A stretch of DNA of 64,000 bases from positions 18,189,514 to 18,253,513 of the forward strand of contig NC_019862.2 in assembly GCF_002234675.1 (NCBI RefSeq), given 5' to 3'. Positions 1 through 64,000 of the stretch are shown here, piece by piece (positions within the stretch are counted from its first letter, which is position 1; each line of letters opens with the position of its first letter). The notes below the pieces were generated by a model. It was not told where the DNA came from, did no database searches, and saw nothing but the letters and a program-made list of their open reading frames with translations. This DNA comes from Oryzias latipes. Lineage: Eukaryota > Chordata > Actinopteri > Beloniformes > Adrianichthyidae. Both the position numbers and the translations under genes were made by a program.

Positions 1-175
1 ATACTCTTATCTTTGCTCCCTTCTCATCCATTCACTCATTAGTTAATCAGTGTACTATCCTTGGTTATCCCTCATTTCTGTCCGTCTCACTTTCCTCATC
101 CACTATCCGTATCATGTTCACGTCTCAAAACATTTTAACTCTAGGTATGGTGAAATAAAATACTGTTTGACTCAC

Positions 176-3100
176 GTGAGTCGAAGGAAACATTGGCATA
201 TGACTCAATCTGACATTGCTCGCTGACGGTTGTGAGAGTTACGTTGTACACCTGACCACACTGCAGCTCTGTCAGGTTACAGTGGAACTCATTGGTCACA
301 CAGGAAGCCACAAAGCCATCTGTTGCCACTGCAGTCACAATGTAAGAGCTGGCCCCGATGGCAGGGCTCCAGGAGACCTCAGCTGTGTTGTTGTAGCAGT
401 CGAGGCTAGCTGCCACGTTTCCAGCTGTGCATGGACCTACAAGACAAAAAGAGATTACTACCACCAAATCTTTATCTCATTCAAAGTGTTTTACACCTAC
501 AACAGTGAAAAAGAAACCCATAACTTTGTGATGTGTATACAAAACAACTGAGCAGCCGTGTCACAAATGATTATGCAAGAATTTTGTGGTAGACAGATGA
601 CTGAAAAAGATTGCGGAATGGGCTGTTTTTAGGATGCATAACTTCTTGATTGTCAACTGATTTGTTAAAGGGCATTAAAAAATACCAGATGTGTCAAGTG
701 AGACTTGAATTTTTTCAAGAAAGGGCAAGAAAAAATTAGATCTTTCTAAATAAAAATGAACACGTGTTAGGGAACAGCACCTGAAATCAGCAAGACAGTG
801 GTAGACATGCTGCTGTTGAGTGTCTCCCCGATGGCAATGACAGTAGTGTAATAGATGACTCCACAGTGGAGGTTTTCTACACTGCAGAAAGTGTCGTTGG
901 TAAGGCAGGTCAGTGAGTGTCCGTCACGTCCAGAGAGCTGAGCCTCGTAGCCTATGGCACCAAAGCTGGTCTCCCATGACACGGTTCCCTGGTTTGTTCG
1001 ACAGTCCACGCTTGTCTGCACATTATTGGGTGGACACGGTTCTGAAAGAAGAAACTTAAATGCAGATGGAGCACGTACAGGAAAAAGCCCTAAATCTATT
1101 TTTGAGTGTAGGATTCCAAAACAAAAATCAAGAAAAAGCAATGACCAGTTAAAACTGACCAGTTATGTTAATGCTTTTCTTTATTTTTGCTTTAAATGAA
1201 CCCTGTGAGTCAGGGTTCACCTTCTCACAGCTGTTTACCCACCTGTCATAATGGTAGCTGCTACAGTAGAGACAGACACATCGCTGCACGCTTCATTGTG
1301 CGCTCCAACTGTGATGTTGTAGATTTGTCCACAGCCCATGTTGTACAATGCACAATAGGTGTCGCTGGTAGTGCAAGAGACTACAAGTCCTTGGTCTGTT
1401 TCACCAATGACTGTGTAGTTTACAGCTCCACTGGCCAAATCCCACTGCACCTGACCAATCGTCAGGCTGTACTGAGCGGTGATGTGATCAGGGATGCAAG
1501 GCTCTGAGGGAGAGGACAGACAAGTGTGTGAATAACATACTTTCAGCAGCTTTAAAGCACTGTTGTATTGACAAGATTAAGAGTATTTTTTTCTATGGAG
1601 TCATTTCAAAACTGCAAATGGTTTTTTTATTTTGGAAAAAAATATGAATCTTGTATCACAAACAAATTGTTACGTTATTGTTTCAATGTGATCTTTAGTT
1701 ATTTTGTTGACTGCACACATTGCTGTGTACTTTGCTGGATTTATACAGAAATGTTTAAATAAAGTTGGTACTTGTATTATTTTGTCTTATCTATTTCAAA
1801 GAGACTGTGGACATTACTTTATTGACATTGGTGTATCAACATCAATCAGCACCATCAATATCAAATTAAAATTCACTTAAAAAAATCAATATTAATTAAT
1901 TGAACCCATTAACAAATTTTCCTTTGAAGTAATTCTTGGTTTGATTTGGCAAAAAAAATGCTTTTGTTAGGTTTAAATGTAAACTGTTTTATTTAATTAT
2001 TAAAATTTCCATCATTTTTCAGTTTCTGTCACCAGTTTAGTGAAAAATTGTTTTCACAACAAAATAAAATTCAGTTTGAATTGAAATTTAAAAATAAATT
2101 GATATTGAATAAAATAGAAATATACATTTGGGAATCAGAACTGAATTAATTTAACTTTTGTGCAGAGATATTCAGGTCTTTACTGGACTCACCTGTGACC
2201 AGTAGTCCACTCGTGTCAGCGATGCTGTTGCAGGAGTCTCCAATAGCTTTGACAGACACAGAGTAGCTGTGACCACAAAGCAGCCCTTCTAGTGTGCAGG
2301 TGGTCATGTTGGTCTCACAAACTGCACTGCTTCCAGACGCAGACATGGCCAAGACCTCGTATGACAAAGCTCCAATACTTGGATACCAAGAAACCTCAGC
2401 CGTCCTTGTGTAACAGTCCATCATTGCTTTGATGTATCTTGGTTTACAGGGTGCTAAAAGGCAATTAATTAAAAAATATTACATGACAACCACTGCATAG
2501 TATGCAGCTTTGCATACTCATACCAAGGGCATGTTTGGTTTCAAAGAAAACGAAAATGTTTAAAAAAGAAATGGGTCTTGGTGCCAAGCCCTACCTGAGG
2601 GTGTCTCAACCACAACAGAGGGGGGACTGCTGCAGTATCCATCAGAGGAGACCACAGAGGCTTGATAAATTTGACTACAGCCAAGTCCTGTGACATTACA
2701 AGAGCCTGTTGTTGTGCCCTGACAGGAAGTGATCTGATTGTTGCTGTCCCGCAATGAGGCGATGTAGGAATCAGCTCCAGGGCTCTCAGACCAGGAAACA
2801 ATCAATGCATTGGCTTCACAGTCCATCACAGAGGAGATGTTTGCAGGAGTACATGGCACTATGAATAAGAGACAGAGAGAAGAGTTAAAACGATGCCTAC
2901 ATGTATGCCGTCAATGAAGAGAGAGGGTCTAGTGTAGCAAAATCCCAATTAAAAACACAAGAACATTTTGGAATGTGCTATATGCACATTTTTTTCTGAA
3001 GCTGTCTGACTAAGTTACAGCAGAATAAATATTGTTTGTTGACCAACTGTCTTTTAAACAATTAAAGTAAAACTTTGGAGTCAATATTTCACAATCATTT

Positions 3101-6100
3101 TAAATCATGGATCTTTAGATCTGTTTTTTATTCTGCTTTATTTGTTAAGGATCTTACCAGTCTTGATGGTCACTCTCTCACTTGGTTTGCTCTTGCACTC
3201 TATGTCCTCAGCAGTCACAGTGGCTGTATAATGCTCTCCACAGTGGAGATTCAACAGATCACACTTGCTGTCAGGAGATCTGCATTGGTCAACGTGGCCA
3301 TCTGTGCCCACTGCTGTCACTGTGTAAAGCTGTCCCCCATTGCTGAAGCCCCAAGACATGGAGGCCACATTGTTGCTGCACCTCAGATTAGCTTCCAGCC
3401 TTTCAGGAACACATGGCACTAAAAGGAAGGGAACATGTTGGCTTTTCTTTTCTTTTTCAACTTAAAGTAGCATTTTTCTCTTTGAATACTTTTGTTCTGG
3501 TAGAAATATGGATGAAGAGGCATGTGTACCTGTTCTGGTGATGAGTCCTTGACTCTCTGAGCTGTTGCACATTCTCCCTTCAGCTGTGACATGCAGGATG
3601 TACATTTCTCCACAAGGCAGACCGGAAATTTCACAGCCACTTTTCGATGTGGTGCAGCAGCTGGGTTTGCCTCCATTTATCTCTTCTATCATGGCCGTGT
3701 ATGTAACTGCACCAGGAACAGCTGACCAGGTGATGGTCATGGTTCCATTCTCGCAGTTTACTAACTCCTTTATATTATCAGGGGGACAGGGAGCTGAGTG
3801 ATGAGAAACAAAGTTTGGGATTTAGATTTAAAGACATCTTTTTTTTCCATTTTGAAATCAAAGTTTTTTTAATGACACTTTTGCTGTTAAGTTTAATTTA
3901 CCAGTCTCAGTGACTACAATGTTACTGGGTGAACTTGTGCACTGCTGGTCTTGTGCCATCAGGGTAAAAGTGAGATTTTGGCTGCACGGCAGTGGTGGGA
4001 GAGAACACGTCCCATCTGTCCTGGAGTTACAGTCAAATGTCTGGACGGCGCCCAAACTGTCCGTAGCCATGACGATATAGTCTTCAGCTCCATCAGAGCT
4101 GTTAAACATCACCCAGGCTGAGTTTGCAAGGCAGTCGATCTCAACATCCGACAGATAAGGAACGCAGGGAACTATGGGCAAAAAATAAAGGGGAAAAAAA
4201 AGAATTTGACCATTCCATTAGATTTTCTGGTTTTGACATGTTTTATGCTCATTTTATAGTTTTTAGTACCTAATCCATTTTTGGGATTTCTAGCTTCATC
4301 AATCTGTAATCTTACCTAACTTGGTGCATGCAGGAAATGTAACATTTAGACAGTACTGGATTAATGATGCACAAATAGAAATACAAATATTTAAAACAGT
4401 AAATAAAAATTGTTGTTAAACAGTTTTAGCTTGAATTGTAATGTAATGAGAAAAAAATAATATCTAAAATATATAGTAGTCAGACAAACAGACAGTCAAA
4501 AATAAATTTACTCTTTAACAAAAGATAAATATTAGTGTCTTTACCAGTTTTAATCATCTCTGTAGGACTGCTTTTGCCCACACATTCATTCCTGGATGGT
4601 GTTATGGTAACGTTGTACTCTGTCCCACACTTCAGTGAGCTGAGATTGCATCCTGTGTCTGTGCCACTGCAGTTATGCTTTTGACCTGCAGCATCAACTG
4701 CAGTCACAGAGTGCACCAATCCTGTGATGCTGGTGTTCCAGGTGATAGATGCAACTCCCGTGGCACAATTTATTACAGGAAGGAAGGAGGAGAGTGGGCA
4801 GGGAGCTAGGAGAAAAGATAGAAAATAAAAATTGAAATGAAAAGTAAAACATATCTCTTTCCTATTTTTGGTAAAATAAATGTCATTCACCTGCAATGAC
4901 TGTTTTTACTGGGCTCAGGGAACTGTTGCAGGCCTTATCTTGGGCTCTTACTGTCACCTCATAGGTCATGTCACAATTCATGTTGTGCACTACACAGTAA
5001 GGTTTAGCTGTTGTGCAGCCAGTGATGTGACCTGTCTTGCTCCTTAAAGAGGCATGGAACTGCAAAAAGTGACCTGTTGACTGCCAGGTTAGGTTGAGAA
5101 CACCAGACGGACAATCGAGATGGTCCTGGATGTTCTCTGGCACACATGGTGCTGGTGAGAACAAAGAAAGTAATTAGAAGAAGATAAGATAAGGTACATT
5201 GAAGATAAGATCCTAAATTGATACTTGACAGCTTAGTTTCAGTGTTTTTCTAGTCAAACACGATCAATACTGCAGAAAAAAGGTAGGAATGAGCCTGTTG
5301 TAAAAAAGAAAAAAAAACAACATACTATAAATTGTATTTGTTAAAACCTAGAAAAATTGACAGCTGTTTGAATTGTGTATTGCAGGAATAAAATATTTCA
5401 ATAAGTACTGACTTTAGCTAGATTGAACCAGGTAATTGCAAATTTGAACTTACAGAAAAATGCCCCAAATTGCATTTTAAATTGCATATTTTTTAAAGTG
5501 CAAAGGAATGGACATCACATAATAATTAGAAGTAGAAAAGTCAAAACCATGTGCAAAAAATCTGCACGTGTATAAAATAGATTCTTTAAATCAGTGTGAG
5601 CATCTAAACTTCAACTGTAACTGATTAAAGCTTTGATTCATATGCATTGGTTGTGCAGTTTGTTCTTGCCATTGAATTCTTAATTTAAGCACGTCCAGGA
5701 GAGTATAGTAGCTTCTAAGAGAAATACAGTGTGCTAGACCAGAATTTTTTTATGGTTATTTGTAATTGAGCTTCTACTCAAACTAAACTTAATATGTAAG
5801 CAAATATGGCTCAAATTAATAAATGTACCTGTGTGAATAGTTTTCATGCCACTCCTGGCTCCGAAGCAGTTCTCATCTATACCAGCAACAAAGACCTTGT
5901 ACTCCTGGCCACACAGCAGATCAGGTATTTGGCAGGTGGTACTGCTGGTGTTACAGGACCACTGGTCGCCTTTTGTGTTTTCTGCCACTGCCATGTAGGA
6001 GACTGATCCTTGCGAAGCCTCCCATGAAACGGTGATGTTGTTGGATTCACAGGAAGAGTCTATCCTCATGTTGGTGGGAGGACACGGAGCTGGAGAAGAG

Positions 6101-9100
6101 CAGGAGAAACGTTAGGCAGATCACTTACTAACATCATCAAACAATGTAAAACCAGACCAAAAATAAAAAGGAACATACCTGTTATAATTCTGCGCCAAAA
6201 GTTTGAAGGGCTGGGACAATTTTCTCCCTGTCCGGTGACACTAACGCTGTATGTTTCTCCACATTGCAAAGAGCTAATGTTACACGAAGAACCATTGTTT
6301 GAGCACCCCTGTGTTTGAACACTGTTAAATGGTTTAGCTTTGGCATCATAATAAAGGATCCCTCTGCCAGGAGTCCAAGAAACCTCAACCGTGTTTGTGT
6401 TACAGTCTAGTGTGGCCTTCAAACCACTATAAGGACAAGGACCTGGATAGTAAAGAGAAAAATGAATTAATTTTAGGTATAGCTTTCTTTAAAGTTCTAA
6501 TTAAATGCTGTTTATGTCATAACTAATGAACATTTCCATAAAAGTGAGCATAAAGCTCAATGTCTAACATCAACAAAGATGTACTTTTTCTGTGACGCAA
6601 AAAAATACTGACAGATAATTTAATTTCAAGCATGAATACAAACGTTTTCCCAAAGTTAATGTTTAACATTTGTGGATTTGCTTTTATTTTTACATCAAAC
6701 TCTTCCAAATGTTGCCCAGCAAGCATATGACTCTTTTTTAGGCCATTGTTTTAACCCTATGGTGATGTCATTGGTGCAGTGTTTATTTTTGTGTGGTTCT
6801 GTTTTTTACCTGTGGTCACAGTGATGGTCTCACTAACCAAACTGGAACAGGTGTCATGAAAGGCCACCACGGTTATGTTGTAATCCTGCCCACACCCCAG
6901 GTCAAAGAAGTTGCACTCAGTGCTACTGCTGGTGCTGTTGCATTTAGAAGTGTGGCCAAGGCTACCCCGGGCATAGACGGTGTATGATGTGGCCCCAAGC
7001 GCTGAATCCCACGTAACCATGGTAATATTGACATCACAGTTTACGATTGCTACGACGTGGGTGGGAACGCACGGGGCTGGTGAGTGACAAAAAAAGAATA
7101 ATGATGGTTACTTTGAAAGATCTCCTGCACACACACACACACGTACATATATATATATTTTTTTTCTAACTGTTAGAAACTTTATAAAACAGGTGTAAAA
7201 GGCACACGCGCTAATGTGGTGCTGCTCCTTAGCACTGCAAGACAAAGAGGAATAATGTTGAATTGATACTAAAATATAGCTTTTGGTATATATTAGACCA
7301 TACCAGCAAATATTTTTTCACAAGAAAGAAAGAAGAGAGTCCAGACTGTAAGAAGGCAAAGACGATTGATATAGCAGAAAAATGCATTGGGGTTACTGGA
7401 TCCTGATTAAACTTCCAGACACTCTGCACATCATGATCCTGAATCAGCATTGTCCTCAGACAGACTTGTTAAGATCAGATGCTCAACAAATATCTGCAGG
7501 TTTTGTCTGACAGTTGTAATAACTGTATTTTATACTTTTTACAACAAATTAATAAGAGAGCCGCTAACTAGATTTGCTTTTCTAATACCGGTAGTTTGTT
7601 TTAGTTCCAGTAGTTCGTAATACTTTATTTGAGTTTTGGATTTGAAGTGTATATCTCAAAAATATTCTGTAGCTGAAAGCAAATGAGTAGTGATACATTT
7701 GTTTGTAAATAATTCTCCAGCAGAAACACAGAAGCTAGTTTTTTTTTTACTATTTTCCATAAAGACCTAAGACTGGAATGACTAGAATCTCCGTAAACTG
7801 CCTGCTAAAAACTTTGATGATCAATGCAGTGTTTTTTTTAATTTTGAAATTGACATTTTTAAATAAATCAGCCGAATACTGCAGACGATTCACAGCAAAA
7901 GTATTTTTAAGTTATTTTAGTTTTGTTTTTAAGACAAGTTAAGCGGAAACTGTTAGGATAGGGATATTTGACCCATTGCTTACATTGTATAGAAAAATTA
8001 GGATAAAAGAAATACCTAATGACACTTTTTTGCCAAATACATGTTGGTTTGTGTACATTTCTAGATACTGTATACTTCTTGAAGGTCTGTTACAAGTTTT
8101 TGATACTAATCTGCATGCCAGCTATTTACATTACATGGTGATATTCAGGACATTTTTTAACATAAACTCACCAACTGTAATTGGAAAGGGTATTTGTACT
8201 TTTAGATGCAAAGAGAAATTCAGCCTGCTAGGTGTGAGTACCTGTTTGGAGCACCTGGGCGACAGCCGGCTCACTGCTGCATGAGTTGGTGCGGCCTACC
8301 ACACTGATGGCATACGTCTTTCCACAGCTCAGCTGGTTGAAGGTGCAGTTGGAGCCGCTGGAGTAGCAGGTAGCTGTGAGTCCTCTACTGTCTGTCGCTG
8401 TGACCTCCTGAGTCTGGTCAGGGCCTGAGTGCTCCCAGGTGATCAATGCCACGTTAGTGCTGCACTGCAAACTCACAGACACTTGGTCTGGTTTACAAGG
8501 AGCTGGAAATGCAAAAAAAGGGGATAAAACATAGGAAAAAGGAATAAGTGAAGGCCATGAGACAGTTTTGGTGGTTCTACTGTTTTATATTTTTAATATT
8601 TTCCTAACACAAAACAATAATCAATCCATTTTACTTTAAAGCAAATTCTATATATTTTCTTACACAAAAAACTGCTTTTCCAGCATTTTTTTTTAATCAA
8701 AGAATTATTAATATAATTTTTTTAAGTGTACATGACAGCAGATTTTAAATAGTTATGTAAAAAGTAAATTGAAAAAAGTGTCTTTATAATATTACCACAT
8801 TGCCTCAAACAAAGTGGTAAATATCTAACAAAGTGAAACTCAGACGAGACTTTTCCTCTTCACTTTCTTATAGTTGAAAAACCAATAGTTTTAGTGTTTA
8901 CCCAACAACAATTTAAAAGTAACTCCAAAGAAAAAAAAATCCTTTAAAATAGTATGGTCGTTTTTTTAAGAAAGGGAAATAATAATGTCAGCAAATATTT
9001 GTTACACCTCAAATATCTAATAACTGTGCTCAAATTACGAGACAATATTAGAAAAATAGTATTAAACTCCTATTGGCTCAAATCCCGACGTATTTGTCTA

Positions 9101-12100
9101 TTTGGAGCAAAAGAAAACTTTTATCAACAGTATTTAGTAATGAATTACATTATCTCAGCAATACTTGTACAAATCTTTTTTTTCCATAAACAATATTTTC
9201 TCTCTTTTAAATAATGCTAAATCTTCACACTATGTTCTTTTACCTGAATAGATCTGGTAGTCTGAGCCCTGGATGACGGCACAGTCAACAGATGAAATGG
9301 TGACAACGATGCTGTACAGGAGGCCACACTTCAGGTTGTGAATGGTGCATTCAGGACTGGTGGAATTACAGCTCACACGGGAGCCGTCACTGCCAATGGC
9401 GATGGCAGTGTACAAACCAACATTCCCGACGCTTCCTCTCCAGTGCACAAAAAAGCTGTTGGTGCTGCAGTTCAGCTCGGCTTGCAGGTGGTCAGGCAGA
9501 CAGGGAGCTGTTTTGGAGGAAGAAAACGTTTCCATTCCACGATCTGGTCGGTGATTTTTCTGATCAAAGCAAATACAAAAGTTGAACTCTTACCTGAGTT
9601 AAAAGTTAAAGGTGAAGAACTGCTGCTGCATGATGCGGTGGAAGCAACCACAACTGCTGAGTACTGGTGTCCACAGTCGACTTTTACTGAGCAGGTTGTT
9701 GAATTAGTAGAACAGGAAACAGTGTGGTTATGGGTTCCAGTAAAGGTAGCTCTGTAGGAGATGGCGTATAAACTGGGAGTCCAGTTGAGAATCGCCAAGT
9801 TAGCACCACATTCAGTTTTGACTACCAGGTTAGTTGGAGCACATGGAGCTAAAAAAAAAAGGAACAAACATGTTAATTTGATTTTCCTGCAAATCCCTTT
9901 GAAAGAAAGTTAGAAGAAGCTTAGAGTATACAGGTATATAAAAGCAATGATATCCATACTATATAGAAAAATCATAAGGAATTTCAGTGATTTATTCATA
10001 AATATAAATCATATCCTTCCTCTTACTGCAAAAAACTATATTATTAGATTAAAATTGTATTTTAGCAAATACTTTGCAACAGGTTGTAAATGACATAAGT
10101 TAAAATAAGTTACTTTTGGTTTGTGTCAAAGATTAAATTGACTAATTCTATTAAAGATTCATTTAAAAAAATGTAAGTATCTAATTATTTGTAAAGTAAC
10201 TTAAAAATACAGCTTATTCAATATATTGGACAGATACTTTTCTGATTAATAGGTCAGTCATTTAGCTGGCTATAGTCAGGGGCAGAGCTATGAGGGGGCA
10301 GCTGCCCCCACCAGTAAAAAGCTTTGCCTCCCCAATTTTTAAGTCAATATTTGCATCATTATTGACAAAGGTTAAGAAATCACAATACAAGTTTCTTTAG
10401 GCATTGCAAAAATAACAAAAGCAGTAATTTTCATAGCACCTCAGCTAAAAGAAGTGCTGTTTTTATTATTAACAATAATAAAGCTGTGTGAAATTGATAT
10501 GTTTGATCTAGTCCCTTGTTTTGGCCTTCCACTTTGCTTTTTTTCCTTTGCCCCCCTTCTAAAATATTTTATCCCCTTCCCGCCTGTCTATAAAACTTTT
10601 AATAGAAAAATGTTCCTGTGTGCACTGAATATTAGGAATCAATTAATTTTCTTTAAGTATAACTTTTTTGCTCAGTCATGACAGTAGCTCTGGTGGACCT
10701 CGAAGGGATCAGAGCATTGCTGTAAGAAGATCTTCTACCTGTTGCACTATGTGTCTCTCTGCTAAAGACACTGCTGCACGCAGAGTTCTTGGCAGCAACT
10801 GCAAATGTGTGCAGATCCCCACAATGCAGCCCGGTGACAGTGTAAAACGTCTGAAAGGTGTTGTAGTTAGCAGGAGTGTTCTTGTCGTCCTGCGAGTGGA
10901 TGATGTATTCCACTCCGCTCTCTGCACTCAAGTCCCAGCTCACTGTAATTTCATTGTTGTTGCAGCTTGTCACAGAGGTCACACCAGTAGGGGGACAGAT
11001 AACTGAAAGTAGGAAAAGGGAAGCATGGTCATTTCAAAATCTATTGATGTCAGAAATCATAATCAATCAGCAACATTAATAACAAATGTTCAAATCAAAT
11101 ATCAATCATCCAGGTCTTTATGATGCTGTAAAGGAAGGAAACTGGACTTTATGTTTTGTCTCTGGAGGCGGTACTTTTAAAGGGATAATTCCTGAAACTC
11201 ATTTAACATTTTGTTGATCTTAAAGAGGGGAATTTTTCCACATAAAAACAAAAACATCTGAGATCTTCTAATCACAAGTCAGTGGTTGAACAACCAACAG
11301 GTTTTTTTAAGCAGAGGTAAATATACAAAATTAGCAATGAATGACCAAAAAATAAAAAAGAATGTCTTGAATCAAATATTTAACATTTTGATTACTTTGA
11401 GACTCTTGTCACTGGACAGATTAAATGTTTTTCAAAATTTAAGCGTACAGTAATTTTATTTCTTTAATGGCAACAAAAAAAAAAAGTGCAAAAAATGAAG
11501 TGCAACCTTTCTTTATAATTTTTGGAAAAATAAAAAGTAGTGGACACCAAGCTTTTTTACAATTAGCTGTATTGTCAAATATTTTTCTTTTTTTGGGTGG
11601 GGGATCAGATTTGGAACAGTTAATTACAAAAATATGTCATTTAAATTCTTAATTGTGTAATTTTCACAATTGAATGTAAACAATCATTGCTCTGACCTGT
11701 TTTCAAAAATAATGGTGTGCTGGGTTTGCTCCAGCAGCCTCGCTCCTTGGTGGCGACAGTGATGGCGACTGTCTCACCGCAGTGCAGGTCTGTGAGGGAG
11801 CAGCTTGTTCCATTGGAGGAACAGTTATGGGCATGTTCATCCATGACGGATGGTAAAGTCTTCACTACGTACAGTTCTGCCCGCAGGGCAGCGTCCCAGG
11901 TGACATGGCCCACGTTACCATCACACTGTAGAGATGCTTGGATGTTGGTGGGGGGACAGGGCCCTGTAGAAAAGATGGCAGACAATGAAAGAGGAGAACA
12001 GTGGAAATGTTAGGAGACTAGACTGGGAGATTGCAAAGGTTGATTTTTAGCAACTATAAGTTTATTGACTTCATTTATTTTGAATGATCTAAAATGCAAT

Positions 12101-15100
12101 TAAAGAAAATGCACAGGAAGTAACACAACATAATCTAGAAGGAACTGCATCAAAGGTTCCTGAGATGCTTTTCCTGCCTGGTTACCTGCAATATAGGGGT
12201 AGGGGTTGCTGTCGAGGCCAATGCACTGATTAGAGGAGGGAGTGACAGTGATGATGTAGAGCTGAGCACAGTGCATGTTTGGTAGCAGACAACTTGAGGC
12301 ATTTGTGGTGCACTCTTTCATGTCGCCGTCTCTGCCAGCTGCAGCCACATGGTACGACGTGGCACCAAGGCTTGGTTGCCAGCTTACCTCAGCTGTGTTG
12401 TTCTCACACAGCAAGGAAGCACTGACATTTGTGGGGGCACAGGGGGCTGACAGGAAAGGGAAAAAAGGAGAAGGGTTTGTATGCTGGCAAACATCCTGAG
12501 CAATGTATGTACAGACACATATAAAACATCAGGCTATGGATCATTCAGGTCTTACCAGTCTGTATGCGCGTCACTCCAGAATAGCTGCTGTTGCAGTTCC
12601 CAGCCACAGAAATGACCTCAACATTATACGTGTGGCTGCACCGCAGGGAAAGCAGGTAGCAGTCAGTTCCTTGGCTGCTGCTGCAGGATGCTGTGTGGTC
12701 TCCTGAGTGAGCTTTTACATAGAAACTTTCCCTGCCCAATGTCTCATCCCAGCTCACAAAGGCAATGCCGGTTTCACAGGAATATTCGTATCCCACGTTT
12801 ACAGGGGTGCAGGGTGCTAAATAAATAAGAGAGGGCAGTCAATCTTGAGTTACTAAAGACTAGAAAAATGTAAATAAAAAAAACTCAGTTAGTAGCACTG
12901 TCATACCAGTGACAATCTGAAAACTAGAGCTGGGCTTGCTTGAACACTGGACTCCCTGGGCAACAGCGTGGACAGTGTAGGTGTTTCCACACCGCAGCTG
13001 ATCCAGCAAACAACTGCTGTTGGTGGATGAGTTGCAGGACAGGGAGTCTCCCATGTTGGACACTGCGCTCACCATAACACTGACCGCAAACTTGTCTTTA
13101 GCCCAGCTCACCAAGGTCCGGTTGGTAACACAAAAGTTAGAGTAGTTTTGAAGTATTGGTGGACACGGAGCTAAACATAAAACACAAAAGAGTTACTTTG
13201 AGTGAGTAAAATATTGCATTATCACAATAAAAAACCGAAGCTATTTTCCAAGGTGTGCATTTCTTGAAACTACTGTATTATTTCAAATAAGACATTAAAT
13301 TAGTTTGGTCTTTGCCACCATGAAGCCCTGAGCTAACTAAAGCTGATGCTGGATGGTAAATGTATACTTTACGCACTTTTAAATCTACCACAAGGGATAT
13401 CAAAGTGAAGGTCAAAAATTACTTCTATCCATTTGACTTTTGTTTAAAGTTTTTGGTTGTGTTTAAATATTTAAAAAATAAATACCGGTATTTAAAAATG
13501 TTAGAATTTCTTCTTCTAATTTAAAAAAAATAAAAAATTTAACAATTCAGAAGGAATGATCTGGGGAATATTTTATTTTTGGATTCTATCTCACATAAAC
13601 AAACAATTACATAAATCCCTACCAATGATAAATCTGTATGAGCTGTCAGAGTTGTTTGATTAGAAAAAGTATATAAATATTTAACACTCACTTCTCATAT
13701 TTTTTTAATTTTACAACCAAAGATAAAAGAAAAGTCCACCTGTTGTTATGTTGGTCCTTGCTAGAATGGAGCTGTTGCACTTGGTGTCTCCTGCCAGCAC
13801 AGTGATAGTGTAGTCCTCTCCGCAGTGCAGGGCAGAGAACATACAGGATGTACCAGAGGATTGACAGGAGTCCACATGTCCACTGGCCTCAGCTACAACT
13901 GTGTAAGAATTTGCTCCAGCACTGGCATTCCAAGTCACCGTCACATGATCAGTGAGGCAGTTCAGGGAAGCTTTCACATTTGTGGGATCACATGGAGCTG
14001 AAAGTGCACAAAAGACAAACAAAGCAAGGATGAGTTATTAAAGCTTGAAATTCTTCGTCTGATATAAAAACCCACTTCAATGAAAATTGTGTTTTGGGTA
14101 TTTTAACATGCTCTTGTTGCATTTGTTGATGGAAGGTAAACATCAAGAAACTTAAGGTTAAAACTGCATTTCTGAGTATTTTTTCAAATTGAATCAGCAG
14201 CAGATGAAAAAATGCTGCTGGAAAAAGCTTGTAGCTGTGACGTTTTTGCTACAATTGGTGGGCCACAAGCTCCCTATTCTGCTTCATCCTGATGTATTCA
14301 CTTCCAGATGGCAAGATCCATGTACGTCTTTGTTTTCCTCGCCTGAGCTGGCATCTGACTCCAAACTGTGCGGCTAGACAGCTCCAAGATTGTTCACCAT
14401 TTTTGTTGCACCAGTAATGTTAGGAGTAGGAGGGGCTGTGAGCTCAGAGGTGAATTTCTAATGAACTACTGCCGCTCTGCTGAAACTATGTGGAAAAAGA
14501 TACAAGTTGTTTTTTAATTTTGTCTAAAAATGGCATAATCATAGTTAAAGGATCACTGGGAATGCTTAGACTTTAAAGCTCTTATTTTATTTCATCGTAA
14601 AAGCAGCCCTTTAAAACAAGGCTGTCTATGTAATCTCTCCTCACAGTATTGGAGATAAAGAAAGAGATCAAAGCTAAATTTACATTTCACAATTTATAGC
14701 AAAAATCACATTCACATGTTTTACATGTAAGTTCATCAGTGTTCATAACGAAATGAATAAATATGCAAAAAAAATAGTTTATTTATATTTTCTAGTCAAC
14801 ATTTAGATTTTAAAACAGTTTTTTATGGGTCCTTGTGGAAAAAAGGGGTTAAACATTGACTTACTTTTTATACACATGTACTTTAATTACCTGTTGTTGC
14901 TGACACTGTGGTGCTCCTTGAGCTGTTACACCAGTTGTTTAGAGCAACCACACTCAGGGAATAAGTCTGTGCGCACTTCAGGTCAGGGAAGAGGCAGCTT
15001 GCATTAGTGGAGGAGCAGGAAGAAGAGAAGCCTCCTGCTTTAGTCACTGTGGAGATGTATGATGCAGCACCGGCAGATGGACTCCAAGATGCTTGCAGGG

Positions 15101-18100
15101 TGTTAGTGGAGCACTCCACCACACCTTGGACGTTCTTAGGTACACAGGGAGCTAAAAACAAAGAGGTGTTAGGAAGTGAACAAGAAGGGAGAAGTTTCTT
15201 TTTGTAGTTCATAATCTTTCACCTGAATTAACGATTGTGGGAACACTGCTGGAGCTCTCACACGCGCTGCTCACGGCTTTGACTGTCACTGTGTATTGCT
15301 GTCCACATTGTAAAGTGCTAACTGAGCAACTGGAAGCCTCCGTCATGCAGTTGAGAGCAGTGCCATTTGGTGACAAAACTGTGGCGCTGTAGTTGACAGG
15401 CATGGATCCAGGCGACCAGCTCACGCTCAGCTTATTGGTGCTGCAGTTGAGTGTATTTGACACGCTCTGTACAGGACACAGGGCTGGGAGAGGAAACCAT
15501 ATCAACTTTAGTTTGACAATAACAAAAAGAAATCTAAAGTTGTTATAGAAACTTAATAAGTGGACATTTTCTCTCTGAAAATGGCTGTCTATGTATTCTC
15601 TCCTTACAGTATGAAGGATAATCATTTAATCATTAAAAACATACCTTTGAAACCCTTTTTTTTAAGAAACGCTTTAAAAAGTGCAAGAAATATTGCATTA
15701 CTTCTTAATTCTCTTATTTTTACTCATGTTTGCATTCTGTGTTGATATATCAGAGCATTTTAGAGCAGCTGTTTACCAGATAATTGATCTGGTAAACAGA
15801 TTGATGTAAAAGATTTTTTACATTAAAACCATAAGAACTGGGAAAAGCTTGTTTGACACAACAGATTCTTAGATCTGCACCAAAGCAAGAAAACTTAGTT
15901 TTGTTCTTCTCATAACTTGTTGACAAAACTGACAAAAAGCAGCAGTAATGGTAAACAAGGAGAAAAAAATTGTTACAGTTTGATCAAAACAATAAAGGAA
16001 CATTGCTGTTTTTCTGCATCTCACCTGTTGTTTGGACGACAGATTTGCTGTCTAAGCTTTGACAGCCACCGTCTGTTGCTGACACAGTGAAGGTGTACTT
16101 AGTCCCACAGCGTAGACCTGCCATCTGACAGCCAAGCTCTCTTGTACTACAGCTAACGTTGTGACCATCAGCGCTCACTGCTTTGCCAGTGTAAGACACT
16201 GCATTCAAGCTGCTGCTCCATGATAACTTGGCAGAGTTGCTGGTGCAGTTGACTGAGGAAGTCAGCTCAGAGGGAGAGCACGGTTCTGCAGAGGAGAATG
16301 GGACTTAAACAAAACATGTCAAATGCACCAAACTGCACTTTTTGTTTGTCTTTACCTGACAAAAGTTGCACTGCAGAGCTCCGCTTGCTGGTGCACACGT
16401 CATCTACAGCAGCAACAGTGACGCTATAATTGCGTCCGCACACCACTCCATTCAGCCGGCATGAAGTACCATTGGAGACACATTCTAAGCGATGGCCATT
16501 TCCGTCAATGGCGGCTGCAGAGTAGTTTTTGGCTCCAGGACTTGCCTGCCAGCTCACTTCCACAATGTTTTGCCCACAATTCTTTGTTGCCGTCACGTTA
16601 ATGGGCAGGCAAGGTGCTGGAGGAATAAAAAAAAAAAACCCTTATAGCATAAACAAAAAAAGCAACACTGCCACCACAAAAACATCAGTGTGTTTCTTTG
16701 CTTTGAAATGATCTGTATGGCTTCCCCATCTCTGTTACACAATAAATGTATAGGCTGAGAAACAAAGGCTAAAACTTCTACCTCCTTTGAAGTTTACTCG
16801 TGAAGGAAAGCTGATGCAGCTCTTATTGAAGGACCTCACTTCCACTGTGTACTCTTGACCACAGTTCCTTGAGGGTATGATCAGCTGGGGCTCTGTGGTG
16901 TTATAGTTAGTCATCTGCTGGTTGCTGTCTGAGATCATTGTGATGTATCCATCTGCATTTCTTTGAGCGTTCCAGCTCATGTTGACACCACCAGAAGCAC
17001 AGTCCACAGAGGCGCTCACATTTGCTGGCCCACATGGAACTGGACAAAAAGAAGAAGGGTCGGTAAAGGCTTACTGTGTCTGCGTCTCTTCTTATTAATA
17101 TGTTTGGAAAGTACATGAACAGTTTTCAGAAAGATGTAGCCTTTTCCTGTGGTTCATTTTTGTTAAAATAGAATCATGTCACAACTACAAAGGAAAAAAC
17201 TACAAAGAAGCAGATTTTAGTAACAACTTTCTCATAGCAAAACTTTGATTAGGCTTTTACAAACATTTAAAATAATTATTTTACTAACAAAGCTGTATCC
17301 TATACCGCAATGTCTCTAAAATGAACATAGCGTATGGCTCAAGTAATATCATAAATTAAAAAATAAAAGTAGAATTTTTGTTTTATTGTTGTTAATGCCA
17401 TTTTATGGGTGTGTGTTATTTTCATTTGTAGCATTTATTAACCTTTAACCCTTGTGCTATCCTAGGCACTTTAACATTGGGATTTGGGTCATCTAGACCC
17501 ACTAGACAGTGTGCTGAACCTTTTTTCTTCAATGATTTGTGATCTTCACTGGTGTCCATGGATTACATGAAATCTTTCCACCTTTATCCACCTTTGTCAT
17601 GGTAGGGAGAACACATCAATGTAAGGATGGGGTCATCTAAGATAGCACAAGGGTTAAAAGACCCGCTCAGATGAAAACGCATTTTTGTCATGAAAGAGGA
17701 CAAATATAAAGAAACTTAAGCCTAAAAATGAATTTCTGAGTGTTTCGTTATGCAGATTGTTGTGAATCCGAATCAGATGAAAAAAATTTCGGTGGAAAAA
17801 GCTTGTAGTTGTGTTGTAGGTGCTACAATCGGTGGGCCACAAGCTCCCTGCTTGGCTCCATTCTGATGCATCCCCTTGCAGACAAACAGATCCAGGTTCG
17901 TCTTTGTTTTCCTCGTCTGAGCTGGCAACTAGTTTAAAACTATATGACCCGATGGCTCCAATATTGCTCGCAAATTTATTTTGTCACCAGTAATGTCATC
18001 ATTTTGGGTTTTGAGGGGCTGCAAACTAGCTGTAGAATGCGTAAACAGATAGATGAGGGAAATGGGAGTGGGCTTACTCTGTGTCTAGGCTAGGCTTATA

Positions 18101-21100
18101 AAATAGATCAACAGATGATTGAAGTGGGGACTTTAAGGACCTACAGTATTTCTTGTAAGGATTTATTTAGACAACATTTGAAGCAACATGACTTCTTACC
18201 AGAGTGCATGTAGATGGGTTTGGACATCAAGCCTGGGCATGTGCCATCATGGTAACTGACAGTGATAGTGTAGAGTTGGCCACATTTCAGGCTGGGCACT
18301 CTGCAGCTCTGCTTAGTGGAGCTGCAACTGAGAAGGCCATTGCCTGTGTCCGTCATGGTGGCAGTGTAGGAGTTCAATGAAGGAGCTCCCTGCCATGAAA
18401 TCTGAGCCTCGTTGGCAGCACAGTCCAGGGAGGCGGTCAGGTTTTCTGGTGGGCAGTAAGCTGAAATCACAAAATTCAACACATTTCTGAACTTGCTTTT
18501 TGAGCTTTTGTACAATATGGATGTTATGCTCTTTTGGGGGATGTTTGCACTTGGTATTTAAGGCTATCATTGCCTTTAAAGCATGAATAAGCAGCTTTAG
18601 AAAAAACCTAATGCCACTGTACCTGTTTCTATGGTGACCACTTCACTTTCAGAGCTGTTGCACATGAAGTTGGAGGAAATGACAGAGACCTTGTATTTGG
18701 TGCTGCACTTCAGGCCACTGATCATACAGGACATGTCTAAGGAGTTGCAGCTGTGCGTTTCACCATCATCATCCTTTGCCTTGGCGATGTAGAAAAGTGA
18801 ACCACTGCTTAAACTCCAGCTCACCATGACCAAGTTATTTCCACACTGTTTCACAGCATTTACATTCTGAGGGGTGCATGGGGCTAGAGAAGAAGAAACA
18901 AATTCAGAAAAACTGCCTTCATGCATTAACCAAGTTTTAACATAACAGTAAAATGATTGTTCTGTAAATGTATTGTATTTTCCTTGTGGTAGGGTGAGAA
19001 AATTGCTAATTGCTGCCCTCTTATAGTTATTTGCACATTTTATACTACAACATGGATTCTATAGTAAGCTTTTCTGATCATGACAGTTAACTAGAAAATT
19101 ACTGGAGGAAGAATCTGTGTTTGCAGCTTCTTCTTTTGTTTTTTTTAATGATACTTTATTCTAACTCAGCCCAAATGGAGTGACAATTTACACGTCCAAA
19201 GACAGCTATTTTAACAGTTACAGCAACATTTGTGCGTACCCATAGATCGAACATATGTATTTGTTCTGTAAAAATGCATAGTGCTTTTTTTTTGGGGGGG
19301 GGGGGGGGGGGGGGGGGGGTTGCCAAAAACTATTCTTTTATAATATAAAAATATTCTTTGTGTAAATTATGTTTTGTGGATTTTTTTACTGTACATGGCA
19401 TTTCTTTCTGTTACCGCACATCTATCACCCAGGTCTTTTTTACCTGTCTCAGCAGGAAGCCCAAGCGTGGGTGGACTGTCACATTCATCGTCAGAGGACT
19501 TGATTGAGATGGTTAGGCTTTCCCCGCACTGCAGGCCGGCCATAGCACAGCTGTTGGACTGTGAGCTGCAGGAGTAAATGCTGTTTTGGAAGTTGCCCTG
19601 TGCCGTCACGTTGTAGCGCAGGGCTCCTTCAGCATGGTCCCATGTGCTGAGCAGAGTACCTGTGCTGCAGTTGGCGTACGTTTGCAGATTTCTGGGCATA
19701 CAGGGTGCTACATGCAAGTAGGAAAGATATGTACACTTACTATTTAAAACCTAAAAGGTGTTTAATCTGCTGAAACTAGAAAAGCATAGATGTTACATGA
19801 AAAATGAATTGCTGTCTGTTGTTTTAAAGCTGTATCTATTAGGCTACGTTCACACCTGCCTCTGCAACGCACGTTCAAGCAATCACTTTCAATTAAGCGT
19901 TTTTGAAAATGCGCATTTATGCGCGTTTTGGACTTCTGTGTTCAAAACACTCGTGTTCGTGTGTCGCTACGCAAGTTTTCAAGTCAATTTTCAGGCACTA
20001 CGTACAAAACACATTGCCAATGAAAGTTAAACCAGTTGAACTTTGACCAATCAGGGACTCTGTAGTAATGTATGAATAGCATTCTTTTTAATTCACGGAA
20101 GTGCCAACTACTTAAAAATTGGTGGAGAAAGTTATCATAGCGCTTTGTACCCGGCAGGAATTGTATGACACCAAGTCTTTCATATTTTGGAATAGATCGT
20201 GATTTGCCCTGCCTTTTTATTTCGCACCAAGCCGCTTCCAGGTACATGCACTAGTATCTGGTAGCGACGGTCCAGTGTGATCACCATATGCCGAAAGCAC
20301 ATTCAAGAAAGTGTTCTTGAACATGTGTCAGATATCCATTGTGAACGTAGCATTACATATAGAGGAACTTAAACATGTTACATTCTGGTGCAGAAAAAGC
20401 CAATTTAGAGAAGTTACACACTGAGTTTTGATGCATGAAATACTTTGTCCTACCTGTACGGACACCAACAGCTGTGCTAAAGTCGCTTTGGCAAGACCCA
20501 GAGGTTGTAGAGACAGTGAAAACATAGCGCATTCCACATTGTGTATTTGTGAAATAGCAGGAGTTTTCCCTAGTCAGGCAGTTTTGGACATTTCCCTGAA
20601 GAAGAAATTTTAAAAGATAATAAAAGCCGAGTAAAGAATTTGCACTTTTGCATTCTTCCTAAACTAAAATTGAAATCCAACTTAGTAGCTGCCAGAAGCA
20701 ATTTAGAGCTGAAACACTAATTTGTACATCACAGACAAAGTTGTCACACGAACAGAATTATAGCTTGAATAAAAGTGAAGAAGTGTTTTGGCAGATTCTT
20801 GTCATATTTGAGCTGGCATGTTATCTTATCATATAAATAGCATTTTTTAATACTTCACAGGTAAACTTTGCAGCAGAAGAAAATTTAGATTTTTTGGATA
20901 ATCAGTTGCTGAGTACCTTTGAGTCAACTGCCTTGGCCAGGTTGTAGTCTGCACCGTTTGTAAGGTTCCAGGAGAAGATGATGGCATTGCTCCAACATTC
21001 CCGCAACAATGTCAAGTTGTTTGGAGGGCAGGGCACTTGAGGAGAAATTACGTGTAAAAATATATATGTGTTACATACAGGTCTCAAATGTATTTCAGTA

Positions 21101-24100
21101 TTATTTTTCAAAGAACTTAAACTTCATACAAATGCAAGCCTTTGACAACATGAACACTATATGAGACTGTCTCTAAGGGAGGCCCAGTTTTCAAAGTAGG
21201 CAGGGCGATACGGTTCTGAGAAGTGAAAAATCCTAAAATGTAATACAAGAAAAACAAGTCTCCCCTGTGACTCAAAGCTAATGTGGTCTCAGCAGCACAC
21301 AGGTAGACTTAAAAAGACAACTGATGTTCCCAAACGTTATCGGATTTATCCTTTTTTAAAGTTATTTGTTGGTTTACACGCAAATCACGAGTGGAGAGGA
21401 CAGTAGTGCCAACACTGCAAGAAGTCACTAGACAATGGAGGTTGCTTTTAGTTCCAGCAGCAGAAAAAGTGCTTATTATCTACTTGTAACTAAATCTTAT
21501 TGAGCACTGTTAAAGTCACAAAAAGATCAGAAAGCCCCATGCGACCTGTGTGGGTGGAACTCGAAAGCAATTTCTCACCAAGTCTCCAAAGGAGAATAAA
21601 GCAATACGTGACAAGAAAGAAAGAACAAAGCAGAATTGAGGGTGGACAGGTATTTAAAAGAACATTAGCCAGGCATCAGAACACATTGAATTACATATTT
21701 CTGCTAAAAAACTGGCATGTTTATTCAGGTTGTGAATGTGGTCCTACTGTTTTCTTTGTTAATGTATTATGTAGATAAAAGTTTTACATCTAATTAGTTT
21801 GGAGCACTGTTACAGAAAAATAAATAAAGATTTCTTTAATTCCTATGTTGATTACAATATTCAATGTATGTTTAATCCTAGATTTGGCATGCTTTGCTCC
21901 AACACGTATCTATTTAACCACAGAATATTTTTCTTAAAGAATAATAGTAAACACTTAAAACTGTAATTATTAGATTTATATGCTTCTGTTTTTAACTAAA
22001 GTAATAGAAAATCTTTGTTTTAGGTCTTGTCTGTATGTTTTTTTTCTGTGATTGGTTAACTCCTTGATGTCTATTGATGCAAATATGCAACAAACCATAT
22101 CTGCTTCAAACTCATCTCGATTTACAATCTATTAGAAGGCAAAAGCACAAGTGATTTTTTTTTCTTAGCTGAAAATAGATACAGGCGTCAAGGGGTTAAA
22201 CATTTAATTAGAGAAGAAATAGCTCATTTTTACTTTGAAATATGTCAAATGATTAGACTTTGCCACTATGCCAATCACAAAGAAGCTCAAGTGGCAACCA
22301 AAACACACTGAAAATAATAAGAAAAAAACAATTTAACAAATGCACGTTCTACAAATACAAACTTTTGCAGCTTTATGAAATAATGCCTGGTGTCTATGAT
22401 GCTTAGCGAGCTATTCAACCTCATCTTTCTTGTAAGACGTTTTTTTTCTATTAATTCTATAGCTTTGAGTCACACTTTAAAGTCCTCTGGGGCTGTTGTC
22501 CTGCTTCTGTTCACTTTACCACTGTCCCTGCTGCGTTTTGGTCAGACACACCTGTTCCAGTTAAACAGCAGCAGGTGGGGCAGGGATCTCTGGAAAACAA
22601 GTGGGGCGCCAATCCCAGAGGACAGAGTTTGGACATCCATCCTTTCTTTTCAAGTTCATAAAAATGTTGCAGAATTAAAACCAGAAGGTTCACAGAAAAA
22701 GATCATTTAGATTTAGCGAAGATGTGACAGGAATGCTTGATGACTGTTTGAAATCTTCGTATGTTATCTTTGAACCAATAAAAGAAGAGAAATTTGTAAC
22801 AAGGTTAAGCAAGTAGTTGTGAGAAAATTCCAACTTTGAGCTTCAGACGTGGTTTTAAAGGAAAGGATAGAGAAACGTCTTCTGTCTAGAGTCTCTGAAA
22901 TATAAATCCTCTCATTTATAGACCTGCATTTCATACCAATGGGTCAATGTAGACCCAACTCTAAGCAACCACACATGAACTTTATTCCAGATGTTTGGTC
23001 ATTAAGCATTTGAAAAAGAAAGGAATTGTTTTTCTTTCTTACCTGTCTGAAAGAAGACAGAGCTGGTGTTGACTAAGTTCTTGCAGTTCCCTGACAGGGG
23101 CGTGACGTGAACCTCATAGAGCTGACCACAATCTAGCGCGCTCAGCTGACAGCTGGTGCTCCGGCTAGTGCACTCAATCTTTGTACCGTTTTTAGGAGTA
23201 ACTGTGGCCACGTATGAGTCGGCTCCAAGAACAGCCGTCCAAGACACTGTGGCAGACTTGGTGGAACAATCGTAGTCCACATTGACTGATGACACCGGTG
23301 TCAGTTCTGCAAGGAAAAAACCAGTGTTGGATTTTTGTCTTAAAAAATATTCATTTAAACAAAAGTTATTCACGATCAAGAGTGAATGCCTGAAATTTTA
23401 GGAGATTTTTTGGTTTCTAAAGAATAAAATATTAGTTTACTGATCTCCATGTCTGATAGCATAAACTCTTTATCATTATGTTTTGAGATTATGTGGGAAT
23501 AATAACAATTCGACATGTGAGTCAGGACATCTGAGTCTTTTTAAACCTGAGGATTAATTTCTACATGCCTGAAAGGGACGCCTCAGAGAGAATAGCTGCC
23601 CTAGATCCTAATCACCAAGTTATAGATATTGGTTTGACTCTGCCAACTTACTGTTAGTGGTGTACGTGTAGTCTGTGGGCTCGCTTATGGCCAAAAATGT
23701 GTTATATGAGTACACTGATATCAAATAGTTGGTACAGGGGTGGATGTTTCCAATGTCCAGCTGGGTGTTTGTGACATTGTAGACTGAGGGCTGGCTGGTG
23801 GGTTCATCCAGGTTCTGGATGGCGACTTTGTACAAGAGGACGTTGTCCACGGGCTGCCACGTCACTCTTGCCGTTACTGGGTTTGTTTGTACTGCTTTAA
23901 CGCCTACTGGAGGGGGCGTCACTAAAAACACAGTTAAAAATGAAAGACTTAAGAATGGGTTATTCAAGAGAAGAGGTTCTTCCTAGTGTGTTTGTCTCTC
24001 CATAAAACTTTAACCTTTGTCATTTGTGAGAAGAGTTTCTGCAACTTTTTTTTCCCAGAAAATTAAGTTTTAGTTTTATAAGTCAGCAGATATTTTTCAA

Positions 24101-25325
24101 ACAAAGCTGCAGAATATAGATTAGACTACAAAACAAAGTGACAAACTCTTCTGGTTAAACCTAAAGCAGCATATTCAAAATATGAACAATAAAATGCCAA
24201 ATTTATGAAAAATAAAACCCAAACAAATCTAAAACCATGTATGTAACACATATAAAGGTTATTAGATTAAAAAAACAGCAAAGTAAATATTTAAAGAGCA
24301 GATTTAAAGCAACTTTTAGATTCAATTCAGATTTCTGAACTATAGACATAAATAACTTAAAGGTTGTCACTTACAAGTGGTGATGGTCCTAACTCGGCTT
24401 CTGTTCCCAAAGCCGGCCTGGTTAACTGCATAGACATAGCAGTCGTAGTTGGTAGAAGGCTGAAGGTTTCTTACTACAGTTGAGGTGTTGTAGAGGGTGA
24501 AGTTGATCATTTTCCCTGTGGTCTGAGAATAAACCTGCAGTACATAATACTGCCCAGAAGTCACATTAGTCCATCTTACAGAGATGGAAGAGCTGGATAA
24601 TGGCCTTCCCTCCGATATGTGAGGCGTGTCAGGGACTGGGGAGACACAGCAGAGAAAAAGGAAAAGGTGTAATTTGACTGAACAGGAAGTGGATTTGGGG
24701 CAACTTATACAATGTATGCATTCTCTGTCATATAACTACGGTACATGATTTATCTCATGAATTGTGTTATTTTCAGCAATAAACTTGTTACACAGAAAAA
24801 CAAATGATTGTACCTGTACGTGCCAACGTTGTGGTCATACAGTCTATTAAGTAGAACCTAAAGACTTTTAGGGTCACATTGTACTCGGTTCCAGGTAACA
24901 GACCCTGCACAATCCTTTCTGTCCTTTGGTCAAGCCCTAATATAATAATCGGAATAAAATCTACGGAGCTTGTCCTTCGGATGTCTAACATGTAGCTGGT
25001 TCCTGTCGGATATTTTTCCCATGTCAACTGGAGAGAAGAGCTACTTGGAGAACTTGCTGACAGGAAGTTGCAGCCTGAAATAAATGAATAAACACAAAGC
25101 CTGGTTTGAAACGGTGTCCTCTGCAGATAAATGTTACCAACTCGAATTTTAATTATTTTCTTACCGTTTGTACTACACTGGTTTATCTGTAATTGAAAAA
25201 CAAATTAATTATACATTCTCTCAAAATACTGAAATTCAAAGTACATTTGTTTTAGTATTTTGTTTTTTTACCTGTGTGAGAAAAACCAAAACTGAAGAAA
25301 AGATTGTGGCTCTCAGAAATCCCAT
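176..25325 (-). CDS. fndc7-like: giant FNDC7-like secreted FN3-array protein (5' part; continues past left edge)
   Basis: The gene reads right to left. Exon 1 (25272-25325) starts at ATG 25325 and encodes an 18-residue hydrophobic signal peptide (MGFLRATIFSSVLVFLTQ). Exon 2 (25165-25186) is a 22-bp micro-exon. Then come 34 single-exon FN3 domains plus one domain split over two exons. The in-window coding total is 9,253 bp, about 3,084 residues. The last exon here (176-436) ends in a clean GTGAGT donor with no stop, so the 3' end lies outside the window. The first three domains are ordinary FN3; the rest are a cysteine-rich FN3 variant starting with a PC-x-P motif and carrying many N-glycosylation sequons. 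FNDC7 is the closest family I recognise, but mammalian FNDC7 is only about 730 residues, so this is far larger. No membrane segment is visible in this part, so I infer a secreted or surface glycoprotein. It could be more than one transcription unit, but I see no second signal exon or terminal exon inside the array. Confidence 0.85.
1504..2192. other. intron, AT-rich, nothing recognised
   Basis: Intron of the giant FN3 gene (689 bp). It holds AT-rich, low-complexity DNA with A/T runs. I see no exon-like FN3 motif, RNA gene or clear transposon. Confidence 0.5.
7077..8241. other. long intron, nothing recognised
   Basis: The largest intron (1,165 bp) in the left part of the array. It contains a short CA/TA run near 7130-7160 and AT-rich sequence. 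I looked for a terminal exon, signal-peptide exon or stop-bearing FN3 exon that would mark a gene boundary and found none. Confidence 0.45.
9849..10738. other. intron with possible old transposon remnant (about 10270-10620)
   Basis: Intron of 890 bp. The stretch from about 10270 contains a small self-complementary GGGGGCAGCTGCCCCC core followed by a C/T-rich segment. This looks like a degraded interspersed repeat, but I cannot name a family. Confidence 0.3.
14060..14600. repeat. interspersed repeat, copy 1 (unnamed teleost family)
   Basis: Lies in an intron of the FN3 array. It shares long similar stretches with 17660-18135, including AAAAAGCTTGTAG, GGTGGGCCACAAGCTCCCT, CGTCTTTGTTTTCCTCG and CACCAGTAATGT. 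Its ATTTCTGAGTATTT segment also recurs at about 53045-53165 and, inverted, at about 60125-60265. I see no coding capacity. It is probably a nonautonomous element. Confidence 0.6.
17445..17657. mobile_element. piggyBac-like MITE, copy 1
   Basis: A 205-bp element (17449-17653) flanked on both sides by TTAA, with perfect 13-bp inverted ends CCCTTGTGCTATC. TTAA target duplication and CCC-starting ends are the hallmark of piggyBac elements. It has no ORF, so it is nonautonomous. A second copy of exactly the same length lies at 25894-26098. It sits at the left edge of another repeat, within an intron of the FN3 array. Confidence 0.8.
17660..18135. repeat. interspersed repeat, copy 2 (same family as 14060-14600)
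   Basis: Collinear with copy 1, including the shared GGTGGGCCACAAGCTCCCT block and the segment before the CACCAGTAATGTCAT stretch. A terminal motif near ATTGAAGTGGGGACTTTAA resembles sequence at about 27820. It directly abuts the TTAA-flanked MITE on its left. Confidence 0.55.
19285..19319. repeat. T9-G26 homopolymer tract
   Basis: Nine T followed by 26 uninterrupted G, within an intron about 125 bp from the domain exon at 19444-19707. In the gene's sense direction it is C26-A9. A run of this length could form quadruplex-type structures and is prone to sequencing and assembly error. Confidence 0.9.
19842..20352. mobile_element. nonautonomous DNA transposon (hAT-like?), about 510 bp
   Basis: The ends carry the inverted motif GCTACGTTCACA (19843-19854) and its complement TGTGAACGTAGC (20340-20351). 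The interior is distinctive, CG-richer than the surrounding intron, and has no coding frame. I could not fix a target-site duplication, so the superfamily is a guess. Confidence 0.55.
20454..21035 (-). other. fndc7-like: FN3 domain 5, split by an extra intron
   Basis: This is the only FN3 domain in the array encoded by two exons: 20917-21035 (119 bp) and 20454-20595 (142 bp). The first half carries the VPCPPNNL start and the strand-B Trp; the second carries the last four cysteines and the usual TG end. The two halves join in phase 0 after DSK and before GNVQNC, and give a normal 87-residue domain with all six cysteines. The outer borders remain phase 1. The intron is 321 bp with AG/GT borders. 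Confidence 0.85.
21036..23042. other. longest intron in the FN3 array (2.0 kb)
   Basis: Separates the first four FN3 domains from the split domain. It holds one small MITE (22060-22195) and otherwise AT-rich sequence. A 92-codon plus-strand frame at 21500-21778 has no recognisable motif and is not called as a gene. If the array were two genes, this is the likeliest boundary, but no terminal or signal exon was seen. Confidence 0.4.
22056..22199. mobile_element. TTAA-flanked MITE, second family
   Basis: A 136-bp element (22060-22195) between two TTAA copies. Its ends are imperfect inverted repeats: CTCCTTGATGTC on the left and GGCGTCAAGGGG on the right. The TTAA duplication points to piggyBac-type insertion. 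The end sequence differs from the 205-bp family elsewhere in the window. Confidence 0.6.
23043..25074 (-). other. fndc7-like: FN3 domains 1-4 of the giant gene (three conventional, one transitional)
   Basis: Exons 24814-25074, 24375-24635, 23652-23921 and 23043-23306 each encode one FN3 domain with phase 1-1 borders. The first three have the FN3 core (Trp in strand B, the L.PGTEYNV-type turn before strand F) and almost no cysteines. The fourth has five of the six cysteines of the variant class but lacks the first. The 9-domain paralogue also opens with three cysteine-free domains, so this N-terminal block probably predates the duplication of the two genes. Confidence 0.85.
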
Positions 25326-25570
25326 GCTTGTCTTCTTGTCATGGAATCAAATTTGTTGTAGCATTCAAGAGAGTCTAATACAAAAGGTACACAGGATTCT
25401 TTTGAGCTAAATATGAATGCATTTCAACCAATCAATGATGCTCGTATGGGGAAGCACCGCCCCCACCTGGGGCTTCAGGTGGGCAGCAAGAGCTGCAGGT
25501 GGGAGAGCTGGAGGGCAGGGCAGATGAGTCAGATGAGTTTACCTAACAGGCCTCTTTACGTTTTACATAA
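25326..25570 (-). promoter_or_regulatory. probable promoter region of the giant FNDC7-like gene
   Basis: Sequence directly upstream of the signal-peptide ATG. It includes an inverted CCAAT (plus-strand CCAATCAATG near 25418) and a short GC-rich stretch at about 25450-25510. No clear TATA box is placed well enough to call. The transcription start is not determined. Confidence 0.3.
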
Positions 25571-25889
25571 GACATTTTCTTCTTTTAGTTGATTGGTCTT
25601 CTATTATAACATCTCGAGTTTGCATCTTTGTTGAATTTTGTTAAGACGATGAATGAATTTACACATTTTCTGACAAATAACACTGCATCCTTTTGTTGAA
25701 GTTACATCTAAATCATTAAATAAAATATTTTAAATCCTCATACTGCATATTTAAAATAAACACCACATTAATGTTTAACTTGGTTTTACTAACAATGTCT
25801 TTACTTTATTGTGGATGTTATCATTTTAGTTACTTTAGCTTGGTAAATAAAAAAGCATTATGTTTCAATGTAGGCTGTATAGTGTAAAT

Positions 25890-26102
25890 TTAACCCTTGT
25901 GCTATCCTAGGCACTTTAACATTGGGAGTTGGGTCATCTAGACCCACTAGACAGTGCTTTGAACCTTTTTTCTTCAATGATTTGTGAACCTCACTGGTGT
26001 CCATGGATTACATAGAATCTTTCCACCTTTATCCACCTTTGTCATGGTAGGGAGAACACGTAAATGTGAGGGTGGGGTCATTTAAGATAGCACAAGGGTT
26101 AA
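25890..26102. mobile_element. piggyBac-like MITE, copy 2
   Basis: Element 25894-26098, 205 bp, TTAA on both sides, perfect ends CCCTTGTGCTATC and GATAGCACAAGGG. Nearly identical to copy 1 at 17449-17653 and exactly equal in length, with only scattered substitutions. It lies in the intergenic region upstream of the giant gene. Confidence 0.8.
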
Positions 26103-26189
26103 AGATGAACTCTTCCAGAGTTTTTCATACCAAAAACAGATTTCATATCTATCTGAACAGCACGTGTGTTTTTATTGATAGTTGATCAT

Positions 26190-27705
26190 TTTCATGGATG
26201 GGGGTGGTATGTGAGATGGAGGGGGGGGGGGTCTACTGGAAGGACTGAGTTTGGTGTGTTTGTCTGATGCTTACTGAGAGACACTCATGGGTGGCTCTGG
26301 ATGGTCGAATGCCTCGGTCTCCGACCAGAGCTTTGATAAAGCTGCTCAGTGGTGGTAGCGTCCCTCTGTTCATGGGAGGAGGGGAATCCCTGAGATTCTT
26401 AAGCCTAGGGGTGTACCTGTGGTGCTGGTTCTGATTCTTGCGTCTTCGTGTGCTGAGAATCTTCACGTTTGCCTTTTAATCAACATGACAAAGGAGTCTG
26501 ATCAGTCCTCTTCCTGGACGTGGGGATTGGCCCCCTGCCTTTTTCTCTCTGTTGAACCCTTGGGTAGGCTGGTGGGTGTCTTCAGTCCAATATTGCCATT
26601 TCCTGGGGTCCCTGGGCGGGTTACTCAGGATTCCTGGGAGGTGGTAGCCCTTCATCTGAGGCTGGAGGGACTTTCAGGTGGAAGGGGCCGTGCACTCAAC
26701 CCAGGGCACTGCAGGGGATGTTCTCTGGCTGGGAATGGGCTTGACACTGAGGTTCCTGTGGTGGTTCTTTTGATTCTGTCCTGGGTGGTGGAAAGTTGCT
26801 CATTAGGCAAACTCCCTTGATCTGATTCTTTGCACAAGTGTTCTGGGGACCCCTGCTACCACGGCCGCTCTGCCCTCTGCTGGCGGCTTGGTGTGGGGAC
26901 ATTGGGCCCTTCCTCTTTTTTTTCTACATCATTCTTCAGTGAAAAAGCAGGGAGCCGGTTTAGCTCGTGCTGGTTTGCGGCGCCTTCTGTCCGTGAAACC
27001 CAGGTTCAACTCCAGGCTGCTCCCTGTTCCCTTCTCTACTTGCTTTGAGAGGGTTGTGTCAGGAAGGGCATCCGGCGTAAAACATTGCCAAGTTTACCAT
27101 GCGACTCGTTCGCTGTGGCGACCCCTGATGGGAAAAGCCGAAAGAGAAACAATTCTTCAGTGAAAAAGCAGTGAACACAGACTCATTTAAGCACTGGTAT
27201 CTCATCAGTTTTACACAAACAGGATATTTGTATATGAACAGGATAATAAATGCTTGACATATGTTTGCTTGTACACATATAGGTATGTATGTGAGAGTTG
27301 ATCTGTATCTGTTTTGTATATGTGCCCTTGTGCATGGGAAGATTTTTGCAGGCAATGGCTATATTTATTATTAACTGAATGTGTGTGGGTGAGTGTGTCT
27401 GTGGACAGACACCAACCCTTTTGATAAACGTTTAAATGTCAAAGCTAAATGACAAACCATGACCAATTTATTTGCTCTTTTTGTTTGTGATCCAGTCTTC
27501 AGTGTGTTCCATTAATGTAAGCTCTTCACCCTCCTTTCTCTTTTGTACCCTTGTTCCTCACCTCTCTCTCCTCACACAAATATCAATAAAAATAAAATGT
27601 AGTCTCAAATACAAAAGGGGTTTGTACAAGTATACTCCTCATGTTTCCAAAGCCACATAACTCATGAGGCCTTCAGGGTCTTATCTGTTTGCTTAGCTGC
27701 TGGAA
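26190..27705 (+). mobile_element. old GC-rich retroposon, related to 54896-56043, interrupted by a SINE
   Basis: A GC-rich, G/T-skewed segment whose end (ATACAAAAGGGGTTTGTACA, then a GAGGCC...CAG...TGC-TTAGCTG series) parallels the end of the better preserved element at 54896-56043 (TTACAAAAGGGGTTTATTCA, then GAGGCCCTCAG...CCTAGCTG). A SINE is inserted at 26951-27151. Long frames here on both strands are composition artefacts. Confidence 0.5.
26931..27171 (+). mobile_element. tRNA-derived SINE with 20-bp target-site duplication
   Basis: A SINE of about 201 bp (26951-27151) flanked by identical 20-bp copies of ATTCTTCAGTGAAAAAGCAG (26931-26950 and 27152-27171). The head has an A-box-like TTAGCTCGTGCTGG and a B-box-like GGTTCAACTCC. 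The tail has the RTE-type GTGGCGACCCCTGATGGG and GCCGAAAG motifs. A perfect duplication means a fairly recent insertion, probably mobilised by an RTE-clade LINE. Confidence 0.85.
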
Positions 27706-29121
27706 TGATGATAGCACAAACTTTAAGTCCTGCAAAACAATTCTGTTTTGGTTTTTTGCCTCAAAATAGCATAATCTTAATTAAAAGACCACTGAGATTG
27801 CTTTCATATTAGATTAAATGATTATTGAAGTGGAAATTAAAAAAAGTTATTTTTAATTTTAAATCGTTCAAACGTAAAAAAAAATCTTGCCAATGCCTAT
27901 GTTACAGGTACAGATGTCGAAGAACAACCTTTCACTACTCTTCTACAGTTACTGGAAAAATCAGGACTCAATGATGGTCAACATCCAAAACTTTATCAGT
28001 TTTTGTAATCATATGACAAAACATGAGAAAACAGTGAATGGTTGAACTACAAAGATAACGCAGATAAAGCCGTGGGAGGGGTCACCCAGGCAAAGGAGAT
28101 CAGCGCTTCTGAAACTATAGTTAACAATGCATTCTTGGGAATTGGGACTTCACCACAATGGGATGTACTGACAAACAAGCCATGCTGGAACTGCTTCCAA
28201 CTTTTCTAGTTCTTAAGCTTTTGAAATTGTTTCATAAATACGACATTTGTTTCCTCATAACCAGAATGGTCCCAAAGCTGGCTTTATGTAGGCCACACGT
28301 TTGGCTAAAAAATACATTTTATCAAAAGAATAAAAGCCTTCTCACTTCCCAGTTCATTAAGAATGAGAAAAGAAGGAAGTCAACATGAAACCTGTGAGGA
28401 TATTTGCTGCCCAGGATGAACAAAAGAAGGATTTTGAGGCATGTTAAATCAGGACAAGTGATGTTAACGCCTTTCTACCCCTTTGTATGTTCATGCAACT
28501 GTTATAATCTCCTGGTGTTTACTCTGTTACAGGTCATGCAACATCCCACTGAATCTTTAATGTATTTAAATAAACTTATGTCATTTGTTTCTAGCAATAA
28601 AATACATGTTTTGTGTCTTTTTTTAGACTAAATTAAAAAAAAAATCTAAGTTCTTGACAAGATAGCATAAAAACTTATTTGTTTCTAATGAACATGTTTT
28701 TTGTGGATTAAGCATCAGAGTTTAGATAATAAAGTTAGGATTTTTTTTAAGTGGACTTGTCCAGTACAAATGGTACAATTTTGCTAAGACTTTCATCTAG
28801 TTTCTATCTCAATTATCTTCAGGATCTCTGTAAAAAAGGGTCTTTAAGAAGTCAGTTAAAGGCTAAGATGAAAAAAAAGACTGAAGTGGTGCAGACTGGA
28901 ACCAGGCAGCGATTGATAGAGAAGCCACAGAAATTGAGTTTATTCTAAAGATTCTGTTCTTTGCGTACCGTAAGCAAAATCTAGATTTTTACACAAACTT
29001 TTCCACAACTTTTCCGACAGTATGAAACCCACATATCAAAAAGAAAGCACTGTAATTTTTCCACAATATTTATTTTCTGTTTATCTGGGTGCAATTTATG
29101 TCCACATAACAACAATGCTGG
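27706..29121. other. intergenic, mostly unrecognised; repeat fragments at 27720-27835 and about 28075-28145
   Basis: AT-rich spacer. The stretch with GCATAATCTTAATTAAAAG and ACCACTGAGATTGCTT resembles the segment at about 14530-14570, so a degraded member of that family is likely. No exon structure or RNA gene is recognised. Confidence 0.35.
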
Positions 29122-29178
29122 TTCAATTCAATTCAATTCAATTCAATTCAATTCAATTCAATTCAATTCAATTCAATT
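29122..29178. repeat. (ATTCA)n pentanucleotide microsatellite
   Basis: About eleven tandem copies of a five-base unit with no visible interruptions. It forms the 3' tail of the adjacent minus-strand retroposon. Confidence 0.9.
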
Positions 29179-30130
29179 TTATTCGTATAGCCCAAAATCA
29201 CAACAACAGTTGTCTCGATGGGCTTCGAAGTAAAACATGAACTCAAAAGGATCATGAATACAAAGAGTTCAATAGGAAAATACTAAAATGAACTAAAAAA
29301 CTGACTGAGCTATACAGGCATCCCTGCCCTTAGACCCCCCTTCGCGGTAAGGAAAAACTCCTAAAAAAAAACGGATTCCGGAAAAGACGAAGAAACTTCA
29401 GGGGTGCCCACATGAAGGAGGGATCCTCCCCCAGGACGGACAGGCGATTTACCAGAACTCTTAGAGAAGAATTAACTTATGTAACACTACAACTACATAT
29501 ATAAAGTCCAGCAGACGAGCTTCATCCAGCCGTGGTTGGGGGGACAGTCAGGGGCGCGAGTCGAGCCGGAGACAGGAACCACAGCCAGGTGTAGGAGCAG
29601 GAGCAAAGGAGGGGAGAGGGAAAGAGGGACAATACATGAATCGCACTGTACCAAACAGAGGCATGGAGAACTAAATGATAAATGATGATCAAAAATAGAG
29701 AAGAGAGGAAGGGTAGAAGTAGATGAGAAAAGAGGACAGAACCCCAGTGCACCATAGTTACCCCAGCTTCAACTTCTAGCAGCCTTTAAAACAAATAGTT
29801 ATTGTTATTAAGTTTAATTTAAACACATTAACATTAAGTTAAATAATCTCTGAATACTAAGTAGTCTGATAATAAGCCTGCCCAAAGAGGAATATCTTCA
29901 GTCTAACTTTGAATGTAGAAACTGAGTCGGCCTCTCTTACATGAGCTGGGAGTTTATTCCATAAAACAGGGGCTTGGTGGCTAAACGCTCTACTTCCAAC
30001 CGTACTTTTACTAATTCTAGGAACCACAAGCAGTCCTGCATTTTGCGAGTGTTCTTATTGGATGGTAAGGGACTATGAGGTCCTCAACATAGGTCGGGGC
30101 CATTCCATGTAAGGCCTTATAAGTAACTGG
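29122..30130 (-). mobile_element. teleost interspersed repeat ending in (ATTCA)n, minus orientation
   Basis: Begins at a pure ATTCA pentamer array (29122-29178), followed by TTTTATTCGTATAGCCCAAA, which read on the minus strand is a typical fish retroposon 3' end. The body includes the TTCCATAAAACAGGGGCTTGG and GGCCATTCCATGTAAGGCCT segments of a high-copy teleost repeat I recognise by sight but cannot name. No intact ORF. Confidence 0.6.
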
Positions 30131-30970
30131 TGTTACTGTAATGTTAAATATTTTCACTCTTTAGATGACATAAGCAGAACAGCACAGATGAGCAGATTGT
30201 TAGTTTTTACTTCTATATTTAAGGCTGTTCAAACTCCTTTTGAAGGTACTGTTTTCCCTTTGGCTCAATATTTTAGTTTGGATTAGCCTGAAATAGAAGC
30301 TGTACTCAACAGTGTGCAACAGTTTTAGTATCACTAGGTTATTCTTTCTGTGACACAAGGCACATGAAATTAAGAATAAACAAAATCTGAATTTAGGTTT
30401 CAGAAGTGCTGTGATTTGTTCTACATTTAAATTTTTTGTTTAATTTTGAATGTGATGAGATAAATATGAAAGGTGGTGATACTGCCCTGTTTGTGTTTTA
30501 CTTTTAATCCCAAATAAATCCTCATCAAACAAATAGGCTGCAGACTATAAACTATCTATATTCTCTTAAGTGAAAGATTCCTCTGGAAATTATTGCAATT
30601 TCTCCACTTTATAAAACCAAAACAGACCCTGGTGAGAGTATTCAGTAAAAAGTGATTCTGCTATTGTTTCCCATACAGACACTTCACCACTATTTGATTT
30701 GGTCTCAGTGATGTTTTGTGAAATTTTTAATGTTTTTATTTACATTTAAAAGTTTGAGCAAAGTTCGAGTTGATATTGTGAGATTTTTAAATAACTGTGT
30801 TTAAAAATATCAAAAGAAATCGCGTGATAACTGTGCCCCTCTGAAATTAGCACCCCCTACCCCCATCCCCACCAGCTAAACTCCTCTGGAGCTGGATCTG
30901 ACCTTTACTCTTGAGTTGACTGAGAGAAGCTCCAACAACCTAAAAGACCCTGCAAAGGTCTAAGCGGCAA
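30131..30970. other. intergenic, nothing recognised
   Basis: AT-rich sequence with no exon-like, RNA-like or clear transposon signal visible on either strand. Confidence 0.4.
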
Positions 30971-30974
30971 TAGA

Positions 30975-31050
30975 AGATGGATGGATGGATGGATGGTTGG
31001 ATGGATGGATGGATGGATGGATGTATGGATGGATGGATGGATGGGTGGGA
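30975..31050. repeat. (ATGG)n tetranucleotide microsatellite
   Basis: Imperfect tandem ATGG/GGAT units over about 75 bp with a few single-base interruptions. It gives rise to a spurious minus-strand frame with a His-Pro-Ser-Ile repeat. Confidence 0.9.
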
Positions 31051-31144
31051 AGGTGTATGCGTAATGAAAGTCAGTCATCCAAATTAATGTGAAAGGCTTC
31101 TGTCCAAACAATCGCTGTAACACCAAACAGATGCGTTCGTAAGT

Positions 31145-31560
31145 GAACAGGTTGTTGTTTCCCTTTCGGCTTTTCCCATCAGGGGTCGCCACAGCGAATG
31201 AGTTGCATGGTGAACTTGGCAATGTTTTTACGCCGGATGCCCTTCCTGACGCAACCCTCTCAAGGTAACCGGGCTTGGGACCGGCATAGAGGTAGAGGGA
31301 AATTCCTAAATAAATATTGACAGATAAAAAACAGATTTCTGAAAAAGCCAGTTCTGATTGAGCTGAGAAAACCTTTTTTCTTTTTAACATTTGACTGTTA
31401 CCTTGAGGGCTTGCCACAGCAAATCATCCACCTCCATCTACTGGTAATTGTATCTTCAGTATCCTCCTCCTTAAGGCCAACCACCCCCATACACTTTACT
31501 GCATCCATGAACTTCCTGGTCTTCCTCTAGGTATCTTACCAGTAAGCTCCAAGCTTCAAA
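31145..31560 (-). mobile_element. RTE-like LINE 3' fragment(s), minus orientation
   Basis: On the minus strand, 31560 to about 31385 reads as the end of an RTE-type ORF (CCTAGAGGAAGACCAGGAAG followed by a GATGATTTGCTGTGG segment). The stretch 31270-31148 carries the RTE/SINE tail (GGGCATCCGGCG, GGCGACCCCTGATGGG, GCCGAAAGG). The intervening part is diverged. It could be one broken LINE end or a LINE end plus a separate tail copy. Confidence 0.6.
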
Positions 31561-33250
31561 TCCTTACAGTTCTTTTTCTAAAAAGCTTTTTAATACAAAG
31601 TTTAAAATTACGTTATTGTCCAGGTCTAAATAGCTGCATACGACATGCATTGAATAACACAGATACAAAATAAAAAATATCAATCTAGAAGAAATTATAA
31701 TTGTTACAACTATCAAAATTCATTACAACAAAATCACAATATATTTACTGAATTTGGTCGTTTTTGGTCTTTTTATTTATTTTTATGCATATTTTCGCTT
31801 CAGGAGTTCAGATAGATTTCGTAAGTCTTATCAGGAACAAAGAAAAGGCTAGATGTGATGTAAAAATGTTGTAATTGACAACAACAAAAGAATAAAAAGA
31901 TCAGTTCATATTGGACTCCAGATGGATTTTGCACTTATCAATTTTCACTTGAGTTCTGGTACATCCTTTTACAAGGAAAATTCAGACGAACAATAAAGAC
32001 AGAAAGTACAGAAATGATGCTGAAATTCTTTAATAAATGACATATGGTACATATTGAAAAACTCATTTGAATACATCCTGAAAATGATAAACAGAAAACC
32101 AATACAATGAAGGCAAAATCTTCTTTGTTTTTGCTGCTTTATCACAGGAGGCTTTCAACTTGGGGCTGAATATAAAGACATTCTGTATTGGTTCTTTACA
32201 GTACAAGCATGTCCTCTGATTGCTGAAACACTTGCTTTTTAAAGAGTATTTTTGAAAATTGAAGTTTTAAATACATTTGTCTTAGTAAAATGCTTAAATA
32301 TAAATTATCACAGTCATCATTAAGAAAACTTGAGCACTGGCAGTGCTGTTATGTTTTGGTGTTGTCTTCATGTTAAAATCATTTAATTCAATTCAGTAAA
32401 TGTCACTAAAGGCATTTCAAGTATAATGACTGTTAATCCTTCATCATCAATTTCTTTTTGTTCTAAATGCTTATTATTTATATTGTTAATGTTTTCTTGG
32501 TCAATGTTTCACTATGACGTTTGTTCTAGTAGAGAAGAGTTGCTGGAGAAAGAAGATGAGGATGAAAATGTGTTGCATCTGGGAAAAGGAAGCTGTGGAA
32601 GCCAAACACAAAAACTGCTTTATTGAAGTAAGAGCATTTACCTTAGAGAAAAATATAATAATGTATTGCTCATTATATCCCAAGCAATATGCTTAGCCAA
32701 AACAGTTGTGAAAATCAAACATTTAAATATTTTAAGGCCTTCATATTTTAGAACTCTAGGCTCTTTTTTGAAAAAAATAAAAATAAAAATGAGATCTTCA
32801 CAAAAACAAAAGAACTTAGAAATAATTAGAATGACTATCATTATGAAAATAATCGGCAATAGTGAAGAACTTTTTTATAACTATATATTTTCAAGTACTT
32901 GTGAAACAGGGAATATGCCGTACCATAAAACGTTGTACCATTCTTTTGGTGTAAGAAAAAGCGCACCATCTGGTGGACAAAGGTTAAACTGCAACTTGAA
33001 CATAATCATTTCTCACAAAAATAAAAATATGGGAGTACATTATTTCAATGTGCAGCCAATAATAATTTCAATTAAATGAAAAATTCTTTAAGCAATTAAT
33101 TAATTTACATGAAAAGGTCTCTATAAATCATGTTTGATGGTTCTAAGTCCTAAATTTACATTAAAATAAGTGTTGAAATTCTTGTTCTCTTGGAAAAATG
33201 AAAGAAAATAAAAAAAAAACTCCCTAATTTTAAACAGATAATAAAGATTT
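31561..33250. other. intergenic, nothing recognised
   Basis: AT-rich sequence downstream of the 9-domain FNDC7 gene. A 137-codon plus-strand frame (32666-33079) is lysine/isoleucine-rich, as AT-rich noncoding DNA gives, and lacks any motif. Confidence 0.4.
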
Positions 33251-33254
33251 TAAG

Positions 33255-33260
33255 TTTATT
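33255..33260 (-). terminator. fndc7: polyadenylation signal of fndc7
   Basis: TTTATT on the plus strand, AATAAA in the sense of the gene, about 110 bp after the stop codon. First good signal downstream of the stop. Confidence 0.6.
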
Positions 33261-33370
33261 CATCTCTTAAACCATACAAATATTTTTAGAACATTCACAT
33301 TTGTTTGTTTGTAAAGAATTCTTTTAGGCCTAATTGGTATTCAAACATTAAATATTGAACTTACCATCTT

Positions 33371-36300
33371 TCAAGCCAGACTTCTTTTTCCTCTGTAAAT
33401 CACTGAAGCACAATTAATATGATATTAGAAATATTATTCAGAATGTATTGGTATGTTGATTTAGATTGCAAGAACACTAACGTGGTTAAAAAAATATTTA
33501 AGTAAAGTTTATTTTTTTCTTAAGTTGAAAGGTTGAGCACCTACCTGTGCCAATGCTGGTCCCTAGACAAGTAACTAAACAAAAAAAGAAAAATCATGAG
33601 AGACAAAATCTCACACAAGACAAAAAGTTTGTTTGAAATAGCCTTTTTATAAAAAAATAAATATATTAATGATAATCTCATGATTGCTCCGCATTACCTG
33701 AATAAAGTCGTTGAGGGCAGAACAAGATTTTTTCGCCCTCCACTGTGAGCGGGGCTACAATTACATGAAAGACATCCCCACACTGGATGTTGTCAATGCT
33801 GCAACTGTTCTGCCCGGGCAAAGCAGTGCAGTTGTAACTGTTGTTGCTCCCCAGCAGCTCTGCTATGATGCTGTGTTGGCTGCCTGTGGAGCGCCAGTAA
33901 ACCTGAAAGGAATTATCAGTTGTTCTGTACAGCTTGACGCCCGACGGGCAGCAAGGGCCTGCGTAAAAAAAACACACACAAATGAAATATAATGCTGAAA
34001 GGATCATCAACAGGTTGTGTTTCAGCATGCTGAGGCCTATGCTCCTACAAATAAATCCGAATTTCTTAGAGAAAGAAAAATGAAAAGGTTTCATTGACTA
34101 CAACAGCAACTTTTAGCTTTTTTGAAAATTTTACCATTAAAATGATCCCAATAGAACATGCTAATAAAATGATTTCCCTTTTTTTTAAAGTCACAGCCAT
34201 CTTTAGGCCATTTTAAGGTAAGGTATAAAAGAAAGGAACTTAAATTTCTCAAAAAATAATGAATAAATAAGATAAACAACAACATAAAAAAACATGAGGA
34301 AAAAAAACAAATAACACATTGGACCAAAGACTGGACTTTAAACTGTATTTTTCATTAGATAAAATGAAAATCATCTCTTAAGTTGTTTCTGTTTTGCATC
34401 TAAACAAATAAGATATGTTCACCCAAATTTTGATGAACTTTTTTTAAAATCTGTTTAAAAAGCATTGAACTCTACAGGTCTAAATGTATTTAAAACACTA
34501 AAAAATGTCATGTTTTTCAATAAATTAGTAAATAAAAATACAAATAATATGAAGATGTAAACTAATCTGTGCCAAAATAAATTAATCGTTAACCTAGTAA
34601 TATTAGAAAATAAAATTGTATTTAAAATTATGCTAAAAATAGATTTGTTGCATAATACTGTTTGCGAATGACATTTTTTTGTTATATATAGAACATCACT
34701 ACTCACTGGAAGAGAAGCCCTGGTATGTGCAGGTGGACATGTGCCCACTGGGGCTGTAGGTCTCCATGGTAACAGAGTAGTTGGTGCCACAGGTGATGCA
34801 GCCCATCAGGCAGTGTGAGTCCTGCGTGTGGCAGCGAGCGTGACCGCGGGGGGAGGTCAGAGAGGTGATGAAAGAGTGGGCTCCTTTAGCCTGGGACCAT
34901 GTGACGTTTGTCATTGCCTCAGTGACCTGATCTACTGTGATGTTCATCGGGCAGCAGGGCTCTGTGGAACAAAAAAACATGATGGTTCTTCAGGCTGGTA
35001 TTTATGACATTTAATTTCCACAAATATGAAAAACCCAGAATGTAAGATCGCTTTTGTTTTTCTTTTTTTTAAATACAGGGCAACATTAGTGATTTGGTTT
35101 AAGTACATCTGTTTGGGTGCTAAAGTTTTTTACAAGAAAAAATCATAGACATTAAGGTTCACAAGCTTTGTATTCTGTTGATAAATATTTTATCATAAAA
35201 TAATATATTCAATTTTTAAAAAAGCATGATGCTAGGAAAATAGATTTGTGCTGAAATCAAAGGATAAAAAAACACAAAAAACCCAAAGCTGCAAAATTTA
35301 AAGAACGTATCTGTGAAAATGTACAAATCTCTACACTCAGGAGCTAATTCTGCCACATTGGCAGGACTTCTACATTATTTCAACTTTTAACAAAGATCAT
35401 AAAATAACTGGAGGAAGTTTCAATGCATAAACAGACAGCAACACTGCAGCTCAAAAGCAAAAAACAAACTTGAAACAACATAGAAACAATGAGATCAAGA
35501 CCCAATAAAAGTCAGTGGTACACAAAAAAACCCCACAAAGGCATTAATCTTCAAATTTGGCATATTTTTACACAACACCCTTACTTACCCCTCACTAATA
35601 CAACAGTATTTATACCAAAAAGGGAAGCAACTACTGACACACCAAGATAGATCAGTTTTCTTTAATAATAAATTTAAAAAATGTTTTAATTTTGGAATGA
35701 TGCCACACTGCCAATGAAATGGAAATCAACCCAGCATTTCCGAGTGAACCCATTTTAAATTAAACCAAGACCCACCTAAACTCAACAGAGATGAAAAACA
35801 ACAAAATCAAATATTTTTCTTTTTGTTTTTGACCAGAAAATGAAATGAAAAGCGATCAGTTTAAAGAACTAAATCAGTTTAAATATGTCATAATTGTAAA
35901 CATATCCTTATTTTCATGACTGGGAAAAACACAAAATGCTAAATTATATTTCTCGTTATGATCATCATGATTCGATTGATTGATCCAACCTTTTCGCATC
36001 CTACCTGTTTCATGTGATTTGGTGTAGCTGGATAGACTCGGGCCGGCAGCGCTGGCTGCTGACACACTGAATTCATAGATGGAGCCACAGGAAAGGTCAG
36101 TGACGTTGCAGCTGTTTCCACTGGTGGTGCAGATGTGCCTACCACCATCTCCGTCTGCTGTGACTGTGTAGTTAGCTTTTCTGTTGTTTGCTGTCCAGCT
36201 GACACTGACAGTGGAGTTCTGTAGAGTGAGCTGCAGATTGGATGGCGCACAGGGGGCTGGTGGAAGAGAGGTAGGACGTTTACAGAGAAGATAAGAAAAA

Positions 36301-39300
36301 TAAATGAGACATCAATTTTTCTAAGTAGATAGCAGCCTTTATTTCCAAGCAGCCATATGCTCCTCATGAAACATGCAGAAAAAATTAGATTTAAATGTTT
36401 GTTAGATCAATCTTTGCCTGACATGGATGTTTTCCCACTGCAAATTCTAACTGTAATTTAAAAGAGACCTCACCTGTGTCTTTGGTGTGGGCTTTACAAG
36501 CACGGTTACACCCACTGATGTCATTACAGGGCGTCACCACCACGCTGTAGGCTCTGTCACAGCTAAGGTCAGAGAGAGCGCACACTGGAGCCGTGTCGTT
36601 GCAGAGGATGACCTCCAGGGCGTCTGCGGCTGTGGTCTCATACAGCTCTGCTCCCAGCGAGGCCGTCCACGTGATCTCCAATGTGTCAGTGCTCACTGCA
36701 GAGACGGCTACGTTTTCTGGACAGCAGGGCACTGAAACACAAAGGTCAATTAGGTGTGAACGGATGGACCATCATGAAATCTTTTGTTTTGAACCTTCTC
36801 CTGTGCCTGCACTCACCTGTGGTATAGTTGATAACCTTTCCATGAGGGCTGCTCCCAGCTTCATTGAACGCCAACACAGACATCAGGTACGTGTGGCCAC
36901 ACAGGCATTGGTAGGTGCAGTTGTTGCTGGTGGTGTTGCAGTTTTCCTCGCTACCATCACCTGTCTTAATGAAGGCTTCATATTTGTCTGCATAAGGTAC
37001 TCTGTTCCACGTCAGAGTGCAGTTTCCATCTGAGGATGGTGCATGAGCCAAAAAGTCTGGAGGGCAGGGGACTGAAGGAACACAGAAGCACTTAACACTC
37101 AGGAACCAACATCACACAGGGAATTACTTAAAGGCAAATCAACAACTAAAAAAACAGTTATCTAAATCTATATTCTTAATAAGTAAGATTTTAAGTTTTA
37201 ACCAATTGGAATCAGAATCAGGATTTTTATTTAGTTTCCTTTTGTGCAATTGTGTTTAAGTGGCTCTGTAAACACGCACATTTGTACAGTGACCTGTAGT
37301 CAACAACGTGAGGTCTTACAGCATCCATATTATACATTATAGTAAACATTTACTCGACTTCTTATGACTTTTTGGGCTTCCTAAAAATAAATCTTTCCAG
37401 CAAGAGATAAAAAGTAACCCTGGTTATGTTTTAAAATGCTGTTTTTATGAGCATTAGCTTAATTTCTATGACCAGGGCTCTTTGGAAGAGCCAAATAAGA
37501 TGCATGACCTTTGTTAGTTTAGCTTTTTGTTTAATTAACTATTAATGAGCCATGTTAGGTTAAAAATATGTCTATTTTCCAATAGTGACCTTGTACGATC
37601 ATCTTTAATTATGGTACAATTATGATGTCCCTAATTTAGAAAGAAAACATTTTTGATTGAGGCAGTCTCCTTACATGTGATGAAGACTACTGGGATGGAT
37701 GGGTAGCTGGGCCCAGCCTCATTTGATGCAATGACTTGAAAGGTGTGCAGCTCTCCACACCCCACAGGCAGGGTGCAGGAGGTGGAGGTGGTGTTACAGG
37801 TGACGTTCTGTTCACTGATCACATGATACTCAACATATCCATAAACCTGTTTCTCAAGCTCCCAGGACACAGCAAGTCCAGCAAATGTATTATTCATCAC
37901 CACTGACACGTTGACAGAAGATGGCGCTGGAGGTCCTGGTGAAAGACAAATCATAATTTAAATGATTAGTTCAACAAAACATAAAAGTGGAGGAAACAGA
38001 TAGAAATTTGTTTGTAATTACTTATTATAAATACAATTCATAAATGTGAGTATTGATCGTATGGATTGTTAATAACTTACATGTCACATCTAAAATGTTT
38101 AACTTGTTTAACACCTGTTTTAACTCATGCTGCTTTTTACGTATTTATTAGTAGTATTCCAGTTTACTTTGGGGATTTCCTGCTACTATGGTGCGTTTGA
38201 TTTGCGGTTTAAGAAATATTTAAGTTGTTCAAAATCAATCAGAATTCCTTTTTCGCTTTTCTACCCTTGTGAATCAGGATTTAAACGTTAAAACTGCTAC
38301 GAACACTTTAGTCATGTTTTAGTGAACACACAGTTGGTCTTTCAACATCTAACAACAATCTTTATTATGCAATAATGTAAAAATGAATCTCTACCCAACT
38401 TTGCTCATAAATGAACAAAAGATTTTTTTGGATTTTTGACAGTGAATTTTACTGAAGACGCTGTCCTTTTGTCTAGATGGTATTATGTTAGTTTGGCAGT
38501 GAAGGTAAAACTGATATTGGTAAGCTTGACAAAGACATGATGTCTTACTAAATTAAAAAGGAATGCATACATATAATATTAAAGTTATGTCATTGAGCTG
38601 ACAGAGTATCATATCAAAAATAAAAATGTGAACTCACGTGTTGTTTGGTTCTTATATAAGCTGTCCTCTCCGTTTCGACCAATGGGGTCCCAAGCAGAGC
38701 TCTTGATCATGTAGAGCAAACCGGCCTCCAAGCCTGAGACGGTCAGGTTGGTGTCACTTGTGTTATACTTTATTTCGGTATTGAAGCCAAACTTATGTAT
38801 AGATACTGTGTACTGGACAGCATTATCCACAGGAGCCCAGGAGACAACAATGCTGTCATTGGTGGGAGAGGAAGTGAAGAACTGGGGAGGAGGCAAAACT
38901 GTGGAGAAGAACATTTCACAACATAGCATTACAGATTCTGCAGCCAGGAGTAAAAATCTATAGCACATACACTACATCATCAAAAGTATTGGCTCACCCA
39001 TCCAAATGATCAGAATCGGTTGTTCTAATCACTCGGCCTGGTGGACTGACATCATATTGAACTCTATGGGTTCAGTTTATATGCCAGTCAAGGCAGGTGA
39101 TTGAATACTTTTGCTAATATATCGTTTAGAAGTCTTTGTTATCCAAAGTATCAACTAAAGTTATATGTTAATTAAAAGCCTTGATAGGACATTCAAAAAA
39201 AGTAAAAAATTTTCCCTCAAATTAATCAGATTGTGGCCATAAATTATCTTTTTTTTTTTTTAGTATTTTGGGTGCATAAATTAGTATTTTGTGGGTAAAA

Positions 39301-41428
39301 ATTTGCATTTTGTGCACACAAATTAGTGTTTTAGTTACATTGATTTCTACTACTAATTTGTGGCCATAAAATTCTAATTAGTGGCTAAAAAAAATTTAAT
39401 TTGTGCCCACAACTGCTAGTTTGTGTCCACAAATGGCTAATGTGTGTTACGAAATGCTAATATGTACACCCAATTACTTAATTAGAGGGAATAATTTATT
39501 TATTTATTTTTTAAATGTCATGTCTAGGGCTCCATACCTCTACCAGGTGTTAGGAGAAAAACAAGTTTACCAATAAATAGATTAAAAAGAGGAAATTGTT
39601 TTCAATATTAAAATTAATTTTATTTGAGAATGAAAACTTGCATTGGCGTTTCTTAAAAGAAAATTAGGGTGATAGAGGCAGACTCTAAGTTAAGCCTTAT
39701 GTCCTAAATGTGTCAAGTTAACACCGCAGGCCAGCAGTGAACAATGGAGTACCGGTAAAGGTCAAATAGTGAAATTAATATTATTGTTCTATGTTTTTTT
39801 TGTCTCTCTAGGATCAAATATTTGCCTGAGGTGAAGAAGCCATGGTTTATAAGAGCTGTGTTCTAAATATCAATATCAGCTTTGTGCGTGTTAAAGAGAG
39901 TCTGGTACACTCACTAATGATACAAGAGAAAACATTCAGGGGTGCTGATACATTACGTTTTATAAAACACCCTATATGGGCGTTGGTGATGCGTCCTCAC
40001 AGAAAGGTGTATGGAGTTTCAATTATGGCAGATTAAGTTACTTCTTCAGGGTGATTAAGACTGATGAGAAAGTACTGGGTTTCTCACTGAATAAAGATAC
40101 TTACCCATATGTGTTTTTTTAAGTAATAAAAAGACAAAAGTTTGACAGCATTACCTGTTTTTCCTGTTACAGTGGTTGATGGCTGACTGCGGCCGGCGCT
40201 GCTCACGGCCATGATGCTGAGCGTATACTCAGTGTATGGGCTGAGGTTAGTGATCTCTGCTGGGGAGGAAGACACTCTGTCTTCTCTGAAGAAGCCCTGC
40301 TTGTCCTCCACTCTTATGATATATTGAGAGACTCCGTTTTTCAAGTTGAACTCGGCAATCAAAGTCTTGCTGTTCTTGGGCTTGATGGTTTGGATGGGAT
40401 CCATCCTATCGGGGGCTGAAAGAGTCACAAAAAATCCCATTTTCTTTAATTGTTGACTTTTTTTTCTTATTATTTAACAATGAAGACAAAGGCCAAACAT
40501 GGTGACCCTTAGAAACTACACTATGGTAAATGGTGTATACTTATATAGCTACTTTCTTCCTACAAGGACAAAGCGCTTTACAGTCACAGACCCATTCACC
40601 CAGTCACACACTGGTGGCGGCACTGCTGCCAAACACAGGCGCCCGCCACCAGAGGCAAGGTGGGGTTCAGTGTCTTGCCCAAGGACACTTCGACTCATGG
40701 ACATGCAAGGCGGGAATCGAACCTGCAATCTTACGATCATGGGTTGACCGCCCTACCGCTGCACCACGGCCGCCCCACTATAAACTTAAATGTTTAAAGA
40801 AACACTTTACCATTCAAAGAAATCAAATAAAAACAAGGAAACTACAATTTTCATGGACAGAACTAAGATGGCTGATGTTATCATGTATGGTTTGAAGATT
40901 ATAGTCACCTGTTGACGCATTGATAGATGCCGAACTTAGTACCCTCTGTGATCCATCCAAAGCCTCAACTGTGAAGATGTAATCAACTCCTTGTGACAAG
41001 TAGCTGATGGAGCCCAACAGTGTGTTTGGACCAAACAAAACAAAACCAATGGTGTCGTTTGGTGAGCTTTTAAGGGCAGTGCTTATCCTGTATGATTCTG
41101 CTCCCATATATCTGGTCCATTTGAGAAAAACAGTCTTGGATGTTGCAGAGAACTGGGATAATTCGAAACCTAATAATAGTAAAGGAAAAAGAAAAATGCC
41201 CATCAGTTAAGCTTTCATACAGAGAAATCTGTAACACTTGAAAATCTGTGGAGAGTTGTGTTCATACAGTACCTGATTGAGCTGCAACCTGAAATTTAAA
41301 TCATAAATTATTTTAAAATATGTATTCTTTACTTATGTGGTTTGAGAATAAATGTAGCATAAATGTTAATATACCTGTGAGGAAATGCAGAGAAAGACAG
41401 AAGTTACCAGCCACTTCATGACACCCAT
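33371..41428 (-). CDS. fndc7: FNDC7, fibronectin type III domain-containing protein 7 (9 FN3 domains)
   Basis: Complete, 818 aa over 13 coding exons: 41375-41428, 41273-41288, 40909-41169, 40155-40415, 38638-38898, 37675-37935, 36817-37071, 36474-36731, 36005-36256, 34707-34961, 33698-33958, 33545-33574, 33371-33402. Exon 1 encodes an 18-residue signal peptide (MGVMKWLVTSVFLCISSQ). Exon 2 is a 16-bp micro-exon. Nine exons each encode one FN3 domain in phase 1-1. Two short exons then give the tail VTCLGTSIGTVIYRGKRSLA and a stop. Domains 1-3 are cysteine-free FN3; the later ones have the cysteine-rich form, three of them starting PCCP. No transmembrane helix is evident, so secretion is inferred. 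Length and exon plan match FNDC7 (about 730 aa in mammals). It lies head-to-head with stxbp3 and in tandem with the giant paralogue to its left. Confidence 0.88.
35000..36004. other. intron of fndc7, nothing recognised
   Basis: About 1 kb of AT-rich intron between the exons at 34707-34961 and 36005-36256. No repeat family, exon or RNA gene is recognised. Confidence 0.4.
37936..38637. other. intron of fndc7, nothing recognised
   Basis: About 700 bp of AT-rich sequence. No transposon ends or coding motifs seen. Confidence 0.4.
38968..39127. mobile_element. small nonautonomous DNA transposon
   Basis: Left end CAAAAGTATTGGCTCACCC (about 38980) and, inverted at the right end, GATTGAATACTTTTGC (about 39100) form imperfect inverted ends with an AAAAGTATT core. 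This is a widespread teleost MITE type. No coding sequence. It lies in an fndc7 intron. Confidence 0.6.
39225..39485. repeat. degenerate short-unit repeat
   Basis: Imperfectly repeated units built around TTTGTGGCCA, CATAAATTAG and ACACAAATTAG in both orientations over about 260 bp. Probably a decayed palindromic or tandem repeat. No function suggested. Confidence 0.5.
40520..40778 (-). mobile_element. tRNA-derived SINE, minus orientation
   Basis: On the minus strand it starts GGGGCGGCCGTGGTGCAGCG, containing the A-box-like TGGTGCAGCGGTAGG, followed by a perfect B box GGTTCGATTCC (complement of plus 40710-40720). It ends in an AT-rich tail at about 40520. Inserted in an fndc7 intron. No cloverleaf 3' half follows the B box, so it is not a functional tRNA gene. 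Confidence 0.75.
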
Positions 41429-42591
41429 TCTACCTGTTTGCCTTTGTAAAACAATCCTGTATAACTCCAGACTCTTGAGATCTCCACTTAATCAAAACCC
41501 CTTCTCTCTGATGATTTGATCTTATCTTTACCCTTATGGGATCTCAGCTTTGTAAAGTACCCATATGTAGCTCCTCCTACTGTGAGATAAATCCTAACCA
41601 ATCCTAACAACACTTACCTTTAGACAAATGGAGGTTGAAAAGACAGAGAATGAAACACTTTTATAGCTAAAAGGCATGAAATTTTAGAATAGAAAATGTG
41701 CCTGTTGTGAAATGTACAGTGGTCTGGCAAATGAGTTGGGCTTTCCCTAGCTAGAGGGTTATGGATCAGTTTCTTTTATAATAAAAAGCAAAAATTGAGC
41801 AATGGAGGTTATTTAAGAAGTTCAGAAGAAAAGGCCAACAGAGGCTTCTATTAAACTCTAATTCATACAGAATGCAAAATGGTAGAATATTTAAAAACGG
41901 AAAAAAGATTTTCATCGTTCCTTACTTCAATGTGGAACATAACTTAAGAAATGATCACTTTTGTAAAAAAAACAAACAAACATGTTTTTATGGTAAAGTT
42001 ACAGACATAAGTTTATAAAATCTGCATAAAATTAGAAAACTTGCTACTGAAATGTAGACAACATATTTTTAAAACTATATTTATGGAAGTCAAACAAAGT
42101 GTTTTTCGTTAAGGCACCTACTGAAATTCTTAGAAATGCAATCTTGTGTAATACTACTATAAAAACTTTTTGTTAATTGGAACCATGGTCATTACTTCAT
42201 GAGGGGCAAAAATTGTGTCACTTTTCAGTACTGTCAGAGTAAAAGTTTCAGACGTCCGTTTTAGGGATCACAAAAGCCACCTGATTTTTAGCCCCTACAT
42301 GGATTTTATTAAAAATATATAAATAATTTGGCCCCTTTTTTCTTTGCTTCTTTCTTTGTTTCTTTCTTCTTTATTTTTACTGTCTCAAGCACAGGGAATT
42401 CTGAAATAGTTCAAAAAAATACTCCTGTGTAGGTGTAGGTCAAATATATTTTGATTAAGTTAGTTTACTTTGTTTTCATTAGTGCCTTTATTGAACTACA
42501 GCAACGCCACGGCGCACACTTGTTGACGCAGACGACGTCAGACCCACGTGACCAGCAGGAAGGAAGAGGTCGAAAGAAAACAGAAAACAAA
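41429..42591. promoter_or_regulatory. shared head-to-head interval between fndc7 (-) and stxbp3 (+)
   Basis: 1.16 kb separates the two start codons. The fndc7 side contains a GATA-type AGATAAGAT (minus strand, near 41520). The stxbp3 side has the motifs listed separately. The middle is AT-rich with nothing recognised. Whether the promoters interact is unknown. Confidence 0.4.
42535..42550 (+). promoter_or_regulatory. CRE half-site and E-box upstream of stxbp3
   Basis: ACGTCA (42535-42540) is a CREB/ATF half-site and CACGTG (42545-42550) is a palindromic E-box of the USF/MITF-TFE type. They lie 42-57 bp upstream of the start codon in a small CG-containing stretch, so they are probably at or near the transcription start. 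Confidence 0.45.
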
Positions 42592-45500
42592 ATGGCAGCG
42601 GGATCGGATCACGGGCTGAAAAAAATTGTTTGGAAAAGTAAGTTTATGGCTTAGGTCCGCAAATATTAGTCGTTTTTAAAAACTGCAATGCTAATAGTTT
42701 AATCTTTATTTATTAATATAAGTTGTGACTTTGAACCTTGGAATGAGTGTAAAAAGTTGAACTTTCCCTATTAGACAACTAAACAAGTTAACCAATTTTG
42801 GACCGCTAATCGATGGAGCAGACAGAAAAAATGAGCAAAGTTTGATCCATAGAGACCATAGAAACCAAATTCTTGCCAGAACATGGAGTGAGGTCATTTT
42901 GTGTCGCAGCCCCACCTCATGAATGCTTTCTGTCAGAATAAGAGCACAGACCTGCTCAACTCTTTGGAAGTGTGAGGTTAACGTGTTGTTCTTCTGGGAA
43001 AAAATAAATAAATGTCGCATATCAACAATATTTTCTAAATTATACTCAAAAGCACTAACAATCATTTAAATATACACTATTAGAGCTTAAAGGGTTACAA
43101 CAACGCGTATTATTCTTGAAAGAAACCAAGGATCAAAGTTTTTCTATTAACAAATGAATATAAATATAACATAATCTGATGTTTTTCTCTTTTTTTAAAG
43201 AATATTTGCTGGATTGGAATACAATTTTGTTTTAATAATTTTACAAATACAAGTGTGCAGTAAAATTAAAGGGGAGTATGTATTTAAACAGAGTTGTAAA
43301 AAAGATGTGGTGAGGTGGGTGAAGCAGGTTGGAACAGCTGGAGGAAGGTTTCAGGTGTGATGTGTAGTAAAAGAATGAAAGCAAAGGTGTAGACGACGGT
43401 GGGGAGATCAGCCATGTTGGTTTAGAAACAGTAATGGCTCTTAGACAGAGCTGAAGAGGGATAGGATCGTGACTGAAAACATCAGAAAAGAACAGCTCAT
43501 GTTAGATGTTTTGGAAAAAATGCAGGGGAGCAGATTGAGACGGTTTGGACATGTTGAAAAGATATGTTGATAAAAGGATACTGAGGTTGGTGCCACCAGG
43601 AACGAGGACTAATATGAAAACAAGAAAGGGCACTTTATCTTGAAAGGCAAATCATAATAACGGAATAGATAACAATAATAGACTGAATAAATGCATGCTT
43701 CACTACTAGAACACTGATACTTATTAAGCTTCATAAAATGTTGGAGGAATCTAGTATATGAACGCAACATATGAACCACTATTTAGATAAAGCATAAAGA
43801 AAATGCAAACAAGTAAAAAACTCATATCGCTTCAAATCAGTAAATTCCTTGAATTCTTCATCCTCATCCTGCTTTGAAGCAATTCTGGCGGGGCCGCTGT
43901 TCAGTGAGCGGCACTTCTTCTATGTCGCCTTCAGTAGCAAACACTGATAAATGCACCTACAGTGCCCCCTAGTGCTTGTTGCTATTTATATTTTATATAG
44001 TATAAATCACACCCCAAGCAAAACTTTGCAAAAACAACAAAAAAGCCTTACATATAAGCAAAGAGGAAGAACTTTTCACCACAATGGACTTGAACACTGC
44101 TGTTTTTTTTTTTAATATTTTGGAAACCAAGCCCGGTTTTATTTGTAGCTCATTTTCTGTGTTTGTTCTCAAAGGAATAAAAGATACAATAATCACAGAC
44201 TGCCGGAAATCGGAAGTATGGAAGGTAAGGCTGATTCAGTTTTACTAAAGAAATCTTACTTTGCTTGATTTACTTCTAAAAACCTCCAATCAAAACTTGC
44301 ACAGTTTCACCCACTTTGAGTCTCTTTTGGTAAAATATGTTTCTCTAACCACCATTTTTTTTATTTTTTTTAAGATTTTGATTTTGGATCCTTTCACCAC
44401 AAAGCTTCTCTCATCATGTTGCAAAATGTCTGATCTGATGGCAGAGAAAATAACAAGTAGGTTACAAAATCATTACAAGGTCTTAACCTCTGCCAACCAA
44501 GTATAATTTTTTTATCACATTCATGTCATTTTAATAATAATCTCCAATGTCTTCAGTTGTGGAGGACCTGTTTAAAAAGAGAGAGCCTGTTCTTGAAATG
44601 AAAGCCATCTATTTTATGACCCCAACTGCCAAGGTTTGGTTTCATAACCTTGTATTAGATGACGACGTCTTTCAACTTCATCAACCTTTTTGATGAATTT
44701 TTTTGTCTTCCTTTTGCAGTGTGTGGAAGCCTTTTTAGGTGACTTTGAAAAGAAGCCAAAGTACAAAGCTGCATATGTTTATTTTACCGACTGTAAGTAA
44801 ATAATACATCGGTGATCCAATCTATCCTAACAGCAAAACATCTCACACAATATTTTTGAAGCTTGGCATTAGGAAGACAAACTAAAAATCCTTTTTTTGT
44901 TTTTGCTCCTGTAGACTGCCCCGATGACCTATTCAACAAGATGAAGTCCCGCTGTGGAAAGTTCATTCGTGTCTTCAAGGAAATTAATATGTCATTCCTG
45001 CCACAAGAGGCACAAGTGAGTAGCTCCTGTTCAAATGATATGTAAACGCAGAAAACAGACTAATTTTTTCACGAGTCAATCGGTCAAAACGTCGGAAACT
45101 TCAAGCCTCAATGAGTAACTGACGAGTGATTTAAAAGGGTTAGCTTGAGAACTAGTTCTTCTTCTATATGAAAATAAAGAAATAATGGACATTCCTGTTC
45201 TTTTTTTTTAAACTTAGTTTTATTTCTTAAAGTGTATCATTTAGGATGAAGCTAATTTATTTTTGTTACATTTCCACCATTTTTAAGGTGTTCACATGTA
45301 ACAATCCTGAAGCTTTCCGGAGCATCTACAGTCCTCACAGTCAGGACAAGATGAGCACTCTGGAAACACTCGCAGACCAAATCGTTACTCTCTGTGCAAC
45401 TCTGGACGAGTACCCAGGAGTCCGATACAAGAAGTAAGCCTGTGAAGATTCACATCAGCCTCCCAAACATCACGTGGAAAGCTACCACAACTAGAATACA

Positions 45501-48500
45501 ATATTTCACTATTGCAGGAGATGATGAGTGGAAATAAGGTTGTTGTCTCCAGTTACATGACCATGGTGAAAATGAGAAATTAACTTATTAGCTACTAAAT
45601 GTTCCAAAGACTGAAAGATGGAGAACATCTGAATACAAGTCAATCATTTCTGACATTGTTTAGAGCAAAGCTATTAAAAACAAAAACACAAAAAAAGCTG
45701 AAACAAGAGCAATAGAAAACAGAAATTATTTCTTCTCTGGACAGCGGAAATAAAAGGAGGACAAGAAAACTGAGCTGAATTTTGACAATTTTTAAGACTT
45801 TTCAACCCTTTAATACTGAGATGTCACTAGGGACACCTAAATAGCACACACTCTTTAACCTGTTGACCTACTCTTCTCCTATTTACTATTTTCCTATTTT
45901 CTCGATACAGAATCCCTTGATTATGTTTATTGCAGAAGCACTTCACTACAGTAAAGGGTTGCATATCAGGGCATGGCTGCTTTTCTCTGTTTAAGAATCC
46001 ACTGGAAATACATTAACTCCATTGATTGAAGAGCTTCGGTAGTAGAAAAAGAAAATCAAACGCCGGAGCTAAAGTTCTGGTGTTTACGTGTTATGTTCAT
46101 TGTTTCACTCCAAGTAATCAAACAATCCCTGTCAATGTCAGAGAGAGCAACATGGAGAACGCCAAAACTCTTGCCGAGCTGGTGGACAACAAATTGGCCA
46201 AGCACTATGAGCTGGATGACAGCGACAAGAAGAAGGTGAGACATGTACTGAGCAGAGACAATGGACAGAAGAAACAAACTGGAATGGAGGCCTAATGCTA
46301 CAGTGTTGCTTCTTTACTGAGTAAATGTGAATGCGGGGCTGTTCTCTTTAATTTCTTTATTTTCTTCCTCTTACAGGGAAAAACCCAGGCCCAGCTGTTG
46401 ATAGTGGAGAGAGGTTTTGATCCTGTCAGCCCAATTCTGCATGAACTCTCCTACCAAGCTATGGCCTATGATCTCATTGATATTCAGGATGACACCTTCA
46501 GGTAAACTCATACTGAAGTGCAGAAAGAATCTATTTGACTTTCCCTGTGACCCAAACCTCCAAATAACAACACGACCAGGTACAAGTTGAAAGATGGCTC
46601 AGAGAAGCAGGCCCTGCTGACTGAGGATGACATGCTGTGGGTGAAGCTCAGGCACAAACACATTGCTGAGGTCTCTGCGTAAGTATGCAATATTCAGATG
46701 AGGAATGGCAGTGTGCTGCTGCTGCTGTCGTTGTTTCCTCACTTACAAACACATTTCATCCCACCTTCCAACAGAGAAATCCCCAAGATGGTGAAAGAGA
46801 TATCGGCAAGCAAACAGCAGCCAGATGAAAAGGTACAGCGCTTGTGTGCATCACCAGTACCGTTAAATGTCCACTTCATGTTTTGTTGGTGGTTCTAAGG
46901 TTTAGATGAATTGTTTCCTCTTTTTTTCCGTCAGATAACGATAAGTAAGTTGGCCCAAATGATGAAGAAGATGCCGTCATTCCGCAAACAGCTGAATGAG
47001 GTATGAAGCAGCGTAATGATGGTTTTAAACTAGTTATTAGAGATGGAAATGATGGGATAAACACAGAGTGGAAAAGAATGACTGTCATGGAAATAAACAT
47101 TTTAGGTGAAACGTTGTTAAACTAACAACATGTTGCATCAGTTTGTCACAAAGATGAATACATTTTATTAATTTTTGGTCTGGTCCTTTGGTTTTATTCT
47201 CAGAAAACTACTCACCTCCAGCTGGCTGAGGAATGCATGCAACATTTCTCAAACAATGTTGAGAAACTCTGCAAAGCAGAACAGGTTTGCCAGAGCTCCT
47301 TTTTTTCGTTTTTTATTCAGCCTTGTGTGTTCGTCGTTCTAGTTGTACTGTATGTGACCACCCTGAAATTCTTTCTAGACGGTACACAAACAAACAGTAA
47401 GTGTTCCATCACTAAATCGCCGTACGCCCTTAGCAGTCTCGCAGTTACACACATTTTCTTCAGTGCAATTTTGCATGCTTTTTAAAATTATTTTTAGTCT
47501 TGATTTTTCTAACAGTGCACTGTGTTCTGCTTCCTGATTGGCTGTAAAGCATTGTTGCTAAATGTCCTCCGTGCTGTATCTGCTGGACAGAAGTGACAAA
47601 CATTTACATAAACCTTTAATTGCGAGCAGAGATTTGGTTTGATTCTGTAAAACTAGACTTATTTTTCTATGAAGAATTTAACTTTGAGAGTTTAACCATT
47701 AGAGAAAAATGTGAAAAACGATTATGTCTGTCTGAGGAACGTGTTTTAAGTGTGTAGAGAGGGGTTTTAAAACCTTAAAACATCCGTTTTTGAAGATTTC
47801 ACCTTTTGCAAGTTATTTCTAGAACTTAAGTCCTACGATAAACGAGGGAACGCTGTACATTCTTCTGTATGCTTGATAAATGCATCTTGATTCAACATGT
47901 GTAAGCTCCTCCCATTTACGGCTTCTACTTAGTTTTGTTTTCTTTTTTACATTTTCAAACCTTTAAACAAAAATGATAACCTTGCATTAGGAAGAGCTTC
48001 ATTGACCAGAGGATCAGAGTGTGAATTCTGCTGTAATGTTTTGAGTAGGACCTCGCTGTTGGTTCAGATGCGGATGGAGCGAAAGTGAAGGACTCAATGA
48101 GGACTCTGCTGCCGGTGCTGCTCCATCCGTACAGCACCTACGACAAGATCCGAGCTGTGCTGCTCTACATCTTCAGTGTCAATGGTAAAAATACAAAGAA
48201 TAAACTGTTCCTGTCCCACCTGGAGCTTTGCGTGAGCTGCACATGAGGTAGTTTTTGGTCGAATCTGAATTCTCCCCCTACGGTTTGTTCCTATCCGTCC
48301 AATTGCCCCTACATTTTAAAGAATTGGGGTGTCCGAAATAGTTTTTTGAATGGGGAAACCCTTGTGGAAGAACGCTCTTACCCCTTCGCTGTGAGCGTGA
48401 TCCGCGCCGTGCTGTGCCATGGCGGAGAAGCTCTTTTCTTCACGTGGGTGTGCTCTGAAGCACAGCACACGTGAAAGTGCGTAATGACTTTTTGTTTTAG

Positions 48501-50668
48501 CAGCACTTTTTAAAGTTATAAAACTGATGTGCATTTCCGATTGTGGCAGCTCCGCACTAACGTGGATGACTGGCGACAATGGATAATGTCATCGAGTGAG
48601 AGTGACCTCCCAAATGGAAGACATTTTTAGACAGACTATTTTTCCATAACTCTTCGTTTATCAACTACGTTAGCGTTCTGAAATGTATAAAAGCATTGGT
48701 TTTAACTTTAAAAAGGTCATCGAAAAACAAAAAGCACCCCAGCACGACACAGAACACCCTCGTAAAGGGTTAGCCCTTAAAGGACTATTTTGGACCACCC
48801 TACCCCTCCAAATGCCCCTACTGCTAAAATTGGAGCAATTATAGTGCTTCATATTTTGACACATTGTTTAACTGAAAGTTTGCCGCTAAAATAAAGTCTT
48901 GAACTATTACAATAATTTATTGACTCAACAGGAACAACAGACGAGAACTTGAACAAACTTATCCAGCATGTAAAGATTGAAGACGAACGAGAGTTTATAC
49001 TAAACTGGAAAGAACTGGGTGTCCCCATCATCACGTCGGTAAGAAAACTATTTTGACTCTGTGCTTTTTCTGCTGAAGCTACTTATAGTGAGAGTGTTGT
49101 TGTTCCAAACCACGCCCCCTTTTTTGATTCTCTGTATGATCTTTTTTTATATTTCCGACTCAGTCGAGTTTCTTCTCCCGCAAACCAACACGACGTGATC
49201 GGTCCCAAGAGGAGAAGTACAACCTTTCGAGATGGACTCCAGTCATAAAGGATGTGATGGAGGTGAAGCCATTTCCTCTGTGGACACTGGTTCCTGTCTA
49301 AATGTTTCTTTCCTTTTTTATGTAACTTATAGTGAAATTTCATCAATGTTTTGGTCTTTAAAAGAAAAGCACAGTTTAAAATTGCAGTTGTCTCATTATT
49401 TCTTTTAACTCCTATTACTGCTTATTTAAGCACTGATAAGGTTTTTATTTGTATTTATTGTCCATAAAATGAGTCCCACAATAAATTAGTCTGAACTTTT
49501 CAAAGGGAAAGGAAGAAGAACTTAAAAAAAAATGCCAATAAAACATATTAGCAGTAAACTTTTGTGCTAAATCTCTGCTCTCTAACTTTTTAAGTTTACA
49601 AGATAAACTGACTTTTGGAAAGTTTAACTGAAAATCCTCTTGAATGGATCTTGATTGTTGTTTTATTTCACCTAACTGCAATCACCTCTAAATCAATGTT
49701 TACCTCCCAAGCGCCTTGAATTCTGTTAAAATGCTTTTGTCACATCCCAATAATATTACTCTTGATGTTTTTCAAAGTTGGATACCCTAGACAAAACACA
49801 GAAAATAATCTATCATGTGGTCTCATCGGATCTTTTAGTTTTTGTTATTTTACTGAGTGATGAATTGAAAACCTTTCTCCTTTAGGATGCGGTAGAAAAC
49901 AAATTGGACACCAAAGAATGGCCGCACCTTTCTGAGTCTCCTGCTGCCTGGAACGGTTCCGGGGCTGTCAGGTTGGTTTGTCTGACCTCTTCATTTTATT
50001 TGTGTCACTTAACCTCAACACAGTTATAAAGGAAACTCCACCCTCTACTGGTAATTTGTGGTACTGTCACAACCCTAACCCTCCCAGGATGTTCATTTAG
50101 ATTTATTTATATTAAGGATGTTTTAGCAATAGAAATCCCTTGTAAAATTTAAATTTCCTTTAATTGCATTTCTTGTTTCTCACCTGTGGCCCACAGCGCC
50201 CGTCAGAAACACAAGCCCAGTGCTCAAGACGAACGCCGGACTGGCTCTCGCCTCATCATCTTTGTTATCGGTGGAATAACTTACTCTGAGATGCGGTGTG
50301 CTTATGAGGTCACCCAAGCAGTGAAATCCTGTGAGGTTATTGTAGGCAAGTATCAGTCCAGTATGTCATTTCAAGCTGCTTTTTTTATACTTAAGCATGA
50401 GCTAACCACAGTTAATAACCTTTTTTTTTTAATTGCCTTTGAACTAAATGTTAAAATCACACAAAACAATGTTTCAAATTCTGGTTGTCATGAATGCTGT
50501 TCTATTTTCTGAAGCAATCCTTCGATCACATGAAGGTTTTATTCAACACTTTGCCCGTTTACAGGGTCTTCTCACATTCTGACCCCCACCAGTCTTCTGG
50601 ACGACATCAAGGCTCTGAGTAAAACCTCGATGGAAAGCTTTACAATAGAAGAAAGGAGCACTGCCTGA
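42592..50668 (+). CDS. stxbp3: STXBP3 (Munc18-3/Munc18c), Sec1/Munc18-family syntaxin-binding protein
   Basis: Complete, 592 aa, equal to the human protein, in 19 coding exons: 42592-42637, 44175-44224, 44375-44456, 44557-44633, 44720-44792, 44915-45015, 45288-45433, 46142-46235, 46377-46501, 46580-46678, 46775-46832, 46935-47000, 47204-47284, 48049-48184, 48932-49038, 49164-49262, 49886-49971, 50197-50345, 50565-50668. It starts [15 protein letters not shown]. Conserved blocks include [75 protein letters not shown] and [16 protein letters not shown]. It is a cytosolic SM protein that binds syntaxin-4 and controls SNARE-mediated exocytosis, including GLUT4 traffic in mammals. All junctions keep the frame. 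Intron 18 appears to use a GC donor. The gene looks fully functional. Confidence 0.97.
43290..43640 (+). mobile_element. RTE-like LINE C-terminal remnant in stxbp3 intron 1
   Basis: Translation in shifting frames gives the RTE reverse-transcriptase tail signature: a KVYKTVV-like remnant, a GLETV-like block, then RRFGHVEK and [10 protein letters not shown]. Frames are broken several times, so it is an old dead copy, 5'-truncated, in sense with the host gene. Confidence 0.6.
45434..46141. other. stxbp3 intron 7, nothing recognised
   Basis: 708 bp with no recognised exon, repeat family or RNA. Confidence 0.4.
47285..48048. other. stxbp3 intron 13, nothing recognised
   Basis: 764 bp of AT-rich intron. 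No transposon ends or coding motif visible. Confidence 0.4.
48245..48850. repeat. candidate nonautonomous transposon in stxbp3 intron 14
   Basis: A locally GC-richer segment containing CCAATTGCCCCTACATTTTA and GGGGTGTCCGAAATAG near the left and CCCCTCCAAATGCCCCTACT near the right. Such blocks recur in teleost genomes. Ends and duplication were not resolved. Confidence 0.35.
49263..49885. other. stxbp3 intron 16, nothing recognised
   Basis: 623 bp of AT-rich intron with no recognised feature. Confidence 0.4.
50346..50564 (+). other. stxbp3: GC-AG intron (stxbp3 intron 18)
   Basis: The exon must end in phase 1 after GTTATTGTAG to join GGTCTTCTCACATTCTG in frame (giving CEVIVG then SSHILTP, as in other STXBP3). 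The intron then begins GCAAGT. GCAAGT matches the usual GC-donor consensus, and the acceptor is TTTACAG. No in-frame GT alternative lies nearby. Confidence 0.8.
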
Positions 50669-51222
50669 GGAATCTGTCCCCAACTTTCCAACTCATCCTC
50701 ACATATTTAATCACTTAACACAGTGCTCAAAGACCTGAGTGAAATACTGAAGGGAATTTACTTTTTTCTCATCTTTGCCTTTTCCTACTCCGTGCCCATT
50801 TATGTTTGTGGACATTGGCAGCACTTTCCTTTTTGATTTAGTCATTTCACTAAACAGATTTTCTTATAAGAAGACAAACTTTAAGGAACTTGTTTATGAG
50901 GTCCACTGCTTCCCAATGAGATTTACTGGTAAATTAAAACCTATTTGACTTAATTACCTGAAGTGCATTTTGAGTTTAAAAAAAGACTAACCTTTTTAAG
51001 TACATTTGCCTTAATCCTTTAATAATGATGCTTTTGAGGTTTTAGGCTGAATAACCTCTGAGAAATACTAATACGAAAATGTTGAAGGAAAATGAGCCCA
51101 ACGTTGATGTATATACTGTACCTATGTTCTTTCTTCACTCTTTCACTTTCTGTTGAACAAAACTGTTTAGTTTGAGTTTTGTAACTAAGTATTTGCTATT
51201 TTCTGAAACTGAACAACTGACT

Positions 51223-51228
51223 AATAAA
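51223..51228 (+). terminator. stxbp3: polyadenylation signal of stxbp3
   Basis: AATAAA about 555 bp after the TGA stop. First canonical signal in the 3' UTR. Confidence 0.6.
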
Positions 51229-51239
51229 TGGATGAAGTG

Positions 51240-51950
51240 GTTCTAATCCTTTTCTTTTTAATGAAGAGGTATAAGGGGATCAGTACAAACTTGGATACTT
51301 CATGAAACAAACTATCAAGTTGATTTGAACAAAAGCTAGGAGCATGTTCAAGCTTTAAAAGACACATGCGTTCATTTTTACGGTGATTGGCTGAAAATTT
51401 AGTAAAACGACAAGTTTGTGTTGTTTTTATATAATCTGGAGTCAAGTGTAGATATAACCAAACAAGAGAGCAGAATAAAACGTTTGATTTCAAATCTTTA
51501 TAATGAACGATTGATAAGAGAAATGGTTGGTTTTCCCCTCATCTTGATTAATATACTCCACAGATTGAAACTCAGTGCTGCAGTGTCCATTGCAAAGTGT
51601 GTTAAAATATTAACAAACACACAAAGGTGGTTTTACTTCCCTGATCCTTTTATAAAGACAATGATGAATAATGAGAACCCTGACCTGTAGCATTGACCTA
51701 CTCTCACTTTCCACCACACGTGATCACCTTGTTTGTTAAAATGTGGGCCCTTTGTAGCCTCTGGCCTGACACACGATACAAATGTTCTTATTTTTTTTTT
51801 TTAGCAGATATTAAAGTGAGCGTTGTACACTTGAATTACTACAAGGAGTGATTCGACTTTAAAAAGATAAATTTGAAACGTTCCTATTAATTACCGGGAA
51901 ATTTCAATCAAATGGGTGCGTAAAAGTGAAACGCAAATGCATTGTGGGTA
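51240..51950. other. stxbp3-ankmy1 spacer, nothing recognised
   Basis: AT-rich intergenic spacer between the stxbp3 polyadenylation signal and the ankmy1 promoter motifs. A 90-codon frame on each strand here has no motif. Confidence 0.4.
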
Positions 51951-51987
51951 AAAAAAATGTTTTGAAGTACATTTTTACCTTTTTCTT

Positions 51988-51999
51988 TGCGCATGCGTA
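51988..51999. promoter_or_regulatory. ankmy1: NRF1-like site upstream of ankmy1
   Basis: TGCGCATGCGTA matches the palindromic NRF1 consensus TGCGCATGCGCA at 11 of 12 positions, about 200 bp upstream of the ankmy1 start codon. Confidence 0.55.
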
Positions 52000-52037
52000 C
52001 GTGAACCCCTCGCACCAGCGACGAGACCTCGCATTGT

Positions 52038-52052
52038 GTTTTCCATGGCAAC
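52038..52052. promoter_or_regulatory. ankmy1: RFX X-box-like motif upstream of ankmy1
   Basis: GTTTTCCATGGCAAC has the CCATGG core and a perfect right half-site GGCAAC of the RFX X-box; the left half is one base off consensus. It lies about 145 bp upstream of the start codon. X-boxes at this distance mark RFX-driven ciliary and flagellar genes. Confidence 0.6.
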
Positions 52053-52196
52053 CGGGTCCTGACAGTTCCGACCTAAATCTTACAGCTAACATTTAAGGTT
52101 TCCTGCTATATTAGATATATAGGCGACAGTTGTTTCCGCGTGTAAAATTCCAAAATCTGTATATCTCACACAGAGAAGTACATTTTTAGTCTTTTT

Positions 52197-55100
52197 ATGA
52201 AGGATACGCTGGTTAACATCATGCTGTCGACCACCTGTAAAGGTGGAGCGGAAAGCGAGGCATTATTTCACATGATTGGGGACAAAGGAGGCGCTCAGGT
52301 GGATGAAGAAAGACGTCCAGAGGTCGATGTCCAGGAGTGGTCCGACGAATCTAAATACGAGGGCCAATTTGTGAACGCCTTAAAGCACGGCAAGGGAAAG
52401 TACATTTGGGGAAATGGAGAGGTAATTTGATTCACCTGAGTCACGAATTTACCCCCCAAATACCGTGTATTTGCAGTTTTATCATTACGTTTTGTAATGT
52501 AATTCCATGTATTTGCCTTTTTTTTCTCATTTGGAGTGTTATGAAGGATTTTTCTACAAAGACTGCAGGCATGGCAGTGGGGAGTACTTTTGGCCCTCAG
52601 GTCACAAGTTCACAGGCAAATTCTACCTTAACAGAAAAGAAGGCTATGCTGTCCAGGCGTTTCCTGATGGGGCCACTTTTCAGGTCTGAAGGATACCTGA
52701 ATGTAATTGTATGGGCACATGACTATGCAGGGGAAAAGACAGCTCATGGCACTGAACTCCCCTCCCATCCACTCAGGGTTTGTACCACACCGATCAGAGG
52801 TTTGGTCCTGGTGTCCTCACCTATCCAGATGGACGGCAGGATGTGGGTCTGTGGCTCGGAAAGCACCTGTTCAGATTCTGCACCAGTGTGGGGAAAGTAT
52901 TTAGTCTGAGCGACTTCCCTGAATATGTTGCTTATATGGAACCATCCATCATCCACACAGGTCATCAAACCCAAGTATGTTTTGATCACATTTTTAATCT
53001 GTCAAAGTCACCGATCATCTTTTGTACCTGTTGATTTTTTTCGTCTACTCCTGATCTACAACAATTTGAAAAAAGAAATACTCAGAAATGCAATTTCATC
53101 TACTTTTCTCTCCATATATGTCCATCATGAGAAAAACACCACAAGAAAATGTTAAAAACTCCAAAAATACCATTTTCATTGGAGTGGTTTTTAAATATAT
53201 AAAGAGTCTTTGTATTTTTCACCGAGTATTAAAACCATCTCATTTGTTAAATCTATTGTCACTAAGGACATCATCTTTGCACTGTTTGAATAACTAGTCT
53301 GTTTCTTATTCCAGCCTCCCTTTTGTGGTAATCAAACTAAAGCTAAGACAGATTTAAAGGTAACTGCTCTTTTAACAGTGTTTTAACATAATTTGGACTA
53401 AACCTAATACCATTCTTTTGAATTGTTTCCTATGTCAGGCGGTTTTCCATGAGGATATTTTTTCCAATGAATGCTTCGTTTTTCCCCCTGGCATTGAGTG
53501 TTACTTTGCTGATGATGACCACTTGCCCCTCCCTCCAAACCAGAGAAGAGAATTGAACCAACACTTCTTTGGAGAGCTCTGGGACCCTAAAGCTCATCCA
53601 TGTCAGAGCGATTACAACAGGGATTTGCTGGCTTCTCTGTCTTTACAGGCTAACATGCAGGCTCACACACACAAACATAGGTAAAAAAAAATGTTGGTTT
53701 TACAAACATTAATTAAAAAATAAAATCTTCTCGATTGAATGTTTGTGTTTACCTGTCAGGCTGCAGGCTGAAACAGTGGGCTGGGACGTGGCAGCTGTTC
53801 TCTCTTCCAATAGAAAATGCTTTGGCCTTCGAGGGCCTTTGGAAGTCAGTTCAGAACTCATGATCCAGCACAGCTTCCGAGGAGAGCTCCAGGCTGTGCT
53901 ACAGATCCTGCAGACGGGTTCGGTCCATCCAGATGTGGCAGATTCACAGGGACAGACGGCACTGATCGCTGCCACAGTAACATTTAAGCAATTGGATTTA
54001 TTTTAAAGATCACTGATTTTAATGTAGCAATGAGATTTTCCTGTATGAACAAATCCATAAATCTCTGTTTTCATGTTTTTTCTGTTTTTTAACTTTGACT
54101 TGGCAGGTAAATTGTCACGATGATGTGATCCATTTGTTGCTGGATCAAGGCGCTGATATTGATAAACTGAATGATGAGGGAATGTCTGCTCTGGCTGTGT
54201 GCCTCCTTCTCTACTACCCCTATCGATGTTTGCACACAGCTTTGGTTGAACGCACCAAAACTCCAGTAAGAAACCAAAGAATAGAGTTTATTATTTCATG
54301 TAGAATGAAAACATCTGAAACCAGAAGTATTTTACATAGCAGAGTCAAAGACTGTCAAGAGTTCCTTTGTGGATTTTAAAGGAAAATATCATGTTTGTTT
54401 ACACCCTTTTCTCTGTGTTATTAGGTTTTAATGCCATCATCTTCATGCGGAAGCGATAACCCTGCCACACCTGCTGTTCACAGCAAACCCCTGACCCCTG
54501 GGACACCTGAGGGAGATATTTCCAATTTAATCCACCTGGCTGACCAGTAAGAACGCATAAGACATCACACCACACTATGCAAGCTGAGAGCCTCGGACAT
54601 TGGACTGATTTTACTTTTACAAAAGAGGCTGAAAAGTCCACTCCTCAAGGGCTGTAACGGTTCAGTTACATAAATTCCGCTCTAATATTTAAGACAAACT
54701 TTATTTTATTTTGTGCTCCACTAGATGGAAAAAAAAGAGATGTATATAGATAGGGATATAGACAGTTGAGAGCATGAGGAAAGCATATGAAAAAATGGAT
54801 GACAGAAAGAAAATAAAAAATAAAAAAAAAGAAGCAACAAAATAAATAACTAAAGAACGACGGAGTTCTAGGGTACTAAAGTTAAGATGTGACATCTGGG
54901 TGTGGGGGGGTTCATATTACACCTGAGCCGGGGGTGTTCGTGTCCCTGGGGGGTGGCTCCTGGTCCTTGCCCCTGAGCGCTGGGCCCCGCCAAACTTCCA
55001 ACATGGCCGAGCCTGGTCGGGCCATATTTATAACACCCCTTGTGGGCCACCCTTTTTTCCCCGGGGTTCCCCCCTCCTGGGCGGGGGCGGCGGGCCCCTG

Positions 55101-58100
55101 CCTTGCTCCTCCCTGGACCAACCGTGGGCCGGGTGGGTGGCTGCCTGGAGTGCGGAGCGGGTCTCCCTTGGGGGGTCCTGGCTCGTACCTGGGGTTGGGG
55201 CGGGGGGATGCCCGGAACCCCTGGGTGGTGGTGGGGTGCTCGTCTGGGGCTGTGGGCGTCCTTCTCCGGTGGGGCCCTGCGTTGGGCTCTTCCGGCGCGG
55301 CGGGGGGGCTGCTTTCCTGGCTTGGCTGGAGCGGCGCTCTCTTTCCCTCCGCGCCTCCCTGCTCTCTGGCTCTGGGGGCCTCGAGGCGGTCCTGCTGGCC
55401 CTGGCCTGGGTGGCGGGCTTGGTCGCCCGGGGGGCGGTTGTTCCCTGCCTGTTCCCGTGTGGCGTTGGGGGAATTCCGGCTGCCGCTGCTGCTGCGGCGG
55501 GGGTCTGGGTGTGGGGGTGGCTGGGCGCTCCTCCTCCTTCTTTTCACATTCCACCATCCATTTTAGAAGAACATAAACACTCACCTGAGCACAGGTGTTA
55601 GCTCACCTTTGCACTAATAGTTTGCATGATTGAATGAATGAAAGATTTCACACTAGTTGGTTTAAAAGCATAGGTATGCGTTCGTGAACAGTATCTGTTT
55701 TGTGTACATGTTGACATGTACACAAACCAGTAAACCTGTCTGCTCTATGCTGCTTCAAGGTCTTACCCCCCCCTCTTACTATCACCCCCCCCCCCCCCGA
55801 CATCCCTCCCTCTTCTTCCCTTCTTTCCTTTTCCGTCCGGTCCAACACCAAAGATTTTCAAACATGATTGAAATGAATAAAGTTTGGCCTCAATTACAAA
55901 AGGGGTTTATTCAGTCATACCTTTGGTTTGTCTGAAGATTAATAACCCCTCTTGTTAAAGTAAAATATGTCCAACACAAGAGGCCCTCAGCTCTCATCTG
56001 CCTGCCTAGCTGTTGGACAGGACAAGTAAAAAAAAAAAAAAAAAAGATGTGACAACAAAGAAATGGTGGTCTGCTTGTATCCATACATTCCCATCCACTG
56101 ATCCCAAATATCTACAAAAATACAAATAAGCACATACACAGCGGAACAACCGTACTCCCCCTAATAATGAAAGACTAATTCACAGTGATTCCTGATAGAT
56201 CTTGAAACGGTGAATAGAGGGTGTAGATATAAAAATGTAAAGAATTTTAGCCAATAAATGTTACAGACTTTGCTTTTGAATTTTAAGCAAACACACACAC
56301 CCTCCTTAGGCGGGAGTGTGTATATTCCGTGACAGTGGTGGGTGTTTAAGGAATAACTACTTAACTTTATGATGATATGATTGTCACATTGATTTAAGAT
56401 GTATCTTTCAGGACATCTGACAGGCATACGGAGCATCTGTCATGTACCCGTCCAATCAGCAGTGAGAGCTTGATTCCCCTTCATGAGACTGAGAACTTTG
56501 AAACCCCTGAACACCCACAGGAAAGAAAAGAGAGCAATAGATGGGATGAGTACTGTAAAGATTCAGAAAGACTGGAAAAAGAAGAACATGACATAATCAA
56601 AGAGGAGAAAGAGAACAAAGCAGAAAAAAGACAAATAGAGACCAATTGTCATCCACCAAGGGAAAATCCAGACATTGATTTAACAGGTGTGGAGGAAGAC
56701 AAAGAGACGGAATATTCAGATGATGATGTCCAGCTTGAAGATGAAACGACTAAAGAAACTTCCAACGAAGAGATTAAGATTGAAGAAGATATAGATTGCT
56801 TCAAGAAAATAAAAAATAGTGGAGGTGTGGAAGTGGAAATCGTGAAAAAACCTATTGAAGTCATGGATGGTCACATATTACTGGGAAAAATGTGGTGGAA
56901 GACTCCAGTTAAGGTAGCACGACTGACACACTCATTGCCTTAGGCATACTTGTTTGGAACCCTGGCTTGATCCGTTCATCTCTCTTTTATAGAAAATAGA
57001 GGAAGAGTTGACCTCAGTCGAGACCTTTGACTCCAACTCTTCAGTCAGCAGCTATGAAATTGAGGTGACAGAAGAAATGATGCAACTCTCAGCAGAAGCA
57101 CTGAGTCGCTCAGGAGTTCTTCAGCACAACCCAGAGGAGACTGTACGGAAAATGGCAGCCATGAAAGTAGAGTCAGTTCTTTTTTTTTTTTTTCTGTATC
57201 GTCTGCCCTCTCCATAGGTGTTTGATACAATTCATGCGTCCTTCCACTATGAGTGATTAATGGATGTTGTGTTTGACCAGACATCGCAGACGTTTGAAAA
57301 CCGTCAACCTGTTGCTGCAAAGAGGAGCTGACCCCAACATGGCCAGGGTCCCCATGCCTGTCATCTTTTTAGCCGTGATGGCAGCTGACCCAGAAGTTGT
57401 CAGGACATTGATTTTGTCAGGAGCGCGTTGTGACACTCCCCTTCCAAAAGCAGTAAGAATCTGCATTTGACTCTTTAATCCTTATCAGGATTCTTTATTT
57501 TTTAGGGCAACTGGTCCATAAAAGGTTGATCTAAGATAACTTGCACCTCATCCAAGTAGTTATTTCAATTCTAAAGAATTAAAACACCTACTTTTAAATT
57601 TCAACTGCTCTGAGAAACAGGATAATACAGGATGACTGAGAATCTTCCCAGACCTTTTATAAAATTGTGTTTGCTATTTAAGGCTGTACAGTCAGTAAAA
57701 AGAAAATATTACAGGTTTTCTAACCTTGACCCCTCCATGCCGTAGGGAGATAATTTGCAACGTGCCATTAAATCAATGACTTCACTTAATTTAGCATCCC
57801 CTTGAACAGAGGTCGTTAGTCGTTTAGATTATTGTAATGCCCTGCTCTCTGGTTTACCGAAAAAGTCAATCTCAAATCTGCAACTATTACAGAACTCTGC
57901 TGCACGAGTTCTGACGAGGACCAGAGGGCGGGAACACATTACACCTATTTTAAAATCGCTGCATTGGCTCCCTGTGCGTTTCAGGATTGATTTTAAAGTT
58001 CTTTTAATGGTTTATAAATGTTTTAATGGTCTTGGGCCTTCTTATTTAAATGATGTTATTTTAAAATACGAACCCTCGCGGACATTGAGGTCCTCTGGCA

Positions 58101-61100
58101 CTGGCCTCTTGGTTGTCCCTAAAGTGAGGACCAAGACACACGGTGGGGCTTCGTTCTGCCATTACGGCCCTCGCCTGTGGAACGGCCTGCCAGAGAGCCT
58201 CAGGGCCGCAGAGACTGTAGAGGTTTTTAAGAAGAGGCTCAAGACCCACCTTTTTAGTCTGGCTTTTACATGACTTTGATCATTTCCTATGTCTTTTTTA
58301 TTTTTTATCTATCTATTTATTAATTTATTTATTTATTTACGTATTTATTCATTGATTTATTTGTAAGGACTATTATTATCTCTGTTTTTAATATACTATT
58401 CTTTTTATTGTTATTTTACCAATGATACGTAGGTTATGTTTTAATCAGTTTTACGTATTTCATTTTTTAAAATACTAAAATATTTAAATCTTATTTTGTT
58501 TTTTATCTTTTTTTCTATTTTTAGTGTTGTTATTTTATGATAATTTTTATTCTGATGTTTTTAACTCCAGTGTTTCCTCTTGGGGATCCATTTTTCTGGG
58601 GCACCACCGGCTTGACCTGTAGGGGGTGCTATTGCTGCGGTGCCCATTCTGGTTGGGCGGGCTGGGGTCCCGCTCTGTGGTCTAAGAGCCATGGAGTGGG
58701 CCCTGGGCTGCTCTGTGCTGGGCGGGCGCTGTGGTGGTGACCCCTGTGGTCGGGCTGGGCCTTGGAATAAATGGATCCCCATCATATCACATCGTTTCCT
58801 CACAGCAGTACCAAGCCAGACCTTCTTTTAGCTGCAGTTCTTTGTTTCTGTTCAGGGTTCTACTGGGGGAACTGGGTGGGTGGGTGGGGTGTGGGTGTGG
58901 GTGGCGTGGCGGGTGGTGAGGGAGGGGTCCCATCTTTGTGTGATTGTCCTTTGTTTGCTGTTTTTAACAATTTTCGGGTTTTTTGACTGTTTTATCTGCT
59001 TTTATGTTAAGCGCTTTGTGTTTTTAACTAAAATGAAAGGCGCTATATAAATAAATAAAGTTTGAGTTTGAGTTTGAGAAAAAGCATTAACAACATTTTT
59101 TATACAATTGGAAACAAAGCCTGGGATGAAGGGGTTAAACTGTCTTTAAATTACCTTTCTCTCTCTCTCTCTCTTTCTCTTTCTACCGACTGACCGACCG
59201 ACCGTATATATGGAATTAACACTCCAATTTCTGTCAGCTTTTAGCACTTCAAAATTCTTTAGTTACATTGAGCATCCCACCTGCCATTATGTTATATTAT
59301 GCTAATTTGAATCTCTCGCAGAAGTAATGTTCAGTCCCCATCCTTGAGGAATGCTGTTTTACTTTTTTTCACCACTATCCTTCTGTTGATCACATAGATT
59401 AGGTTTTTGCCAGAAATTTTGCAATCATTAAAATGGGACCTTTTCAATTTTTAAAGAATTCTATATATTAAAAAAAAAAACTTCAGTTTTTTTCTTCTTG
59501 ACCAAATCCTCTTTTTTTCTTTCCCAAAACTTACTTTTTTAATCTTATGTCATAAAAATACTTTTAAAAACTGTATTTTTTGCAGAAGAAAGGCCTTTAT
59601 CCACTACATATTGCTGCAGCACTTCCAGGACCTGCAGGTCCCAGAATCACAGAGATGCTCCTGCACGCCATCGTTGACCCAGATGCTCAAGCATGTGACC
59701 AGGATGATGTCTATGAACCAGATGAGGTGTTTATTTTTTAATATTTTTAATTTGCTTCATTTTTTTTGTTAGTGTGGCTCTGGCATCCTGTTTAGAGGAA
59801 ATGGTATTTAAAAAGTGCTGGTCTTTTCCATAGATGTCCAGGAAAACTAACTTAGCTTTGAGAACCACTGAGGGTCCATGTCTAAAAGAGGGCGGGCAAA
59901 CTGCCTTGCATGTCGCCTGTCAGAGGGAAAGTGACCATGCGGTTCGTAAAACTATCTTTGATCAAACAACACATGGCGATTCTTACGACAAACTGTTTTA
60001 TGTCACACACACATCACAGATAGTCAGCCAGCAAATTCTCTCATAACTACTCTGTAGTTGTGAGAATATGAGATAAAGAAATTCTGGTCATTGAAAAAAA
60101 TTGCATAGTTGCATAAAAATTGCATAATTTGAAATTATCTATTTTTTGGAGTTTTTAACATTTTCTTGTGGTATTTTTCTCGTGATGGACATATATAGAG
60201 AGAAAAGTAGATGGAAATTGCATTTCTGAGTATTTCTTTATTCAAATTGTTGTAGATTAGGAGTTAGTTAATTATCTAAAAAAGGTGAGTCTGCCTGATT
60301 TTATCAAAGCATGCATTTCTGCTTTGGCACACTAGGTGGCAGTCATTCTGTCGGTCCAGACTTTCACAGCGGGTTTTATGTGGTTTCTAAATGTAATCTA
60401 CAAATAGTAAAAAATAAAAGAATACTAATAAATAAAAAGATTTATGTCATGTTTGCTTAATTTGTAAAGTTGAGGAGATGTGTTAGTAGTGTTAGTGTTA
60501 TTTTTCCTAAAACATAAAAAAAAGTTTTAAAAAAAACATGCAAATAATAAAGGATATTTAAAAAAAACACTGCATTTTTTTGTTTCGTAAGGGAGATAAT
60601 ATTCATTGAGGTGATACTAAATATAGCATCTTATTGCAGTTTACACAGACACAAATGCTAATTTTCTGTAATTCATATTCTTTTTAACCTTTGAAAGTGT
60701 AAACAAACTTTATTCTTTCTTTTTCCAGAATGCCAGTGAGGTGGTGGCCCTCCTGCTCTCCCACAGAGCAAGCACAGACATGCTCTGGAGGGGACACTCG
60801 CCACTCTCCCTGGCTATAGCAAGTGGAAATGACCTGGTACAGCTCTTCCTTCCACACGCAACTGTTTCAAATGACCTCTACCTTCTTCTCAGAACTCTCC
60901 TCTTTTCTTCCCAGGCTGTGGAGGAGTTGTTGAAGGGAGGCGCAGATCCAAACTTACCCCTGGGCTGTGGGGTGGGCAGTGCCCTCTGCGCAAACATTAC
61001 CTACCCTATAGATGGCAACAGAGTTCAAATTGTACAAACATCCCTTCATATGTTGATACTGAGTTAAAAAAAACAACGTTTTTCTGCTTTGTAACAGCTG

Positions 61101-62610
61101 CTTTCATCCAGGACCTTTAAAACATATCCATCTATTATATTAAATGGTGGTAATGTGAAGCCAATATTGAGCAGAGATCCCTTCCTTTGGGGTATATTAT
61201 TTGGAATATTTCCCAACAATTAAAATGTTCATAGGCAAAAAAGAAAAAATATATATATTTTATTTTTCAATTTGGCTTAATTTTTATTGTTTGGTTATTT
61301 ACAAGCCTTCCAGCTGTTGCACAGATTTTTTTTAATTTACTAAATCCCCTTAAAAGAGGTTTCTATAGCTCATTATTGCAAATAAAAGATGATATTAATT
61401 ACTTTTATTAAAATAATAATAATTCTTTCATTCAAATGCATGAGCTTCATGTGTGCTTCTTTGATTCAGTTGGAGATGCTCATTCAGGCAGGAGCCGACA
61501 TGTTGATGCCGGTCGCAGTGGACGGTGCAGTGGGAACTGTCGTTGACTACGCATACTCCTCCTTCAGTCGGGTACTGCACTTTGCTGCTGAGAGGTGTTT
61601 CCTATTTAACTCCATCTACGTTTTTACACCTCCTTGTAAATTTTTGCCGCCATTTCCCCCCCCCAGGACGTTCATATTTCCAGGACCCCATTCCATGCTC
61701 TGAACACTGAGGAGAGGAAAATCCTTAAAGCACGGCAGCAGCTACTGGGAATGATGGTGGATTTGCTGAGGACAGCATTTTACCAGAAAGAAACAGAACA
61801 TGTAGAGAGACATCAGGATTTAGATTTAAGAAGTAAACAATTGTTTTATTGTTTTTGAAAATAAAAATGATGTCTAAAAAAAACAACCACAGCACATAAT
61901 TTAAATTCACTAACCCAGGTTTGGTCATACAGGTGCAAAGGCTGTTCCTTCAAATGTGTTACATTCCAACAGTGAGGAAAGAACAAGAAAGACCAGGTAT
62001 TTATGATCTTTTCTGTCATTAAAACTATTGTATTTTGTCTAAACAGGAAGTCAAATTCAAATTTCCACTGCCTATACTTTGTTATTTCTTTAGCGAACCC
62101 GTGTTGAAGTTCTGCTATCAGTGTGGCCGCTCCTTGTCTGTGAAGCTAATGGCATGTAGCCACTGTCACAGAGTTTCCTTCTGCTCCCGGACCTGCAAAC
62201 TCAAAGCGTGGGACGAAAGACACAAACTTGAGTGCACATCTGGATGGGGTAAGGACTAGGTCTTATTACAACCCAATAAATCCAAACAACTCCAGATGAA
62301 CCAAGACACCAGTAAATGCCTTTTAATAATTGTATCATTACTTTGTCAAGAATACCTTAAAACTTAAAGGTGAACATTTGTGAGCAGAAATATATGATTT
62401 ATGAATTGGTTTTTCTTTTTTATCAACGCAGAAGCTGCAAAGTCCTCCCACAAGGCAACAACACTTCATAAAACTCAGAGACCTCTGAAATCTTTCGCTA
62501 AAACCATCTCACCAAAAGTGAATATCACAGCCAAAGCTCAAAGGGGACCCGAGCCGTTTCTCATGGCAGAGAATCCAGTCACCCTAAAGGAAAACTACAG
62601 CAGCAATTAA
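52197..62610 (+). CDS. ankmy1: ANKMY1, ankyrin repeat and MYND domain-containing protein 1
   Basis: Complete model, 1,115 aa, 20 coding exons: 52197-52421, 52537-52683, 52777-52974, 53315-53359, 53439-53680, 53760-53976, 54107-54265, 54425-54546, 56412-56913, 56993-57171, 57281-57452, 59586-59726, 59834-59941, 60729-60836, 60915-61031, 61470-61571, 61667-61832, 61933-61996, 62094-62248, 62432-62610. MORN repeats at about residues 54-145 ([34 protein letters not shown]). Ankyrin repeats at about 320-410 and 680-930 ([51 protein letters not shown]). A MYND finger at 1012-1052 has all eight ligands, C-x2-C-x10-C-x2-C-x5-C-x3-C-x8-H-x3-C. It lacks a signal peptide, so it is intracellular, probably a scaffold; its molecular role is not established. 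It is longer than human ANKMY1 (about 940 aa), mainly through the acidic linker in exon 9. The donors of exons 2 and 13 are weak (GTCTGA, GTTCGT), so these borders are less sure. Confidence 0.92.
53040..53180. repeat. interspersed repeat fragment, inverted partner of 60120-60270
   Basis: In ankmy1 intron 3. Sequence such as GAAATACTCAGAAATGC and CATCTACTTTTCTCTC recurs as its reverse complement at 60120-60270 with high similarity over about 120 bp. Same family as the repeats at 14060 and 17660. Confidence 0.65.
54884..56054 (+). mobile_element. poly(A)-tailed GC-rich retroposon in ankmy1 intron 8
   Basis: The insertion (54896-56043, about 1.15 kb) is flanked by direct repeats AAGATGTGACA (54885-54895 and 56044-56054) and ends in a run of about 18 A. 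Poly(A) tail plus target duplication shows LINE-type retrotransposition, with the 5' end probably missing. The body is strongly G-rich on this strand at 54905-55540 and includes a C14 run (55785-55798). I see no reverse-transcriptase motif, so this may be a LINE 3' UTR or a nonautonomous retroposon. Overlapping frames of 150-238 codons on both strands arise from composition. Confidence 0.75.
56412..56913 (+). other. ankmy1: ankmy1 exon 9: large acidic/Lys-Glu-rich linker
   Basis: The largest coding exon (502 bp, about 168 residues). It is dominated by Glu, Lys and Asp with no ankyrin signature, e.g. [24 protein letters not shown] and NEEIKIEED, then a hydrophobic end [10 protein letters not shown]. 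It is low-complexity and likely disordered, between the two ankyrin blocks. It is in frame with exons 8 and 10 through consensus splice sites. Confidence 0.8.
57660..59090 (+). mobile_element. L2/Rex1-like LINE, 5'-truncated, in ankmy1 intron 11
   Basis: The stretch 57825-58273 encodes the C-terminal end of a non-LTR reverse transcriptase: [63 protein letters not shown], then a stop at 58271. An AT-rich then GC-rich 3' UTR follows. It ends GGCGCTATATAAATAAATAA followed by GTTTGA-type repeats (to about 59080), the typical non-poly(A) tail of this LINE group. The 99-codon ORF at 57974-58273 is intact, but the domain upstream is broken or missing, so the element is dead. It inserted in sense with ankmy1. 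Confidence 0.8.
59157..59205. repeat. (CT)n and (GACC)n simple repeats
   Basis: A CT-rich dinucleotide run followed by several GACC/GACT tetranucleotides in ankmy1 intron 11. Confidence 0.8.
60120..60270. repeat. interspersed repeat fragment, inverted partner of 53040-53180
   Basis: In ankmy1 intron 13. Reverse complement closely matches 53040-53180 (GCATTTCTGAGTATTTCTTT, AGAGAGAAAAGTAGATGG). Both lie in the same primary transcript in opposite orientation. Confidence 0.65.
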
Positions 62611-63181
62611 TGAAACCTTAACCTTTTAGTGCTTACATATAAGCACTTACCTGAGATTTGCACTGTATATTATTGATTATTTGAAATATTCTGTTGTGCC
62701 ATAGATGTTTTTATGTTTTCATTCACTCTAACTTTTACAATGATAAATTAGTGACGTGGTCCTTTACAGAATGACAGAAATGCTGTGAGTAAAGTCTCAC
62801 AGATAGTATCAGAACTTTTCCCATACAGTTTACTGCTTAGATTTGTCAAACTGTTACTGCAGAAAGTAAAACAAAACCCTGCTGTACCTACATTTCTAAA
62901 ATACACCTGAGAAAATGCCTTTTTTCTTTTGAGCAATGTCAGGATTTGTGCTTTTCATGTTTTCCTTTTCTTGGTTTTAATATACTTTATGTTCTAGTTT
63001 TGTGTTTTCCCTTCAGTCCCAGTCAAACTAGGTTCCCACACACCGAGAGCCAATATTCACAACTGGTTTCTAGTTCAAATAATCCATTTAGTTCTTTTAT
63101 AGAATCCAGTCAATCCAGTATTCCAGGAATGAGCTGCTCCTCCTACAGCAGACATTCATAACCTTGTACAAGAATGCCCCG

Positions 63182-63411
63182 AATAAACATAGATTTCATC
63201 CTAGCACACCTAAAAGCAAAGATTTCTCTTTTTTTAAATTCGGTATTGTTTGTTTTTTCGGAGATCATTTTTAATTTTGTTTTTATTACAGAAAACACAA
63301 CTTTTGTAAACACGATTAGATGCCAACAGCTGGTGTTCAGCTTGAAAACTTTTATTTAGTTTGAAAATTGTAGCCGATGTATACCTTTTGAAAAAATAAA
63401 GATGAAATAAA
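63182..63411 (+). terminator. ankmy1: candidate polyadenylation signals of ankmy1
   Basis: AATAAA at 63182-63187, 63395-63400 and 63406-63411, 570-800 bp after the stop codon. The last two, close together, are the likelier major site. The remainder of the window to 64000 is AT-rich with nothing recognised. Confidence 0.45.
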
Positions 63412-64000
63412 TTGAACGAACCCTTTTTTGACCGTATAAAAATGACGGAAACTGTGTACCAGCCACATCAAAATTTAAGTTGTGGATAATAAAATAAATC
63501 ATTGACTTTGAAAAGGAGGTTTAGATTTTTATGAAGAGTGTAACAAGGTCTTTGTGCATCTCTTCTGCAATATGATCTCTTAATGCCAACTAATATATTG
63601 AGATACCTAAAAAGTAATGTTTCTGTTTTGATGCTGATACTCTAAACGTCTACCACAATGTCTTCACAATTCATTTAATTTTTTTTCTGTTTCTAATGAA
63701 AAGAAAATAGTATCATACATCAGCGATTTTTAAATATTTGTATGTCATTAATTATAAAAGAAATAAAACAGTAGAAAGGCATGATTTTATATGCACAGTT
63801 GTACTATATCTTGAGAAGTGAGAATGAATGAAACGCAAAAAATATGATTATGCAATAACACATCTTCCTGTCTCACAACACTTTATTACATTTTTAGCAT
63901 TCTATCTAATTTTTATTCTTTTTGGATTCATCAATCCATAATGTTAGATTTACTTAATGTTTTAATAAAAGAGAAACTCTAATTAACTGTAAATTATTTC

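Follow-up and report, generated by a model that had tools for sequence, protein, structure and literature searches.

How far does the gene that opens with a signal-peptide exon at 25.3 kb extend, and what kind of protein would it make? It lies in the window, a stretch of 64,000 nucleotides of the medaka genome (C4:18189514-18253513; position 1 is the first letter of the stretch), where a sequence-only reading had proposed an FNDC7-like gene expanded to at least 35 FN3 domains. Below we argue that it is a giant tandem FNDC7 paralogue whose domains may be stapled to one another by disulfides.

A single reading frame of 59 exons

We read 144 kb, comprising the window, 60 kb to its left, and 20 kb to its right; this sequence contains no N runs. 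A profile made from the first domains was run on open frames of at least 25 amino acids on both strands (E≤1), and splice sites were fitted for each profile match with AG and GT obligatory, a procedure by which phase-compatible boundaries arise partly by construction. All FN3 exons found lay on the minus strand and formed two clusters. In full, the C4 giant has 59 exons and 58 GT/AG introns, measures 14,304 nt when spliced, and encodes 4,767 amino acids with 54 FN3 domains. The only stop in the spliced reading is its end, at window coordinate -8546 (C4:18180967), about 8.5 kb left of the window edge. Its window part comprises 38 exons, 35 domains, and 9,253 coding nt, or 3,084 complete codons, exactly the numbers reported before (at least 35 domains and 3,084 residues without a stop from position 25,325 to the left edge), and 21 further exons follow past that edge. 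Since only 28 of 9,035 overlapping intronic windows of 261 nt are open in the given frame, against one terminal stop in 14,304 nt, a chance origin of this reading frame is excluded.

All exons lie on the minus strand. Exon 1 (25272..25325) carries the start codon and the signal peptide MGFLRATIFSSVLVFLTQ and ends in phase 0; it is followed by a 22-nt mini-exon, exon 2 (25165..25186; phase 0 to 1, INQCSTN). Exons 3 to 5 (23652..25074; individually 25074-24814, 24635-24375, and 23921-23652) encode FN3 domains 1 to 3, which do not have the cysteine set typical of the array. Exon 6 (23043..23306) encodes domain 4, the first array-type domain, which lacks the first of these cysteines (C1), and domain 3 correspondingly lacks C5. 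Exons 7 and 8 (20454..21035; pieces 21035-20917 and 20595-20454) share domain 5, and exons 9 to 38 (176..19707), each of 255 to 270 nt and phase 1-1, encode domains 6 to 35; exon 38, the last inside the window, occupies 436-176. Throughout the gene, each exon encodes one FN3 domain except at domains 5 (in the window) and 39 (outside it), each of which is split by a single phase-0 intron, with AAG before the intron and G after it in both cases. Almost all domain exons have phase 1-1, a length of 261 nt is shared by 31 of the 59 exons, and the four internal domain exons that are not symmetric are the halves of domains 5 and 39. Thus, the fitted model (AG/GT required) bears out an FNDC7-like gene that is open on one strand from its signal-peptide exon, and, these two domains excepted, its construction from a duplicated symmetric phase 1-1 exon.

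The predicted protein has a calculated mass of 507.7 kDa before glycosylation, 119 N-x-S/T sequons, 291 cysteines, and a single RKRR site ahead of its last domain; RGD is absent from all 4,767 residues. A membrane anchor was considered and rejected: the C terminus is not hydrophobic, and the three 19-residue windows with a mean hydropathy above 1.6 fall in two places, both inside FN3 domains. Secretion is predicted, and the earlier description of the product as secreted and glycosylated is supported to this extent by the signal peptide and the sequons.

The array domains are FN3 domains

When the 45 array exons were scanned singly, 38 matched Pfam fn3 at E≤0.01, and no other Pfam family matched more than 4. 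The N-terminal 639 and C-terminal 379 amino acids of the C4 giant also match fn3; in these end pieces, curated cutoffs were reached only by fn3 and, on the last domain, by Interfer-bind, itself an FN3-type profile. Apart from FN3-type profiles and sub-threshold matches, the scanned parts contain no other domain type. One domain of the 54, modeled from an alignment of 45 domains, was predicted with seven strands (mean pLDDT, 93.4; pTM, 0.82); Foldseek ranked fibronectin FN3 domains first for this model (TMq up to 0.88), and the best match of the domain profile among PDB sequences was fibronectin 1fnf (E=7.4e-16). The array domains are FN3 domains.

The giant adjoins an ordinary FNDC7-like gene

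As the earlier reading had stated, a paralogue with nine FN3 domains lies next door: a gene of 13 exons and 818 amino acids at 33371..41428 on the minus strand, with RGKR three residues ahead of its stop. In the available portion of the source, buffalo FNDC7 is described as having 13 exons and 811 amino acids (PMC8615036). The 5′ layout of the C4 giant, a signal exon followed by a mini-exon, recurs in this neighbor and in both of the C17 genes described below; for these three genes, the mini-exon lengths are 16, 22, and 19 nt.

Beyond the neighbor lies a Sec1-family gene on the plus strand (46296..50512), seen as two pieces (46296-46505 and 50153-50512; Pfam Sec1, E=3.2e-12 and 4e-10). We take this gene to be STXBP3-like and STXBP3 to be the syntenic neighbor of FNDC7 in human. 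Past it are MORN and MYND pieces, presumably of an ANKMY1-like gene, and left of the C4 giant are a weak Hen1 match (E=0.022 in an NCBIfam scan) and a mitochondrial-carrier gene. We assume that this gene set corresponds to the human 1p13.3 neighborhood of FNDC7 and STXBP3.

The giant thus has an adjoining Sec1-family gene, a mitochondrial-carrier gene that is found beside it on both C4 and C17, and the 5′ exon layout and cysteine-bearing FN3 exons of its C4 neighbor. FNDC7 itself has about nine FN3 domains in about 810 amino acids, and because the giant has 54 in 4,767, we file it as a giant FNDC7 paralogue, not as FNDC7. The array is FNDC7-like, as had been proposed, but it is a separate tandem paralogue beside an ordinary FNDC7-like gene and not an expansion of FNDC7 in one fish.

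The FNDC7-like genes on C4 and C17 share with the giants the phase-0 signal exon, the phase-0/1 mini-exon, one FN3 domain per phase 1-1 exon, cysteines C1, C3, C4, and C5 (numbered as below), the dibasic site near the C terminus, and the locus. They differ in having 9 FN3 domains rather than 54, in having no C2 at all and a C6 only in domains 6 and 9, and in stopping three residues past the dibasic site, where the giant runs on into another FN3 domain.

A collinear second giant on C17

When one array domain was searched against the same genome, at least 80 places matched at E≤0.01, and every match found lay on C4 or C17. C17 carries a complete second giant (C17:23041383-23020270, minus strand) with 42 exons, 3,439 amino acids, 39 FN3 domains, 123 sequons, and RRRR ahead of the last domain; no 19-residue window beyond its signal region has a mean hydropathy above 1.6. 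It adjoins an FNDC7-like gene of 13 exons and 811 amino acids (C17:23046749-23053728). All four genes have dibasic sites near the C terminus (RKRR, RRRR, RGKR, and RQRR). Both giants begin with the signal exon, the phase-0/1 mini-exon, and three plain FN3 domains, continue with the array, and end in a C-terminal part consisting of two odd domains, a dibasic exon, and a last FN3 domain.

The 39 domains on C17 all align, without change of order, with domains among the 54 on C4. The collinearity score is 3159, compared with 605 ± 149 (maximum, 1126) in 200 shuffled orders, and 28 of 32 reciprocal best domain pairs lie on the collinear path, with 4 off it. The flanks also correspond in order and orientation: the mitochondrial-carrier gene is common to both, with pieces up to 90% identical, and so is another gene, which we take to be FAM102-like and whose short pieces reach 90% identity. 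By eye, the mitochondrial-carrier gene has EF-hand-like pieces. A piece suspected to belong to PRPF38B on C17 gave no Pfam match.

According to the part of the source available, medaka chromosomes 4 and 17 trace back to teleost protochromosome m, one to each of its two duplicates (PMC3568907). Because the collinear giants lie on C4 and C17, the long array is probably older than the teleost genome duplication, provided that contig numbers equal chromosome numbers, which a set of 24 contigs and one small extra contig suggests.

We name the domains of the C4 giant G and those of the C17 giant H. Selection was estimated from 36 of the 39 collinear pairs, leaving out the doubtful placements G27-H21, G28-H22, and G29-H23; mean identity was 40%, pS was 0.73 (near saturation), and pN was 0.43. 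Comparisons of fourfold sites among the C4 array domains give identity in 0.326 of cases, against 0.257 by chance. Judged by these sequence comparisons, the array is old and under constraint at the protein level. The array domains of C4 have a mean pairwise identity of 30%, which is flat along the array (means of 0.287 to 0.311 at spacings of 1 to 19). Recent expansion of this array by copying of neighboring exons was rejected, as identity is independent of distance. The expansion is thus an old one. On C17, the sequences indicate a likely local block duplication. A domain tree, based on few columns, has good support at only 3 of 60 inner branches and is compatible with either a single or a multiple origin of the array domains. 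Because both introns that split domains on C4 are absent from the aligned C17 domains (the C17 counterpart of domain 5 is one exon), our comparison suggests that they were gained on C4.

One gene, several genes, or an artefact

Several separate genes and an assembly artefact were the two ways in which the earlier reading allowed that it might be wrong. If transcription divided the array into several shorter genes, or yielded many alternative isoforms instead, no 54-domain protein would be made. Symmetry leaves room for isoforms, as skipping any internal domain exon of the C4 giant except the four domain halves keeps the frame. Start-like exons were defined as an ATG, a hydrophobic run, and a good donor in phase 0 or 1, with a strict donor threshold of 7. 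At this threshold, none was found on either strand in the 19,393 nt of C4 introns 3 to 58, and an upstream control recovered the true start of the C4 giant. Lowering the threshold to 4 gives one signal-peptide-like start place in C4 intron 25, and to 3 a second in intron 9; in the C17 giant, intron 32 has one at 3, and intron 36 has one even at threshold 7. Of the four real start exons, that of the C17 FNDC7-like gene (donor, 4.8; hydropathy, 1.59) falls short of the hydropathy limit of the scan and would have escaped it at every threshold used. As the scan is not fully sensitive, the comparison with C17 is the stronger argument for one gene: the relaxed-threshold candidates lie at noncorresponding places in the two copies, and the start exons and last three domains are conserved between the giants. 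In both arrays, a donor and an acceptor of compatible phase could be fitted to every internal exon, AG and GT being obligatory in the fit. Given the start-exon scans and the C17 comparison, separate genes inside the array are not preferred, and we regard this reading as very unlikely. The chance that the array is an assembly artefact or a decaying pseudogene array appears negligible. Tandem arrays are prone to misassembly, but array domains that average only 30% identity, with a maximum of 47%, are neither collapsed nor multiplied copies; moreover, 4,767 codons are open, identity is 0.50 at codon position 2 versus 0.34 at position 3, and an intact collinear copy stands on C17. We therefore continue with the C4 array as one intact protein-coding gene, a giant tandem FNDC7 paralogue encoding a secreted chain of 54 FN3 domains; together with the stapled-rod explanation developed below, we consider this likely.

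Cysteines agree across domain junctions

The most unusual feature of the giant is a pattern of cysteines that runs across its domain junctions. A joint alignment of 85 array-type domains has six mostly cysteine columns, with cysteine counts of 83 (C1), 77 (C2), 75 (C3), 75 (C4), 83 (C5), and 77 (C6). In the modeled domain, these are residues 2, 13, 44, 51, 58, and 73, predicted to lie at the N terminus, in the AB loop, on the C′ strand, on the E strand, in the EF loop, and in the FG loop, respectively. In FN3 domains, the AB and EF loops are at the C-terminal pole, and the N terminus and the BC and FG loops are at the other.

C3 and C4 are both present or both absent in every domain of both giants. 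Across the two giants, C5 of domain n matches C1 of domain n+1 in presence or absence at all 91 junctions, ends and joint absences included, and C2(n) and C6(n+1) agree at 87 of 91. All four mismatches fall at the ends, two per gene and at matching places, each with a substitute cysteine close by, in aligned column 86 (EF side, domain 3) or in column 35 (BC loop, antepenultimate domain); the substitute reading of these ends is post hoc. Among the 79 internal junctions, C2(n) is missing at four (G33/34, H11/12, H22/23, and H25/26), and C6(n+1) is missing at exactly the same four. The hypergeometric probability of this joint loss, 6.7e-7, makes the evidence look stronger than it is, as the losses are not all independent. 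H23 and H26 are 72% identical, H22 and H25 are 46% identical, and G33/34 matches them; by sequence, G33/34, H22/23, and H25/26 probably stem from one loss, and this shared descent leaves only two independent C2/C6 loss events.

C2 and C6 disagree within domains in 2 of 54 cases on C4 and 6 of 39 on C17, and across junctions in 2 of 53 and 2 of 38; the C4 giant alone does not separate within-domain from cross-junction C2/C6 pairing, whereas the C17 giant does. For the other combinations, within-domain disagreements on C4 and C17 number 2/54 and 2/39 (C5/C1), 2 and 4 (C2/C5), and 4 and 6 (C1/C6). In the FNDC7-like genes, C5 and C1 alternate likewise, with a first domain that has C5 and lacks C1, and the chains end in VTC or VPC directly after the last domain, where the C1 of a next domain would be. 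Domains 5, 6, 8, and 9 of these genes have more complex cysteine sets. Extra cysteines in G29 and H20 and a lone one in G02 fall outside the cysteine rule.

This cross-junction covariation is most simply read as two disulfides that join neighboring domains at each junction of the giant's array (C5-C1′ and C2-C6′), with mainly one such bond in FNDC7; we judge this pairing likely. The competing pairing, in which the extra cysteines bond only within domains (C2-C5, C1-C6, and C3-C4), would give a flexible string of very stable beads. It is geometrically possible, since C2 and C5 share one pole of the predicted fold and C1 and C6 share the opposite one, and internal disulfides are known in the FN3-like domains of cytokine receptors. 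It would, however, leave C2 and C5 in disagreement within G33, G52, H11, H22, H25, and H37, and C1 and C6 within G04, G34, G52, G53, H04, H12, H23, H26, H37, and H38, whereas the cross-junction rule leaves none of these domains odd if two substitute cysteines are allowed. Domains 5, 7, and 8 of both FNDC7-like copies, which have C1 and C5 and lack C2 and C6, and the terminal VTC/VPC cysteine at the position of the next C1, also count against it, and we consider it unlikely. The literature searched, which was partly covered, yielded no description of interdomain disulfides in tandem FN3 chains or of such a covariation of cysteines; a paper found with the FN3 term on interdomain disulfides concerns, in the part seen, the IL-3 receptor and not an FN3 chain.

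A proposed stapled rod

The preferred cross-junction pairing would work as follows. An array-type domain typically has six cysteines, of which C3 and C4 would form an internal bond. At its pole facing domain n+1, domain n would present C2, from the AB loop, and C5, from the EF loop; C2 would pair with C6 (FG loop) and C5 with C1 (N terminus) of domain n+1. An ordinary FNDC7-like gene would use mainly the C5-C1 staple, to which the giant would add the C2-C6 staple. With the same two half-junctions on nearly every domain, exons could be inserted or removed and the chain would still snap together: each exon duplication would add one stapled unit whose half-junctions fit any other domain, and symmetric phase 1-1 exons would allow a domain to be duplicated or lost without damage to the frame. 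At about 3.2 nm per FN3 domain, the chain would form a stiff rod, glycosylated and roughly 170 nm long, in which bending and unfolding at the joints are restricted. The conserved dibasic site near the C terminus may be cut by a furin-type protease, which we think somewhat more probable than not, and such a cut may complete or license the protein.

Chains of FN3 domains are known to behave as strings that flex or that unfold under force. Disulfide-stapled junctions, if true, would instead make a rod that is stiff and constant in length, and the exon layout of the gene shows a way for such a rod to grow by exon duplication without mispairing. Fibronectin and tenascin are, like the giant, long secreted FN3 chains; the scanned parts of the giant contain FN3 domains only, in contrast to both, and the giant also lacks the RGD cell-binding site of fibronectin throughout its 4,767 residues. 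We know of no interdomain disulfides in the FN3 domains of fibronectin or tenascin. Titin has many FN3 domains in one chain but is intracellular and has Ig domains and a kinase. The comparison with titin made in the earlier reading thus holds for length only, as the giant has a signal peptide, is predicted to be secreted, and shows only FN3 domains where scanned. A giant FNDC7 paralogue as such may already exist in public annotation under some name; in the literature searched, as far as the sources were available, we met no account of a giant fish FNDC7 or a giant teleost FN3 expansion.

Where the rod might act

The expression data concern FNDC7 relatives in zebrafish and mouse and not the medaka giant itself. 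In the accessible parts of the reports, mouse Fndc7 is enriched 138-fold in cochlear supporting cells at P1, which places it 8th in the list of enriched genes (PMC5137903), lateral-line support cells of zebrafish are marked by fndc7a (PMC6363392), and another data set has fndc7a upregulated uniquely by neuromasts (PMC11328412). The zebrafish fndc7rs ("related sequence") genes, teleost relatives of FNDC7, include fndc7rs4, which marks a ring of mantle, anterior-posterior, and polar cells among the neuromast support cells, again according to the portion available (PMC6363392). These fndc7rs genes may be the counterparts of the giant. A human noise-hearing study, seen in part, has a suggestive single nucleotide polymorphism at FNDC7/STXBP3 (P = 4.7e-4, below genome-wide significance), to which we give no weight.

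Expression of FNDC7 relatives in the support cells of hair cells points, weakly and by analogy, to the gel over mechanosensory organs: support cells would secrete the rod into the cupula or otolithic membrane above the hair cells. Although we propose this setting, we rate it as less likely than not. It is an even bet that the rod is instead a general extracellular or mucosal matrix protein, of skin, fin, gut, or egg envelope. FNDC7-named genes also appear, in what could be seen of the sources, in swordtail, pupfish, tilapia, and sea bream, in fins, among jaw candidates, and in embryos or larvae, and the swordtail fin, pupfish embryo, and sea bream larva data favor a general matrix; the 119 sequons and the length would suit any glycosylated matrix. 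Against a general matrix, the most specific of the available expression reports are those on cochlear supporting cells and neuromast support cells. The complete proposal, a disulfide-stapled FN3 rod of 40 to 50 domains that has been kept in two copies since before the teleost duplication and forms stiff filaments in the cupula or otolithic membrane, is doubtful.

To our knowledge, the giant gene appears to be missing from mammals. The comparison with C17 suggests that a gene apparently absent there has been kept as two long genes in medaka since the genome duplication. No function of FNDC7 or its relatives was met in the literature searched, within the parts available. A 2025 paper, of which a part was available, describes the composition of the cupula matrix as poorly understood (PMC11765562), and a giant FNDC7-type filament is a testable candidate for that matrix. 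The same part of that paper describes zebrafish lateral-line Mucin-5AC, a secreted family of variable copy number with 2 to 27 CysD domains, which comes from neuromast support cells and is needed for normal cupula length (PMC11765562); it is a mucin with CysD domains, unlike the giant with its FN3 domains. The sequence-only reading had seen neither the end of the gene outside the window, nor the two split domains, nor the cross-junction cysteine pattern.

Two FN3 domains of the giant FNDC7 relative on the window's contig (C4) are each split by a phase-0 intron: domain 5 by the intron at window 20596-20916, and domain 39 by the intron at window coordinates -1548 to -1463, left of the window on C4. 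Because the domains aligned to these in the second giant, on C17, are single exons, as are the other array domains, the comparison suggests two intron gains in one duplicate, the C4 giant. Intron 36 of the C17 giant, which separates exon 36 from exon 37, contains a candidate start exon that resembles a signal-peptide exon and has a good donor; its occurrence inside the array is probably due to chance.

Both nine-domain FNDC7-like proteins that neighbor the giants carry a dibasic site followed by three residues and the chain end: RGKR then SLA on C4 (window 33371-33402), and RQRR then SVK on C17 (C17:23046749-23046780). This site at the extreme C terminus is a conserved putative processing signal. 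Further cysteines, in PCCP motifs and elsewhere, are common to the two copies in domains 5, 6, 8, and 9 (within window 33698-41169 and C17:23047386-23053016), hinting that these proteins may form more disulfide bonds than the proposed C5-C1 bond between successive domains.

A different FN3 array lies on C6 (C6:31323382-31353127, plus strand; loci L017-L020), where 31 nearly identical FN3 exons average 94% amino acid identity and are mostly spaced ~981 bases apart, in what looks like a gene for a receptor-type tyrosine phosphatase. This array is recent; by contrast, the FNDC7-type giant array of C4 is old.

Within the window, a 112-base stretch, probably an interspersed repeat, occurs in two places with 95% identity (17444-17555 and 25889-26000, the latter stopping at the end of the searched region). 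Reverse-transcriptase-like frames lie at 57806-58273 (plus strand) and 29860-30054 (minus strand); both resemble the end of LINE-type reverse transcriptases.
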